64,000 nt of DNA from Utricularia gibba. Lineage: Eukaryota > Streptophyta > Magnoliopsida > Lamiales > Lentibulariaceae. Numbering within the stretch: the first letter of the stretch is position 1; every line of letters starts with the position of its first letter. The stretch spans positions 496,001 to 560,000 of the forward strand of contig CM007989.1 in the NCBI GenBank assembly GCA_002189035.1, read 5' to 3'. A model generated the notes under the pieces. It was not told the DNA's origin. It was given only the letters and a program-made list of their open reading frames with translations, and made no database searches. Positions 1 through 64,000 of the stretch are shown piece after piece. The translations under genes and the position numbers were made by a program.

Positions 1-218
1 TTAAAATTTTGAAACAAAATCGACAAGTTCACCATTTTTTGATCGGTAAATTTTTTTTTATATAGTTAATAAAATTTAACTATTTGATGATTTCATGTCA
101 TAAGGTATTTGATTGGATTTTTCTAACCATAAAATCAAACATGACAAACCATTGAGCCGTACGAATGGGCTCGAAATTGAATAAGGGTCATGGAACACTA
201 CATTCCGATCATCATGAA
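1..218. other. Downstream spacer of the GDSL gene
   Basis: AT-rich sequence beyond the stop codon of the GDSL lipase gene. It presumably contains that gene's 3' UTR. I see no other coding signal. Confidence 0.5.
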
Positions 219-1532
219 TCAGGTGTCTTCCGGCGGGAATAGAACGGGAACGAGGAGCCTGGTTAGCTGCTGGGTGACGATCCGGTAAACGGGCTCCGTG
301 GGGTGTATGCTGTCGAAGAACATGTACTGGTTAGGGTTCCCACACGGGGCTCAGCTCCGTACAGAGCGGGCCGGCTTCCACCACACCGGAGCCGCAGCAA
401 CCTTTACCTGTTTCCAGGAATCCTGCATCACGAATTTGGGTGTTTTATTTGGGAAAGACAAGGATGAGGGCGATTTGGGAATGATGATAGGCTTGTGGTT
501 GTTACCGTAATGATGTGGGTTGTGGACCATGTCGAGGAGGGTGGTGAAGATGTCAGCGTACACGATTTTACTTCCCGGGAGCTGGGTTTCGATCTGAGGG
601 AGAAGCCTTTGGAGTTTCATGTTGTAAGACTGAGCATCTACGTTTTGCCGGTGGATGCATTGGCGGAGAAGCGGCGACCTCGCTGTCATTTGTATCGGTA
701 GACATCCCAGCGGCGGCAGCCCGGCCACCACGATTTTGCGACCGCCCAGTTGGTACAGCTCCTGTCACTCAAATGTCAGTAGGTTCCGGCCATCCAAAAG
801 GAACTTCCAGGAAGGTTCAGAGCTTATATGACCTCAAGGAAGGTTTGGAGCTTATTTAGCAGCAAGTCTTGGTACTTGTCAATGGTGTACTCTACGCGTC
901 TCCTGGGGATATCGTAGAAGTTGAGAACGAAGTCATTGGTGCCGGCGCTAATGATCAGCGGCGACCGGTTGAGAATTTCGGAGGCCTCGCCCTCCCCAAC
1001 GATCCCTCGAGCCTGCGAATGTATGCTCGGAAGTACTCAAGTTGACCGGAGAAGGGGATACCCAGAGAAATGGTTGTCGTCATCTCATCATACCTTTACA
1101 TAAAAAATAAACAGTTGTACTTAAGGCAGTACTTTCACATTTAAAAAGACAGAAGAGTGCGACGGGTACCCTGATCCGGCGGAAGCAAAGCTGACTCCGG
1201 TGAGAAGATCCTCCTCGGAAAGATAAGGATCAAGGAAGGGGGGAACGGTTTCCTTGAGACGAAACATGGAAGCCAGGAAGTCTGGAATGAGCTTGCCGTC
1301 GGTTAAGCGGCCGGTGGGGATGCTGCCTTGGAAGTTGAGGCCGTACGGGGGATGATTGCCTCTGAAGAGTGTGGTTATGAAGTTGTTGTTACCAGGATCC
1401 ACGGTGGAGTCTCCGAAGACGTAAGATCGCCGGAAACAGCGTCTCGTTCCCCCTTCTAGAATCCACCAGAGGGAACCAGAGGCAAAAGAAGAAGACGAAG
1501 AAGCCGCAGAAGGTGGCGGTAGAAGCAGCCAT
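219..1532 (-). CDS. GDSL esterase/lipase, four exons, reading frame broken
   Basis: A secreted plant GDSL-type esterase/lipase (SGNH hydrolase family), read on the minus strand as exons 1532-1170, 1093-833, 761-506 and 422-219 with GT-AG introns. The start MAASTATFCGFFVFFFCLWF is a signal peptide. Block I reads FPAIL then VFGDSTVDPGNNN, carrying the catalytic serine. The GxND block is SAGTNDF, and the catalytic Asp-His block is DSIHPTE near the C-terminus. Three frame breaks are seen. One lies near 1424, between FPAIL and VFGDS (one extra base or two missing). One lies near 1005, between RRLEGS and GEGEASEIL (one missing). One lies near 335-342, just before NPNQYMFF (two missing). With these adjusted the protein is about 361 residues, normal for the family. 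It is either a recent pseudogene or a gene damaged by assembly errors. The substrate cannot be told from the sequence. Confidence 0.85.
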
Positions 1533-2709
1533 GGGCGTTTTGCCTGGTTTCGCGCGTGTGAGCCGAGAATATGCAGAAGAAGAGTTGTAGTGCAACCGTC
1601 GCGGTGGCCGGCATTTAATTCGGAGCATTATGAAGGTGACCCCATAGGCCCCAGTTCACGTCTTCTGCGACCGTGACTGAGAGCACCTTCCACCTTCCAC
1701 CTTCACCCACATCCACTTTCACCTCACTAAACTCCCACTGGCCTAAACCCTAAACCAACCCTGCATCTCCCCATCCGTTTCGACGTCAATTTTATTTTTA
1801 TCGAACTCTGTCGAACAAATGAAAACGAACACCTATGTTTTGTATTCATTTATTTGATTTTATCGAACTAAAAAATTAATAAATTCTTAACCTCATGTCC
1901 ACCCAATGGCAGAGGAGCGATATGCCACATAAATTTTGGAATGTATTTACATAAAACGATACAAAATCTAATGTTGAAAATAATAATATCTTACAGTAAA
2001 AACGTCTATCTTCCATTTTCGAATTTCGTATTAAAATTTTATTAAGAGTACTACCGAGGATGAAGATGAAGCTTAATGATTTGGGAGTTTGGCTTTTTTA
2101 ATCGGTAGCCTTTTAATTAATGATGATTAAGTGCCATTAATACTACTTTGAAGTCACTAAAATAAATGGACTCATCAATGTCTTGGGTCAAAAGCAGGTG
2201 TTTTGGCAATTAAAATGTTATTCTTAAAAAAGTTGTTAATTATGAATTAGATTGGGAGGTTACCGCGTCTAATTGGACCCAAACCCAAATCACTTTTACA
2301 AACCCAACCCAACTCACACAAATCACATCAACTTCAACCCAATTGGTTATAATTCTCTTACCATCACAATCCTTTCTTCTTTTTTTTTGGAAATAAAAAT
2401 GAGTGGATTTATGATAATCTTTTAATATTGAATTAAATGCTTAAAAATAATTTTATTACTAAATTATTAAATTTAGATATAATTTTTATTTTTAGAATCG
2501 AAAAGTACAACAGAATCATCATCGATGGGCGAAATTCATTTTTTTTTATCACAATAAATATGAGGAAATGCTTTTTGTTTTTTTGTTTTTTTTAAACATA
2601 ATTTAAATTTAAAATCGTGTTGATTATAAGCGGCCGAGTGCCGACACAAACAGATAGATTTTTCAAGAGAGTTGATTGAAGTGGAATCCGCTTCTTGAAT
2701 TTCGATCTG
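1533..2709. other. Divergent intergenic region between the GDSL and PADRE genes
   Basis: About 1.2 kb between two divergently transcribed genes, so it should hold both promoters. A telobox-like AAACCCTAAACC lies near 1745-1757 in a C-rich stretch. The part nearest the PADRE gene is very AT-rich (about 2360-2620). I see no further coding sequence. Confidence 0.5.
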
Positions 2710-3084
2710 ATGGGCAACAGCCTGAGATGCTGTTTATCTTGCGTTCTTCCTTTCGGATCCCTGGACATGATCCGAATCCTCCACTTCGACGGCGCCATTG
2801 AGGAACTCCGATCTCCGATCACGGCCGCCGAAGTACTCCGGAACTATCCGAATCACATCCTTACCGCGCCGTCCTCCGATCACCAACGGATCCTCATTCT
2901 CTCGCCGGAATCTCAACTCAAACGCGGCTCCATTTATTTCCTAATCCCTAACCTGAAGAAACTCTCTAACTCCACACGGCCGCCACGGAAGGAACATAAA
3001 CCGCCTTCGCGGCAGCGGAATCGGAGCAGAAGCGGTTCCAGTGTGTGGAAACCGTATCTCGAAAGCGTTTCGGAGGACCTTTAA
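2710..3084 (+). CDS. DUF4228/PADRE domain protein
   Basis: Single-exon gene for a 124-residue basic protein of the plant DUF4228 (PADRE) family. The start was placed at MGNSLRCCLSC because Met-Gly-Asn-Ser plus nearby cysteines is the usual N-myristoylation/palmitoylation leader of this family, and the upstream in-frame ATG would hide it. After the leader comes the PADRE-type stretch with IRILHFDGAIEELRSPITAAEVL and then PNHILTAPSS, followed by SPESQLKRGSIYFLIPNLKK. The C-terminus is Arg/Ser-rich. Members respond transcriptionally to pathogens and abiotic stress, but their biochemical role is unknown. Length and domain order look normal. Confidence 0.85.
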   Translation: MGNSLRCCLSCVLPFGSLDMIRILHFDGAIEELRSPITAAEVLRNYPNHILTAPSSDHQRILILSPESQLKRGSIYFLIPNLKKLSNSTRPPRKEHKPPSRQRNRSRSGSSVWKPYLESVSEDL

Positions 3085-3267
3085 GTAAAGTATGTACATC
3101 TTCTATATCCTCTCTTCCTTGTTGTGATTTCAATTTCAGGACTGTTGCAGTTGCTATGAGATATCCTGCTGCTTTCTTTACAAGATGCATATAAGAAATA
3201 CGACAGATCGTCTGGATTACAACCAATCAATAAATAAAAAACTAGAGTATCTAGGCTGGTTTTGGAT

Positions 3268-5090
3268 TTAGCAAAGTAGAAAGTTCATGAAATCGTCATC
3301 TCCGGGCTCAGTTTTAGGCACACTCTGGATATGATCCAGAGTGTAGGTTGCCTGAACTTTTGAATTGTCAGGGAATAACATTAGAGCACCATTTCCCATT
3401 CCCAAGGTTGCGTTGTAGGGATTGTAAGGCAAAGGTCTGGTAACAGAATGGCTTCCGGCGACGCCGCTGCCGCGGGTTGCTGGAACCTCATGGTTGTGCC
3501 TCCCTTCATATGTCGTGATCACCGCACGATGATCGTGCGATGATCGCTCGACATGCTCTCTCACCGGGCATCCATTTGCCGTGCACTTGTAGTAGCTCCT
3601 GAAATCCGTGAGGAAAGATTAGGAATTGTTTCCTGTGATACTCAACACCTAAAGTTATGCAGATGATGAACCTTGGATTGGGATTGCCCTTGACTACTTT
3701 TTGTCCGTACTTTCTCCATCTGAAACCATCATCCAGAACATCTATGTCACTCGTAGTTTGTACAACGACTCTGGGTTCTCTTACAGCCCTACTGCTGCCT
3801 CCACTCACTGAAGAGTTTCGGTCAGTTTCAACTTCATTTTTCCTGGTACATGATATTGATGATCATCACTAAAACTTAGGGGTATGAATTGGGTTGAAGT
3901 GATTTTATTACTCACCATCTCTTAGGATCAGGTTCTTCATCATCCAAGTCATCCTTTCCGGAATGGCTCTGCTCGAAATCGTCGCCTGGTAAGGTTGAAG
4001 TATTATCAGAAGTGATCACTGAGGACCATGAATCCATTTTAGGGATCCTGGTTGAGGAAAAGGCCTTGGTATCTGAGATATCAGCCAGGTGTGAGTAACA
4101 TGAAGAAGTTGATGATCGTCTAGTGGAGTGTGGCTTGGGATGATATGTGTGCCCTTGTAAATAATTTCAGCAATGGGTCCATCTACACAGGTTTCAACTT
4201 TCTTCTTAGTTGGGCAGTTGGGGTATGTGCACTTGTAGTAGCTTCTTGGATTTTCACGGCCCTTCACCTGTTTCTGCCCGTATTTTCTCCAGTTATACCC
4301 ATCATCTAGCTTCCTTTTCGATGCGCCTGAGCTGTTATTGTTGTTGTATTCGCCATGGATGCCATCATGATTGGCTTGGATAGAAGCAATATCAGGTGAA
4401 AAGCCTTGATCTGATGAAGAATTGAAATCCTGTTTTTGATCCGATGATTCTTCTTCTACTCTGTTGTTGTTGGAAGCAGCTTGTGTTTGGTCGTAGCCCC
4501 ATAACTACAGATTCAGAAAAAAAAAAACTGAATCAGGAAAACAGGGAGAACCAAGATCAAAGAAGAGAATCAGTCAACTCACCGTGGTGCTGCCGTAATC
4601 AGTTGCTGTTGGAAGTTGCTGGTTGTTCTGAGCAGGAAAAGTGAAATCTGAGAAGCTATTTGTGTTACTTTCATCCTGCGTATCATCACTCTGCTGCTGT
4701 TTCAGCTCCTCTTGCCTCAGCCAGTCAAAGCTGCTCTTCCCATCAAGAGACCCACAGGGAAGCTCCCTGTCGTTGGAGATGGCAAAACCTGACAAAAACA
4801 CAAGAGTTACTTCAAGAAAAGCCTGGTGATTTTATGTGCGTGAACACTGACGTTAGACCCCGAGAGGAGAATGGGCGAATCGAGAAGCTCGGATGGGCTG
4901 AGCCCCGGAGGAATAGTGAACCAGGAAGAGGAAGAAGAAGGAGATATGGGAAGCGACGGCGGGGAAGAGACCTAAATTTTGGAACTCCGGAGGCGCTCCG
5001 ATTGTCGGACATAGGAGTAGTTGACTCCGATGAGTTGGGATGGGAGATGACGGCGGAGAAGTCCACACCAGCAGCAGCAGCAGCTGCCAT
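3268..5090 (-). CDS. Group I WRKY transcription factor (WRKY33-like), three single-base frame breaks
   Basis: Two-domain WRKY factor that binds W-box DNA in the nucleus. Exons run 5090-4852, 4788-4583, 4504-3916, 3842-3672 and 3598-3268. The N-terminal region carries the group I Ser-Pro motif ([19 protein letters not shown], then [13 protein letters not shown]), a MAPK-target region in WRKY33-type proteins. The first WRKY domain has [20 protein letters not shown] with C-x4-C. The second has [18 protein letters not shown] split from [20 protein letters not shown], at the conserved intron of the C-terminal domain. It ends [19 protein letters not shown]. The frame needs one added base near 4960 (C run before [13 protein letters not shown]), one near 4750 (between SFPVG and [10 protein letters not shown]), and one near 4144, where the zinc ligand motif HNH has become HII. 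With these three the exons sum exactly to 512 codons, so assembly error is the likely cause. Confidence 0.88.
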
Positions 5091-5701
5091 GGAAGGAAGA
5101 TGTGGTGAGGGGCGACCATCATCTTTGTGCTTGTTTAAAAGAGGCGCCGCTTTTGACCCTGCAGAAATCTCTCAAATCATGTCTAATTATTACATTTAAT
5201 GCAAGTAGCCAAGTTTTCTCTGCGTTGACCACATTACATAATAATAGTTTCAATTTTTTTTAAAAAAATAATTGTTTTTATTATACAAAATATTTTAAAA
5301 TGCATTTAAAAAATATTAAATTCAATTTTTATTGCATTTAAAACATTGACCTATTTCCTACCACATATAAATTAAACAAATATACTTATATTATGTAACT
5401 TAACAAATGAAAAAAAGGTGAAAAGTGACATAGTCGGTGCAGTTTGACCAACTCCGAGTTTTAGTGCGGACTTGTTCTGTCCCCGTTCACACGCTGCTTC
5501 GCCAGGTCGCCATAGGCTGGGCCGGCCACGTCATAGCTCACGGGTCAGTCCGGTCAAAGAACCTTAGATACTCCGAAGGCCCAGCCAGGAGCCACCCTGA
5601 AGATGAATGAATAGAAGGAAAACAATGCTGTCTGTGAAGGAGGCATCATCATAAGGTGGGTGAGATTCGGCGTCTCTTTCCAGTTTCCAGCCGATGTGAT
5701 G
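5091..5701. other. Spacer between the WRKY promoter and the LTN1 3' end
   Basis: Contains the WRKY upstream region. This includes a TTTGACC W-box-like sequence near 5152-5158, GTTGACC near 5224-5230 and TTTGACC near 5444, which fit auto-regulation by WRKY proteins. An AT-rich core and the LTN1 3' UTR follow. I see no additional gene. Confidence 0.45.
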
Positions 5702-8700
5702 TCATCGGAAGGTGGACTGGCAGAGAGGGCAGTTGGACTTGTGGGAAGTTGAGAACCACTTGTTGAGACAAGAAGAGTGGAATTTGTGCTTGCAAGTTTT
5801 GCAGGCGAGGCGTGGGAGGCTGTGGTTGGCGGTGTGGATGATGCTGTAGCAGATTGGGCATTCCTCTACCCCTTCGAACTCCTTGTCGAAGTTGCTCTTC
5901 CATATTCTTATGGCTTCAGCGATGGCCCCATTCTGCGTCATAACACAAATCAAGATGCCCACCTAAGGTAATGCAATGCAATGGAGAATTACCATCAGTC
6001 ATGCCATGAGGGAAAGTACCTGGTTGCGGACGAATGCCACCAAGGACAGCATCCATTTCCTTTGCTTCACCGAGCTGATGCCAAGGCTCTTGGTGCAGTC
6101 TATTTCGACAGACTTGAGGGGATACGATGGCGGCAGACGGATGACGAGATCCATCCTCGACTCCTCCTTTGTGTATGTGGCCACAATCTCGTTCGCTACT
6201 TTGCTCACGGTGACGGAGAAGACCTCACCTGCAAAATCTGCCTTCCTGATCTGCATTACGAGTAGGGGAAGCCTGAGATACCAGAGGCAACAGAAGAAAC
6301 GAGAATAATAAATTGCATCAGGCGTACCTGAAGCAGCTCATCAGCTATTAACAATGTGCTGCACCATGCTTTTGTGAAGGATTCGATGGCAGAAGCTACT
6401 GAACGATCTCTTATGTTGCTAAACCACCCACGGACGTATGCTGGTAGGCTGCGAAGCATTAAACCAAATACTGCACCGGAAAGTGAGGTCATGCTCTCAG
6501 GAGTGACAGGCCAAAGTGTCTCGAGATAAGAAACAACGGAGCACGTTGTGACGGCATGAGATGCAGCCTTGGCAGCATCTGAAAGTGCAGCAGAAGCTTC
6601 ATGCTTTTTCTTTGAAATACTTCCCATGTATGGGTCCAACGATATGTGTTGGAAAATGCAGTCCAATATGAGTGTGTTGGTGGAATTTTGCACATATTGA
6701 ATAATTCTGTCCCTTGCTGGTGATGATGGGGGCAAAGACGAGACATAGGACAACAGCAAACACCAAGCAACTAAAGTGTTCACCTTCAAATTTAACAAAT
6801 AAGGGAACAAAAGTCAACACAAGCATGCGCACCCATACAATAAAAAAAGCGAGAAAGAAAGAAAGCCACGGAAAGCATTTGAAAGGGAAGGAGGGGTGAC
6901 ACATGACATACCCGTTCATGCGCATCTAAATCCATTGCAAAAACCTCAAGAGATACACTAGTTATATATTGAGAAACCTCGTCTCTTAATCTGACATTTT
7001 CTTCTAATGATGCATCAAGAGAGTCATCATTTATTGATATACCATCGGATCAGTTATCAAAGCTGACTGAAGCATAGGCTCTGTTGACAGAAGAACAAAA
7101 GCTGCAAATTGAAGAGGAGGGAATGGCTTGCGTGAAAACAGTACAGCATAAAGGGAGCTTATGGGTCCTTTACTCATCCCCCAAAGCTGAAAAGATTTTA
7201 TTGCCTTGTCCCTTGCATAAGGACTAGAGTGAATAGCGCATGAAGCAACCAAATCCCATAACATTCGATGGCTGCATCGAAATGATGCAATAATAGCTGA
7301 TCCCTCATCATAACATGCATCCGCTATAGCTTCAGCACCGGCAGTGCAGAAGAACAAACGAAGAATATCTTCAAAGATACGATCCTTGGTAAACTCCCAC
7401 TTCTCTTCCTGTAATGGATTTATAGAATGTTTTTCTTCTTGCAACACAGCATCGGAACAACACAAACAAAATCCGACAAGGGCATTATTAGCAAGCTCCA
7501 GTGGCAAAGAGTCGCAAGTTTCAAGAAGCTTACTCAGAGAAAGTTTTACATCATCAGATCTATTCAAAAAAATATCGTTAATATTTTCCACAATTTCTTC
7601 CATTAGCACGACTGCTGTTCCAATCCAAGATCTTAACTGGTGCAAAGCATATCTCCAATCATCTTCATCGAAAGTGTCTGAGCAGTATGCTACTGAAACA
7701 ACAATTAATTTGGACAAGAGCTTCTGTGCCAGTGGAAGCTTACTTACTACAGCCGATGTACCCTGCTTCTGCTTCTGAAATAATTCATACAGAACAGCTT
7801 TCTCCGCTGGTGAAACATGCCTACCTGGTTTTATATTTTGCACTCCGGCCTCTAGATTTATAGGTAAACACGCTATAATCAATTGAACCCAGTCCTCCAT
7901 ATCTGAGATAAGGCATTTCAAGTCACGCATCACTCATTATAAAAAAATTCCATTCCAATACTTAAGCTGACAGATTTTTTTTAAGCATTTGCCCCTCCTA
8001 AGCATGCATATCACTGATAAGACTTTTTTCAAATTCTGATACATATCTTATCTTATACTAAGTAGAACGACAAATAGATAAAATGAAAGAGTACCTTCAC
8101 CACTGTGCCATAAATTCACAGGAGGAAATGCCGTACATCTCTTGATCCAGTCTATAGTTGTGCAATGCAACTGGTTACAAGGATCAGATATACAATCCCC
8201 TTGACCATCGCATCCAGCCGTTAATGGTACAACAAGGTTACACATAATATATGGAAGAATATGCAAGCAAGATAAGTTTAGATCGCCACCAATATAAAGC
8301 TTGCCTAGTAGTAGTTCAAAGAGTGACGAAGCCTTGTCTTTTGCCCATAACTTATGCTCAAAAAATGAAGAGAGTATGCACAAAACACCCCTCAAACATG
8401 GTCCTTCAACATTATCTAACTCATCAATTGACGGATACCATAATAGATTTAAGCCACTGCCAACTCCATGTGCAAGAGAACCCTCAAGCAAAATATTGAA
8501 AACAGTATCGGAAAAGGAACCACTTTCGCTCTTAATGAACTTGAGAAAATTATCTAAAAAAGAATGCAGTACGCTGCCACCACGCCATTTCCATGTGCAA
8601 ATGATTTCAGCAGCAAGCCAAGGACGAGAATTTGTGGACTGATGGATAGCCAGGTCCACATCAGCATTGCTTATTGAAGGAGATGAAACAATACCAGAAA

Positions 8701-11700
8701 CAACACGATCAAATCCAAGTTCAGATACCAAGCCATCAATCAAAGCTATAAAAGTAGTATTTCGTGATGCCTGCACAACACGAGTCTGTTATTGTGGAAG
8801 AAATGAGAAATAAAACCATCGAAGACACAAAAAAAAAGAGGCTAAGATTTGAATCTAGAAGTTAGGCCTAAGATTTTTGCAGAGAAGATTCAATGAACTT
8901 ACATGTAGATGAAAGGTTTCACATTTCGTTCTGCCACACACATCTGGATCATGCCAAAAGTCATTCTTGCTTAGGAGCTGGTCTAATAGTTGTTGTTCCT
9001 CAAGTTCATCTAAACAGATATTTTGAAAAACATCAACTGCCCAACGGCAGCAGTAAGGTGTTAGCTTCTCCGGCTTAAACTTAGAATCAACAGAGCAAAT
9101 CTGTTTTATGGATGCGATCAATTTTGACCCCAAGCACTTCCTAGTTTCTTTATCTAAGCCCCTCAAAAACTTATGAAATATACTGCTGTGTCGAAAAGCA
9201 TGAACAGCATCGCAAAAGGCTAATCTGGGACCATTTTCCCCCAGTGTATCTTCATCAGGGACGTCCTTTGATTCATTTATCCAGTTACACATCCAGTCAA
9301 TGATAAATATTGCAGCTAAAATATCTTCAACTAATCCGATTTCAGTACCAATAGTTTTCAGGCAAAAAAGACTATCCCTTAGAACATCCAGGAAAAGAAT
9401 AGCAGCATCCATTACACTACTAGAGAAATCTGAATTCCAGTCAGAATTCGTATGGCCAGAAATTAAGCAAGGGAATGCATCCTGAACCCAAGGTACAGTA
9501 GAATGCTTTATGAAACTAAGAATCATTCTGTGGGCTTCTTGAAATATGAAAACTACTGTTTCTGGGAAAGGAATGGAGCTTCATGAAGTTCTGATGATCC
9601 ACCAAGAGCAGCACTGCATACATAAGATTAGGGAAAAAAAAAAAGTTCTTATGATGATACCATGAATAAACATTTGCGGAAAATGGACAAAACAACAGCA
9701 ACATGAATGGAGTGAAAAGTACTACTTAAACTCCTTATTCCTTATTTGTTATCATAGTAAAGAACAAAATTCCTTGTCGCTAGATAAGCCAATGCTTTCC
9801 AAAATCGAATTTGCTACGAACATCAGGAGCAGCAATGCTATAACATTTTAGAAGACAAATGATATTCCTTGAGGAACAAAATATAACAGACCCTTGGCTT
9901 TTTCCAGACTACCTTCACAGGATTTCATACATCATTTTCCTTGTTAATGAAACAATAAAATACAGGAAGACTAGTAAAATACAACATCTTTCATTTTAAC
10001 CTGATGTAGGAAAAGCTGCACAAGACTAGATTATACTTTATGGAGAATTCAGCGGGCATACCATAAGAAACAAGTATCAGCGGCTCTGATATTCGGGAAA
10101 TTTTTCACAATGCTAATGGAAACAAAATCTAAAAGATCGTGTTGCCAACTGTATTTTGCAAAATCAGATGATACTGAACTCCTTTCAGTTCTTTTCCTAG
10201 CCTTTTCAACCAAAATTGCCAAAATAGATGAATCATGTCCATTCTGGGTACCATGATCAAGATAAACTTGTTCTCGATCAATCAAATATGCCAGAATCAT
10301 ATCCCACTGCTGAGTTAAGTACCCGTCATCAAGAAATCCAAGCAACAGATCCAATCTGGCGGATCTGGAGAAATTGAAATCCTTCAAACACCAGGGAATG
10401 ATTGTCTCCTTGAAAGATTCCAGGAACGGCTTGTCATCTGAACCATGTTTTGCAAGCTCTTGAGCAATAGTTGTAGGTCCAAATATCGACACAGAAGCTA
10501 GAATAAGCTCAACGGCGACAGATGAGTCCTGGAGAAGGGACACATACAAAAATGAAAAATTGGGTGAGAACGACATGCATGATTCAAAATGATTGAAGAA
10601 GCAGAAAAAAAAAAAAAGGATACACATGATTCCCTTCGAAGTGTATAAAAAAGAAAAGCAGCTCATTTCATACAAGCATAAGATAATTGTGGAAAGCTTC
10701 AAGGCAATGGTTTGTTGTAAAACAAGAACTACTTTCTATCCATAATTAGGTTCTCATTCCTCTCACGCCAACTGCCAATTTTCCGAAATTGTAACTATTC
10801 AAATTCTACATAATTATATCAAATACAGGTTTTCACATCCTTACATTCCACAATAAAGGCTTTACACAAAACTATAACAGAGATGAAGAGTTGTTATCCT
10901 TCATACAAAAAGAATAACGAGAATAAACTTCTGAAGGTACTTACTCTTGAAACTTCTAGAGGAAATAACATTTGGACCGTGGGAAGCACTAAATAAGGCA
11001 ACGGCCATGCTTCCTCTCCTGCATGCTTGTCAAGCAGTTTAATAAATTTAACAGCCCATTGCCCACATGCATCAGAATTCTCAAAATTCTGAAATGCAAT
11101 TTTGCAGTTCGCTTGAAATCTCGAAGAGAAAATAAAAAGAAGATCATGACTGAGAGAATAGATCCCAGAGAGTATTTTAACTATGCATTCCCCAATAATG
11201 CTCTCATAGGTTGTTTTGTGCTTGCTGTCAACTACTGCTCTAAGTTCCTTATCAATAGTTTGCGCACTGTTAGACACTTGGCTGTTTGCGTCCATATTAC
11301 TTAAACTAGAAACCGCCTGATATTCATGCCATAAAAGTTCCAACAGTATCTCATCAACAAGGAGATGCTGTAAACGGAGAATGCCATCTGCTCCATCACA
11401 GTATCTATGAAAAGAAACTGTAGCGTGAACAAAAAGAATTGGGGAAATTTAAAAAAAAAACACAAGATGTGATACAGAGAAGGAATATATGCATTTAAAC
11501 CTGCATGCGTTTCTCAATACCCAAAGATAGCATTCTTCCACTGCCCGGAGAAAAGCAAGAAGATCTGAGGATGAGGAATAAGACAGTTTTCTCCCTTCCC
11601 AAAGGCTTCGGAAAAAATCTAGAAAAAACTTGTCTCCTGTAATTACCTTTGATGGTATTGTTTCTAAAAATACAACTAGAGCTGGATAAGACACCTTTTG

Positions 11701-13909
11701 AGACCCAAAGCAACCATGCCTCAGAAAGTTCCATAACCTGTTAAATACAGTTTTCTGCACATTGACTGCAAACCAACTTTCAGGAAAACTTTTGCTAAAA
11801 AATAACACAGTGTCCCACATGAATGGGTGACAAGCAGGATTCTGCTCTTGGAAAGAACCTAATATTGCCCCAGCAAGCAACTCTGTATCACCTTCATGAA
11901 CCGTGCAAGGAATATTCTTAATGCAACTTTTTAACAATGAATATGCAGCAGAACGCGTATCTGCATTATGTGACTTCAAATAGTCCAAAAAGTATTTGTG
12001 ACTTGAGAGTAACTTCTCTGCAACCGGAAGAGCCACAGTCCTAGCTCTCACAGATATCTTTGATTCTGTGCTTACATTCCCCGAGTCAAAAAGTTCCATC
12101 TGTGAGGCCAGTACATCAAGAAGTGCTGCAAGTGCCAGTAATGATGAAGAAATGGCCTGACATCAAGAAATGACTTTCAACAGAAATATCCTAAGAGCCA
12201 CCGACATTTAAACATAAATGCACAAAGTGACGTTCCCTGGATGGTTCCATGTTAAACTAACGACTCAATGATATAAGAAGAGAGAAAAATGGTTCGCAAA
12301 TGCAGCACCAAGAATTTCAAGTCGATCAGCTTGTCCAAAAGAGAGCAGAAACTTTCCAACATTGCACATTACCATCTCTCTACCAGAAGTCCATGACAAT
12401 TGCAGAGACTTTTATGTCTCATTTTTCACAGAAAGAATGGCAACAGTAAGTCATATTCACTGAAATAAAAAATGCTATCAGTTATCACTACCTTCTGGTG
12501 CACTTCTTCCAATTCGTCAGCTGCAGCAGCTTTATCTGACAAGCTCTGTGGGTTTAGATTCAGATTTTCTTCAATATAGGAAAAAATTTCAGCGGAGTAC
12601 ATAATCAGCGCATCCATTCTTCTGTCTTGAACCGGAAAAGCAGCCTGGGAATTAACATAGTCATCATTAGTCCTACAGAAGAAACCAAAAAAAGGAATAC
12701 TAAGCCATCTTTTGAAACAAGAAAGAGAACACAAAACTGATAAGGCTTTTATACGCCTTTTTAAACCTGAAAGGACCGTATTGCTGCTTGAGAAACTTCA
12801 GGTGCTGAATCAAACTGAGAAAACCACCACGGCCCCATAAGTAGCTTTAGATGTGGAGCCAACCCTCTTCTGCAAAATGAAGGAATTTAGAGAAACTGTG
12901 CCTGCGTCGCTAGTATTGACTGAAGTCAAAGCTACAAGAAGAAAAAACAATGAACAAGTTTCTCAGAAGGGCTCTACACCAGAAGGACGCAACCATCCAG
13001 GCAAACCAACAAGATCTGACCATGAGATAAAATGGTATACTGATACAAGACTAATCCGACTCAAAGTGAAATAACTAACTAGACACTAACCCCACAGTAC
13101 CAACAAGATTAGTCATGGTCTCATGCGCTGCTCGTCGAACTTCTCTGTTGTAGTCGATAATTAGTTTCTTGTACTCAAATCCCTATGTTATTTGGGACAA
13201 GTTAAAAAAACGTAATATTGCCATATACAGACGAAGAACATTCATTTCTGTGTTGATGTTCAAAAATGAAGATGTGCATTTGATGGGTAAGCATACCCAC
13301 AGAGGAATTACGGTAACAATCCCTGCTGACGCTTTCTCGTTAAATAGCTGAGAGAGCACTTGCAAAGCTTTGAGCTGAAAACAAAATAATGGAACGACAC
13401 TTTTTTATGACTTTAATGAAAATGTCAAAAAAATTATCGTGACTGCATCTTCCCCTACACATAGCACTAAAAGTCACCTTCGTAATTGGATCTTTGCGGG
13501 AAAGACGCTTTAGGTGCTGCGCTATTTCAGCATCAACATCCTGATAAAACCGCCGGCACAAAACCAATACAGAATCATAAAACCAAATTTGTCCAAACAT
13601 TGAAATTGAAGATAAAAAACGGAGCAAAAAAAAAAAAAACTGACCAACAAAGCCGAAGCATCTGTTGTAGACGGCAAAGAAGATTCAACTCGCGAACTCC
13701 CTACATAGCCTCCAAAGCCAACCGCCGCAGCTCCCGACGCCAATAGCGAAGCGGACATACTGAAAAGAGTTGTACACCGAACTGGATATTGCGAAGCCCT
13801 AAGCAGCAAGAATCCAAAAAAAGCAGGCAGAAATATCAAAGAAGGTCTAAAACCTGCTGCTGGAGGGGCGCGACTTGGTTCTCGCGGCATCTCCTTTGTC
13901 TCTCCCCAT
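5702..13909 (-). CDS. LTN1: E3 ubiquitin-protein ligase listerin
   Basis: Listerin is the RING E3 of the ribosome quality control complex. It binds 60S subunits carrying stalled nascent chains and ubiquitinates the chains. This is the longest gene in the window, with many exons on the minus strand. The start is [18 protein letters not shown] at 13909, spliced onto [20 protein letters not shown], the conserved listerin N-terminus. HEAT-like helical segments follow. One exon reads [19 protein letters not shown], another [20 protein letters not shown]. The RWD-like region lies about 6000-6256, and the final exon (5702 to about 5950) holds the [34 protein letters not shown], then W and CPLC. One single-base deletion near 9564 (TCCC for an expected TCCCC) breaks the frame just before [14 protein letters not shown]. 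The rest reads through. Site II motifs lie just upstream of the start. Confidence 0.92.
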
Positions 13910-14926
13910 TATTCCTATCCCTAATACAACCTGGACTCAAACTCAGGTACCTTTCACCGGAAAATCTTGCCGCTCCGTCCCTTGACAAGCACGCGAACAA
14001 AATCGCCCCGGCGACAGACAACTGGAGAGATACAAAAGAATCCAACGGAATTACAACGGTCAAACTCGGAACCCAATAAGCTGCAACCTCCTAACTTCAA
14101 AAGCCCAACGTTGGTCCAAACGGCCCATAATCCCATGCGGCCCAGAAGGTGACATTTTTTGAATATTTTTTTTAAAAAATATTTATTTATTTTATTCAGA
14201 CTTATTTGTTAAATCTTGCCATCGAAAAACAAATCAGACTTTTTTGTTGGTATGTTTAAATTTGTTTCATATAATTAGTATATATATTAGTTTTATATAA
14301 TTATACAACTTACATATTTATATTTTGAATATATAGATAATATACATAAATGAAGGGGGATTAATTATATATATATTGTTTATATATTTAGATTTCTATT
14401 CTCATATATTAAATGTTATATACAATTGAGTATTATATATATTCAATTACATTATATTTAAGCATACTAATAACTTAATATCAAATGACCTCTTTACATA
14501 TTTAATTTGGTGGGTATAGTTATTTTTTTCAATAACATTATTTTCTGAATTAATTTCTTGAACCTTAATTATATTAATCTCAAATAGTATAACTAAAAAT
14601 AAACCTATTGAAGTAAAATTCAGTGAAAGCCAATTTTTCAGTTTTTAATATATATTTTGTAAAATAATTCAGTATTCTATCTTTAAAATTATATTAATCA
14701 ATGAAAATGTCATTTATAAAAAAAATAAATCAACAAAATTTAAATTTTATAAATATAATGAAATATGAATTTTTTTTCATTTTTTTGTTGAATTACAAAA
14801 TTTAAAATACTGTATTCCACTAATCACGTGTTATATATTGCTCAACAATTGTATGGGGTTATGGGATTTAGTAGCAAGTATCGAGACTAAGTGATGAGTA
14901 TTTAGTTAATGCGGACAACTACTCCC
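13910..14926. other. LTN1 promoter and AT-rich spacer
   Basis: The first about 240 bases hold the LTN1 5' UTR/promoter. From about 14155 to 14880 the sequence is almost pure A/T with TA-dinucleotide stretches (for example 14330-14460) and no coding signal. The part next to 14927 should carry the 3' UTR of the transporter gene. Confidence 0.5.
14100..14150. promoter_or_regulatory. Cluster of GCCCA/GGCCCA (site II-type) elements upstream of LTN1
   Basis: Three motifs within about 50 bases (AAGCCCAAC, CGGCCCATA, CGGCCCAGA) lie about 190-240 bases upstream of the LTN1 start codon. TGGGCC/GGCCCA elements are typical of plant housekeeping and translation-related promoters. Function is inferred from position only. 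Confidence 0.5.
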
Positions 14927-16959
14927 CTAATTACAAGACGTCCTCGTTGTTCTCCTGTGGAGGATAAGGGCAAGAACTGTCCCCACGCCGCATAAGGCGC
15001 CCCAAATTATGAAGGTGTAGTGGTAGCAGTTCTGTCCGGAGCAGTCCCCCACACTCGTAGCTGAAGAAGAACCCGCCGTAGCAGCGGCATACCTGCTGTA
15101 CACCAGAGCTGCCAGATCCCCGAATAGGAAGGACCCCACGGGATGTTCGACACCAGGATGTTGTGGTTCACCCCGAAGTTCTTGGTGCCGAAGAGCTCCG
15201 CCGTCGCCGGCACTGAGATGGAGGTTATGGCGCCGGTGCACACGCCGATCCCGCCGTGCTGATGTACAGTGCCGTCTCCTTGGCGCTCATCAGCAGGAAG
15301 AAGGAGGCGCAGAGGGCACCATCATGATGCCCATGGCCCCGGCTCTCGTCACCATGTGTTTGCACCTGAAACAATGACGAAAGAAATCAACACCTACTTC
15401 TTTGTGCGGGCAGCTCTGCATTAACTCTGGGAGTGGTTTCATTCCTGCAAAATAATTGCCTCCCCTTTTTCTCTCTGTTTTTTTTATTTGTTTATTATTC
15501 TTTATTTACGTAGGCAAATAATTGCGCGATGGAGATGATGAGTTTCATGGGTAGCCATGAGCGGAGCTTGTGCTCTGCGTATTCCCCACGTCGCCTGCTC
15601 TACGTGTAACTTTTGCATACAGAAACGCCTTTTTCACGCACTCATCTTCAGACCCATTTCGACCGCCTACGTGTACGCACCATTTTTTTTTCTCTAAGCA
15701 AGGTGTCACCTAACAGTAAATGTAGGTTCAATGCTTTGTCAATGGCTATTTCCCCCCACTGTAAATGGGGCATGGGATGTTTGATGTTCATCTGGATAGT
15801 TTATAGTTAAAATTTTGATTTGGGGATGGGTAGGTAGATAGTTAGTTAGTTACCTGGGGAAGAAGAAGTCGAGGAGGGACGGAAGGAGGCGGCCGAAGAA
15901 ACCAAAGGCGGCGGAGAGGGAAACCAGGGATGAGGCATCCTCACAGCCGCGGGACTGGGCGATTTGTCCGAGATTGTTCAAGTAAACCAGTCCCAGAGTG
16001 GCTCCGAAGAAGTAGACCATGTAGTATAACCAGAAATTGAGAGTTTTCACCATTTCCAGAGCTCCGACTTCGCAGGCTCCGCCTGTTTCAGTCTCTGTTG
16101 TTTGCTGCCCATTTTCCAGGCTTTTCAAGCTGACTTCTTTTGTGTTGAAGGCCTCATCGTGTACTCTGATCAAGCACCTCCCTTTCACCTTCTCCCTTAT
16201 GCTCTCCGCAATCGGAACGACGACCGGCAACGCCAGAAGCAGCCACATCCCCGTGACGATGGCGTATTTCGACATCATGGCTTTCACCGTTTCCAGACTC
16301 GTGACCACCGCGAAACTACCCGTTAAAATCGTGATGAGGAACATGAAGAAGAAGCCATTGGTTAATCGCTTCGATGTCTTGGGTTCGACGCTCCTCATCA
16401 GGGGAGACAGAGCAATGCAGAGTATCCCCGGAACGACGGCGTTCACCAGTAGGAACGCCTTGGCCCTGTCGCTGGGGGATTTTGTCGGGATCACATCCAC
16501 AATGTCTGTGTAAATCTTGGCGCTTAATCCAATATAACTGGTCGATATTCCGACGGCGATCTGACGATCCAAAGGGTAGCTCTTGATGACGGTGACGTAA
16601 CAAACGGTGTTGATCCAGCAGATACTGTTCCCCGCCAGAACCGTGAGAAGAAAGATTTGCCAGTACGCCAAGCTCTCGATCTCCCCCGTCAGAAACAGGA
16701 ACTGGAAGCCGTACCCCACAAGAGCCAGAAGGAAGCCGATACAGAGCACAATCCAGAGAGGGAAGTACGCAGCTGCCAGACCGGAAACCCAGCCGAATAA
16801 CTTCCCGGCGTCAGAGGCAGAGGCCAGATTATTGAGCTGCATCTGCGATATAGAGAGCAGCTTCTTGAGCTCCGAGGAGTAGGCCGGAAAATTGGAGTTG
16901 GTGCCGTTGATCGCCTGGAGCCAAATAGCAGACACGAGTGCCAGCCATTGAAGCGCCAT
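14927..16959 (-). CDS. NFD4-like nodulin-like/MFS membrane transporter, second exon frame-broken
   Basis: A polytopic membrane protein of the plant Nodulin-like/MFS family (NFD4/UNE2-type). Exon 1 (16959-15854) is intact: MALQWLALVSAIWLQAING, then WVSGLAAAYFPLW and IFLLTVLAGNSICWINT. It ends in LDFFFPR, where the intron splits the Arg codon. Exon 2 (15365-14927) continues CKHMVTRAGAMGIMMV and holds the family's C-terminal helices: GVCTGAITSISVPATAELFG, NFGVNHNILVSNIP, GSFLFGDLAALVYS and YTFIIWGALCGVGTVLALIL. Exon 2 needs three single-base additions, near 15315, 15252 and 15138, all next to C/G runs. With them the two exons total exactly 515 codons. Some family members are linked to vacuolar, iron or nutrient transport. 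The substrate here is not known. Confidence 0.88.
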
Positions 16960-19900
16960 TGAAACCCCAAGTGTGTGTCTCTGTGTGTGACGCGACTTGG
17001 GAAGAGGACCATGGAGTGGAGCGGTGTATTTATAGTGACGATGGGGGGTGTCCCCAACTGCATTAAACACATCACTCCCCTCCCTTTTACCGCTTCTCCA
17101 GAAATCGATCAAATCCTCACGTTCCAATATTCCGATCTCCAAAATCCAACTTTCCGGGTGCCGGTTTTTCACATTTTACTTCACAATTTCGTGTCCCAAA
17201 ACTCCCCCCCCCCCCCCCCTAGCATCTTCCTAGATCTTGAAAACCCTACAACTTGCCAAAATCAACCCCCACAGTGCCCCCCGCCGGGTCAGAACTTCCT
17301 ACAAGAATAAAAAAACAAAGTAGAGTCAAGATGTAATAAACGTGGCATCCAAAGTAAATTCCTTTTTCAATCGTGATTAAGAATGATCAAACTCTTTCCA
17401 ATCCCCATAGTCATGAAAAAGTGGCGAATCCAACGGGGGAGACAAGGGTCCTAGCCCCTCCCCTTTGAAAAAAACAAAACAAATAAATCCAGAAAAAAAA
17501 AAACCACACAGAGACACATGCACAACAACACACAGCACCAGGGTTTGGTCTCCCATAGAATCCATCATCTTTAGCGTGTTAAGATTAAAGATTGGATGGT
17601 TACAATAAACATACGTGAAATTAAAATACATAAAAAAATATAAATTATATAAGAAAAATATTAAATACAAAAGATTATTAATATTTTATAATTTATTATA
17701 TACTTGATTATTTTAATTTCAAATATTGATATAGAATTATTTATTATAATACATGTTTTCCTTTCATCTCATCATTTAGGGAATTAGAACTGCAAATCAG
17801 GTTATATTTACCTAAAACCTCGCTAATTAAGTTAATTATGGTGAGAGGGTGGCAAGTCAGACACGGCCATTTCCCAACTTGACTCCTTCCTACCCTAATC
17901 AAATCCCGTGTCTCCTCCCTTCCCTATTTTTTTTTCGAGTATTTAATTAATAATATATTTGAATTGATTGAAATTTTACCAATTCAACAAGTAACTCTTT
18001 TACTTTCAAAACTGGCCTAAAAGGGTTAAACCAACCTGCCTATTTTATCCAATTTTCCATAAATATTAGTAATGTGTTGTAAGTATTTTCTCAACGGTTA
18101 TCAGTTATTATGGTAAAGAAAATTTCCCATGCATTAAATAATATCTTCTAGTGGGAGCTAGGAAGAACAATTCTTTGCTCTAGTACACGTAAGCATGACT
18201 CCTAGTATTACATCATCGACATACGTAAAGATGATTTTGAAAAGTAATCATTGTGTGTGTGAAAAATAACAATCCTATATATAAAATTTTGGTTTTAATG
18301 TGTGAAAAAAAATATTAGTATGGTTAATTTTCAAAAAGGCCTCTTACATACATATATGTCCTTTGTATGTGTGTTCGTGTTGGCAAGACATAATATTTGA
18401 TCATGGAGATGGTGTTACTCTGCCATAATCATCGTATCAAATACATTTATATTTATGCAATAATCCACACGAACGGAAGGAGTTGCGCGACAGGGGGGTT
18501 GCCGCCGGTGCATTGGAACTTAGGGTTTATTCTCTGGTGATAAGGCAAGGGCTTGTGCATGAGAATATTGGTATTGCTTCTCCGAGTATGTGGCTGGCCT
18601 TGCACGGAGATGGCTGCCGGGAGGGCGTGGCGGGACTACAGCCCATGTTAGAGGAATCCGAATCTCAGCCGTTTGATTGGATTCGCGGCATCTCGATGTT
18701 GACCGTTGGATTGGATTCGGCGGGAACTGCAGTCAAGTCCCCCTCGTACCTCAATCAATAGTGGACACGTGTCCGTACGCCATGCTCTGCCACGTGTCAC
18801 ACTTTAAGGCCCTCCCGTCCCATCAATTAATTAATTGTTTTGTATGATACGTGATTAATTAATATCACATTTAATTGATGAATAAATTTAAAAAATGGAT
18901 TCGATCCATTCAATAATATTTTATTTTTTCAAGATATATCACTATTTTATTTCTTTATAAATAATAAATCACTGATAAAAAAAATTATTTAGCTCACGTG
19001 TCTAGGGTTTGATCGATCGCTCTAACAATTGGGTAAGAATTCCGAAACGCATGTTAATAGATCCAAGGGAACGCCCGACCACTCTGTTGCGTGTTCCCTT
19101 TCCAACAAATCACCCGGTTGGGTTTAGGGTTTGCGTCACCGTACAACGTGTGAGCTACTGCGTTTCTGAGGTCGCCGTTGCGTGATCGGGGCTTCAATTG
19201 ACTTGAAAAAGGAATGAGAGGAGGAGTCGCATCCTGAGTGTTTGAGCGTCAACATATCCCAAATTGGCGACTCCCTCCCAGTCCCAGATCCTAGGCGTTA
19301 GCCCACCTACGCCACGATTACTTGGTCGCACGACACTGAACCAATTTGCTGAAACATGCCAAGAGAAGATGGGTGGCGTCACGTGTAGTGCTTGCAACGG
19401 GACGGGAAAAGCGTCGGGTATGCATGGCTTTCGAAAATCAACGGTCTTGCGCATGGGTTCTAGAGGCATCGGGCTCTGATGCCGTGCCCCGCATCTCCTG
19501 TGCCGGAATCGATCACGCCACGACACGGCATAACTTGTGGGTTGTTTTAAGGCATTAGTTCCTGAAAAGGGAGGGCTACTAGGGCTTTTACACTGAATTG
19601 AGAGATGCCAAAAGAACAAAAAGAGAAAGAAGTGTTCTCGCCCCGGTTCTGATGCGTTATATTCGATCCTCTGTTTCCATTAGGGTTTGTTAGGTCTGAT
19701 AAATAATCTAAGTATTTCGAAACCCCATGGGCCTATCCCGAGGAAGACTAGAGGCTTGATATTGGATCCGGCCCGCAAAACATCATCGATCGAAGCTGCC
19801 GTGCGCCTGACAAAAGTGGTTCCTGTTTTAAATTTCAAAATTGACGGGCGACTGCCGACGGTGGTCGGCGACCGGCCGGCGGCGACAGTAGGTGGTGGAA

Positions 19901-21771
19901 ATGTTTGATAAAAGAGTATGGATTTTGACGTAATATAATACGGTACCAACCATATGCATATCAAACTACTATTCAATATTAAAAATCAAATATGTCTTAC
20001 TTTTAAATATTATAAATTAATTTTAGTCGATGAACCAATTAAAAATTCACTATTTTCATGAAAAAATACAAAATAAAATCTACAATAAATTTATACCATC
20101 ATCAATACTCATTGATGAGCAGATTATTAATCTTTTTTTTAACTTACAAATCTCTTTTTTGAAATAAAAATTATAAATAATATCAACTATGCTCGTTTTG
20201 AGGGGTTCGATCGCGATGTCACAAACTATATTGTACAAACTAATAATGGTGGTTGTCGATATGCAGGATGTCAAACTCAATATTCCTTGTAATATGTATT
20301 TATCGAATAAAAACAAAATGAAAACACTCGTTTTCAAAAGCCGATGGAGATCCTTTGAGCAATATATCACACACCTCATATGAGAGGATAATATCTATGC
20401 ACAAGTGTGGGTTCACGGGTTTGGGGATACATTGATATGAGTATGAATGAAGATTCATTAAATTTAGATGTATCTGTATTTAAATTAAAAATTATTCATT
20501 AAAAATAACTAAATTTAAAAATCAAATTATATAATAACAAATAATTAATTTGATATATAAATTTTAAAATTAATTATTAATAATAAAGTAAATAAATAAA
20601 TATATAAATATCGAAATATCATATTACTCACTATTTAAAAGAAAAATCTAATATTGTAAATATTAAAATTAGCATACATGAATAACATAATTTTAATCTT
20701 AATGAAAAAAATAATTCACACAATCATTATGAAATAAAATAAAAAATAAAATAAAATAATAATTATAGAATTGAATGAGGTTATTGAATAATAATATTTT
20801 ATATAATTTTTTCTTGTTTTTAATTTGTCTTTTTAATAATAATTTGTTGGATATATGTATATGAATTCATATATATCTATATATCTATCATCTATGAATC
20901 CGTGTATCATTTACATAAAATAGGAGAATCAATGCATTATAGGATAATATAGGGCTATTTTTTACTCTTTTTTATTGTGAACATAATTTTATTGTCAAAT
21001 ATGATTAATTTATGTTTAAAAAAACAGAAAATATAAAATATATTTTTCTCACTTTAGATGACATGGGCCTTGGTGAACCATGTGTTCCAGGTCATGGTTC
21101 CAATCTTGTATCTCCATTCACATTATCTTGATGTATATATCCAATTTTTTATTTTATTAAAAATACTAGTAGATAATAATTATTTTTTTGAAAAACCAAA
21201 ATATTAATTTCTTAATAATTCAATGGCTGCTATGTCTTGTGTACTGAGAATATAGGATGAAACGTAGGTATAAGATATATTTAAATATTTTTAATAAACC
21301 CCAAATCTTCCATTCTCCATACTTATTAAATATCTTTTTTTTCAAACTATTCTTATAAAATTTTAAAAAAAGAAAAAAAATACAAGTAGTCATTGGAATT
21401 GACTCATGCCTCACGTAATGAATGACATAGATGTGTGAGCGCGTTGAAATATGGTACGTAACCTTGACTTACCAGGTAATTCAAGACTGTTGATGTAGTG
21501 ATTTTTTTTTTTTTCCGATTCAATTCAATCGAAACTCATGATTTTTTAAATTTGATTTAACAACTTTGTATAAAAATAAAAAAAATATGAAATTTTAAAA
21601 TAATATTTACAAAGCATAGGTTAAATAAAAGGGAAAAATGCACTATATGAGTTTCTAATGTATTACAAAGACGGATTCCGCAGAATAGGGAATGCAAAGG
21701 AAAGAAGACTTGGCTCCTACGGTACAAAAGCAAAGATACAAACACAAACACGAGTTTCTCTAACTAATCGT
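16960..21771. other. Gene-poor region, 4.8 kb
   Basis: The right flank of the transporter gene (16960 to about 17300) holds its promoter, with a run of 16 C at 17204-17219. A stretch at about 17405-17475 (GGCGAATCCAACGGGGG...CCTAGCCCCTCCCC) resembles decayed transposon text seen in many plant genomes, but nothing proves it. The 18480-19620 stretch is GC-richer with short open frames, none recognisable, and carries two CACGTGTC elements. From 19900 to 21770 the sequence is very AT-rich. I see no gene that I can support. Confidence 0.5.
18763..18800. promoter_or_regulatory. Pair of G-box/ABRE elements
   Basis: A perfect 12-base palindrome GGACACGTGTCC at 18763-18774 and a second CCACGTGTCAC about 15 bases further on. 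CACGTGTC is the core bound by bZIP/ABF and bHLH factors. No recognisable gene start lies close on either strand, so function is unproven. Confidence 0.45.
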
Positions 21772-23052
21772 TTAATTAACGGTGACGGAACTGGGTAACG
21801 GCGTTACTAATGGCACCGGTGGATGGACAATCAACGGCCGGATCTTATCCTTCCACAAGTTAGCAAACACGTCAGCATCTCCAGATTTCCATTTGGCTTC
21901 CACCACCACCAGCCTGTCGGTCAACCGGTACACCTCCACACCCAACACGAAGTTACTCTCTTGCCCCTCTAGCTCCACCGCGCAATCTTTCAACCGCCGC
22001 GTCGTCTTCACGCTCCCCTCCACCGCCTTCACCACATTCTCCATCACGATCTCCGGCGACTCCTCCACCGCCATCCGCTCCAGGACGCCGCGGCCGTCGT
22101 TGAGGATGCCGGAGATGTCTAGGCCTGAGGAGAAGGAGATTATGTCGAAGGCGTTGAGGTGCGAGAGTTTCATCTCGCCGATTTTGAACCCAGTGGTCGA
22201 TGCTTCTTCGTTTCCGTGGAGGTTGATCTCTTTGTAGCCTTTTCTGAACCATGGATCTTGTTTGATTTCTACGACTGTGATTCTGGTGCTGGGATCTACG
22301 TCGAGGAGGCGAGAGATGAGGCGTTTTAGGGCGGGGGAAATCCATTTGGGGCAGCGGTATTCCCCTTTGTGTATCTTCCGGTACATGTTCATCAAATTGG
22401 AGTCGTGGAAGGGCAAATAACCGGCGATAAGGACGAAGAGAATGACGCCGCAGGACCAGATATCGATCTTCGCGCCGTCGTAGCCTTTCTTCGCGAGAAT
22501 CTCTGGCGCAACGTATGCCGGAGTACCGCAAAGCGTGTGCAACAATCCATCGGACCGAATCTGATCCGTCAAAGCGCTGAGACCGAAATCGGAGACTTTG
22601 AGGTCCTCGTTCTCATCGAGCAGCAAGTTCTCCGGTTTTAGGTCCCGATGGTAAATACCCTGCGAGTGGAAGTGGCTTACGGCGGAGATAAGCTGGTGGA
22701 AGTATTTCCGGGTGACTGCCTCGGTGAATCGTCCCTTAGCAACCTTCTGGAAGAGCTCGCCGCCTTTCACGAACTCCATCACGAAATATATCTTCGTCTT
22801 CGTGGCGAGGACTTCGTAGAGCTTCACTGCGTACGGGTGGCGCAACCGCCTCATGATCGATATCTCCCTGGTGATTCCAGCCATAAGATGTGCGTTGTTG
22901 TTCAGCCTGCTCTTCTGTATCACCTTAATCGCGACGCTCTTTCCGGTAGCGATTTCTCTGCCGTGGTACACCTTCGCGAAGGCGCCGCATCCTAGAAGTT
23001 TTCCGACCTCGTACTTGTTGAACAATGGCTTCTCCGGGAAGGAATCAGCCAT
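21772..23052 (-). CDS. CBL-interacting protein kinase (CIPK/SnRK3)
   Basis: Ser/Thr kinase that couples calcium-loaded CBL sensors to ion transporters and other targets. Single exon, 426 residues, intact. The start is MADSFPEKPLFNKYEVGKLL; the in-frame Met 15 codons upstream precedes the usual leader and was not chosen. Kinase motifs in order: glycine loop LGCGAFAKVY, lysine in VAIKVIQK, catalytic YHRDLKPENLLLD, DFGLSAL, activation segment ending in CGTPAYVAPEILA. The C-terminal regulatory part has the CBL-binding NAF/FISL motif (LNAFDIISFSSGLDISG), followed by the PPI region to VEAKWKSGDADVF. The lack of introns places it in the intron-poor CIPK clade. Which CIPK number it corresponds to is not decidable here. 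Confidence 0.95.
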   Translation of the reverse strand: MADSFPEKPLFNKYEVGKLLGCGAFAKVYHGREIATGKSVAIKVIQKSRLNNNAHLMAGITREISIMRRLRHPYAVKLYEVLATKTKIYFVMEFVKGGELFQKVAKGRFTEAVTRKYFHQLISAVSHFHSQGIYHRDLKPENLLLDENEDLKVSDFGLSALTDQIRSDGLLHTLCGTPAYVAPEILAKKGYDGAKIDIWSCGVILFVLIAGYLPFHDSNLMNMYRKIHKGEYRCPKWISPALKRLISRLLDVDPSTRITVVEIKQDPWFRKGYKEINLHGNEEASTTGFKIGEMKLSHLNAFDIISFSSGLDISGILNDGRGVLERMAVEESPEIVMENVVKAVEGSVKTTRRLKDCAVELEGQESNFVLGVEVYRLTDRLVVVEAKWKSGDADVFANLWKDKIRPLIVHPPVPLVTPLPSSVTVN

Positions 23053-23374
23053 TCTCAAAGGATCTCCGGCGACAACCAACCGGAGATCCAAAAACACGGC
23101 GGAGAGGAGTTACGGCAACTAGGAAAATAGGTGAATCTCAGGGTTGGTGTCAAGTAAAGTGAATTAATAGGCGCCGGTGATGGAGGGGAACCGTACGCTG
23201 ATAGACGGAGGAGAATTAATGAATGGACAATAATAATTAAAATATTATTATTTTCAAATTTAAACACAAAATTAAAAAAAATAAATTGTGAATCGTTTTC
23301 AACTCATTTACGAAGAAAGATTCGTAACGGCACTCTGAAACTCTTTTTTTTTTTAATTTTATTTATTTTTCCAA
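23053..23374. other. CIPK promoter / 3' UTR of the EPF-like gene
   Basis: A 320-base spacer. It holds the upstream region of the CIPK gene (minus strand) and the 3' end of the EPF-like gene. It is AT-rich from 23220. I see no other gene. Confidence 0.4.
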
Positions 23375-23972
23375 CTAAGGAACGTATAGTTTATTGCCAC
23401 ACTTGCACCTCCAAGCTTCGGGGTAGTACTCGGCGGTGACTGGGGTTCCCGGCGGCACAGCCACGTGGACCGCCCGGCACGGCGTGCATCGGCCGCATTT
23501 GGAGTTGCAACGCGGCGGCCAAGATCCTGGCCGGGAGAGTAGTCTCCTGGCGCCGCCGCTGTTGATTCTCTCGTTCGTATTCTGGAGTTGCAGCCGCATT
23601 TGGAGTTTCCGGTTTAGGATTGAAGAAAAAAGCGGATCAAAAACAGTTAAATTGATCGATGATGGTTGCTGAAAGAGAAGGAGCGATCACCTGGAAAAAA
23701 TGAATGGACTCAAGACTCAGCGAGCAAGCTTTCTCTGCATTTCTCAATAGAGATCCCCCTATATACATTATGATGACATTTTTTCAGGTGGGGAAATCGT
23801 TGCCGAGAGTGGTGTGCTGCTGTCGATTAAAATAACTGAATCGAGATCGAGAGGAGCGGTGGGATCACCTGATCGAGGATCAAGATGGCTGCTTTGGAAG
23901 AAAGTTACATGGAACAAGAAGAAGTAGAAGAAGAAGCAACAAAACAAGAGGAGTGAGCAGAAATGTAGGCAT
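23375..23972 (-). CDS. EPIDERMAL PATTERNING FACTOR-like secreted peptide (EPFL4/5/6 type)
   Basis: Precursor of a secreted cysteine-rich signal peptide. The mature part is clear in the last exon (about 23375-23580): PGSWPPRCNSKCGRCTPCRA, then VHVAVPPG, and the C-terminal signature EYYPEAWRCKCGNKLYVP. It has six cysteines and matches the CHALLAH-type members (EPFL4/5/6), which signal through ERECTA-family receptors in stem growth and stomatal spacing. The best start I see is ATG at 23972, giving MPTFLLTPLVLLLLLLLLVP, a strong signal peptide. An alternative longer frame from about 24043 also contains a hydrophobic run. The exon joins between 23600 and 23900 are not resolved. The C-terminal assignment is firm and the 5' model tentative. 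Confidence 0.8.
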
Positions 23973-25262
23973 CTCCACCAGTCTCTGAAGTCAGTTATGT
24001 GTTTGATTCCATCGAAACCTGAAAACAAATCCTTGCAGCTCATTGTTGGCTCCCCATGCAGCTGATCCAAGCTGCTTCTCTAGCTATCCCAGTTAGAGGC
24101 TCAATGGATCCTGTTGCAGTTATATATATATCTCGACTGTACTCTTCTAGTGGAAGCAAGTAAGCAATGCAAAGAGGGTCAAGGTCAAATGGGAAAATCA
24201 AGAAATTGAAAAGGGTGTTGCTTGAGTGGATTTTTGCCATGTTTGGATGCCTTCTGCAGCTTTTCCAAGGCTGTCCCTCTTTCTTTCATTCAGTAGTGCG
24301 TTCATCTCACCTGCAGCAAGGCTGAGGCTCCACCTTAACTGCACAGAATCCCAATGACATTTCACTTTCATTTCAACCATCCAAAAAGAAATTTCATTCT
24401 CTTCTGCTTGTTTTTTGTATGATATGGTGATGGGTATCTATCAAATCCTCAAAATATTCCATTTCTTCACACGCAGTGGCCCCGAGAATTGAAGACAACC
24501 AGATGAGAACAAAAACATGATAGAAAAAGGGGACAGACCCCACTGACGTTTCAATGGAAAGCAAGATGATGGGGGTCACATGTCGCGGATAAAGCGTCGC
24601 TTTGCTGATGCACAGCATGTTTGCGCATTCTTTGAGTGAACATGGATGACAATGGGGAGTTCCCCTGACTAAAGAATGTACCCTTCATCCCTTAACAGAG
24701 GATTTGAATGAGTCGCGAGCCAATTTCGATCCCTCGGTGCGAGGATCTGGGATTTCGAACAAACAAAAAGCAGTAGAAACCGAGAAGTTATTGAGAAGCT
24801 TAAGGTTAACTGATAAACTGTTAAGCACCGCTTCCTTTCGCTCTGCTTTTGGCGACAGAGGAAGAAGAAGACAGGTGGTCTTGATTCGAACTGATCTGGT
24901 TCAAGAAGAGAAAGGAGTTCTTCTTGTCAAATCGGGCCCAATTCATGTCAAGTATCCAATCGATTTTGGGCCAAACAAGACTTGCCCCATTTCATCCCCG
25001 GATGGCCACTCACAGCAGCTTCGATCTTGGCGTCACCCCACAGATTCTCCGACATTGGTTTAAGGCCAAGGATACTGTTCAAGAAAGGGCAAAAGGGCAT
25101 CGGGTTTATCAGAAATCTGAGCAAGTTTTTGGTAATCGCTGAAGTTTTGTCAGATCTTGACTTGGGAATTACAGGGCAGTTTCTTGATTGAAATGTGTTG
25201 GATTAGGGGTCTCCTTTGATTCGCTTCCAATTGCGGTTGTTGGAGTGGAGTGGTTGAGGGAA
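23973..25262. other. Intergenic region between the EPF-like and MAT1 genes
   Basis: 1.3 kb between divergent genes. A short TA repeat lies near 24121-24129. GGCCC motifs at about 24935 (TCGGGCCCAATT) and 24968 (TTTGGGCCAAAC) lie 290-330 bases upstream of MAT1. An ATG near 24945 opens a frame to 25142 that could act as an upstream ORF. I recognise no protein in the other open frames. Confidence 0.45.
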
Positions 25263-25817
25263 ATGGTGGCCTCCGGAACAAATTCGTTCGCCAAGGAAAT
25301 GGCAGTGAGGAAGCGAATTGGGAGCATATACAACAAAAGAGAGGAAGATTTCTCGTCGTTGAGGGAATACAATGACTATTTAGAGGAAGTAGAGGAAATG
25401 ATAGTTGATCTAGTGGAGGGCATCAATGTTACTGCAATCGAGTCCAGAATTTCTCAGTATCAGAAAGAAAATTCTGAGCAAATCATGAATGCTCAAGCTC
25501 GCAAGGCTGAGGAATATGCAGCTGCATTGGCTGCAAGCAAGGGAGGAGTTACACAAAAAGATTTTGAACTTGAGGCTCCATCAAGCAATGCTGCTGTCAC
25601 TCAAGGAGGGCATTACGCTCCGGCTATTGCACAGCAGCCACGCCCTATGGGGATGGGCCCTCAGCCGATGCCACTCAGCTCCGGCCTTGGAAATGAATAT
25701 GAGGATGAGGAAATGATGAAGCTTCGGTGTGAAAAAGCTGCTAGAGCTGGTGGATGGAGTATAGAGATAACTAGGAAAAGGGCACTTGAAGATGCTTTTT
25801 CTAGCATTTGGATCTAG
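25263..25817 (+). CDS. MAT1: CDK-activating kinase assembly factor MAT1, RING-less plant form
   Basis: MAT1 stabilises the CDK7-type kinase and cyclin H as the CAK module of TFIIH, in transcription and cell-cycle control. The protein (184 residues) starts MVASGTNSFAKEMAVRKRIG, followed by the hallmark YNKREEDFSSLREYNDYLEE that matches the MAT1 core right after the RING of animal and fungal proteins. A coiled-coil-like helix follows (QYQKENSEQIMNAQARKAEE), then a Pro/Met-rich linker. It ends AGGWSIEITRKRALEDAFSS, equivalent to the conserved MAT1 C-terminus that binds CDK/cyclin H. There is no RING finger at the N-terminus, and none is visible upstream. The open frame has no intron. An in-frame ATG at 25188 exists but adds residues without MAT1 similarity. 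Confidence 0.88.
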   Translation: MVASGTNSFAKEMAVRKRIGSIYNKREEDFSSLREYNDYLEEVEEMIVDLVEGINVTAIESRISQYQKENSEQIMNAQARKAEEYAAALAASKGGVTQKDFELEAPSSNAAVTQGGHYAPAIAQQPRPMGMGPQPMPLSSGLGNEYEDEEMMKLRCEKAARAGGWSIEITRKRALEDAFSSIWI

Positions 25818-26389
25818 TATGTGGGAACCAACCTTACAGCCTCATCGTTGCAAAAATGTAGAAACAGAGAGTTTTGTGGTCTTTAAACAAGGTGCTACTG
25901 TAGGATGCTTTTTTTTTTTGCTACAAGGTTCTTCTTGTAAAAGCCTGGTCCTTGCTACTTGGTTCATGGGGTGCGCAAGTCGAGCTTGTGTAATAGGATG
26001 AAAAAGGATGTGCGGAAAGCTGGTTCTCTACAGCTAAACAACTCGCAAATACTGTGGGCTGGTTGATTCATTGATACACAAAAGAGACACTTGCATTTTC
26101 TTTTGAAATCTTGTGTTTTGATGCCATTTGGATTTGATATGGAGATTCATGTTTGAAGGCATCTCTGTTTGTCATTTGCAAGCAATGGAATAGCTGAAAC
26201 TTGCCTGCACATTTTCTCAACTAAGTTTAGAAATGCATTAGCCAAACACAGCCTGTATATAGTACAGTACAACATCACTCTGGAGAAAACACTATAATAG
26301 GTGCATCAACAACATAAGAAATGAAGAAATATATGGAGAGGAAAAAAATCCACAGGGTGAAGAGTATCCTCTGCTTTCTGATCGCTACC
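25818..26389. other. Convergent 3' spacer
   Basis: Shared 3' region of MAT1 (+) and the VAL-type gene (-), transcribed towards each other. It contains both 3' UTRs. I see no further gene. Confidence 0.4.
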
Positions 26390-29300
26390 TTACTCCAACA
26401 GCACCTCTTTCTTCTCCGTTGGTTCTAATGGCGGTGTAGCAGAAACAGCAGCCTCCTCTTCAGCAGCATCATCTTCACGGCGAGGAGGAACAATGTTCAA
26501 GTCTAGCTGACATTTGCTCGCTTCCTCCACATCGCTTGGGCCTCCACTCAGGACATGATGAGCATTTGCCTGCGGACTAACCTCTGGTTCACGATCCGGA
26601 GGTTGTTGCTGCTGTTGTTTCTTCCGCGACTGCATCGTTTTGAACCGGCGTCTCACTGTATTGCAAACGGTGCATTTGCAGGATGGTTCATGCTTGCCTT
26701 TCCCGCTTGGAGGCTGAATGCAAACGATGCAGCTGCATCCGGGTCGATGGCGAGGATGTCTTGTGGTGGCTCCTGATGAGGTATCCACTGCTTCTCCTAG
26801 CACAGCAGCATTCGCCAGTGCATCTAAGCCTGAAGGCTCTTCTTCTCTTCGCTCTCTTTTATCTGAAAACTTTTGCTTCTTGGGTTCTGAATACAAAAGA
26901 AACAGCGTGATCAGATAAAGCACATCTGGCTTTGGAAGTAATATTCACCAAACTTAACCAGGCTCATACCATTGTAGGAACCGACGGTAGGTTCAGCTTT
27001 TCTTGGGCTAATTTCCTCCGGGCTGAACATGAGCTCCTGAGGAAAATCATCACTCATCAGTAAAAAAAAGTTGCGCTTCTCCGGAAGAACACACACATGA
27101 CAGAATCTTCACTAGTGAATTACAACCTTTTTTTATCCCATATGTTTTCAGAACACGTCCACTTCGCAGAAAGAAGAGCATGAACGGGCAGTCTTCTCCA
27201 TCTCAAGCAACTGTCACACTGAGCCCATTGTTCAGGATCCCTGCGAGATTAAACAGTGGTGCAGAAAGTCAGCATTAAAAATCACAAAAAATCTTCATGT
27301 TCTCCACAAGAGGAGATTCTATGCAAGAATGGTGCAGAAAAAAAAGGTCCATGCAATGGTTGATTCTTACCCACGAGGGCCAGTACTGAAGATGGTTTTC
27401 TTTCCAAGAATAGGAGGCTCCTGTACAAGAATGTACAAAACAGTGAGCTGGAAGAACATCAGAATGTACTATACTACTTAATGATCCCAAGGGTAAACAC
27501 TTTGTGTCTGTGCAACTGCAGTGGCTTAAACAACCAGAGAAGAAAAAGGGTTAATGGAAAGATTACCTCGTACTCTTGAAATTCATGGTTCTCAACCATG
27601 GTAATGGAAGGAATAGATGTTGGAGACGGGCGAAGCAGTCCTTGTGCTTCTTCCCAAGTAATTCTTAGTTCCATAGCAACATCACTGGGCAACAAAGGCC
27701 TCTTCTTCTTGACTTTTTTAGACTTTGCTTTCTCACACGCCATCATATGGTGCTGAAGGGAATCCGCAGATGCTTTATCCCCATTCTTCATTTACAAAAG
27801 TTCAAAAATATACAATGAGAATGGGCTAAAAGAACTAAATTGGAATTAAAGTATAATTTTTAAATCACAAGTCACAACTTACAGAAAGTGGAATTTCAGA
27901 ATCCCAAGAATCGATGTTTCACCAAGAGCACCGGCATTTTGAAGGGAGTTCATCGCGAAATCCTGTGTTTGCAAAGACAATGAATCAGATGACACAAACG
28001 AGAATAACAGTGAAATGCGTTACAAAAAAAAAGGAAAAATGACAAGGCATGCTCTTGAGAGGTTTGACCTTCACTTCAGAATTGTGTGTAGCCTTGCGAC
28101 AACCAATGACCAGTTGACCACCAGGTTCAATGCGACTAAATGTCACTATAAAAGGAAATAAGATGAATAACAAAGGTCGGATTAGTATCCTCCAAATTGG
28201 AAACAAACAATGATTACAGAGCAGCATGCAAGGTTCAACTTGCTCTCACTAAACATGGAAAACCAGTACACGTATGCATATAGAACAGCAGCTCAGAAAA
28301 AGATACAGCTAAAAGAAAATAAGCTTTCCTAGTAATTGAAAATCCCAATCCAATAATGACAAATTAGAGAGACAATACCTGTGTCACCAGCTTGTACTTG
28401 CATATTCTGCATGCAAGGTGTTACACCTTCCAACACATACATCCGACTGTTATTATTAGGCCAAAACCTGAACTGGAATGTCCACTCATTTCCTTTTATA
28501 TCTTGAACTTTTATTGCTGTGCCTTCTGATTGATTTATTGGAGGAAAATATGCCTGCATAAGATACAGCCACAGAAAAGCACAAGCTGGTTACATACTTC
28601 GATAGCCAACTCTTTCTGATATAACTTGAGAAAGTAGAATTGAGAGCTTACTTCCGCACATGCTTTAGGAAGTACCAAACGACCAATTCTACCAGCATCA
28701 CTAGCACTAAGCACCTTTTCAAACAATGGCACTATAGTAGATTTTAAGCTGGAGATTAACAATCAAGGAATTCTAATAATCCAAACGGAAGCCAAAAGTA
28801 TTCTAGTTAAAACACCAAAGGAAAAAAAAAAAAAGAAACAGATGCTTATTATGGATACTCTCCAGATAATTGCTGAAGTTCTTGGTCTGTGATCCTTGGC
28901 CAGTATCGGGGGAGCAAATGGTTACGATACTGACCTTCAGCTGGTGGCCTTGGTGCACGCTTTTGAGATCTGACCAACTTACTTGTCTCTACACCTGGCT
29001 TCTGGCTCGGTTTAAGGGGTTTTGAAGGTTTATGAGGTGCTTTTTGCCCCCATTGGAAAGAGCCCTTTTCTAGATTACTTCCTTCAATTATTCCACTAAA
29101 CAAGTGTGTAACAGGGCTAGGGCATCCAAAAGGGGCCATAAGTGGAAAATTTTGAGATGGTTGTGCAGTAGAGTCAAACGATTCCCCAACCCCTTCTTTC
29201 TTTGTACTATTGTCTGGTTCTAATAAACCGGCTGATGAACCTTGCACAATACTTGGAATAACACTGTTGTTTTCCTTGTTATTGAGTATGGAATCTTCTT

Positions 29301-30549
29301 TCTGAATTTCATCAAGACCAGAATTCATATCGAAGGAACCTATAGCCCTAGTTAACTGCAATAATCTCTCTGCAAATTTTTCATCATCAGCCCCACCACC
29401 TACAGCCGTGCAATCTCCGACTCCATTAGAGGGAATGGAACAGTTAAAAATTTGACCAGGCATCTGCAATGGTTATTCAAGTGCCGATAGTGACAGAAGG
29501 AATGAGACATGAACAGAATAAAGGCCTAAGGGCATGGATAGATTTAATCAAGGAAATGGTTAGATTGTAAATAGCATAACTAATATTGAAATGAAAAGTA
29601 CGTGCTACAGGATTCCAAGATTAATAACCTGATTTGATTGCAATGTTTGAATCTGTGAACTCTTTGCACAGTTTATACAACGAACACCTCCAAAATCCAT
29701 GTATTCATGCATATACTTTGACACAATGCATCCGCAATGTATCATCTGTCTTTAAGAAACTACAACAATTAGAAATCTAGAATAAATCATCAACTAGAAC
29801 AATCGATACTAATTTGCCATTACCTTTCCACATATTCGACATTTTCTCCAACCAGATTCCTCCAGGTGAAACGTCTCACAAAACAATGAATTCTCGTAGA
29901 GGGACCTGAAAAACGAGGCAGACCCATGTCAAACCACAACCAAAAATAAAAACAGATCAGAAAGCTCAAAAGTTAACTAAATAGAAACTTGAATCCCTAA
30001 ACGCAGACCATGAGGTCCAAGACATTGTAACGCTAAAGAAGCAACCCAGTCAATGAAAACAGTGAGTCTCAAACCAAAAATAAGAACCACAGAAAGAAAT
30101 AGTCCCTCAGTTCAGATAATGAAGGTTTATTGTACTCAAAGATCCCCTGTTTCAAGGATTGCTCTCCAGTCTATTTCACATGCATAAGAATCAAAGTTGA
30201 ATTAATCATGATTTCTATAAAGGCAACTAATAGAATTCATGGATAGAATTATGAGAGTCTGATCATTCAAAAAAATACAGAATTAGCACGATTACGAGGA
30301 GTAAAATCTCAACAATAGTAACGTGAATCATCAAATGCGTGATAAACAATGAATAGTCGGGCAAAAAGGGAGAAACAGACGTACACGAAGCAAATGGAGA
30401 AGCAAACTTAAAGTACACGAGTTAAAGTGGAGATACCCGCAGCTGAAACAAAGTCTAGCAAGCCCACCAGATTTCAAGCTCCACCCTTTCTTCCACTCAG
30501 ACGACGTTGTGACACGACAAACAACATTCATACAGCTATTTGAGCCCAT
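26390..30549 (-). CDS. VAL-type B3 domain transcriptional repressor (HSI2/VAL family)
   Basis: VAL proteins bind RY elements and recruit histone-modifying repressors to switch off embryo-maturation genes after germination. Many exons on the minus strand, start [20 protein letters not shown] at 30549. The next exons carry the Cys/His-rich PHD-like region: [14 protein letters not shown] about 29830-29905, then [20 protein letters not shown] about 29640-29755. The B3 domain spans about 28150-28740: [30 protein letters not shown], then [13 protein letters not shown] and [18 protein letters not shown] zinc finger lies at about 27160-27245 ([14 protein letters not shown], then KWTC). The last exon has a Cys-rich run ([26 protein letters not shown]) and an EAR motif (QLDLNIVPP). 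All four VAL hallmarks are present. I cannot separate VAL1 from VAL2. Confidence 0.92.
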
Positions 30550-33355
30550 TTCTCGCAAAATTACACCTCGCACTCACAAGCCCTACCAAATTCGAAACAG
30601 TGAGCAAACATAAAAAATCACAGCCCTAGGAAATCAAGTTGACTCAGTATCAATTTTTTCTTTCTTTGGAAAGAGTGTCAGATCAATAAACGCAGCAAAA
30701 CCCACAAGCGTTCTCCATAAAAAAAAAGAAGAAATCGAAAAACACAACGTCTTCAACCTTTATCCAATGCAACGGTCACATGCGGGCATCATCATTCATC
30801 AATCCACGAAAAAACCCAAGTCCCCAATCGAAGAAAGGAGAGCGTAGAATTACCCAACTCGACGTCAAACTAAAAGCTACAGAATTATTCAAATTAAAAA
30901 GCTGCCCGCATCGATTCGTGGCTCCTGCCGGCGGGAGAGTACTCCTGCCTACCAAACCCACAAGTTAAAACCGATTCAGGAGAAGAAAGGTGAAGGTTGC
31001 GGACATATTTTTGCGTGCAGATACCCCATGAACGTGTACCCCATAAGTGAGTGAGGGGGAGAGAAAGAGAGAGAAACAGAAAGACAAAACAGTTCAAAGA
31101 GAGAAAAAAAAAAGTGCAGATGCATGCAAATCAAAGAGAGAGGAGGTAAGGTAAGAAGGGACACAAAATATGCATGCAGGACACTCGAATGCTTTGTGTG
31201 TGCACTGCTTTCTACTCAACCACATTTGACCCAAAAACGAAAACCTCCACCTCCGATATACCTCCGTCTCCGAAAGCTCCAAAAGGATAAATCTTTTGTT
31301 GGGTTTTGAGCGATTACGCATATTTGTTTGTAAAATAATGTAAATCGGATTCCATAATTGGAGAAAAGAATGTCGCTCACCTCATCTACCTCCACTCCAT
31401 TGTTAGGCAAGGACAGTGATGACGCCCGCCCACTTCTCCAACTCTTCCTACTCACACCAAAAACACAAGATAAAAAGAAAAGGAGTTTATTACCATTTCT
31501 GTAGCCCTATTACACCCAATAAAATCCTCCAATTATCTGAAATTCAATTCGCCTACCTCAACCCTAGTTCCTCCTCCGCCCTCCATATTCCAAACACAAT
31601 GACAGAGACCCGGAAACACCTCTTTTTGAATTCGACTCGGTGCCCATTCTCCCGCCCAGTCAAACCCCACTCAACTGGTCTCAAATGGAGGATGACGACG
31701 ACGACGACCTCCGTTTCGAAAGCATACAGCAGACTCACAGGCTATTACAATGCAGTGAGAGTATCATACGGGCTTCGCCGGACACAACAACCAGCCACGC
31801 CGAGGAAGATTCCTCTCTACTGGCACCTTCAACGTTGACCCTAAATAAAGTAAAAACTTAAAAAGAAGATTACGCAGAGCGAGAAAAATAATTGGGACGT
31901 GGAGCAGCTATTTGTCGTGTCTTGGTAACCAATCTCAGGCACATAATTAAATCAATTTGGTCCCCACCTGCGAGGGTTTAGCAGTTCTAAAGTCGTGTTT
32001 GATTTTGTTATCTAAAAACATTTCTGAAAAATCATTTTCAATAAAAAAAATTGGCTATACATCACTTTTTTAAGGCAATAAATCAAACATCATTTTGATA
32101 TATAATATTGAAAATAATGTGATATTTTAAATTTTTATTTGAATTTTTTATTTTAATGGTATTTAAAAATCATATTTTTCTCTGAAATAAAAGAATTTAA
32201 AATTTAAAATAATGTTAAAGTTATTGAATTCTTCATTTTCATCATAAAATTACCTTTTTACACACATATTCATACATCAATTTGAAGATAGAATGAATCG
32301 CGTTTTATAATGAATCAATCAAAAAACTTGATATAAATTCAGCATATTCATCATCTTAATTCAGATAAAGATAATTATGGATCAAATATACATCAATCTC
32401 ATCCATTTCTTTCACATACAATCAAACATAATGATACAAAAATTCCAATTAAATCATATTTCATATCACCCTCAAATTTCAATTAAAATAAATCTCATCA
32501 TTTATAATAATAAATCCAAATTTCTGTTGTTTTGAATTATAAATAATTCGTATTGGATAATAAAATTATTTGTAAAATATGTTTTTAGAAATAACAGAAT
32601 CTAAGTATTGACAAGATAATTTTGAAAAAAAAAATTGAAATTTTAATATAATTAACATCAATTTTAACACACACAACAAGAAAAAAAATTATAAAATGAG
32701 ACTAACCTAACCTAAACTCCTACATTTGCCTGTTTTTATATAATATTGAATTTTTAAAAATGATTAGACTGTAAATTTAATGGCTGAATGGTTTTCATAT
32801 TTCCACATCATTAAGGTAAATTGCGTGCCCTTAAGAAGTTGCATCGCTACCTCAAACGCACAGAAGTCAAGAGGGGTTGTTAAAAGGTACCTTGGCCAAT
32901 GCTCCAACGTGGCAGAGATTTATTCCCCGTGATCCAAACCTACACCAAGAGCACAAAAGAGAGAAAAAAAGAATGCACATAAAGGCAACTACATGACATC
33001 CAAGGGCAAAGAACACATTGGTGGTTATGCGTGACAGGAGTGGGAGAAATGATTCCCACGTGAAGCAAGACCTCAGAGTGTTGCAATCATTCAGTGTGTG
33101 GTGATGTAAAGGGAAACACTCCGGGGACCCGCAGGGCATGCATGCGGTTCCCAAGTGATCATCAATGCTCCATCAGTAACATAAAGCAAGCGTAAGACAC
33201 TAGGGAAAGTATTGGAAGTAAAGCAACTACATACCTCAGAAGTTATAGAGGCTAAACTGGGGAGTGTCCGGTATCTGGAGAAGTGTTCCGATAACGTCAT
33301 TCCATTTTCATAGCTAGGAATTATAGGTGGGAGGATAGGTCGAGTACCGTGTCGT
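30550..33355. other. VAL promoter region, MITE-like element and unassigned sequence
   Basis: The VAL gene's 5' UTR and promoter occupy roughly 30550-31900, with C/T-rich stretches and an in-frame-looking GACGACGACGACGACC repeat at about 31690. An inverted-repeat element is listed separately. The 32860-33310 stretch has splice-like signals and a short open frame on the minus strand. It could be additional 3' exon or UTR of the neighbouring uncharacterised gene. I cannot support more. Confidence 0.4.
32001..32602. mobile_element. MITE-like element with terminal inverted repeats
   Basis: The left end begins GATTTTGTTATCTAAAAACA. The right end, read on the minus strand from 32602, begins GATTCTGTTATTTCTAAAAA and continues CATATTTTACAAATAATTTT, against the left-end CATTTCTGAAAAATCATTTT. 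The paired ends are thus about 40-45 bases with a 2-base gap. The interior is about 500 bases, AT-rich and without coding capacity, as expected for a non-autonomous DNA element (hAT- or Mutator-like MITE). I could not fix a target-site duplication by eye, so the ends are approximate. Confidence 0.5.
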
Positions 33356-36304
33356 TCACTGGTCTTTTTTTCTCTTTTGGGTTGTGTTGGGAGGCATCAC
33401 TGCATTCCAAAGAGGAATTGGTTAAGTTTAAACACCAACTGTAGAAGAAAGATACCAGGGGAAGTGAAATAACAACCTGCAGTGTAAGAGCAAGATTCTT
33501 CGCTGCGGAGAGAATGATGAAAAGGAAATCAAAATAATTCAAAAAAGGAGGAGAAAGTGACGTTGTTACAGACCTCGGCAGGCTCACGTCATCTTCCTGC
33601 ACATTGTTGCCCGGTTCAAAAGAGAAATTTCTGGTGGATATAAGAATGGGATATCAGTAGATTCAGCCAGTGTAATGGGAGAAGTTGTGCAAGTTCATTC
33701 AACCTGACGTCTGGAAATTCGTCCATGTGTTCTTCAAGAAGAAAAGGCACCGCTGATCGAATTAAAAAACGGATAGACTAAGCACAAAGAAAGCTAAAAG
33801 AAAAATAACTGTAGGATAAGGATAAGCGTGCTTTCTTCTTGATATTCTGAATAGTTCAAGAAAATCAAGTAGAACGTAAATTAACAAAGATATAATGTAT
33901 CACCTGGATCAAGCTTTCGAGTCCTTCTAATGTGAGCACTAGAATACACAGGGAACACATGAAGTCATGGAGATCTCAGTTGATGATAAGAAGAAATCAT
34001 GTTAAATAGGTAACCTTCCAGTGTACTCATTGAAAATAAAATCCATCTTCGAGAAGTCCTTGGCATAAAATTTATGATCTATATCTTTATAATCCAAAAA
34101 GTTCCCGAAGGATGATTCATGCTGGACGTTAAAAATGTCATCTGGAGAGTGGGGGTCTACCATACAGAAAAAAAACAGCAGTTATTAGGTACGATTCAAT
34201 AAAGTTGAAAAACCAAGGGATGGGAAAGAACTAAACGGAAGACATGAACGGCTAAACATGTTGCAGTATACTAACTTTGAAAGAAACAAACCGTTCCATA
34301 TGTCTCTGCTACTTTTGCAAATATCATGGAAATCTTCATAATCAGCAAAGATATCATCTGTTTTCTCATCAATCCGGTTGAATGAACTCCAATTTTGGGC
34401 CTTAATGTGCTTTCGCTTTGCATGATCTATGACATTAATTGTGCTCCTAGTGCGGAAAGGCTCCTTTCTTGAGCTTGAGCATGCTGAAAAATCAAACTCC
34501 TGAATCACAGGATCATAGAAGTGTCTTCCATGATTATGGTATCAGCGAATGTATCAACATATGGACCGATTAATACAGATTATGTGGGCTAACCAATCCT
34601 TCAAAGTTATCGTAGCCATACTTCTGCTGTCTCTCTACTTTTTCAGGTGGATTCGGATACCTTGAAATGGATGTGCAGGAATATACGGGATATGCACCAA
34701 TGCATAATATAAAAAATTTGTGCTACATGACTCACCTTCCAGGTGTTTTTGGAGAATGAACAGGACTCACCATCTCTGATCTACCCAAACCTGAAATGGA
34801 TGACCAATCGGTCAGAAGACTGTTCTCTGATTCTTAAAAGCTTCATATAGAAACCTTGACTGCGAAGAAGCAAAGCTTTTAAAAAGCCTTGTAATTGCAC
34901 CGGGAGCCATTTAAGATAAATGCTCGGATGATAAAACATAAAATCAGAAAAGACCTTCAAGTGAAAATGAAAGATGAGTTTCCTGCGTATGCACTGAACT
35001 CTCTCTTGGAAAAATGTGTGTTTCATTACTGACCAAGTCAAACAATGATATCTCTGCAGAACGTGAGCAGATATTCTTGGTAAGAATACCATTACATTTC
35101 AATTTTCAAGAACCAAAATCAAATTAATACTCCCCGTGATGGGTGGACAATTTTAAAGTATCAGGTTTTTCTTGTTCATTCCCAGGAAAACTTTCATGAT
35201 GACTTGGCAAATGAACAGACACCCTGAAAAATTGAAGTAAGTAAATTCCACAAAAATGGACAAGCCTCATTGAATAGCATTACAATCTGTACTCAAGGTT
35301 ATGCCAAAATTCTGAAATTTTGTAAGTTCCTTCGCTTAAGTAGTTCCGTTTCTATACAATTAAAAATCAAATCACTGGTTCCCAAAATTCTGTATGCTTA
35401 CTGTTTTGAGTTCTCAGCCGCTATGACATCAGAAAATGAAGTTCCTGAAATGAAACAGATAGAGAGAGAACAAAGGAAATATCTGACTCCAATGGTACTT
35501 TAGATCAAGGTAATCATCGTATCAGAGAAAAAATGCTGATTGTAAGGCATGCCTTCTTCATTCATTTCAGACTCTACACTAAGACTGCGCTCAATAATAG
35601 CATCATTGCATGACTGTGCTGCGTAATGATGATTTGAAGGGTGCTCTTCGTCCTCCAAGCAAACTACACCTAGTGAAAGATAAATGATCCATATGAAATA
35701 TATAACGAAGTCTGGAAGAAAGGACGATGATCACTGAGCAAAAAGGCACTTAATTTGAAAGTAGAGATTTTAATTGCAATTTCCATATGCATAGTAAGTA
35801 TTTAAGAATGAAAGAACAGACTACCACATGGAATAACTGCCGTTTGTCCTTGAGCTAAACTTGTTACATTTTCCAAACTAAGAATATCCAAAGAGCTGTT
35901 ACTTTCCCAACCGCGGGAGTTCTCTAGGCGGTCATTGTTCTGTTGTAAGAGCCGCTTCCTTTGCTCAAAATATTGCTTTTGTCTGTAGCCATTTAGACAT
36001 TTTAAAGTTTCACTGTACCTCAGATCCAAGTAATAGGCGTGAACTACTAAAGGATAGAGTTGAACGTGCATAACCTTTGGTGGGTTGACTTTCTTGACTT
36101 CCGTTTTCCCATCCGAGTACAAGATAAAATTCCATGAACCCATAGAAAAAATATTTGTTGTCAGAACAAAAAAGAATGCGGAATGAAATAACGGACCCGG
36201 AGAGAAGAAATCTCCCAAATCAAACTAATTAAGAAGAGAAAAAATTAATGAATCAGACTTACAGCGGTAACTTTCCGCCTAGATCCACCCACCCATTGCA
36301 GCAT
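33356..36304 (-). CDS. Uncharacterised conserved plant protein with QKQYFEQRKR motif
   Basis: I do not recognise a named function. The gene has about a dozen small exons. It starts MLQWVGGSRRKVTA (36304-36263), then a 23-nt exon (36097-36075) coding SRKSTHQ, then 35982-35825 with QKQYFEQRKRLLQQNNDRLE and SSLDILSLENVTSLAQGQ. Later exons read VCLEDEEHPSNHHYAAQSCN (about 35660-35530), VSVHLPSHHESFPGNEQEK, SEMVSPVHSPKTPGR and YPNPPEKVERQQKYGYDNFE. The largest (34503 to about 34292) includes FDFSACSSSRKEPFRTRS and DDIFADYEDFHDICKSS. Then come PHSPDDIFNVQHESSFGNFL, FLLEEHMDEFPDVR and EPGNNVQEDDVSLPR. The 3' end is uncertain: a stop at 33356-33358 is used here after SEESCSYTA, but an A7 run just before it makes the frame doubtful. 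The protein is hydrophilic, with no membrane segment or known domain, and suggests a nuclear regulatory or scaffold protein. Confidence 0.65.
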
Positions 36305-37816
36305 TCTGCAAATTGACGAATTAAGTTTCTCCAACCCTAACCTTAAATTCCATATTCAACATTATAATTACAGGTAACCAATCAGCAGCATAACCATCAG
36401 AAGCAAGACAGCTAAAAAAGTGAATGATGATGAAGCAACATTCAAAATTAATGAGCATGAAAATGACACAGACGTTGCTACTTTAGAGCAACACAATGCA
36501 AATCCACAGCTTATGGATCATCCGAAACTGTTATCCCCTGGTAAACCAAAAACACACGAGGATCGTTAATCTTTAAATGCTACCGGAATCAGAAAAGAAA
36601 CTTCCGAAAACTGCCGATGGATTATGACAAGATAAGCCGATGTGCTGCGATGGCGGGAAACAGGCAGTGACTTCTGGCGCTCGCAAATGCCCAAGTAGCT
36701 GGAGAGCGAAAAGAGTGCATTTGAACTTATGATCATTATATACAATGGGCTCATAGTTTCAGAGCTCGAATCCAACTTGATCCAAATATGTACATGAGCC
36801 TCCTTTCTCAATCAGTGGTTAGGCCCATCAGTGATTCACTAAAAATATGTAGATGGGCCTCATTAGTCAATCAGTGATTCACTAATGGGCCCGTGGGCTT
36901 GGACAGCGCAAGCCAAGGCCTGAACATTTATAAAATAAAAAAAAGTTTTTCGAATTTATACTTTTTTATTTAACTAATTTAGTAAATGTTTAATTAATGG
37001 AAATGTAACAGAAATGATTTAATTAATTAAGTTTAAATAAATATGATATAGAGAAATTATTTTGAAAATATTTAATTAATGAAATTAAAATTGAAATTAA
37101 GTGGTATTAAAATAAAACATTTTATAATAATAATATTTTTAAACTCATATATACTGCCAGTTTCACTCTGTAGATTCCCATGGCGGACGACGGAAAGCGA
37201 TTCACCTTCGGCACTGCTCTCCCATCAAAGCAATGAATGTTTTTTGGCATCTCATTCCCTAGAAATCGTTATCTTGGTTGTCGCTATGGTTCATTGATTG
37301 TGTTGTTGACAAGAGTTGCCTGAGGGCTGCCCTGTATGCGGATGGCGTTTCAATTTTTGGTCGCTTATGGGCTCTTGGCCTCTGGGAAGTTCAGTATGTG
37401 CTCTCCTTCCGTAAGCAACCATTCTATAATAGTCATTTATGTGTATTGTAATGTGTGTATTTGAAGGGGCAACGCATATCTGTCTCATAATCTTGTATAA
37501 TAGAGCACAGCATGTCCTTAGCTCCGAAAACCTTGTTGATGACTGAAGAAAAATTGTACTGTGGATTCAGAGATTAGTGATAACTGGTGTGAATGTGAAC
37601 TATTCACATGTAGTGAATAGCTGGGCTGCATCTCTAAGGATGTTGTAAGTTGCTTTACTTATCTTCGTCATCTTCTGCAAATATTTTAGTGGATTGCTGT
37701 GTTTCTCTGTTGTACTATAGGGAATTTTATAACACATATATGGAATAGATTGATGCTAACATGCTTACATTTTGTGAAGTATGCAATCTATGTAGGAATA
37801 TGTGCTTGGCCTGTTC
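36305..37816. other. Spacer between the uncharacterised gene and the DUF6821 gene
   Basis: Holds the promoter of the 36.3-kb gene, including GGCCCA/TGGGCC motifs (about 36810-36895) inside a locally duplicated stretch. It also holds AT-rich DNA at 36920-37140. At 37180 a short frame starts MADDGKRFTFGTALPSKQ and then stops. A further open stretch near 37335-37410 (RAALYADGVSIFGRLWALGL) looks protein-like, but I cannot link it to a family. Possibly a decayed gene. Confidence 0.35.
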
Positions 37817-38628
37817 TCAAACTGTCCCTTTATAATAACCACCACAAATGATCCGGGCTCTGGTAACCCGCGCTCCCCTACTAGCTGCCATAATTGTGCT
37901 TGCTTGATGAACTCTCCGATTCTTGGCCTACAAAACCAGTCCATCATTATCATCAATAAATAGAAAGTAGCCTTGATCATATCAGTGGCGCTAATGAAAT
38001 TCAATTTTTTGAATTTGTGCAGTGTGGTGTGTGATATACACAGTCTGATCTAATGTAAAGCAACCTGGGGATGGGAGTGGATGGGAAAGTGAGGCTTTTG
38101 ATTCTGGGGATGATCCCTGTTATTGCTGTTGTTGGTGAAGATGAGGATGCAGAGAGCTGCGGCAGCCACTCCAAGAGAAGAGATGGCAGAAACACTCCAC
38201 TTCCATATGTTGAAATCACCTCCTCCTCCACGGCTGCTCTGAGTATCATAATCATCATGACCCATGATGTCCAAATGAAACGGTGACTCGAATTCAATCA
38301 GCGGAGGCAGTATCCCCCTGGATTTGGGTGACTCCACCTTGATCACCATCTCCTCCTTTTGCTGATTGGTGAAGAATACTTGTGAAACAGGGTCATCCTC
38401 TTCCTTAGCTTGTCCAATAGAATCGGCACAAGGGGGAGGCAGGGGCGGGGGTATAATAGTATCGACGAATTGTGGGCAGATAAAGTGATCTGCTTGGGAG
38501 TTCAAGATCGTGGAGGAATAGATCATCATCTTGATGTTCACCCCTTCCTCCTCCTCATCACCACCCTTGATCTGCTCATCTGGGAGAAGCTCCCAGTCAT
38601 CCAGATCAAGAAGGTCGCTCTGATTCAT
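37817..38628 (-). CDS. DUF6821-type single-pass membrane protein
   Basis: Two exons: 38628-38065 (188 codons) and 37927-37817 (36 codons plus stop), joined by a phase-0 GT-AG intron. The start MNQSDLLDLDDWELLPDEQ was chosen because the acidic DDWELLPD motif opens this plant family; the longer upstream frame has a different character. The middle is acidic and Pro-rich. Near the end of exon 1, FNIWKWSVSAIS leads into a hydrophobic segment SLGVAAAALCILIF, giving a membrane anchor about 50-60 residues from the C-terminus. Exon 2 ends with the family's tail pattern, ASRGARVTRARIICGGYYKG, close to the RGVPLTRAHITFGGYY form I expect. Function is unknown. The exon 2 assignment rests on that motif and on clean splice sites. 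Confidence 0.75.
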
Positions 38629-39399
38629 CTCGATCTGTTGAGAGAGAGCAGCGCTAGTGGATGAAAGAAAGCAACAAAGAGAAGAGAAAAGAAGATTCAT
38701 TCACCCAGAGGAGGAGGACCCGCCGGTAGCGTGGACCGGACCGCGAGAATAAAGATATTTGTTGTGGTGTGGAGGTGAAAGCAAGAAAAGAAAAGAAGAG
38801 TGTGTAGTTGGGACGGGACCCTACCTCCATGGGGGTCTCTTCTTATCTCTTCCAAGTGCTCCCACAACTTGACAATTGTCCGCAGCCGCCGATCACTCGG
38901 GATGAACATGAAAACCACAGTATACAGATATTCATAGAATGTTTTGGCTTCTCTGTGGCGTTTATGTCTACTCTAAAATTGCCAAGTTTTAAGTGTTTTG
39001 GGAAACCTGCAACACGTAGGCAATGATGAAGTTGCCCTTGCATTTGGTCAACCCTCAAGTTGTCTGAGCATTAACAAAGCTACCAGTAAGTGCGTTACCA
39101 CTCTACAGACAACCAGCCTTTGACTCTGAATGCCCCGGAACACAGAGGCTGCCAGTCAGTAAAAAATGGGGGTGCGTGAATCAAAACTGTATTTTTAATG
39201 GAGGCCCAAGTTTAAGATGGATTGAGCAAGAATGATGAAGACAAAGGGAACTCCAAGGATGAGAACGATGACAATGGGGGAGAATTGCGTATCACAGCTG
39301 ACTTATTTTCACCCAAGCATTACAATGAAAATAGCTAGTTGCTCTAGTTTTCTTCTCCAGAAATGCTGGGCTTCTCCTTTGACGTGATACAGCGTGTCA
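38629..39399. other. DUF6821 promoter and E2 3' region
   Basis: Upstream sequence of the DUF6821 gene and the 3' UTR of the ubiquitin E2 gene, both on the minus strand. Purine-rich stretches at 38780-38800. I see no further gene. Confidence 0.4.
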
Positions 39400-40550
<1,151 letters not shown>

Positions 40551-41401
40551 TAATATACTTTGTTTAGCAAGCTCCACGCAAGAACTCCTACCTAAGACAA
40601 CCGAAAAAAAAAATCGATTTCACAGAATGAGATCCAAAATAAACACCACATGTGACAAAAAAATCAGAAAATTTCAGGCGGATCCCAACAAACACAGAAA
40701 CCAAAGCAGGGGTTGTGCAATCTTACCTGATCGGGGAAAGGAGGCAAAATAACCTAGAGGTGGCTTACAACCAGTTGAATAACGATGTAGAAGAGGAAGA
40801 TCAAAGTGGAACCGGCCGCTCTTTATAGAATGGAAGGAATCCAGATAGCGGGTCCAGGCAAGAGTTCTAGAAAATTCGGCTGTCAATAAAGATAGATAAA
40901 AAAACGGATATGGCTACATACAGCCTGTGGCTATGGCGTCCAATCAACGCCATCCCTCATTTACGCCGCCCAATCCTCCATTATCATGCCGATCTTCAAC
41001 TCAAGGAATGTTCCGAAATGGATTTGTTCTGGAAACAAAAATCTCTTTTTGCTGCTTCCTTCCTTTAGCCGTACGTCGTCACATTCGTTTTTTCAAAAAG
41101 CTTGCGCCTTTTTCTGGCGATCTCGGTTCATGGAGTCAACTTGTAAAGAGGCTTCGAATCAGTAAACGGGCCGGACGGTTAAGGCCCAGGCCCAATTTCA
41201 TTTTGTTTCCTATATAATATCGCAAACACTGCGATTCTCGTTCTTCAGGGTACGGATTTAGGCTTGGGGAGGAGTAAGTTTCGTGTTTTTTTCTCCTCTT
41301 CTTTGATCGGCGATCTCTTTATCTATATGTTGATTACATGATCGGTTTTTTGGTGTGAATTGTATGTTTCCTTCATCTTCGCAGTCGCATTCAGTGGAGG
41401 G
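40551..41401. other. E2 promoter and upstream relic of the RPL10 pseudogene
   Basis: Divergent spacer. On the right it keeps what looks like the promoter and 5' UTR of the RPL10 pseudogene. Site II motifs AACGGGCCGG and GGCCCAGGCCCAA lie at about 41166-41198, then a 5' UTR intron from GTAAGTTT (about 41274) to TTCGCAG (about 41386). No other gene is seen. Confidence 0.5.
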
Positions 41402-42095
41402 ATGCTTTATAGCGCCTGCGATATGCTACCGTCTGATTAAAAACAATTGCATGTAACAGTACGTGACAAAGTTTTCTGGGAAGGATGATTTCCATCTCAG
41501 GGTTAGGTTCATCCTGTTCATGTGCTTTGTATCAACAAGATGCTTCCTTGTGGTGGAGGGGATAGGCTCCTGACTGGCATGAGAGGCGCCTTCGGTAATC
41601 CTCGGGGCACTGTCCTCGTGTGGCCATCCATCAAGTTCTTCTCTCTGTCCGCTGCAAGGATGCTGCTGGTAATAATGCCTAGGAGGCTGCCCGCTTCGTG
41701 CCAAGTTCAAGTTCCCCGGTAGAAAGACAGATCATTGTCAACAGAAAATGGTACATTCTTGACCTTGCTCTGTTACATTTTATACGACCCACGTTACAGT
41801 AGCTCGAAAAAACATGCACTATGCTACCCCAATGCTGTTTTTAACATTGAGTCAGGTGTGTATCCTTCAGGTGTTTCACTAAATTCAACGGGAATGATTA
41901 CATTAAGTGGAAATCAGAGAACCAGATTGCACCGGGTGGTGTTAACGGCAAGGTTGTTCATTCAAACACCTTGTCCTTTTCTCAATTTTTGGTTTGCTTT
42001 TGTAAAAAAGGTAGCTGGAGTTTGTGTATTCCTTTTTGCAGCGTTTTGGATGTCATGGCCCGTTGGCCGACAGACGCTTTGGAAAGACCCGCTGT
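41402..42095 (+). pseudogene. RPL10: Degenerate ribosomal protein L10 (uL16) pseudogene that keeps its introns
   Basis: Fragments of cytosolic ribosomal protein L10/uL16 in order. A start resembling RRPARCYRQIKNN (41402-41446) joins directly to [20 protein letters not shown], so about 55 codons are missing. Next come [29 protein letters not shown] and [20 protein letters not shown], then a stop and a frameshift, and AKFKFPGR. An intron (41751-41870) leads to FTKFNGNDYIKWKSENQIAP (41871-41952), and a second intron (41953-42041) leads to GCHGPLADRRFGK (from 42042). Frameshifts, a stop and the deletion make it non-coding for L10. Its retained introns, 5' UTR intron and promoter motifs show it arose by DNA duplication and not by retrotransposition. 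Confidence 0.85.
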
Positions 42096-42428
42096 TTCAC
42101 ATCACTCATTCTACATCCCTGTTAAGTCTAGGCAACTTTGATCTTCCCTTCTTGTGGATACATTTTCTAGTGGAATGCATCACTGTTAGCCAAATCTTCT
42201 CCCCTCTTCGACTCCTGATTTAATCCCCATCAACTTACAGAGAAAGAAATAAATCCAATACTTAATCAGGTTGATTGATACAGGAAGCACAACACTACTC
42301 TGGTAAGCTGTAAAGAACGAACGAGTTCTACAATATGGCTACTGGCTTCATCATCTGTCAAGTCTTGATAGAAATGTATATAGGATACGGACGATATTTC
42401 ACAAGCAATCCAGTGCCCATCTTCCTGC
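42096..42428. other. Convergent spacer
   Basis: 3' side of the RPL10 relic and 3' UTR of the KH-domain gene. I see no coding signal. Confidence 0.4.
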
Positions 42429-44393
42429 CTACCAGCTGGTCTTTGGGCGCTTTATTCCACTGGTGCTGAAGGGAGAAACACTGCCGCTTGGCTGGGGGCT
42501 TTCTTCTCCCACATTCCTCAGCATTGCAAGCTCCCTCAGCTGCTCTCTTTTGTATACATCCTGAGACTCGTCCTGCATCTCAGCCATCAAAGACTTAGCT
42601 GCATGGAAGGAGCAAAACACAAGCAAAAGCAGCATCAGAACATACCACAGGCTTGAGCAGATCTTCAATGATTTCCTTTGCTTGTTTCAGCCTCAGCTCT
42701 ACGACACTCGCCGGAACTTGCACCGCTTCGGCTTCGATCAGAATATGCAACGGCTCGTTGAGGTGCTCATATCCTGGTTTACCCCTCAGAGTCTCCTCCT
42801 TCAGTGATCAAAGTCATTACCAGTGAGAAGAATTCAGCTAAAACTGCTTATTTTGACCTGTTTCAGGAACCATTACCTTCTCCACGTCCTTCACTGAACC
42901 TCTTCCCCGGATAAAAACGCGACAGCCAGTGGATGCCTCCACTCGCTTGAGGGAATTGCCTCGGGGACCAAGAAGCCGCCCCACGAAGTTAAACTGTTGA
43001 CAAGTAGTCAATCAACCAGCCTTAGTTCCAGAAAATGATCAAGAAGCACAGGGGTAGAATGCACTGTCAGGAACATACATTGGGGTACACATCCACAGGG
43101 ATATCAAGCCGTAGTGTTCTCTTCACAGGGAAGGAACTTGGACTCCCGGGTGGCCTCCAGTCCATGGACATTCCCTCAAGACCACTTAACCGCTGCTAGC
43201 AAGATTCTCAGGTTTAGTTTAGTCAAGGCACCATGGATAACTACTTGATGATGCAAGTGTGATAATGAATGAAGTTTTTCCTCACCTCTGATTGAAGACC
43301 ACTCCAGCCATTCCAGTTCAAGCTGCCAGCTCCAGCACTAGGAGCCATCACATCTAAGGAAGATAAGGCACTGGGACTACCCAGCTGTAGTATGTCGTAG
43401 TTGCTGAATGCATGGTTTGAGATTCTTCCAGAAACTCTCATTATTTCTGCAAATTGACAGATAGTTCACATTCCAGAATGAAAGGGAAACCGAAGTGTGT
43501 AGCACAGAAGTAGAACGACAGTCATTTACTAGGCTGGATCCTACTTACGGTTTGATCATTTGCATAGAAACAGCAGTGAAGCTAAGGAATCTGTCTAATG
43601 CAACTTCAGAGTTCAAAAGGAGTGCAAGAATCCTTTCTAATGAACAAGATCAGCATCTCATAAAAATGGGAAATCTTGTTTGTCTACAAAAACACACTAA
43701 CACAAGCCTAAATTCGACTAAGAAAGTGTTAGAGTACAAGTGCACTTCATATTAAGAAAAACGAGTTGACGGCAATAATCACAACATTCCAAAAGGACAA
43801 TTCAGCTCTGCTGCGAACAGGGAAAAAGTAAAACACCACAGCTAGAAAGCTTTTGTATCATTAAACACACGGCTTGAGACTCAACGCTCCCTACCAAACA
43901 GCAACCACCACCAGTACTTATAATTCTTGTGCAAGTGATAAGGTTGAATAGTAAATATAATTAAATTTTTTTGATGAGAAGAGAAGGGTGATTCAATCAA
44001 TTCGAACTGAATTAAACATCAAAAGGAATCAGGGGCACAGCTAACAAAAATGTCTGTGAAAATTGAGGTAGCAGAGCCAGAAGCATTAATGGAGTGCCTG
44101 AAATTCTGAAAGCAGATGCGAAAGTTAATCTGCAAAACTAACCTTGGTCCAAAAGACGACTGCAAAATGGAAGAACTTGCATGAACGGCGCAAGCTTCTG
44201 CCTTTCAGATAGCAACTCAGCCAAATACTGGCTGCAGCGAATCCACGCCACATCAGTAACCCAAAATCTTGAACCAGAAACATTAGAATAAACACCCCAA
44301 TTACCTCTCGACATCGGAGTTACTCCTCGGATGAGGAGAAGGGATGCTCCTTGCAGGCGAATAGTTCGGATTTTGAGGGTATAAATTAGCCAT
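42429..44393 (-). CDS. QUAKING-like (STAR) KH-domain RNA-binding protein
   Basis: Single KH-domain STAR-type RNA-binding protein, related to the plant SPIN1-like/QUAKING-like group. The start [20 protein letters not shown] is at 44393. A short first intron splits the Ser codon of [10 protein letters not shown]. The N-terminal dimerisation (Qua1-like) region reads [20 protein letters not shown]. The exon at about 43260-43440 reads [20 protein letters not shown]. The KH core follows: [11 protein letters not shown], then [20 protein letters not shown] with its GPRG loop, and [16 protein letters not shown]. After [15 protein letters not shown] come a Qua2-like helix ([18 protein letters not shown]) and [18 protein letters not shown]. 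It ends [10 protein letters not shown]. All parts of the family are present and the frame is intact. Likely roles are mRNA processing or flowering control. Confidence 0.9.
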
Positions 44394-45747
44394 GGTTTCA
44401 GAACATGTATAAGGGAAGCCCTCGACAATCTACCAACGAAAGAAGGGAAGATACATAGTCAGCAAGTATTGAAAAAGAGAATCTTGCATCGTAAAAAGGT
44501 AAGGAGTGAATCAAATCAGGAAACGAACTAGACTCTTGTTCTGTTTTTCCTTTCCACTCCGACAGCGGACACTGGTATGGAAACCCTGCTGGTACAGGAG
44601 GGACACCGTAAAAACACAAAAAGAATCGAGGAAAAGGGGCACCCTTTTTCCAAGCTTTGATGAACTGGAAGAGGGTCGAATAGCAGTGGTGGCAAACAGA
44701 GAATCCATCAAGGCTTGACGCCTTTTCCCAGGTCAAAATTCGATTTTCACCACGATTCATTTTACAACTTACAGCAAGAGTACAGTTTACCTGGTGACAG
44801 TGTTTTGTACATGGGGTGGCGGTAGATGAGACAAGAGCTATTCCGCGGGTCGAGGCTTCAATGCAGTTCGCCAAATGCCAGCGATGGTTTCCTTTAACGC
44901 CATCTTCTACTTCTCTGTGCCCGGACCGTAAAATCAGGCGTTTCATAATCCGTGACCCCTACACCTCCATCCACCATCGTTTCCATTCTTTTGCAACTCC
45001 AGCGTTCACAATGATGCATCCAAAAACCCATACCCCAGCAACTCCACTGTTCATAAAGACACATCCAAAAACCCATTACCCAACACGTTCTTGATCCCCT
45101 TTCTAATCCCAAAACTCCCATTCATCGATCACCAAGCAACAAACAAGCATCATAGGTCACTTGTCTTCCCTGATAGCCTATTATATTGACCATTATCACA
45201 TGAACTCCCTCAAATTATTCTCCTTATACTCTGCAATAATTTCAAGTATCCCCAGTAGCTCCTAACCGTTCACATGGGGTATACCTACCCCTAGTTTGAT
45301 TACCTCCATTTATTTGTTTTATTACATTGATCTTGTTGTTTCGTATCTGGAAAATTCATTGCAACGCCAACTTATGAAATTATGAGGTGCCCATTTTAAA
45401 GACATTTAACTAAAGGGTCACCCTTAGTGCCATTAAATAAGTCATAAAGGATCTGCTCTAGAACACACATGTTCTTGGACAAGAAACTAAGGGGAAAAAA
45501 TTGTAATAAATACCATTGAATAATTTAATTTCCTTTTTCTTTTTCTTTGTAGCTGTTAGTTGAGTCTCTGTTATGTCACTTTTGCCTGTACTTATTCAGC
45601 TGTTGGTTGAAACTTGAAAATCTGATTGAACTGAACGACAAGTGCTGCTGCAATCGCAGAGATCAAATTCTTCACCCCAGGGATCAAAGCAAAGAAAGAA
45701 TTGAATGGAATGGAAAAAAAGTGCTACTGATAAGGAGGTGAATTCGG
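44394..45747. other. KH-gene promoter and spacer to the DUF1191 gene
   Basis: 1.35 kb. Contains the upstream region of the KH gene, a 45-base tandem duplication (listed separately) and AT-rich DNA around 45180-45560. Long open frames on the minus strand at 44398-44946 show no similarity that I recognise. Confidence 0.4.
44993..45082. repeat. Two-copy 45-bp tandem repeat
   Basis: Unit 1 (44993-45037) and unit 2 (45038-45082) both begin GCAACTCCA, share CATCCAAAAACCCAT and end in ACCCA. They differ at roughly nine positions. They are adjacent with no spacer. Confidence 0.8.
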
Positions 45748-46672
45748 CTACGGTACAAACTCTGTTTCAATCGCTGGCCTTGTCCGAGTCTCCGCCGCTA
45801 CCGGTGCCTTCGTGCCACCCACGTTGGTCATCGGTAAGGGGACTCCCCCTTCTGCGGCCGCTTCCATTTGCCGGATCTTCTTCCGCCGGAGGCAGCCTAT
45901 TAAGAATGAAATGGTGACTGCTAATAGAACAAGCAGTGCTAGTCCCCGATCACTGAGCCAAGGATAATCCACAATCTCCGGTTGTTACCGGTGCGATGCT
46001 CCGGATAAGGAGGAGGGGGAGGAGGAGGAGGAGAGGTGGCAGGAGGAGGGAAAGTGAGGATTCAGTGACAATGGAGAAATGGCCTTGGTTATTAGTCAAG
46101 CAACTGTTTTGATTCACCACATCACTGAGTTCAAGAGAGCCATTCAAGCTAAAGTAAGCACACATAGATGGGGATCCATGGTGAAGAACCAAATCTGAGA
46201 ATGTGACTGAAATGGGCTGATTCAAAGCTCGAATGTCGAGCAGGGGTAAGTTCTGAGCAGACAAATTAGAGGCATCATAAGCTAAAACAGCAATAACAGG
46301 GGACAAGAAGGTGTGGCCAGGAGGCAAATGGTAGTAGTAAGAAGACCAGTTACCCAAATTTAGGTACACCAGAGCGAGTCTCTCAACATAGGGATGAACC
46401 ACAACGCCCGCCGGAATGTTAAACTCGTGGTACCCAGAAAACCCCCTCCGCCACAAACTGCCGCTCCTCAACCGCAGCGCCGCCACCCGAATGCCGGTCA
46501 AATTGGAAGGGGACTGTCCTTCATAAACAGTTCCAGTCCTTGGCCTGGCAAAAGCCCTAAAGGCGTAATCTTGAAGCAGAGTATCAAGCTCATTTCTAGG
46601 AACTAGATCTCCAGAGTGTTGACCAGAAACCAGATGAAGAAGAAGAAGAAGAAGTAGAAGAACGAGGAGCAT
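45748..46672 (-). CDS. DUF1191 membrane protein, two single-base frame breaks
   Basis: Plant-specific, probably plasma-membrane or endomembrane protein of unknown function (DUF1191). Start MLLVLLLLLLLLHLVSG is a signal peptide. The conserved ectodomain follows: NELDTLLQDYAFRAFARPRT, then SNLTGIRVAALRLRSGSL and EFNIPAGVVVHPYVERLALV. Next come NLGNWSSYYYHLPPGH, LLDIRALNQPISVTFSD and NQGHFSIVTESSLS. A Pro-rich linker and a membrane helix (WIILGSVIGG, LALLVLLAVTISFLIGC) precede a basic cytoplasmic tail. The linker needs one base near 46049 (CCC for CCCC) and the start of the helix one base near 45945 (GGGG for GGGGG). With both the total is exactly 308 codons. Without them the protein would lose its anchor. 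Confidence 0.87.
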
Positions 46673-48120
46673 TGATAGAAAAACAGATGGCCCAGGATTC
46701 AGAAGCCTTTTTCTCCAGACAGAAAGCAAGATAACAAAAACTCCTCGCCACCCATGTGGATTCAGAGCTGCTACAGTAGAAATGCAGATCAAATGACCTC
46801 AGATTCGCCGAAAACACCCATAAAAACTTGCTCTTTTCTTGGCATCACAGAGATTCCTGCTCCCGGCCCCCAAAGTGAAGGTTAAAAAATAAATAAATGA
46901 AAAAGAAAAAGGCAAGGCAACAAATAAATAAATGGCGAAGCAACCAACCCAACCCACAGCTGTGCTCCGGGCGCCCCCCACCGGAGATTCTTCAAATTCG
47001 TTTATACTAAAACACCTAGCCAATAACAGCACTCCACGTCAGCATCTAACGGAAAATAGAAAAATAATAAATGAGATATTGCTATAACAATCGCATTGAT
47101 GTGACCCCCAATTTATTTATTTATAGCAATTTAGAAATTAAGCGACGCGTGTGATTTGATCATTAAGACACGAGATAACGACCGGCGACTTCAAACCGTA
47201 TTTTTTCCTATGAAAATTAAAATCTTAAAAAAAAGTCAATAATCATTTTTCTAAAAGCAACTTTTTCTCTATTATTAAATTAAAATTAGTTTCTTTTCCG
47301 TATAAACCGTCAATTTAATACACACAACTTTATCCAATCCCATCATCATATTGTCTCTACGAGAATAATCATTTTTTTAAACCATAAATTTATTATTATA
47401 ATTAGATTCCAAAAACTAATTTCTCCATATTCAATTTTACAAAAAAAAAAAAAAAGAAAGGAAGAAGAAATTGGAAGCATAAGAATTGTACCTTGTGGGT
47501 GGTGCAGTGTCGCATGAATTTCACCTAGGTATAGAGTAGATAAACCTATGCCTATAATCGATAGTAAGATAAACCTCAACCAGAACGTTGAGTTTTCAAG
47601 GGAGAAATGAGGATCTAATCCAAGAATAGATGAAAAAACCTTAAACAAATACCATATTGAGATAAGGAGAGAAGTTCTATAAATTTAATTAAAATTTATT
47701 ATTAAATATCAAAATTGAGTTCATTTCATTAGAATAATAATCTTTTTCAAATAGTTTAAATATAATTAATAAATCATTAAACTCAATTCAGTACATTATA
47801 GAAAATTTAATCCAACTACGTAATTAAATAAAAGAATTAATCCACACGGTGAGTGAAATATCATCAGCCCCAGGCCCAAGATCGTGGGCGTTAATTTGCG
47901 GGCTTATTACAGATGGCTACGGCCCAAACTTATGATCGGAATGATTTTTTTTTATTTTTTTTTGAAAAAATATGCTTATTTCTTTAATTTAAAAAAGAAA
48001 TAAAATACCACTGATTTCCTTACCTTCATCCTCCTTATCGCTTCCTCTACCATACAGGATGGATCTCTTCATTCTTCCGCCAAGTGGCTTCATTTCCATT
48101 GTATTTCCTCTGCACGTAAC
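46673..48120. other. Divergent intergenic region
   Basis: Promoters of the DUF1191 gene (-) and the plastid-type gene (+). It is AT-rich from about 47050 to 47860, with an A15-like run near 47440-47455. GGCCCA motifs at about 47872 and 47930 lie upstream of the rightward gene. No gene is recognised. Confidence 0.45.
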
Positions 48121-49002
48121 ATGGCGGCGGCGACTGCGGCGACTTGCTCGTTTCAGGGCACGCTTCTGCTTTCAGCCAACCAGAAACACAGACAGATAGC
48201 ACTCATCTCCATCAATGATGGATGGACAAGAAGAGCAAACAGGAAGCTTTTAACAAAATGTAGCAGAACCTTGGGGGATTTCATCGGTGGAGATCTCATC
48301 AGGCCGGATTTGGGAAGATGGTTATCGGACGTCGAGGAGCACAAGGCCATCGCCATTTACTCTCCACACGAGGGAGGGTATGAGGGCCGGTACCTCACAC
48401 GCCTCAAGTACAATGGATACCATTTCTTGAGCCTGTCAGCCCGAGGACTGGGCGATCCAGAGACTACCCTCACCAAGCTTCATCCAGTTTGCCCTGTAAG
48501 TATGCGTCAAGACAAAAATTACACATCTAGCATAGCTTATTATACATAGCACAGGATCATTTCCAGCATACACAAGATGCTTTTAGATAAGGCGAATGAA
48601 AGATGTCTTTCCTCACCAGAGAATGATTTTTTTTTTTTTTTTTTTTTGCTTCAGCCTAATCTGGGGAAGCAACCGATAGCCAGGTGGTATTTCCCTCCAG
48701 AGGTTGATTATAGGCTGTCCTTGCTTCCTCCAAATGCCAAAGGGCTGGTGGTCTGGATAATTGAAGCAAAGGTTTGCAGTTCCCAATATGTTGCTGCATG
48801 AAATGAATGGTATAACAGGAAAAGATAAATGCGTTACTGCTATATGTTTCAGGTGTTATCTAAGGCGGAGTTGCAGTTTCTTTCTATACTTCCATCACTG
48901 CGGCCACAAGTCAGGGTCATCGCAGAATGCGGCAACTGGAGAAAATTCATGTGGAAACCGCTGAAAGAAATTGCTGGACTGCCACCTACAGAGGAAACAT
49001 AG
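48121..49002 (+). CDS. Conserved plastid-targeted protein of unknown function
   Basis: Three exons, 48121-48495, 48655-48771 and 48853-49002, all joined in phase 0 and giving 213 residues. The N-terminus MAAATAATCSFQGTLLLSAN is Ser/Thr/Ala-rich with basic residues, typical of a chloroplast transit peptide. The conserved part reads LGRWLSDVEEHKAIAIYSPH, then GRYLTRLKYNGYHFLSLSAR and PNLGKQPIARWYFPPEVDYR. It continues LSLLPPNAKGLVVWIIEAK and ends ECGNWRKFMWKPLKEIAGLP. This pattern is that of a plant family annotated only as a domain of unknown function (possibly DUF7734, which I cannot confirm). Exon 2 is preceded by a run of about 20 T before its acceptor. Confidence 0.8.
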
Positions 49003-49334
49003 TTGTTTCAATTACAAAGATATGAGTCTAAAATGTACTTAGAATCTGCTTATGGGGGAAAAAAAAATGTTACAGTGGGTGTTGCTCATAGACTTGAAAA
49101 TTGAGAATCATGAGCGGGGAGCTGCCTTCGTCACTATAATCATTTAAAAGAGCAGGGTTTGTACAATACTGTGAAAATGGAATTCTAGGAACACAGATGG
49201 CAATTGCTGAATTCCTTAAATGATTAGTTCCAGTCACCCCGAAATATACTGTAAAGTTGACCTTCAACCATGCTGAACAACTATGGTAATATTAAATAAT
49301 TACTTTGGGTGAAACAATCACACATCTATCACAA
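49003..49334. other. Convergent 3' spacer
   Basis: 3' UTRs of the plastid-type gene (+) and the ET2-like gene (-). I see nothing else. Confidence 0.4.
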
Positions 49335-50459
49335 TCAAACTTTGGTCTGTCTTATTCTCCTTCCCTTGTGATCACAGCATCTTTTATTTCTTCCAACAGG
49401 TTTGTTTTGGCAATAAGCGCCATCTTCCAACAGGAATCCACATGTGTTACTACCACTGCAACAATGTTTGCCCATTTTTCTCTGTTTCATGTTTTCCTCC
49501 TCCGGGAAATAAAGGGATGGAATCAAGCTCGGATTGTCACTCTTTGCACCAGAAACGGTGGCATGGAATTCTGTCTCTTTATCCAACTTGAGCACGTAGC
49601 CATTGACTTTCATTCCCTTGTGCATTAGACATCTTTTCCTTCCCTTAACCGGTTGAGCTTTACAAATGGATCCCTTTCCCAAAGAAACTCCACAAATATC
49701 TGCTGGAGGATCATCACGACTACATTGCTGGACCCTCCTTATCCTGAATATCGTTGATGTATAACGGGTTTTACCCATATTATATGCATTAGGCTGGCTA
49801 GGCCTTATTTTGATTCCCACTTTCCTCCAATTCAAGTAAAAGGAAGTAGCTTTTTTTACGAGACGAGAAAACTTCGACGCATCTGCAAGGCAGTCAAGTT
49901 TCTTGCAGATATCACCATGGCGGCGTACACCGTTATTTCCCTTGTTCCAAGCATAATCAAATTTCTCCAACAACCGTTTCTCAGTCATCTCAGCATCCGT
50001 CTTGCTATTCATAGGAGCACACCTATAAACAATTGGAAAGCCTCTAGAGAATACATCTGTAAACAACCTAAGAGCCTTATCAGTAGATTCACATTCACAG
50101 TGGCTAGGTGCACTCTCCAAATGAGCACCATCCCTGCCATACCTCTGCAGCCTATTCCTCAAGTTATCAGCTTGACCAATATAAACACAAATTACAGAGC
50201 TAGAATGCAGTTTCCGTGCTCCCTTCCCCAATCGTGGGTGTGAAGTAGCTATTCCAAGCTCATAAACTCCAGAACAAGAAATCCAGTTTGGAAGGTTTTG
50301 TGTCCTGTACCGTTCAGCTCCTTCTTTCCCCTTCAAATGATCATCCCAGTCTGATTCTCCTATAAGAATTTTCCATGGAGAGAAAGCAGAGTCGTGCTTG
50401 GTTTGCTTGAAATCTTCTCTCCGGAGCCTGGTGCTGGTGGTTGCCGCTGGAACTCCCAT
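49335..50459 (-). CDS. EFFECTOR OF TRANSCRIPTION 2-like protein (GIY-YIG plus ET repeats)
   Basis: Plant-specific nuclear regulator with a UvrC-like GIY-YIG nuclease fold and zinc-binding ET repeats. The ET family is linked to gibberellin response and tissue differentiation. Single exon, 374 residues, start MGVPAATTSTRLRREDFKQT. The N-terminal KHDSAFSPWKILIGESDWDD region is typical of ET proteins. The GIY-YIG core is GVYELGIATS, then VICVYIGQADNLRNRLQRYG and RDGAHL. Two Cys-rich ET repeats follow: ICGVSLGKGSICKAQPVKGR with KRCLMHKG, and TCGFLLEDGAYCQNKPVGRN with KRCCDHKG. The tail is basic. Two repeats instead of more may reflect the ET1/ET2-like subfamily. The frame is intact. Confidence 0.9.
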   Translation of the reverse strand: MGVPAATTSTRLRREDFKQTKHDSAFSPWKILIGESDWDDHLKGKEGAERYRTQNLPNWISCSGVYELGIATSHPRLGKGARKLHSSSVICVYIGQADNLRNRLQRYGRDGAHLESAPSHCECESTDKALRLFTDVFSRGFPIVYRCAPMNSKTDAEMTEKRLLEKFDYAWNKGNNGVRRHGDICKKLDCLADASKFSRLVKKATSFYLNWRKVGIKIRPSQPNAYNMGKTRYTSTIFRIRRVQQCSRDDPPADICGVSLGKGSICKAQPVKGRKRCLMHKGMKVNGYVLKLDKETEFHATVSGAKSDNPSLIPSLYFPEEENMKQRKMGKHCCSGSNTCGFLLEDGAYCQNKPVGRNKRCCDHKGRRIRQTKV

Positions 50460-51288
50460 GCAAAGCAGTCTCGTGTCTTGTAAAAAATGTGAGATAAATA
50501 TATGCAGGTTAAAAAAAAGTATCCGTACTCAACGTTCCCTATATTTCCTTCTTCATCCCACACGCTGTCTCCAACGTCTGTATCTACAACAGGAACTCAA
50601 TAGATCAGTTCACATCTATAACCTCTCATACGGATCATCCGGGCGTAGACTATGCTACCACAATAGGCTGGATAGTGTAACTTCCCAATGAAAATTCAGC
50701 ATTTAAAGGTTTTTCCTGGATACACCCAGGAAGTAATGCAGTCCATCTTCCTCCGAAATGAAATAAAGATCGGGATCCATTCACTTGAGTTGCCTACGCT
50801 ATTCCTAACGAACTTCGGTAACAGATCAGCACTTGTATTATTTACCCCACTTCTCCATCGCAGATTCTATTTTACAGCACACGCTTTACTTCAAATCTGA
50901 AACTCACAGAATTGGTTCGATATAGCAGAGCATTCACCTGTGGTGTAAATTCAATAGGCAGAAACATACGGTTAATATCAGACGATGCAAGGTGTCCAAG
51001 GCAAATAACCTTTTTCAGAAGATCAAGGGAGGGGAGTTCTCATGACCGCAAGACGACGGCGGAGGAAACGAAAAACGCCTCCGGGAGCGGGACGAAGTTT
51101 TTTTTCCTTTTTCTATTTATTTTGTTACATATATTTTCTTGTAGTTTATTTCTTTAAAAATCGCTTTTTTTTTTTTTTCTATCCGCGGCCCGAAAGAGAA
51201 AAACCCTTGAGCCCACAACTGCTCCAATTTAAGGTTCCTCTTCTTGGGAAATTCTCAGCACTGCGCTGCGGCGGCTGCGACACCAACA
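50460..51288. other. Divergent region between the ET2-like and RPL15 genes
   Basis: Promoters of the ET2-like gene (-) and RPL15 (+). Near RPL15 it has a T-rich stretch (51100-51180) followed by GCGGCCCGAAAG at about 51184, typical of ribosomal-protein 5' regions. No gene is recognised. Confidence 0.4.
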
Positions 51289-52148
<860 letters not shown>

Positions 52149-52408
52149 TTTTCCTGAAGCTTTGTGGTTCTTTAGCCCCAAATTGATGTTGGTTTGCTGC
52201 TTTCAAGACTTCTATTATGCATTGCGTTGGTTTATCAAGAAAGATTTACCTTCCGGATGTGAGTGTATCAGAAAATGTTGTCACAAGTTTATATTGTGGA
52301 CATCTTTCATTTCAGTCTCATATAATTCCTATGCTCCGTTCACTGATCACACATCCAAAACTGTGATAAATACTGGAATCCAGTCAAGAGTAAATATTTA
52401 CTGAGTCT
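52149..52408. other. Convergent 3' spacer
   Basis: 3' UTRs of RPL15 (+) and the MnmG gene (-). The two coding regions end about 260 bases apart. Confidence 0.4.
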
Positions 52409-55400
52409 TCAGGTGTTTGTGGCTATCATTGGCTCTTGGGGCACATCTTTACGCGCATCACTAATAGCAGAGATGTCTTGGTGCCATTTTTTTTGTTCAA
52501 GTCTCCTCCGACGTGATTCTAGGATGATTAGGAGGGCGTTAATATCAGCAGGGCTGACACCACCAACTCTACTGGCTTGCCCTATTGTTTGTGGCCTCAC
52601 CTGAGAGTACAGAATGATATGGATTAGTAAATTCAGGTTACACCCATGGCTGTGTCCTAAACAACACACCTTCGTCAGTTTCTCCCTCGCTTCATTTGAC
52701 AAAGTTGTCATAGAATAGTAGTCAAGGTCGACCGGCAATTGTCTGTGTTGCTGCTGCGCCATCTGATAAGAGAAAAAAGTGTTCTCAGTGAGCTTTTATG
52801 TGAAGGCCATTTTTTTGAAGTACCTATGTTTCAGCAACAAGGTTTAAAAATGTTTGCTTTACCTGCTGGAGTTGAGTCTGCTGGCGTATGATGAAGCCTT
52901 CATACTTGATGTCAATTTCTATACACTCCTTGTCGATCCTGGTTAGTGCATCACTCCCATACCCATGCTTGTCAAGAATTCTATAATGTACATGTGGTTT
53001 CTTCAGTATACTTTCCAAAGTAGATGAATCCTTAACAGGTTGTCCAGAAACTTCTTCTATCTCAGCAACTAAATCTCCCGCTGACCGCAGTACAAGCACA
53101 CACTGTTAGTGTCAAGCTAAGCATCATGGGGTTATTTCAGATGTGAAAACCGACCTGAAATTTTGACAGTCTTGAGTCTTTTCTTCTCTTCTGCAATCCG
53201 GGCTTGCTTGTCTTGGTAAACTTGCCAACGGTTATCGTCTATCAGACCAACTTCTCGTCCAAGAGGTGTAAGGCGACTATCGGCATTGTCAGATCGGAGT
53301 AGAAGCCGGTGCTCAGAACGGCTTAAGATCAAGAAAGCAAACAACGGTTGCTTTGCTGCTGAGTTAATGATGAATGAAGCAATGAGAAAGGTTAAAGTTC
53401 AACCTTGTTAACATGCGGTAAGGTTCTCGAAGGTCCTTGGTAACCAGATCATCGATCAATGTTCCGATGTAGCTGCTTTCCCTCTCAAGAACAATGAGGG
53501 ATTTTCCATCTGCATGTCTAGCAGCATTTATCCCAGAAACAATCCCCTATGAGAAGAGTTCAAAGAGTTTAATCTAGATAAGATGGAATTTATGGCATAA
53601 GAACAAATTAATTACATGGGATTATCACCTGAGCAGCTGCTTCTTCATATCCCGTAGTTCCGTTTATTTGTCCAGAGAAGAAAAGACCCTCGATTTTTTT
53701 GGTCATTAGAGACCTGAAACACTGATACGCAGGTAGGAAATCATACTCCACTGCATAAGCAGGTCTCAGCATGGAGCAATTCTCAAGCCCAGGCAATGTT
53801 CTCAAGAGTTGAAGCTGCAATCTTTCAGGCAAACCTGTAGAAAACCCCTGTAAAATCCATCGGAAGAATATAAGTTTTGACAAGAGTATATTGGATCTGC
53901 GAAAATTTCATGGACCAAAGATCGAAAATGAGCAGCGGAAAAGAAGAATAGATGCGCATGTAAATGAGATTAAGACGCGAAAAAGCTTTATTTTTTCCCA
54001 AGAACCTGCACATAGAGATCAGGAACACTCCGGCCTTCTGGTTCTAGAAATATTTGATGAGACTCTTTATCCTGAAACCTCACAATCTGCATGGGAGTTG
54101 ATACGTATATGTAGCAAAGATTGCAATGTTGGAGATTGGCATATCATTGGTTTTCTGGGAATCTGCATTGCCAAATGAGTCAGCAAGCATTTCCTCACCT
54201 TATCCTCAATGGAAGGGCAATATCGGGGTCCCTTGGCTTCGACCCATCCTCCATAAGTAGGTGTTTCATGCAAATGGTCCTTAATTAACTGGTGTGTTTG
54301 CTTTGTGGTACGTGTAAGGTAGCAGCACATTTGCTCCCTTGTAATGTGGTACTTAGGATCAAAACTGAACCAGGTTACCTGCAAACATCAAATGAATGTA
54401 TGAGAATAGTGATGAACTTTTCCTGTACTAAAAAAATATTTCTGGGAACGTAGGATTCAGAAATTGCTAGCTTGTCTACTAAGTTCTAAGAATGGACGAA
54501 GGTGAAAATTTTGAAATGAATAAAAACTAACTAAATGATGTAAACAAAGGAAAAGGCTTTAAACTATCAGTAAGGATGACAGTACGACCTCTTCATCTCC
54601 ATGTTGAGGCTCCAAACCGGAGAAATCTACTGTACGACTATCTACTCGTGCAGGTGTTCCAGTTTTCAATTGCCCAGCCTCAAACCCAAATCTCTGCAAA
54701 TTTTCTGTAAGTCCATGAGAAGCTGACTCCCCAGCCCGCCCTGCTGGCATGGCAGTCCTACCAACCCAAATTTTCCCACTCATGAAAGTCCCAGTGGTGA
54801 GCACCACCGAAGGGGCATAGAAGTTCATGCCAAAAAACGTATGTACTCCTTCGACATTGTCATTCTTTCCCACCAAAATTTCAGTTACCATGCCTTCCCT
54901 TATTGAAAGGTTTGGCGCACTAACAAAAGAAACAACATAAGTTAAAAGAAAAATAACAAATGAAGGCAAAGCAAGAAATTCAAGGGGCTGTTCGTAAGTG
55001 AAAATAGACACCCGCACCCTATCCGTTTGCCGGGTGTATTGATGGAACTTGCCTTTCCACAACCTTCTTCATTTCTGATGCATATTCCCTTTTATCAGTT
55101 TGAGCACGCAGTGCCCTAACAGCAGGACCCCTTGAGGCATTGAGAACTCTCTTTTGCAGATAGCATCTGAACCACAAGTAGCATACATCACGTACGAAGC
55201 TAAGCTTTCTTTCAACAAGAGAATGCCGTTCATTCAAATGATACACCCAATCCAAACTTAGATCCTTTGTCAAAAAAGATAATAAATACACCAAATCGCT
55301 TGAAACCGGTAACAGATTACAAAGCTATAGTAGCTTACTGGTCAAAGCACAATCAGAAGAAGGGGAGAAACAAAATAATATTTTTGAAACCTGAAGAAAA

Positions 55401-56291
55401 TGTGAAGTAGAAAAGCAAGCCGTTGAACCAATTAAAAATGTAAGAAACTTTGAAGTCGTACTTATCAGCCATCTTTCCAATTTCACCACCAAGGGCATCC
55501 ACTTCATGTACAAGTTGGGACTTTGCAGGGCCACCAACAGCAGGATTACAAGGCTGCATTCAACTCCATTTAGCACCGAAACAGAATGTGAATTTGAGCA
55601 CATCTCTTCAGAAATTGAAAGAATAGGGAAAAGGGTAGCTTTAGAATCCATCGAAGATGGGAGAACTGTATCTAATAAGACCCAAATGTCAAACCTGCCA
55701 AGCAATCCGGTCAATATTCAGAGTGAGTAGAAGAGTTTTTGCTCCTAAACGTGCAGATGCAAGAGCAGCTTCGCAGCCTGCATGCCCACCACCCACAACA
55801 ATCACATCATACCTCTCACCTTCTGCATCACTGCAATTATTCCAATCTGCATTATTAAGAAAGGATTTCTGAGTTCTGGATTACATTTACGAAGAATGGA
55901 TAATAGCGTGGCGACCGCAACACTCAAAGAGGGCAGGCAATTAATCACCCTTCAACTGGGTGAACAGTAACAGCGCAGAACAAAATACTCGATGAGGGAG
56001 GGTAATTCCAAAAACTAAAGAGGCCAACATCTGGAAACTCAACGGAAAGATGTTCCACATAATGTCATCAACAGTATCCATCACACCTTGTGTAGAACAA
56101 ACCAAAACAGGGGACCGAAGACACGGGGAGCGTGAGAGAGGGCGGGATAATCCACAGCACCAGCGACGGGCGCGACGAGCATCAACCACATGGCGGCGCG
56201 TACCATCAAAAAACCAACCAGTTGAACGCCGACGGCAAATAGGAAATTGCGCCGTGAACCTTGTCACATGCAGGCACAACGTGGACGCCAT
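52409..56291 (-). CDS. Organellar tRNA uridine modification enzyme MnmG/GidA
   Basis: FAD-dependent MnmG/GidA homologue that, with MnmE, installs the carboxymethylaminomethyl group on wobble U34 of organellar tRNAs. Many exons. The start [20 protein letters not shown], with many Arg and no acidic residues early, looks like a mitochondrial or plastid transit peptide. Next is the FAD dinucleotide fold [20 protein letters not shown] (about 55690-55835). Conserved blocks follow: [88 protein letters not shown] and [17 protein letters not shown]. The C-terminal domain ends [20 protein letters not shown], then [11 protein letters not shown]. All hallmark blocks of the family are seen and I found no clear frame break. 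Confidence 0.9.
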
Positions 56292-56914
56292 TCGTTAATC
56301 TGAAAATCTAAAAGCTTGAATCAGAAACCACACACAGTGCCACTGATTGGTCCAGTGCCATGAAAACCTGACACGGAGAAGGAATTCGGGCGTGAAATCA
56401 AAGATTTCCGGTTCACGTCATCCAACGGATACGAATCTTGGACAAGGTAAGGTCTTCTCCGTTCGCAATGGGCCAAATTCAGGTCTCTTTCTCTAGTCTT
56501 CGACGGCCCAACACAGAGACGTTAAAACCACCCACGGCCCAATCCCATAATACATTTTTTGAAATAATCATTATTTTTATGTCAACTTTAATACTGAAAA
56601 CAAAAAATTAATTACTAAAAAAGCAACATGATTTATTTTTTTTAATTATAAATAATTTTAAAATGAAAAATAAATATCGAATTCAAAACCCTATATATAG
56701 ATGAGGCATTTTACGGACGAGAGACACAGACACGCCTTATTTTATTTTTGGTCTCGAATCCGTATTGGACGCGCCTCCGACGCTCCTTTTCTTTTTTCCG
56801 GGCCACGAGGCTGCAGACGTCGCAGACGAAGACAAACAAGAACAACTGTTGTTTCATTGAATGAATGAAACCTGCCGCCATGTTCACTTTCACAAGAGCT
56901 GGAAGCTGGAGTTA
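56292..56914. other. MnmG promoter and TLC gene 3' region
   Basis: About 620 bases between two minus-strand genes. The half next to MnmG holds GGCCCA/TGGGCC motifs (listed separately). An AT-rich block lies at 56555-56750. Near 56700-56890 the sequence presumably belongs to the TLC gene's 3' UTR. I see no other gene. Confidence 0.4.
56468..56546. promoter_or_regulatory. Site II-type motifs upstream of the MnmG gene
   Basis: Three motifs, ATGGGCCAAA, CGGCCCAAC and CGGCCCAATC, occur within about 80 bases, some 180-250 bases upstream of the MnmG start. The type and distance match those at LTN1. Function is inferred. Confidence 0.5.
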
Positions 56915-58836
56915 CTATTGACTGTGTTTGGCCCTGACCAGAGTTTTCACCATTCCCTTGGCAATTTTAGCGAACCAGAAGATGTTCATCGCCGCTATAA
57001 CTGGGGAGCGCACAGCAACGTGTAGAAACATATGGGGAAGACTCGTTTCACCTGGAAAAAACAAAGGCACCACCTTCAACATCAACACATAGGAGCAGCT
57101 TCTGAAATCACTTGCGGTGAGAGTTCACTACACCTGATCAAAATTGGTATAGATGTGCCAAAAGAGGTAGATGAATAGAATGATCCTTGCCGCCTGAAGA
57201 TTGAAAAGTTTGTTGAAGCTCTGAAAGGGCATATGATAGATATTACTGAGGTGGTTCGTGTTTATGATGATCATACCAGCCAGCCAATGAACAAAGCTAC
57301 GCCATTCCAGATATAAATTTTTGAATTCTTGAGGCCAGCAGTATCAAGGTACCTGCGTTAGTTGCAGAAAAGTATAAATGTGCTGCAGATCTAACTACGG
57401 TTGTCTTCCATATGGGGGTCCCAATGGAATGCTGGAAAACCGAAATGGGAGAGGGGGATACCAGTGAAGAGCATACTCACCATCTCAAGTTAACAAATGG
57501 GGTCGTAGCTTCAGTGAAGAGAACCATCATTGTGTAAATGTGCGCTTGACTGAGTACAAGTGCTTGGGTTATTGAGAACAATGCCAGTCCGTGGTGTATG
57601 ATCTATGAAAACACCAAGTACGTAAGTTGGTACCATATATCTGCATGGACAACTAAACTGAGGAACCAAATTGCTATGATGTTGAGTTTTAGATGCATAT
57701 ACTTACATATTCCGAGCCACCTAAAGCAGGATAATAATAGAGAATCATGGCCAAGTCTGATATGAAGTACCCTATGGAAAACTGCGCTAACAGATTAGAT
57801 CAGAATGAGGATACTGCTGTACACTTGCCAAGTCAACTATGCGGGCAATTATATTGACATACCCCAAATATGGTCTCAGACAAGATAGAAGTTTTGAAGA
57901 TTGCAGATTCGTGCTGCGAATCCTTAAAAAGGCCTGAAGCAAGGAGATACAGGCAGCCAGTTGCCACAACAATGGCATGGAATGTGGAGAATCCCCTGCA
58001 TCATATACATGAAAAGGCATAACGAGTTTGTATATAATTACCAGTGGTCAACAATGTGGTTTTCACATAGCGAAAGCAAGAATAAGGAAAGAATACTACC
58101 TGTTATTCCACTCTATTCTCTGTTTAATGGCAAGTTTGCTGTATCCCTTCACAAATGCAGCACTGATTGTACTTGTTAAATCATAGACCTTTGGTTCAGC
58201 AACAAAATAAGGTTTTATGAATACAATTTAAACTGAAGCAGCAATGCTATGACAATACTAATTGCATTCAGATTATATACATGAGAACAATAACTTTGAT
58301 ATGGAACCGTAGGCTCATCGTAACAACAAAAAAATGAGTGCTAAGGAATTATTCCAGAAATATCATGTATTCTGAAGAATGGAGAATGCGAGGTTAAGAA
58401 AATCCTTGTCAACGAAAATCATAGGATGAAACTGCAAGAATAAGGATGAATATGCATTCGCTGAAAAAAAAAAGATGAGCTCGTAGAACATGTAGCCGAT
58501 AAGATGTTTTTGCAAATATCACAAGACTAACATACTCCAAAACGTCGATCAACCAGAGACAGAAAACAAGAGATCTTAATGATGACAATACCGAAGAAAC
58601 AACATATTTACAAATTCAGCTACTCTACAGAAATAAAAAAAATTCCTGAAACGCCTGCATGCGCATCAAAGTATAAGGATCCATTCTGATCATACCAGCA
58701 CGGGGAAAAAAAAGTTAATAAATGGGGGTGGGAGGAGGTGCAGGCTCACAATTTTGCAAGTCAAGATGCCGGCCAAAACCGATGAACCCCAGCGGATTTC
58801 TTTGGCTGGAGAATCAATATTCATACCCAACAGCAT
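56915..58836 (-). CDS. TLC-domain membrane protein (TLCD4/TMEM56-like), one base missing in the last exon
   Basis: A polytopic membrane protein with a TRAM-LAG1-CLN8 domain, probably endomembrane lipid-related. Eight exons, all with GT-AG introns: 58836-58750, 58188-58100, 57995-57863, 57781-57707, 57602-57481, 57352-57277, 57193-57134 and 57051-56915. Start MLLGMNIDSPAKEIRWGSSV. Conserved pieces in order: LAGILTCKIVYDLTSTISAA, IEWNNRGFSTFHAIVVATGC, FSIGYFISDLAMILYYYPAL, YTMMVLFTEATTPFVNLRWY, LDTAGLKNSKIYIWNGVALF and ARIILFIYLFWHIYTNFDQV. The last exon begins VKRVFPICFYT and needs one base near 57018 to continue AVRSPVIAAMNIFWFAKIAK. With it the exons total exactly 259 codons. Members of this group lack the ceramide-synthase motif. 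No short ORF finder would show this gene well because its exons are small. Confidence 0.85.
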
Positions 58837-60130
58837 GGCCTCCCGGTGTCCCTGCAAAAGTGCGCCGGTAAGGAAAACCCACAAAACGACAACAAAATCA
58901 TAGGTTTCATAAGGTCATCCAAATTCTCACTCGAAGCATCCGTCACAAACAAACACAGCTAAGGGTACTAAAAAGGCAGTGTAAATTTGACCCCGAAATA
59001 TCATGATTGCGAAAGTCACGATTCTTGGCCCCCACACCCCAGCCAACAAAAAAACAAAAAGGACCCGTTTATAAATAAATATCTGATTTCTTTATCTTCC
59101 TTCTGTTAATTCATGATCGGTTAACAGCTTGCAAAATCATCGATGAAATGTATCACAAATCCCAGGATCATCTGAGGTGGCGAAGTTGATCTAAATCAGC
59201 CACAACACTTGATGACAAAAGAGGAATAATGATCATAGGATTTTAAAAGATTCAATCATTCAAGCAGCGGTGTGCTGTATGGCCCTTGCACACAGGTTCT
59301 CCGACAGCATTCAATATCCAAACAGTCGCCAGACGCTTTCTTTTTTGGAGGGGAAAAAAGATTGAAGGTAGGGTTGACAACACTGAATTAACTTCTAAAC
59401 GGAAATCCAATTTAAATAAATTCCCTACCTGAGAAACCCAATCGCCGGTTCCAACCGCCGGAGACACCGGGAATGATGATGAATCCAACGGTGGAGATGA
59501 AAATGAAAATGCAATGGTCCAAAACCATTGCGCTTCGAAAAATGGGCCTACCATGAGAGCGGGCTTGGTCTTCAATTTAAAAAATAAATAAATCAATCAA
59601 TACCAGAGAAACCCAAATTTTCGGCAACCGTCGGATATAAAAATTGATCCAACGGTGGAGATGAAAGTGAAACTGTATGGGTCCTAGACAGTTGGGCTTC
59701 AAAAATGGGCCTTCTGTGCTGTCATGGAGGAAAGAGTGATTGCGAATGTGCTGGAGCAAGTTTGACGAGGGCTTTGGGAATGTGACGGTTGATTCCTGAG
59801 TTCGCTGCTGAAAGCAAGTGATACTAATCGCATACCTTCTTGTCCGCAGTTGCAGTGCGTTTGAGGCGTAGCTGTATGTGTGCTGGATGGGTATGTTTAC
59901 AGAGGGTTCATTTTTTCTGCACTGGACTGCAAATGCTTGTTGATTTGAATCGTTGGTGGGGTCTTGAGTTTCATTTTCAGCATTATTGTTCAATTCCCAA
60001 GAAAAGCGCTTCTTGAAATTGTGGAAGTGGTTCTTTGTTGTTTGCTTCATTTACTTGTTGACGATTCATCTGTTTCTTTTCTGTTCTATGCGTCAGGAAC
60101 TTGGTTGACTTGTTATATTCTGTAGAATCG
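58837..60130. other. Divergent region between the TLC and oligoribonuclease genes
   Basis: 1.3 kb. It holds both promoters and an imperfect direct repeat of about 115-125 bases (listed separately), each copy with an AAAATGGGCCT motif. Minus-strand open frames here (59252-60050) arise mainly from this repeat and show no recognisable protein. Confidence 0.45.
59428..59715. repeat. Imperfect direct repeat of about 120 bp
   Basis: Copy A about 59428-59552 and copy B about 59602-59715. Both begin with (C)CTGAGAAACCCAA or CCAGAGAAACCCAA. They share GATCCAACGGTGGAGATGAAA, or near variants, and end in TTC(G)AAAAATGGGCCT. They are separated by about 50 AT-rich bases. Confidence 0.75.
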
Positions 60131-61783
60131 ATGGATAAGCTCTCGAATTCCTTTGCGTTGCTTGAACTCGATGTTGATGAGCAACGCCCCATTGGCGTAT
60201 CTGCGGATGGTTAGAAAGTTTGTGCTCGTTTAAATTTTTTTTTGTATCTTTCAATCTTCTAGCTGTCAAGCATGTAAGCCACTGGACGTGGTTTTTACCT
60301 GTATGACTTTGTAGACTTCCTTCTTATGTCATCTTCCTGAGGTGCGTAATTTATCTATGCTTTTGGTTTGAGTGGAGTTATCGATCATCTTTGGTGCTGT
60401 AGGTGATAAGCGTGCTGGTTTGCAGAATGGAGCATTTTCAGAAAAACAGGGAGAAGAAAAAGCAGTGGAACCATCTTCTGAGTACAAGATGCCCCTCGTG
60501 TGGATCGATCTGGAGATGACTGGTAAGACTCTATGCTCTGTTTACTTTTTCTTTGTTAAAGTATATTACGTATCTAGTAGCCTTGAGGCTCAGTATGAAA
60601 AAAGAGAAGTATGACTCATAATAGTGATTAATAGTGCACCCTCCTCGTTTTCACTGTTAGGCTTGAACGTCGAAGTTGACAGAATTCTAGAAATCGCGTG
60701 TGTGATCACTGATGGAAAACTAACCAAGACAATTGAAGTAAGGTCTTTCTCTTACTCTCATGTGTAGGTGCTATCCTTGGTGTTTGTCATGAGTTTATTG
60801 GAGCCAGTTCATTTCTTATCCTTCAAACAGGGTCCTGATTTAATAATACATCAATCAAGGGAATGCTTGGATCAGATGGGAGAATGGTGCCAAGAACATC
60901 ATGGAAAAAGTGGTGGGTTTCTTCTTTATTGTTTTTCATGGAACCTAAGAACATCTCAGCCAAAAAAATTGTAGTTGTTCAACCTGCTTGCATCAAAAGT
61001 TTTCTACAGATTTTGCTTTATTTGGGCCTAAAGTTGAATGTTTTTAGGCTTGACGGAGAAGGTTCTTTCCAGCACCTTATGTGAACAAGATGCTGAAATA
61101 CAGGTCGATAGACGACATCTGCAGGCTTAAATTATCCAGTTCTATTGTATTTATTGATCTTTTTGATGCAGGTTATTGAATTTGTTAAGGCACACGTTGG
61201 CACATTTACACCACATCTTGCAGGCAACTCCATCTATACGGACCTTCTATTTTTAAAGGTACGGATTTTTCATAATGTGAAAATGGAAATGTTGCCATTC
61301 TACGGAACGAAACAATCAATTCCGCAACGAAAAATGGATGTTGAAGTTCCTGATCTGAGTGTTGTCACTGTTATATGCCTATCCTTATTGTTTGTTTGAC
61401 TTGGATGACTATTTTCGCTCTCTTTTTTCATGCCAAGCCACAACCTACATATTTCCATTTTGCATCTCAGAAGCACATGCCAGATTTGGCTGCCCTTTTC
61501 AGCCACGTTCTTGTTGATGTAAGCAGCATAGGGGCACTGTGTATTCGATGGTTTCCCAAGGGTAACAACACTCTTCACTCTTGTTAGCAACAAGAATCAA
61601 TTCACTGTGCTCGACTTCTTCATCCACACTTTGATGCATCCTTTTTGTCTTTCAGACAAGAAGAAGGCTCCCCAAAAGGGAAACAGGCACCGAGCCATGG
61701 ACGACATCAAGGAAAGCATAGCAGAACTTAAATTCTACAAAGAGAACATCTTTAAGCCTTCCCCCAGGTCAAAGAGAAATTAG
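60131..61783 (+). CDS. Oligoribonuclease (DEDDh 3'-5' exoribonuclease, Orn/REXO2 type)
   Basis: Degrades short RNA oligonucleotides to mononucleotides; plant homologues act in organelles or cytosol. Eight exons: 60131-60209, 60403-60522, 60661-60737, 60831-60912, 61048-61103, 61172-61258, 61471-61561 and 61656-61783. They total exactly 239 codons plus stop with an intact frame. The start is [20 protein letters not shown], followed by a short low-similarity leader. The core begins [20 protein letters not shown], carrying the first Asp/Glu pair. It continues [20 protein letters not shown], then [20 protein letters not shown] with the third acidic residue and [36 protein letters not shown] holds the catalytic His and last Asp. 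Confidence 0.93.
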
Positions 61784-62296
61784 CATGGATTCTCCTGAAC
61801 GAAGTCACCAACCATCACCTGCTCCAGCTCCATGCACAAGGTTACTGCACTCAAAGCAGCGATTCCAAGAGCCACAAGTCTTGGCTGGTTTGATCCCGGT
61901 ACATTACTTTTGCTTTCATGAAAAGGCTGGTATGATGAGTACTGATGGTCTTGTTGGCCATTTTGTGGGAGCATCATCAAAGTTTGGTCTCCTTTCACAG
62001 AAGTTCATTTCTCCCAATCCCAAGCCTCTAGGTTTCTTGAACGCCTGATTTCAGATGCAGAGGAGCTCAACACATGGGACATACGACGAAAGCTTGCGTG
62101 ATAAGAATCAATAAGAAAAGGAAATTAATTAAAACTAATTTTCCATAATGATAAATACATGGGTCATGATTTTAAACGGCCAGCCAAAATAGTTACTGGG
62201 CTTAGGCCCAATAAGGTCTAGGCCCATAGAATGGGGTCTTGGACCGATCGCGCTTCTTTTCCATCCTCCATAAAATTACGAAAGCTGGAGAAAGTA
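61784..62296. other. Spacer between oligoribonuclease and the last gene
   Basis: The left part is the 3' UTR of the oligoribonuclease gene, with an open but unrecognised frame at 61785-62048. The right part carries site II-type motifs (TGGGCTTAGGCCCAAT at about 62198-62213 and TAGGCCCATAG at about 62218-62228), 70-100 bases upstream of the next start. I see no other gene. Confidence 0.5.
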
Positions 62297-64000
62297 ATGG
62301 AATTTATCAAAAAAAAAAAAAAAAAGGCTGCTGCTGCGGCCGTCGGAATCGGAAGGGGAGGAGTAGGGATTTTGGGAGACACGTAGGTAATCAGGCTTTT
62401 GTCCTCTTTTTGAACTTTGGGTGAGCTGTTGGCTAGTTTGTTGAGCTGGGAAGCTTGTGGATTTGAATTTTAGGGATACGTTTGTGAGTGTTTTCTCAAT
62501 TTGTAAGCCAATTTTTGGCAGGAGATTGTCTACTTTAGGGATGCTTCAGTTGTTTTTAGACGAGACGACCTGGGATGATGATGAGTTCCTTGTGGATAAA
62601 GCATCCCCTCTTGAGAAGTTAGAATCAGTACTATGGTCTTTGATGACGGCAACCGGATTATCTGAAGCTCGTCTCTGGCTCTGTGATACACTATCCGCCA
62701 TAACCTCGATCAGTCGTCCAGGCCAGCGAGACTTATTCTTGAAGCTATTGAAATCTGAGACAGTGAAGCTGCAGTTAGCACCGCAAGTTCTGCAACTGAT
62801 TTTTGAGAAACGACCACAAAAACTGGGGCCAGTAATAGCGAAGAAAAGTCGCAAGCTTGTGAACTACTTTGAAGGTTAGTCATCATGTTGTTTCATATTC
62901 GTTTTATTGCACCTCCATAGTCTGCTTCTAGTTTGTCTTGAACAGATTTGATTACCTCAGTAGTAGTATCTGTTTCCTTCATCAGGGAATCCAAGGCGTA
63001 TATTGCAATGGTTTTCAAGTTTTTCATCTAGTGGTGATGTGGGGCATGCGAAGGGTGCCAGGGCACTCTCCCAGTTTGCTTTTATAAATCGTGATATATG
63101 CTGGGAGGAACTTGAGTGGAAAGGTAAACATGGACAATCACCAGCCATGGTGGCAACAAAGCCTCACTACTTTCTTGATCTGGATGTTCAACGAACAGTT
63201 GAAAATTTTCTAGAGTATGTGCCTGAGTTTTGGTCATCTGATGAGTTTTCTGAGTCGTTGATGGATGGTGACATTTTTTTGACTGATCCTAGTTACTTCA
63301 TCGATTTCTTCATTGACTGTATGTATGAGGAGAAACTACAAGAGGTTTGGGATGTTATAGAGGAATTTTTAGTGCAGCAACCTTTTGCATTATTGTGTCA
63401 GCACCTTCTGATCGGTCTACAGGAGCAAGGGTTGCGTATTTTCATAGATTCGATTCCAAAATATCTTGAGGCGAAGTCAAAATCATCGAAGTCCAGACCT
63501 GCCACTGAATGGCTAGAGATTATTATATCCAAATTTCGTGATTCATTGAACTTCGATAATCTGCTTCTACTGAATGCATTGACTAATCAAAGCCGACAAC
63601 TTATCAGATTTGTCAAGGAAGAAGGGAGTGATGAAGAAAAGGGAAGGATAAAGGAATTGGCCCATCAACTATCTGAATTGTCTGGCAATGTCAAATCCTC
63701 TTTACCAATACTCAGAGAAGGTCATGTTGTAAAAGCATTAGAGTCAGTAAAGAACTTTGGCTTGCTTTCATGGGCTATACACTTAAGGTTATCAGAAGAA
63801 TTTGTGACCTCAGCATCATGGGAATCCGCTTTTACTGGCAATGGTATCAAATATGTCAGATCTGAGCGATACAGTTTACCTTCAGATGATCCAAATGATG
63901 ACTATGAATCACAAAATGCTGTAGGCTGTTCCATGAGCACCAAGCACAGGAAATTCAAAGGACAAGGAAAGAAAAGAAAACTAAGGTCTAGTCCTGCTGC
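62297..64000 (+). CDS. 5' part of a large plant protein of unknown function, runs off the window
   Basis: I do not recognise the family. Exons 62297-62382, 62522-62874 and 62986 to beyond 64000 join in frame. The start MEFIKKKKKKAAAAAVGIGR comes from a run of 17 A followed by GCT repeats. It is followed by DTRLSTLGMLQLFLDETTWD and LVDKASPLEKLESVLWSLMT. Next come LWLCDTLSAITSISRPGQRD and LAPQVLQLIFEKRPQKLGPV. Exon 3 reads QFAFINRDICWEELEWKGKH, then HYFLDLDVQRTVENFLEYVP and SYFIDFFIDCMYEEKLQEVW. Later it has LREGHVVKALESVKNFGLLS, and near the edge a basic stretch (KHRKFKGQGKKRKLRS) that could be a nuclear signal. The region is helix-rich with no known domain, and no stop occurs before 64000. 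The Met start sits behind two site II motifs, which supports it. Confidence 0.7.

What the first reader, a model, noticed from the sequence alone, without database searches (positions are those of the whole stretch)
1..64000. Recurring single-base deletions in otherwise well-preserved genes
I count about eleven places, in six genes, where adding one base restores a family-typical protein. They are: GDSL near 1005; WRKY near 4960, 4750 and 4144; LTN1 near 9564; the transporter near 15315, 15252 and 15138; DUF1191 near 46049 and 45945; and TLC near 57018. In WRKY, the transporter, DUF1191 and TLC the corrected exons total exactly 3n. Almost all changes are in one direction and many sit beside C/G runs. 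That pattern fits uncorrected long-read consensus error better than independent pseudogenisation of housekeeping genes. Gene models drawn from this sequence will be wrong at these points.
Basis: partly seen in the sequence, partly recalled or inferred. Interest (0 to 1): 0.75.

Follow-up and report, generated by a model that had tools for sequence, protein, structure and literature searches.

The report
Long-read assembly errors breaking plant genes
The missing single bases that appear to break six genes in this plant DNA are almost certainly mistakes in a long-read genome assembly, not dead genes; the same mistakes occur across the whole assembly, mostly in short runs of C or G, so gene models and gene-loss claims built on it need checking.

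Summary
Ten of the eleven sites are supported by a homeolog, paralogs, a profile split or splice phase; the eleventh (DUF1191 near 46049) fits but is ambiguous. In WRKY, the homeologous copy on contig C317 has one extra base at exactly the three sites. DUF1191 near 45945 lacks a base that two other copies have. The NFD4-type transporter is split over three frames where paralogs read straight through. The TLC copy and its homeolog both lack a base in the same C run, while a paralog without that run is open.

The interpretation also holds, and the problem is genome-wide. In 40 GRAS loci (48 kb) I found 19 single-base deletions against at most 2 insertions, concentrated at C/G runs (P about 1e-7). 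Overlapping ends of contigs C414 and C416 give the same 2.2 kb twice. They differ by 27 gap bases and 2 substitutions, and break one gene at different places. No natural pseudogene does this. The assembly fits the published PacBio/HGAP Utricularia gibba genome. This is a known kind of artefact: practically important, biologically ordinary.

The parts
219..1532 (-). GDSL lipase gene with indels near 1423 (net +1), 1005 (-1) and 342 (net +1 or -2)
   Evidence: frame reading; PF00657 split over two frames
3268..5090 (-). group I WRKY gene; single-base deletions near 4960, 4750, 4144
   Evidence: alignment to homeolog C317; PF03106; codon-position differences
4957..4964 (-). WRKY deletion: C4 where homeolog has C5
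4748..4754 (-). WRKY deletion: G3 where homeolog has G4
4141..4147 (-). WRKY deletion: CATATCAT where homeolog has CATAATCAT
5700..13900 (-). LTN1/listerin-type E3 ligase gene (limits approximate); deletion near 9564
   Evidence: Pfam PF22999, PF23009, RING; splice phase
14927..16960 (-). NFD4/nodulin-like transporter gene; deletions near 15315, 15252, 15138
   Evidence: PF06813 and PF23262; paralogs read through
45740..46690 (-). DUF1191 gene; net -1 near 46049 and deletion near 45945
   Evidence: PF06697; alignment to C317 and C412
56915..58300 (-). TLC-domain gene, 3' part; deletion near 57018 shared by homeolog C317

Best explanation
The sequence is a consensus from noisy single-molecule long reads that was not fully corrected. 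Homopolymer length, above all of C/G runs, was under-called, so single bases are missing at roughly 0.5 per kb of coding DNA. The genes in the plant are intact. Shown here: same-locus indel discrepancies, genome-wide recurrence, C/G-run dependence, intact frames in paralogs. Inferred: that the platform is PacBio CLR/HGAP and the species Utricularia gibba, and that a full short-read polish was lacking or incomplete.
For: Contigs C414 (end) and C416 (start) hold the same 2.2 kb with 27 gap bases and 2 substitutions; the GRAS gene there is broken at different points in each, and each copy has the base the other lacks. C316 vs C412: one missing C in a C4 run and one substitution in 1352 bp. 40 GRAS loci, 48 kb: 19 single-base deletions, 2 sites read as two missing bases, at most 2 insertions; C/G run of 4 or more within 9 nt at 10 of 19 deletions vs 7% background (P 1.5e-7). 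At the GGPP motif the three copies with observed C5-C6 are all broken there, and no copy with a run of 4 or less is broken by a homopolymer loss. Five of nine G/C runs of length 6 in GRAS coding sequence lie within 7 nt of a frameshift. Window vs homeolog: one-base gaps exactly at the claimed sites. 516 contigs, 100.1 Mb, several near 3.4 Mb and one of 6.82 Mb match U. gibba, HGAP, N50 3.4 Mb (PMC5793159) and its Unitig_8 of 6.8 Mb (PMC8333044).
Against: No reads or second assembly of the window itself were available. A few sites (4144; some GRAS sites) are not in a C/G run. GDSL has one or two net +1 events. TLC shares its missing base with its homeolog, so that site could be an old real change; runs of 5 are usually right in GRAS genes. 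Contig ends (C414/C416) may be worse than average.
Confidence: 0.96

Rival explanations
1. The genes are true pseudogenes, inactivated independently after whole-genome duplication.
For: Duplicate copies exist on C317, C412 and C1:6.5 Mb, so redundancy would permit loss; one GRAS locus (L021) looks truly degenerate.
Against: The changes are almost only single-base deletions, with essentially no in-frame stop after correction. The same locus assembled twice is broken at different places. Third-position excess remains downstream of the break in WRKY exon 1 (5, 0, 11 differences at codon positions 1, 2, 3). LTN1 and NFD4 had no close second copy in the searches.
Confidence: 0.03
2. The frameshifts are real in the DNA and are bypassed by transcriptional slippage or programmed -1 frameshifting at C/G runs.
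For: Breaks favour C/G runs and need -1 re-reading; the TLC site and the following frame are conserved in two homeologs.
Against: The same-locus contigs disagree about which bases are missing; sites outside runs (4144) and net +1 sites would need other mechanisms; unrelated families are affected genome-wide.
Confidence: 0.01

Closest known systems
[quoted passage not shown] described in PMC12007338)
   Same: Single-base deletions in homopolymers, frameshifts that mimic pseudogenes, few substitutions, reading frames otherwise intact
   Different: PMC12007338 deals with small genomes and mostly nanopore data; here it is a 100 Mb plant assembly with a strong C/G bias
Degraded duplicate pseudogenes after whole-genome duplication
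   Same: Broken frames in families that hold duplicate copies
   Different: No accumulation of stops or larger deletions; breakpoints follow run length; redundant contigs disagree

Membership tests
Long-read consensus indel error | Two independent consensus sequences of one locus differ mainly by indels | tested here: met
   C414/C416: 27 gap bases, 2 substitutions in 2.2 kb
Long-read consensus indel error | Indels are mostly single-base deletions and favour homopolymers | tested here: met
   GRAS: 19 single-base deletions vs at most 2 insertions, C/G-run enrichment P about 1e-7; window sites
Long-read consensus indel error | Affects unrelated genes across the genome | tested here: met
   GRAS on many contigs; Exo70 C412:710344-711409 in three overlapping pieces
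Long-read consensus indel error | Short reads from the same plant restore the bases | not testable with these tools
   No reads are held
Pseudogene | Disabling mutations include stops and larger indels and are fixed at one place in the locus | tested here: not met
   No in-frame stops in the corrected window genes read here; redundant contigs break at different places
Pseudogene | Loss of codon-position constraint | tested here: inconclusive
   WRKY exon 1 keeps third-position excess after the break; exon 3 after 4144 is less clear (15, 7, 14) and exon 2 was measured in a wrong frame

The most novel reading that the evidence does not exclude
At least one shared site (TLC near 57018, where both homeologs lack the same base but keep the downstream frame) is a real, conserved shift that is bypassed by -1 recoding or slippage.
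Probability: 0.02. Interest if true: 0.6.

Novelty: not a real feature. Interest (0 to 1): 0.15.

Why it matters
It matters only in practice. Gene models, pseudogene counts and claims of gene loss drawn from this assembly are unreliable wherever a C/G run lies in an exon. For example, three of four DELLA-type GRAS copies are broken within a few codons of one motif, which would look like loss of gibberellin repressors.

Tried and rejected
A second copy of the window itself was sought for direct comparison and none was found; only homeologs at 66-86% identity turned up (window 40001-44000 was not searched). GRAS L009 (FS4 at GTAAG), L013 (gap of about 370 nt) and L016 (gap of about 150 nt) were taken as introns. 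A general shortage of long G/C runs was looked for: the window has no run of 7-15 against about 3 expected, which is too few to decide. Exon 2 of WRKY was placed in the wrong frame and is not used.

Full report
What was checked. The window is bases 496001-560000 of contig C1 in an assembly of 100,091,633 bases and 516 contigs. Several sampled contigs are 3.2-3.5 Mb and one is 6,822,880 bases. That fits the published Utricularia gibba PacBio assembly (HGAP, contig N50 3.4 Mb, PMC5793159; 'Unitig_8 (6.8 Mb)', PMC8333044). The species is an inference from these sizes and was not tested by a marker gene.

The listed sites. A homeologous stretch lies on C317 at about 810-851 kb, with further partial copies on C412 and at C1:6.5 Mb. 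Against C317 the WRKY gene lacks exactly one base near 4960 (CCCC vs CCCCC), 4750 (GGG vs GGGG) and 4144 (CATATCAT vs CATAATCAT). DUF1191 lacks one base near 45945 against both C317 and C412. Near 46049 it differs by 14 bases in a CTC-rich tract, which is net 3n-1 but does not pin a base. The transporter passes through three frames over about 200 bases. NFD4_C profile segments 117-157 and 153-211 overlap in the DNA but sit in different frames, while paralogs are open across the whole stretch. In LTN1, splice phase leads into a frame that ends in a stop and one missing base joins it to the long downstream frame; no second copy was found to confirm this. GDSL near 1005 needs one base beside GGG. 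In TLC near 57018, window and C317 both lack one base in the same C run; a paralog with CCA TCA at that place is open and aligns without a gap.

Genome-wide control. GRAS genes were chosen because they mostly have a single coding exon. A profile search gave 70 matches, many of them two or three overlapping pieces of one gene in different frames. Forty loci (48 kb) were fetched and aligned with a frameshift-aware aligner. There were 19 single-base deletions, 2 sites read as two missing bases, and 2 read as insertions, one of which is probably an intron donor. A C/G run of 4 or more lies within 9 nt of 10 of the 19 deletions, against 7% of random positions (P 1.5e-7); A/T runs show no such excess. 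At the GGPP motif, copies with observed C5 or C6 (L006, L007, L010) are all broken there, and no copy with a run of 4 or less is broken by a homopolymer loss (L005 and L008 break nearby in other contexts). Of nine G/C runs of length 6 in these coding sequences, five lie within 7 nt of a frameshift; of thirty runs of 5, one does. Exo70, a second family, is mostly intact but has a locus in three overlapping pieces. The window's rate, about 13 events in a rough estimate of 20 kb of coding DNA, is of the same order as the GRAS rate.

Direct evidence inside the assembly. The end of contig C414 and the start of C416 are the same 2.2 kb. They differ by 27 gap bases, mostly in short runs, and 2 substitutions. 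The GRAS gene there is broken by a missing G in C416 and by other gaps in C414, and each copy has what the other lacks. Natural alleles or pseudogenes do not differ that way. C316 and C412 differ by one C in a C4 run and one substitution in 1352 bases.

Selection. In the frame of the homeolog, WRKY exon 1 after the 4960 break has 5, 0 and 11 differences at codon positions 1, 2 and 3, as expected for a working gene. The segment after 4144 is less clear (15, 7, 14).

Conclusion. The kind of artefact is well described (for example PMC12007338). What remains open is the final test with reads, and the TLC site, where the shared missing base could in principle be real.

Noticed in passing
   Followed up: yes
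L006, L007, L008, L027: Four DELLA-type GRAS copies; three are frameshifted within a few codons of the same GGPP/GGAP motif, and the fourth, without a C run there, is intact.
   Followed up: yes
L011/L049 (C414 end) and L020/L048 (C416 start): Unmerged overlapping contig ends that hold the same 2.2 kb; useful as an internal measure of consensus error.
   Followed up: yes
window 3000-62000: Collinear homeologous copy on C317:810-851 kb, with further partial copies on C412:863-902 kb (reverse) and C1:6.50-6.53 Mb, consistent with more than one whole-genome duplication.
   Followed up: partly
window 14251-14504 and 20397-20947: Two dispersed repeats, each with many genome-wide copies at about 70-80% identity; 17584-17764 is a smaller one.
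   Followed up: no
window (G/C run length 16): One G/C homopolymer of 16 bases although no other G/C run exceeds 6.
   Followed up: no
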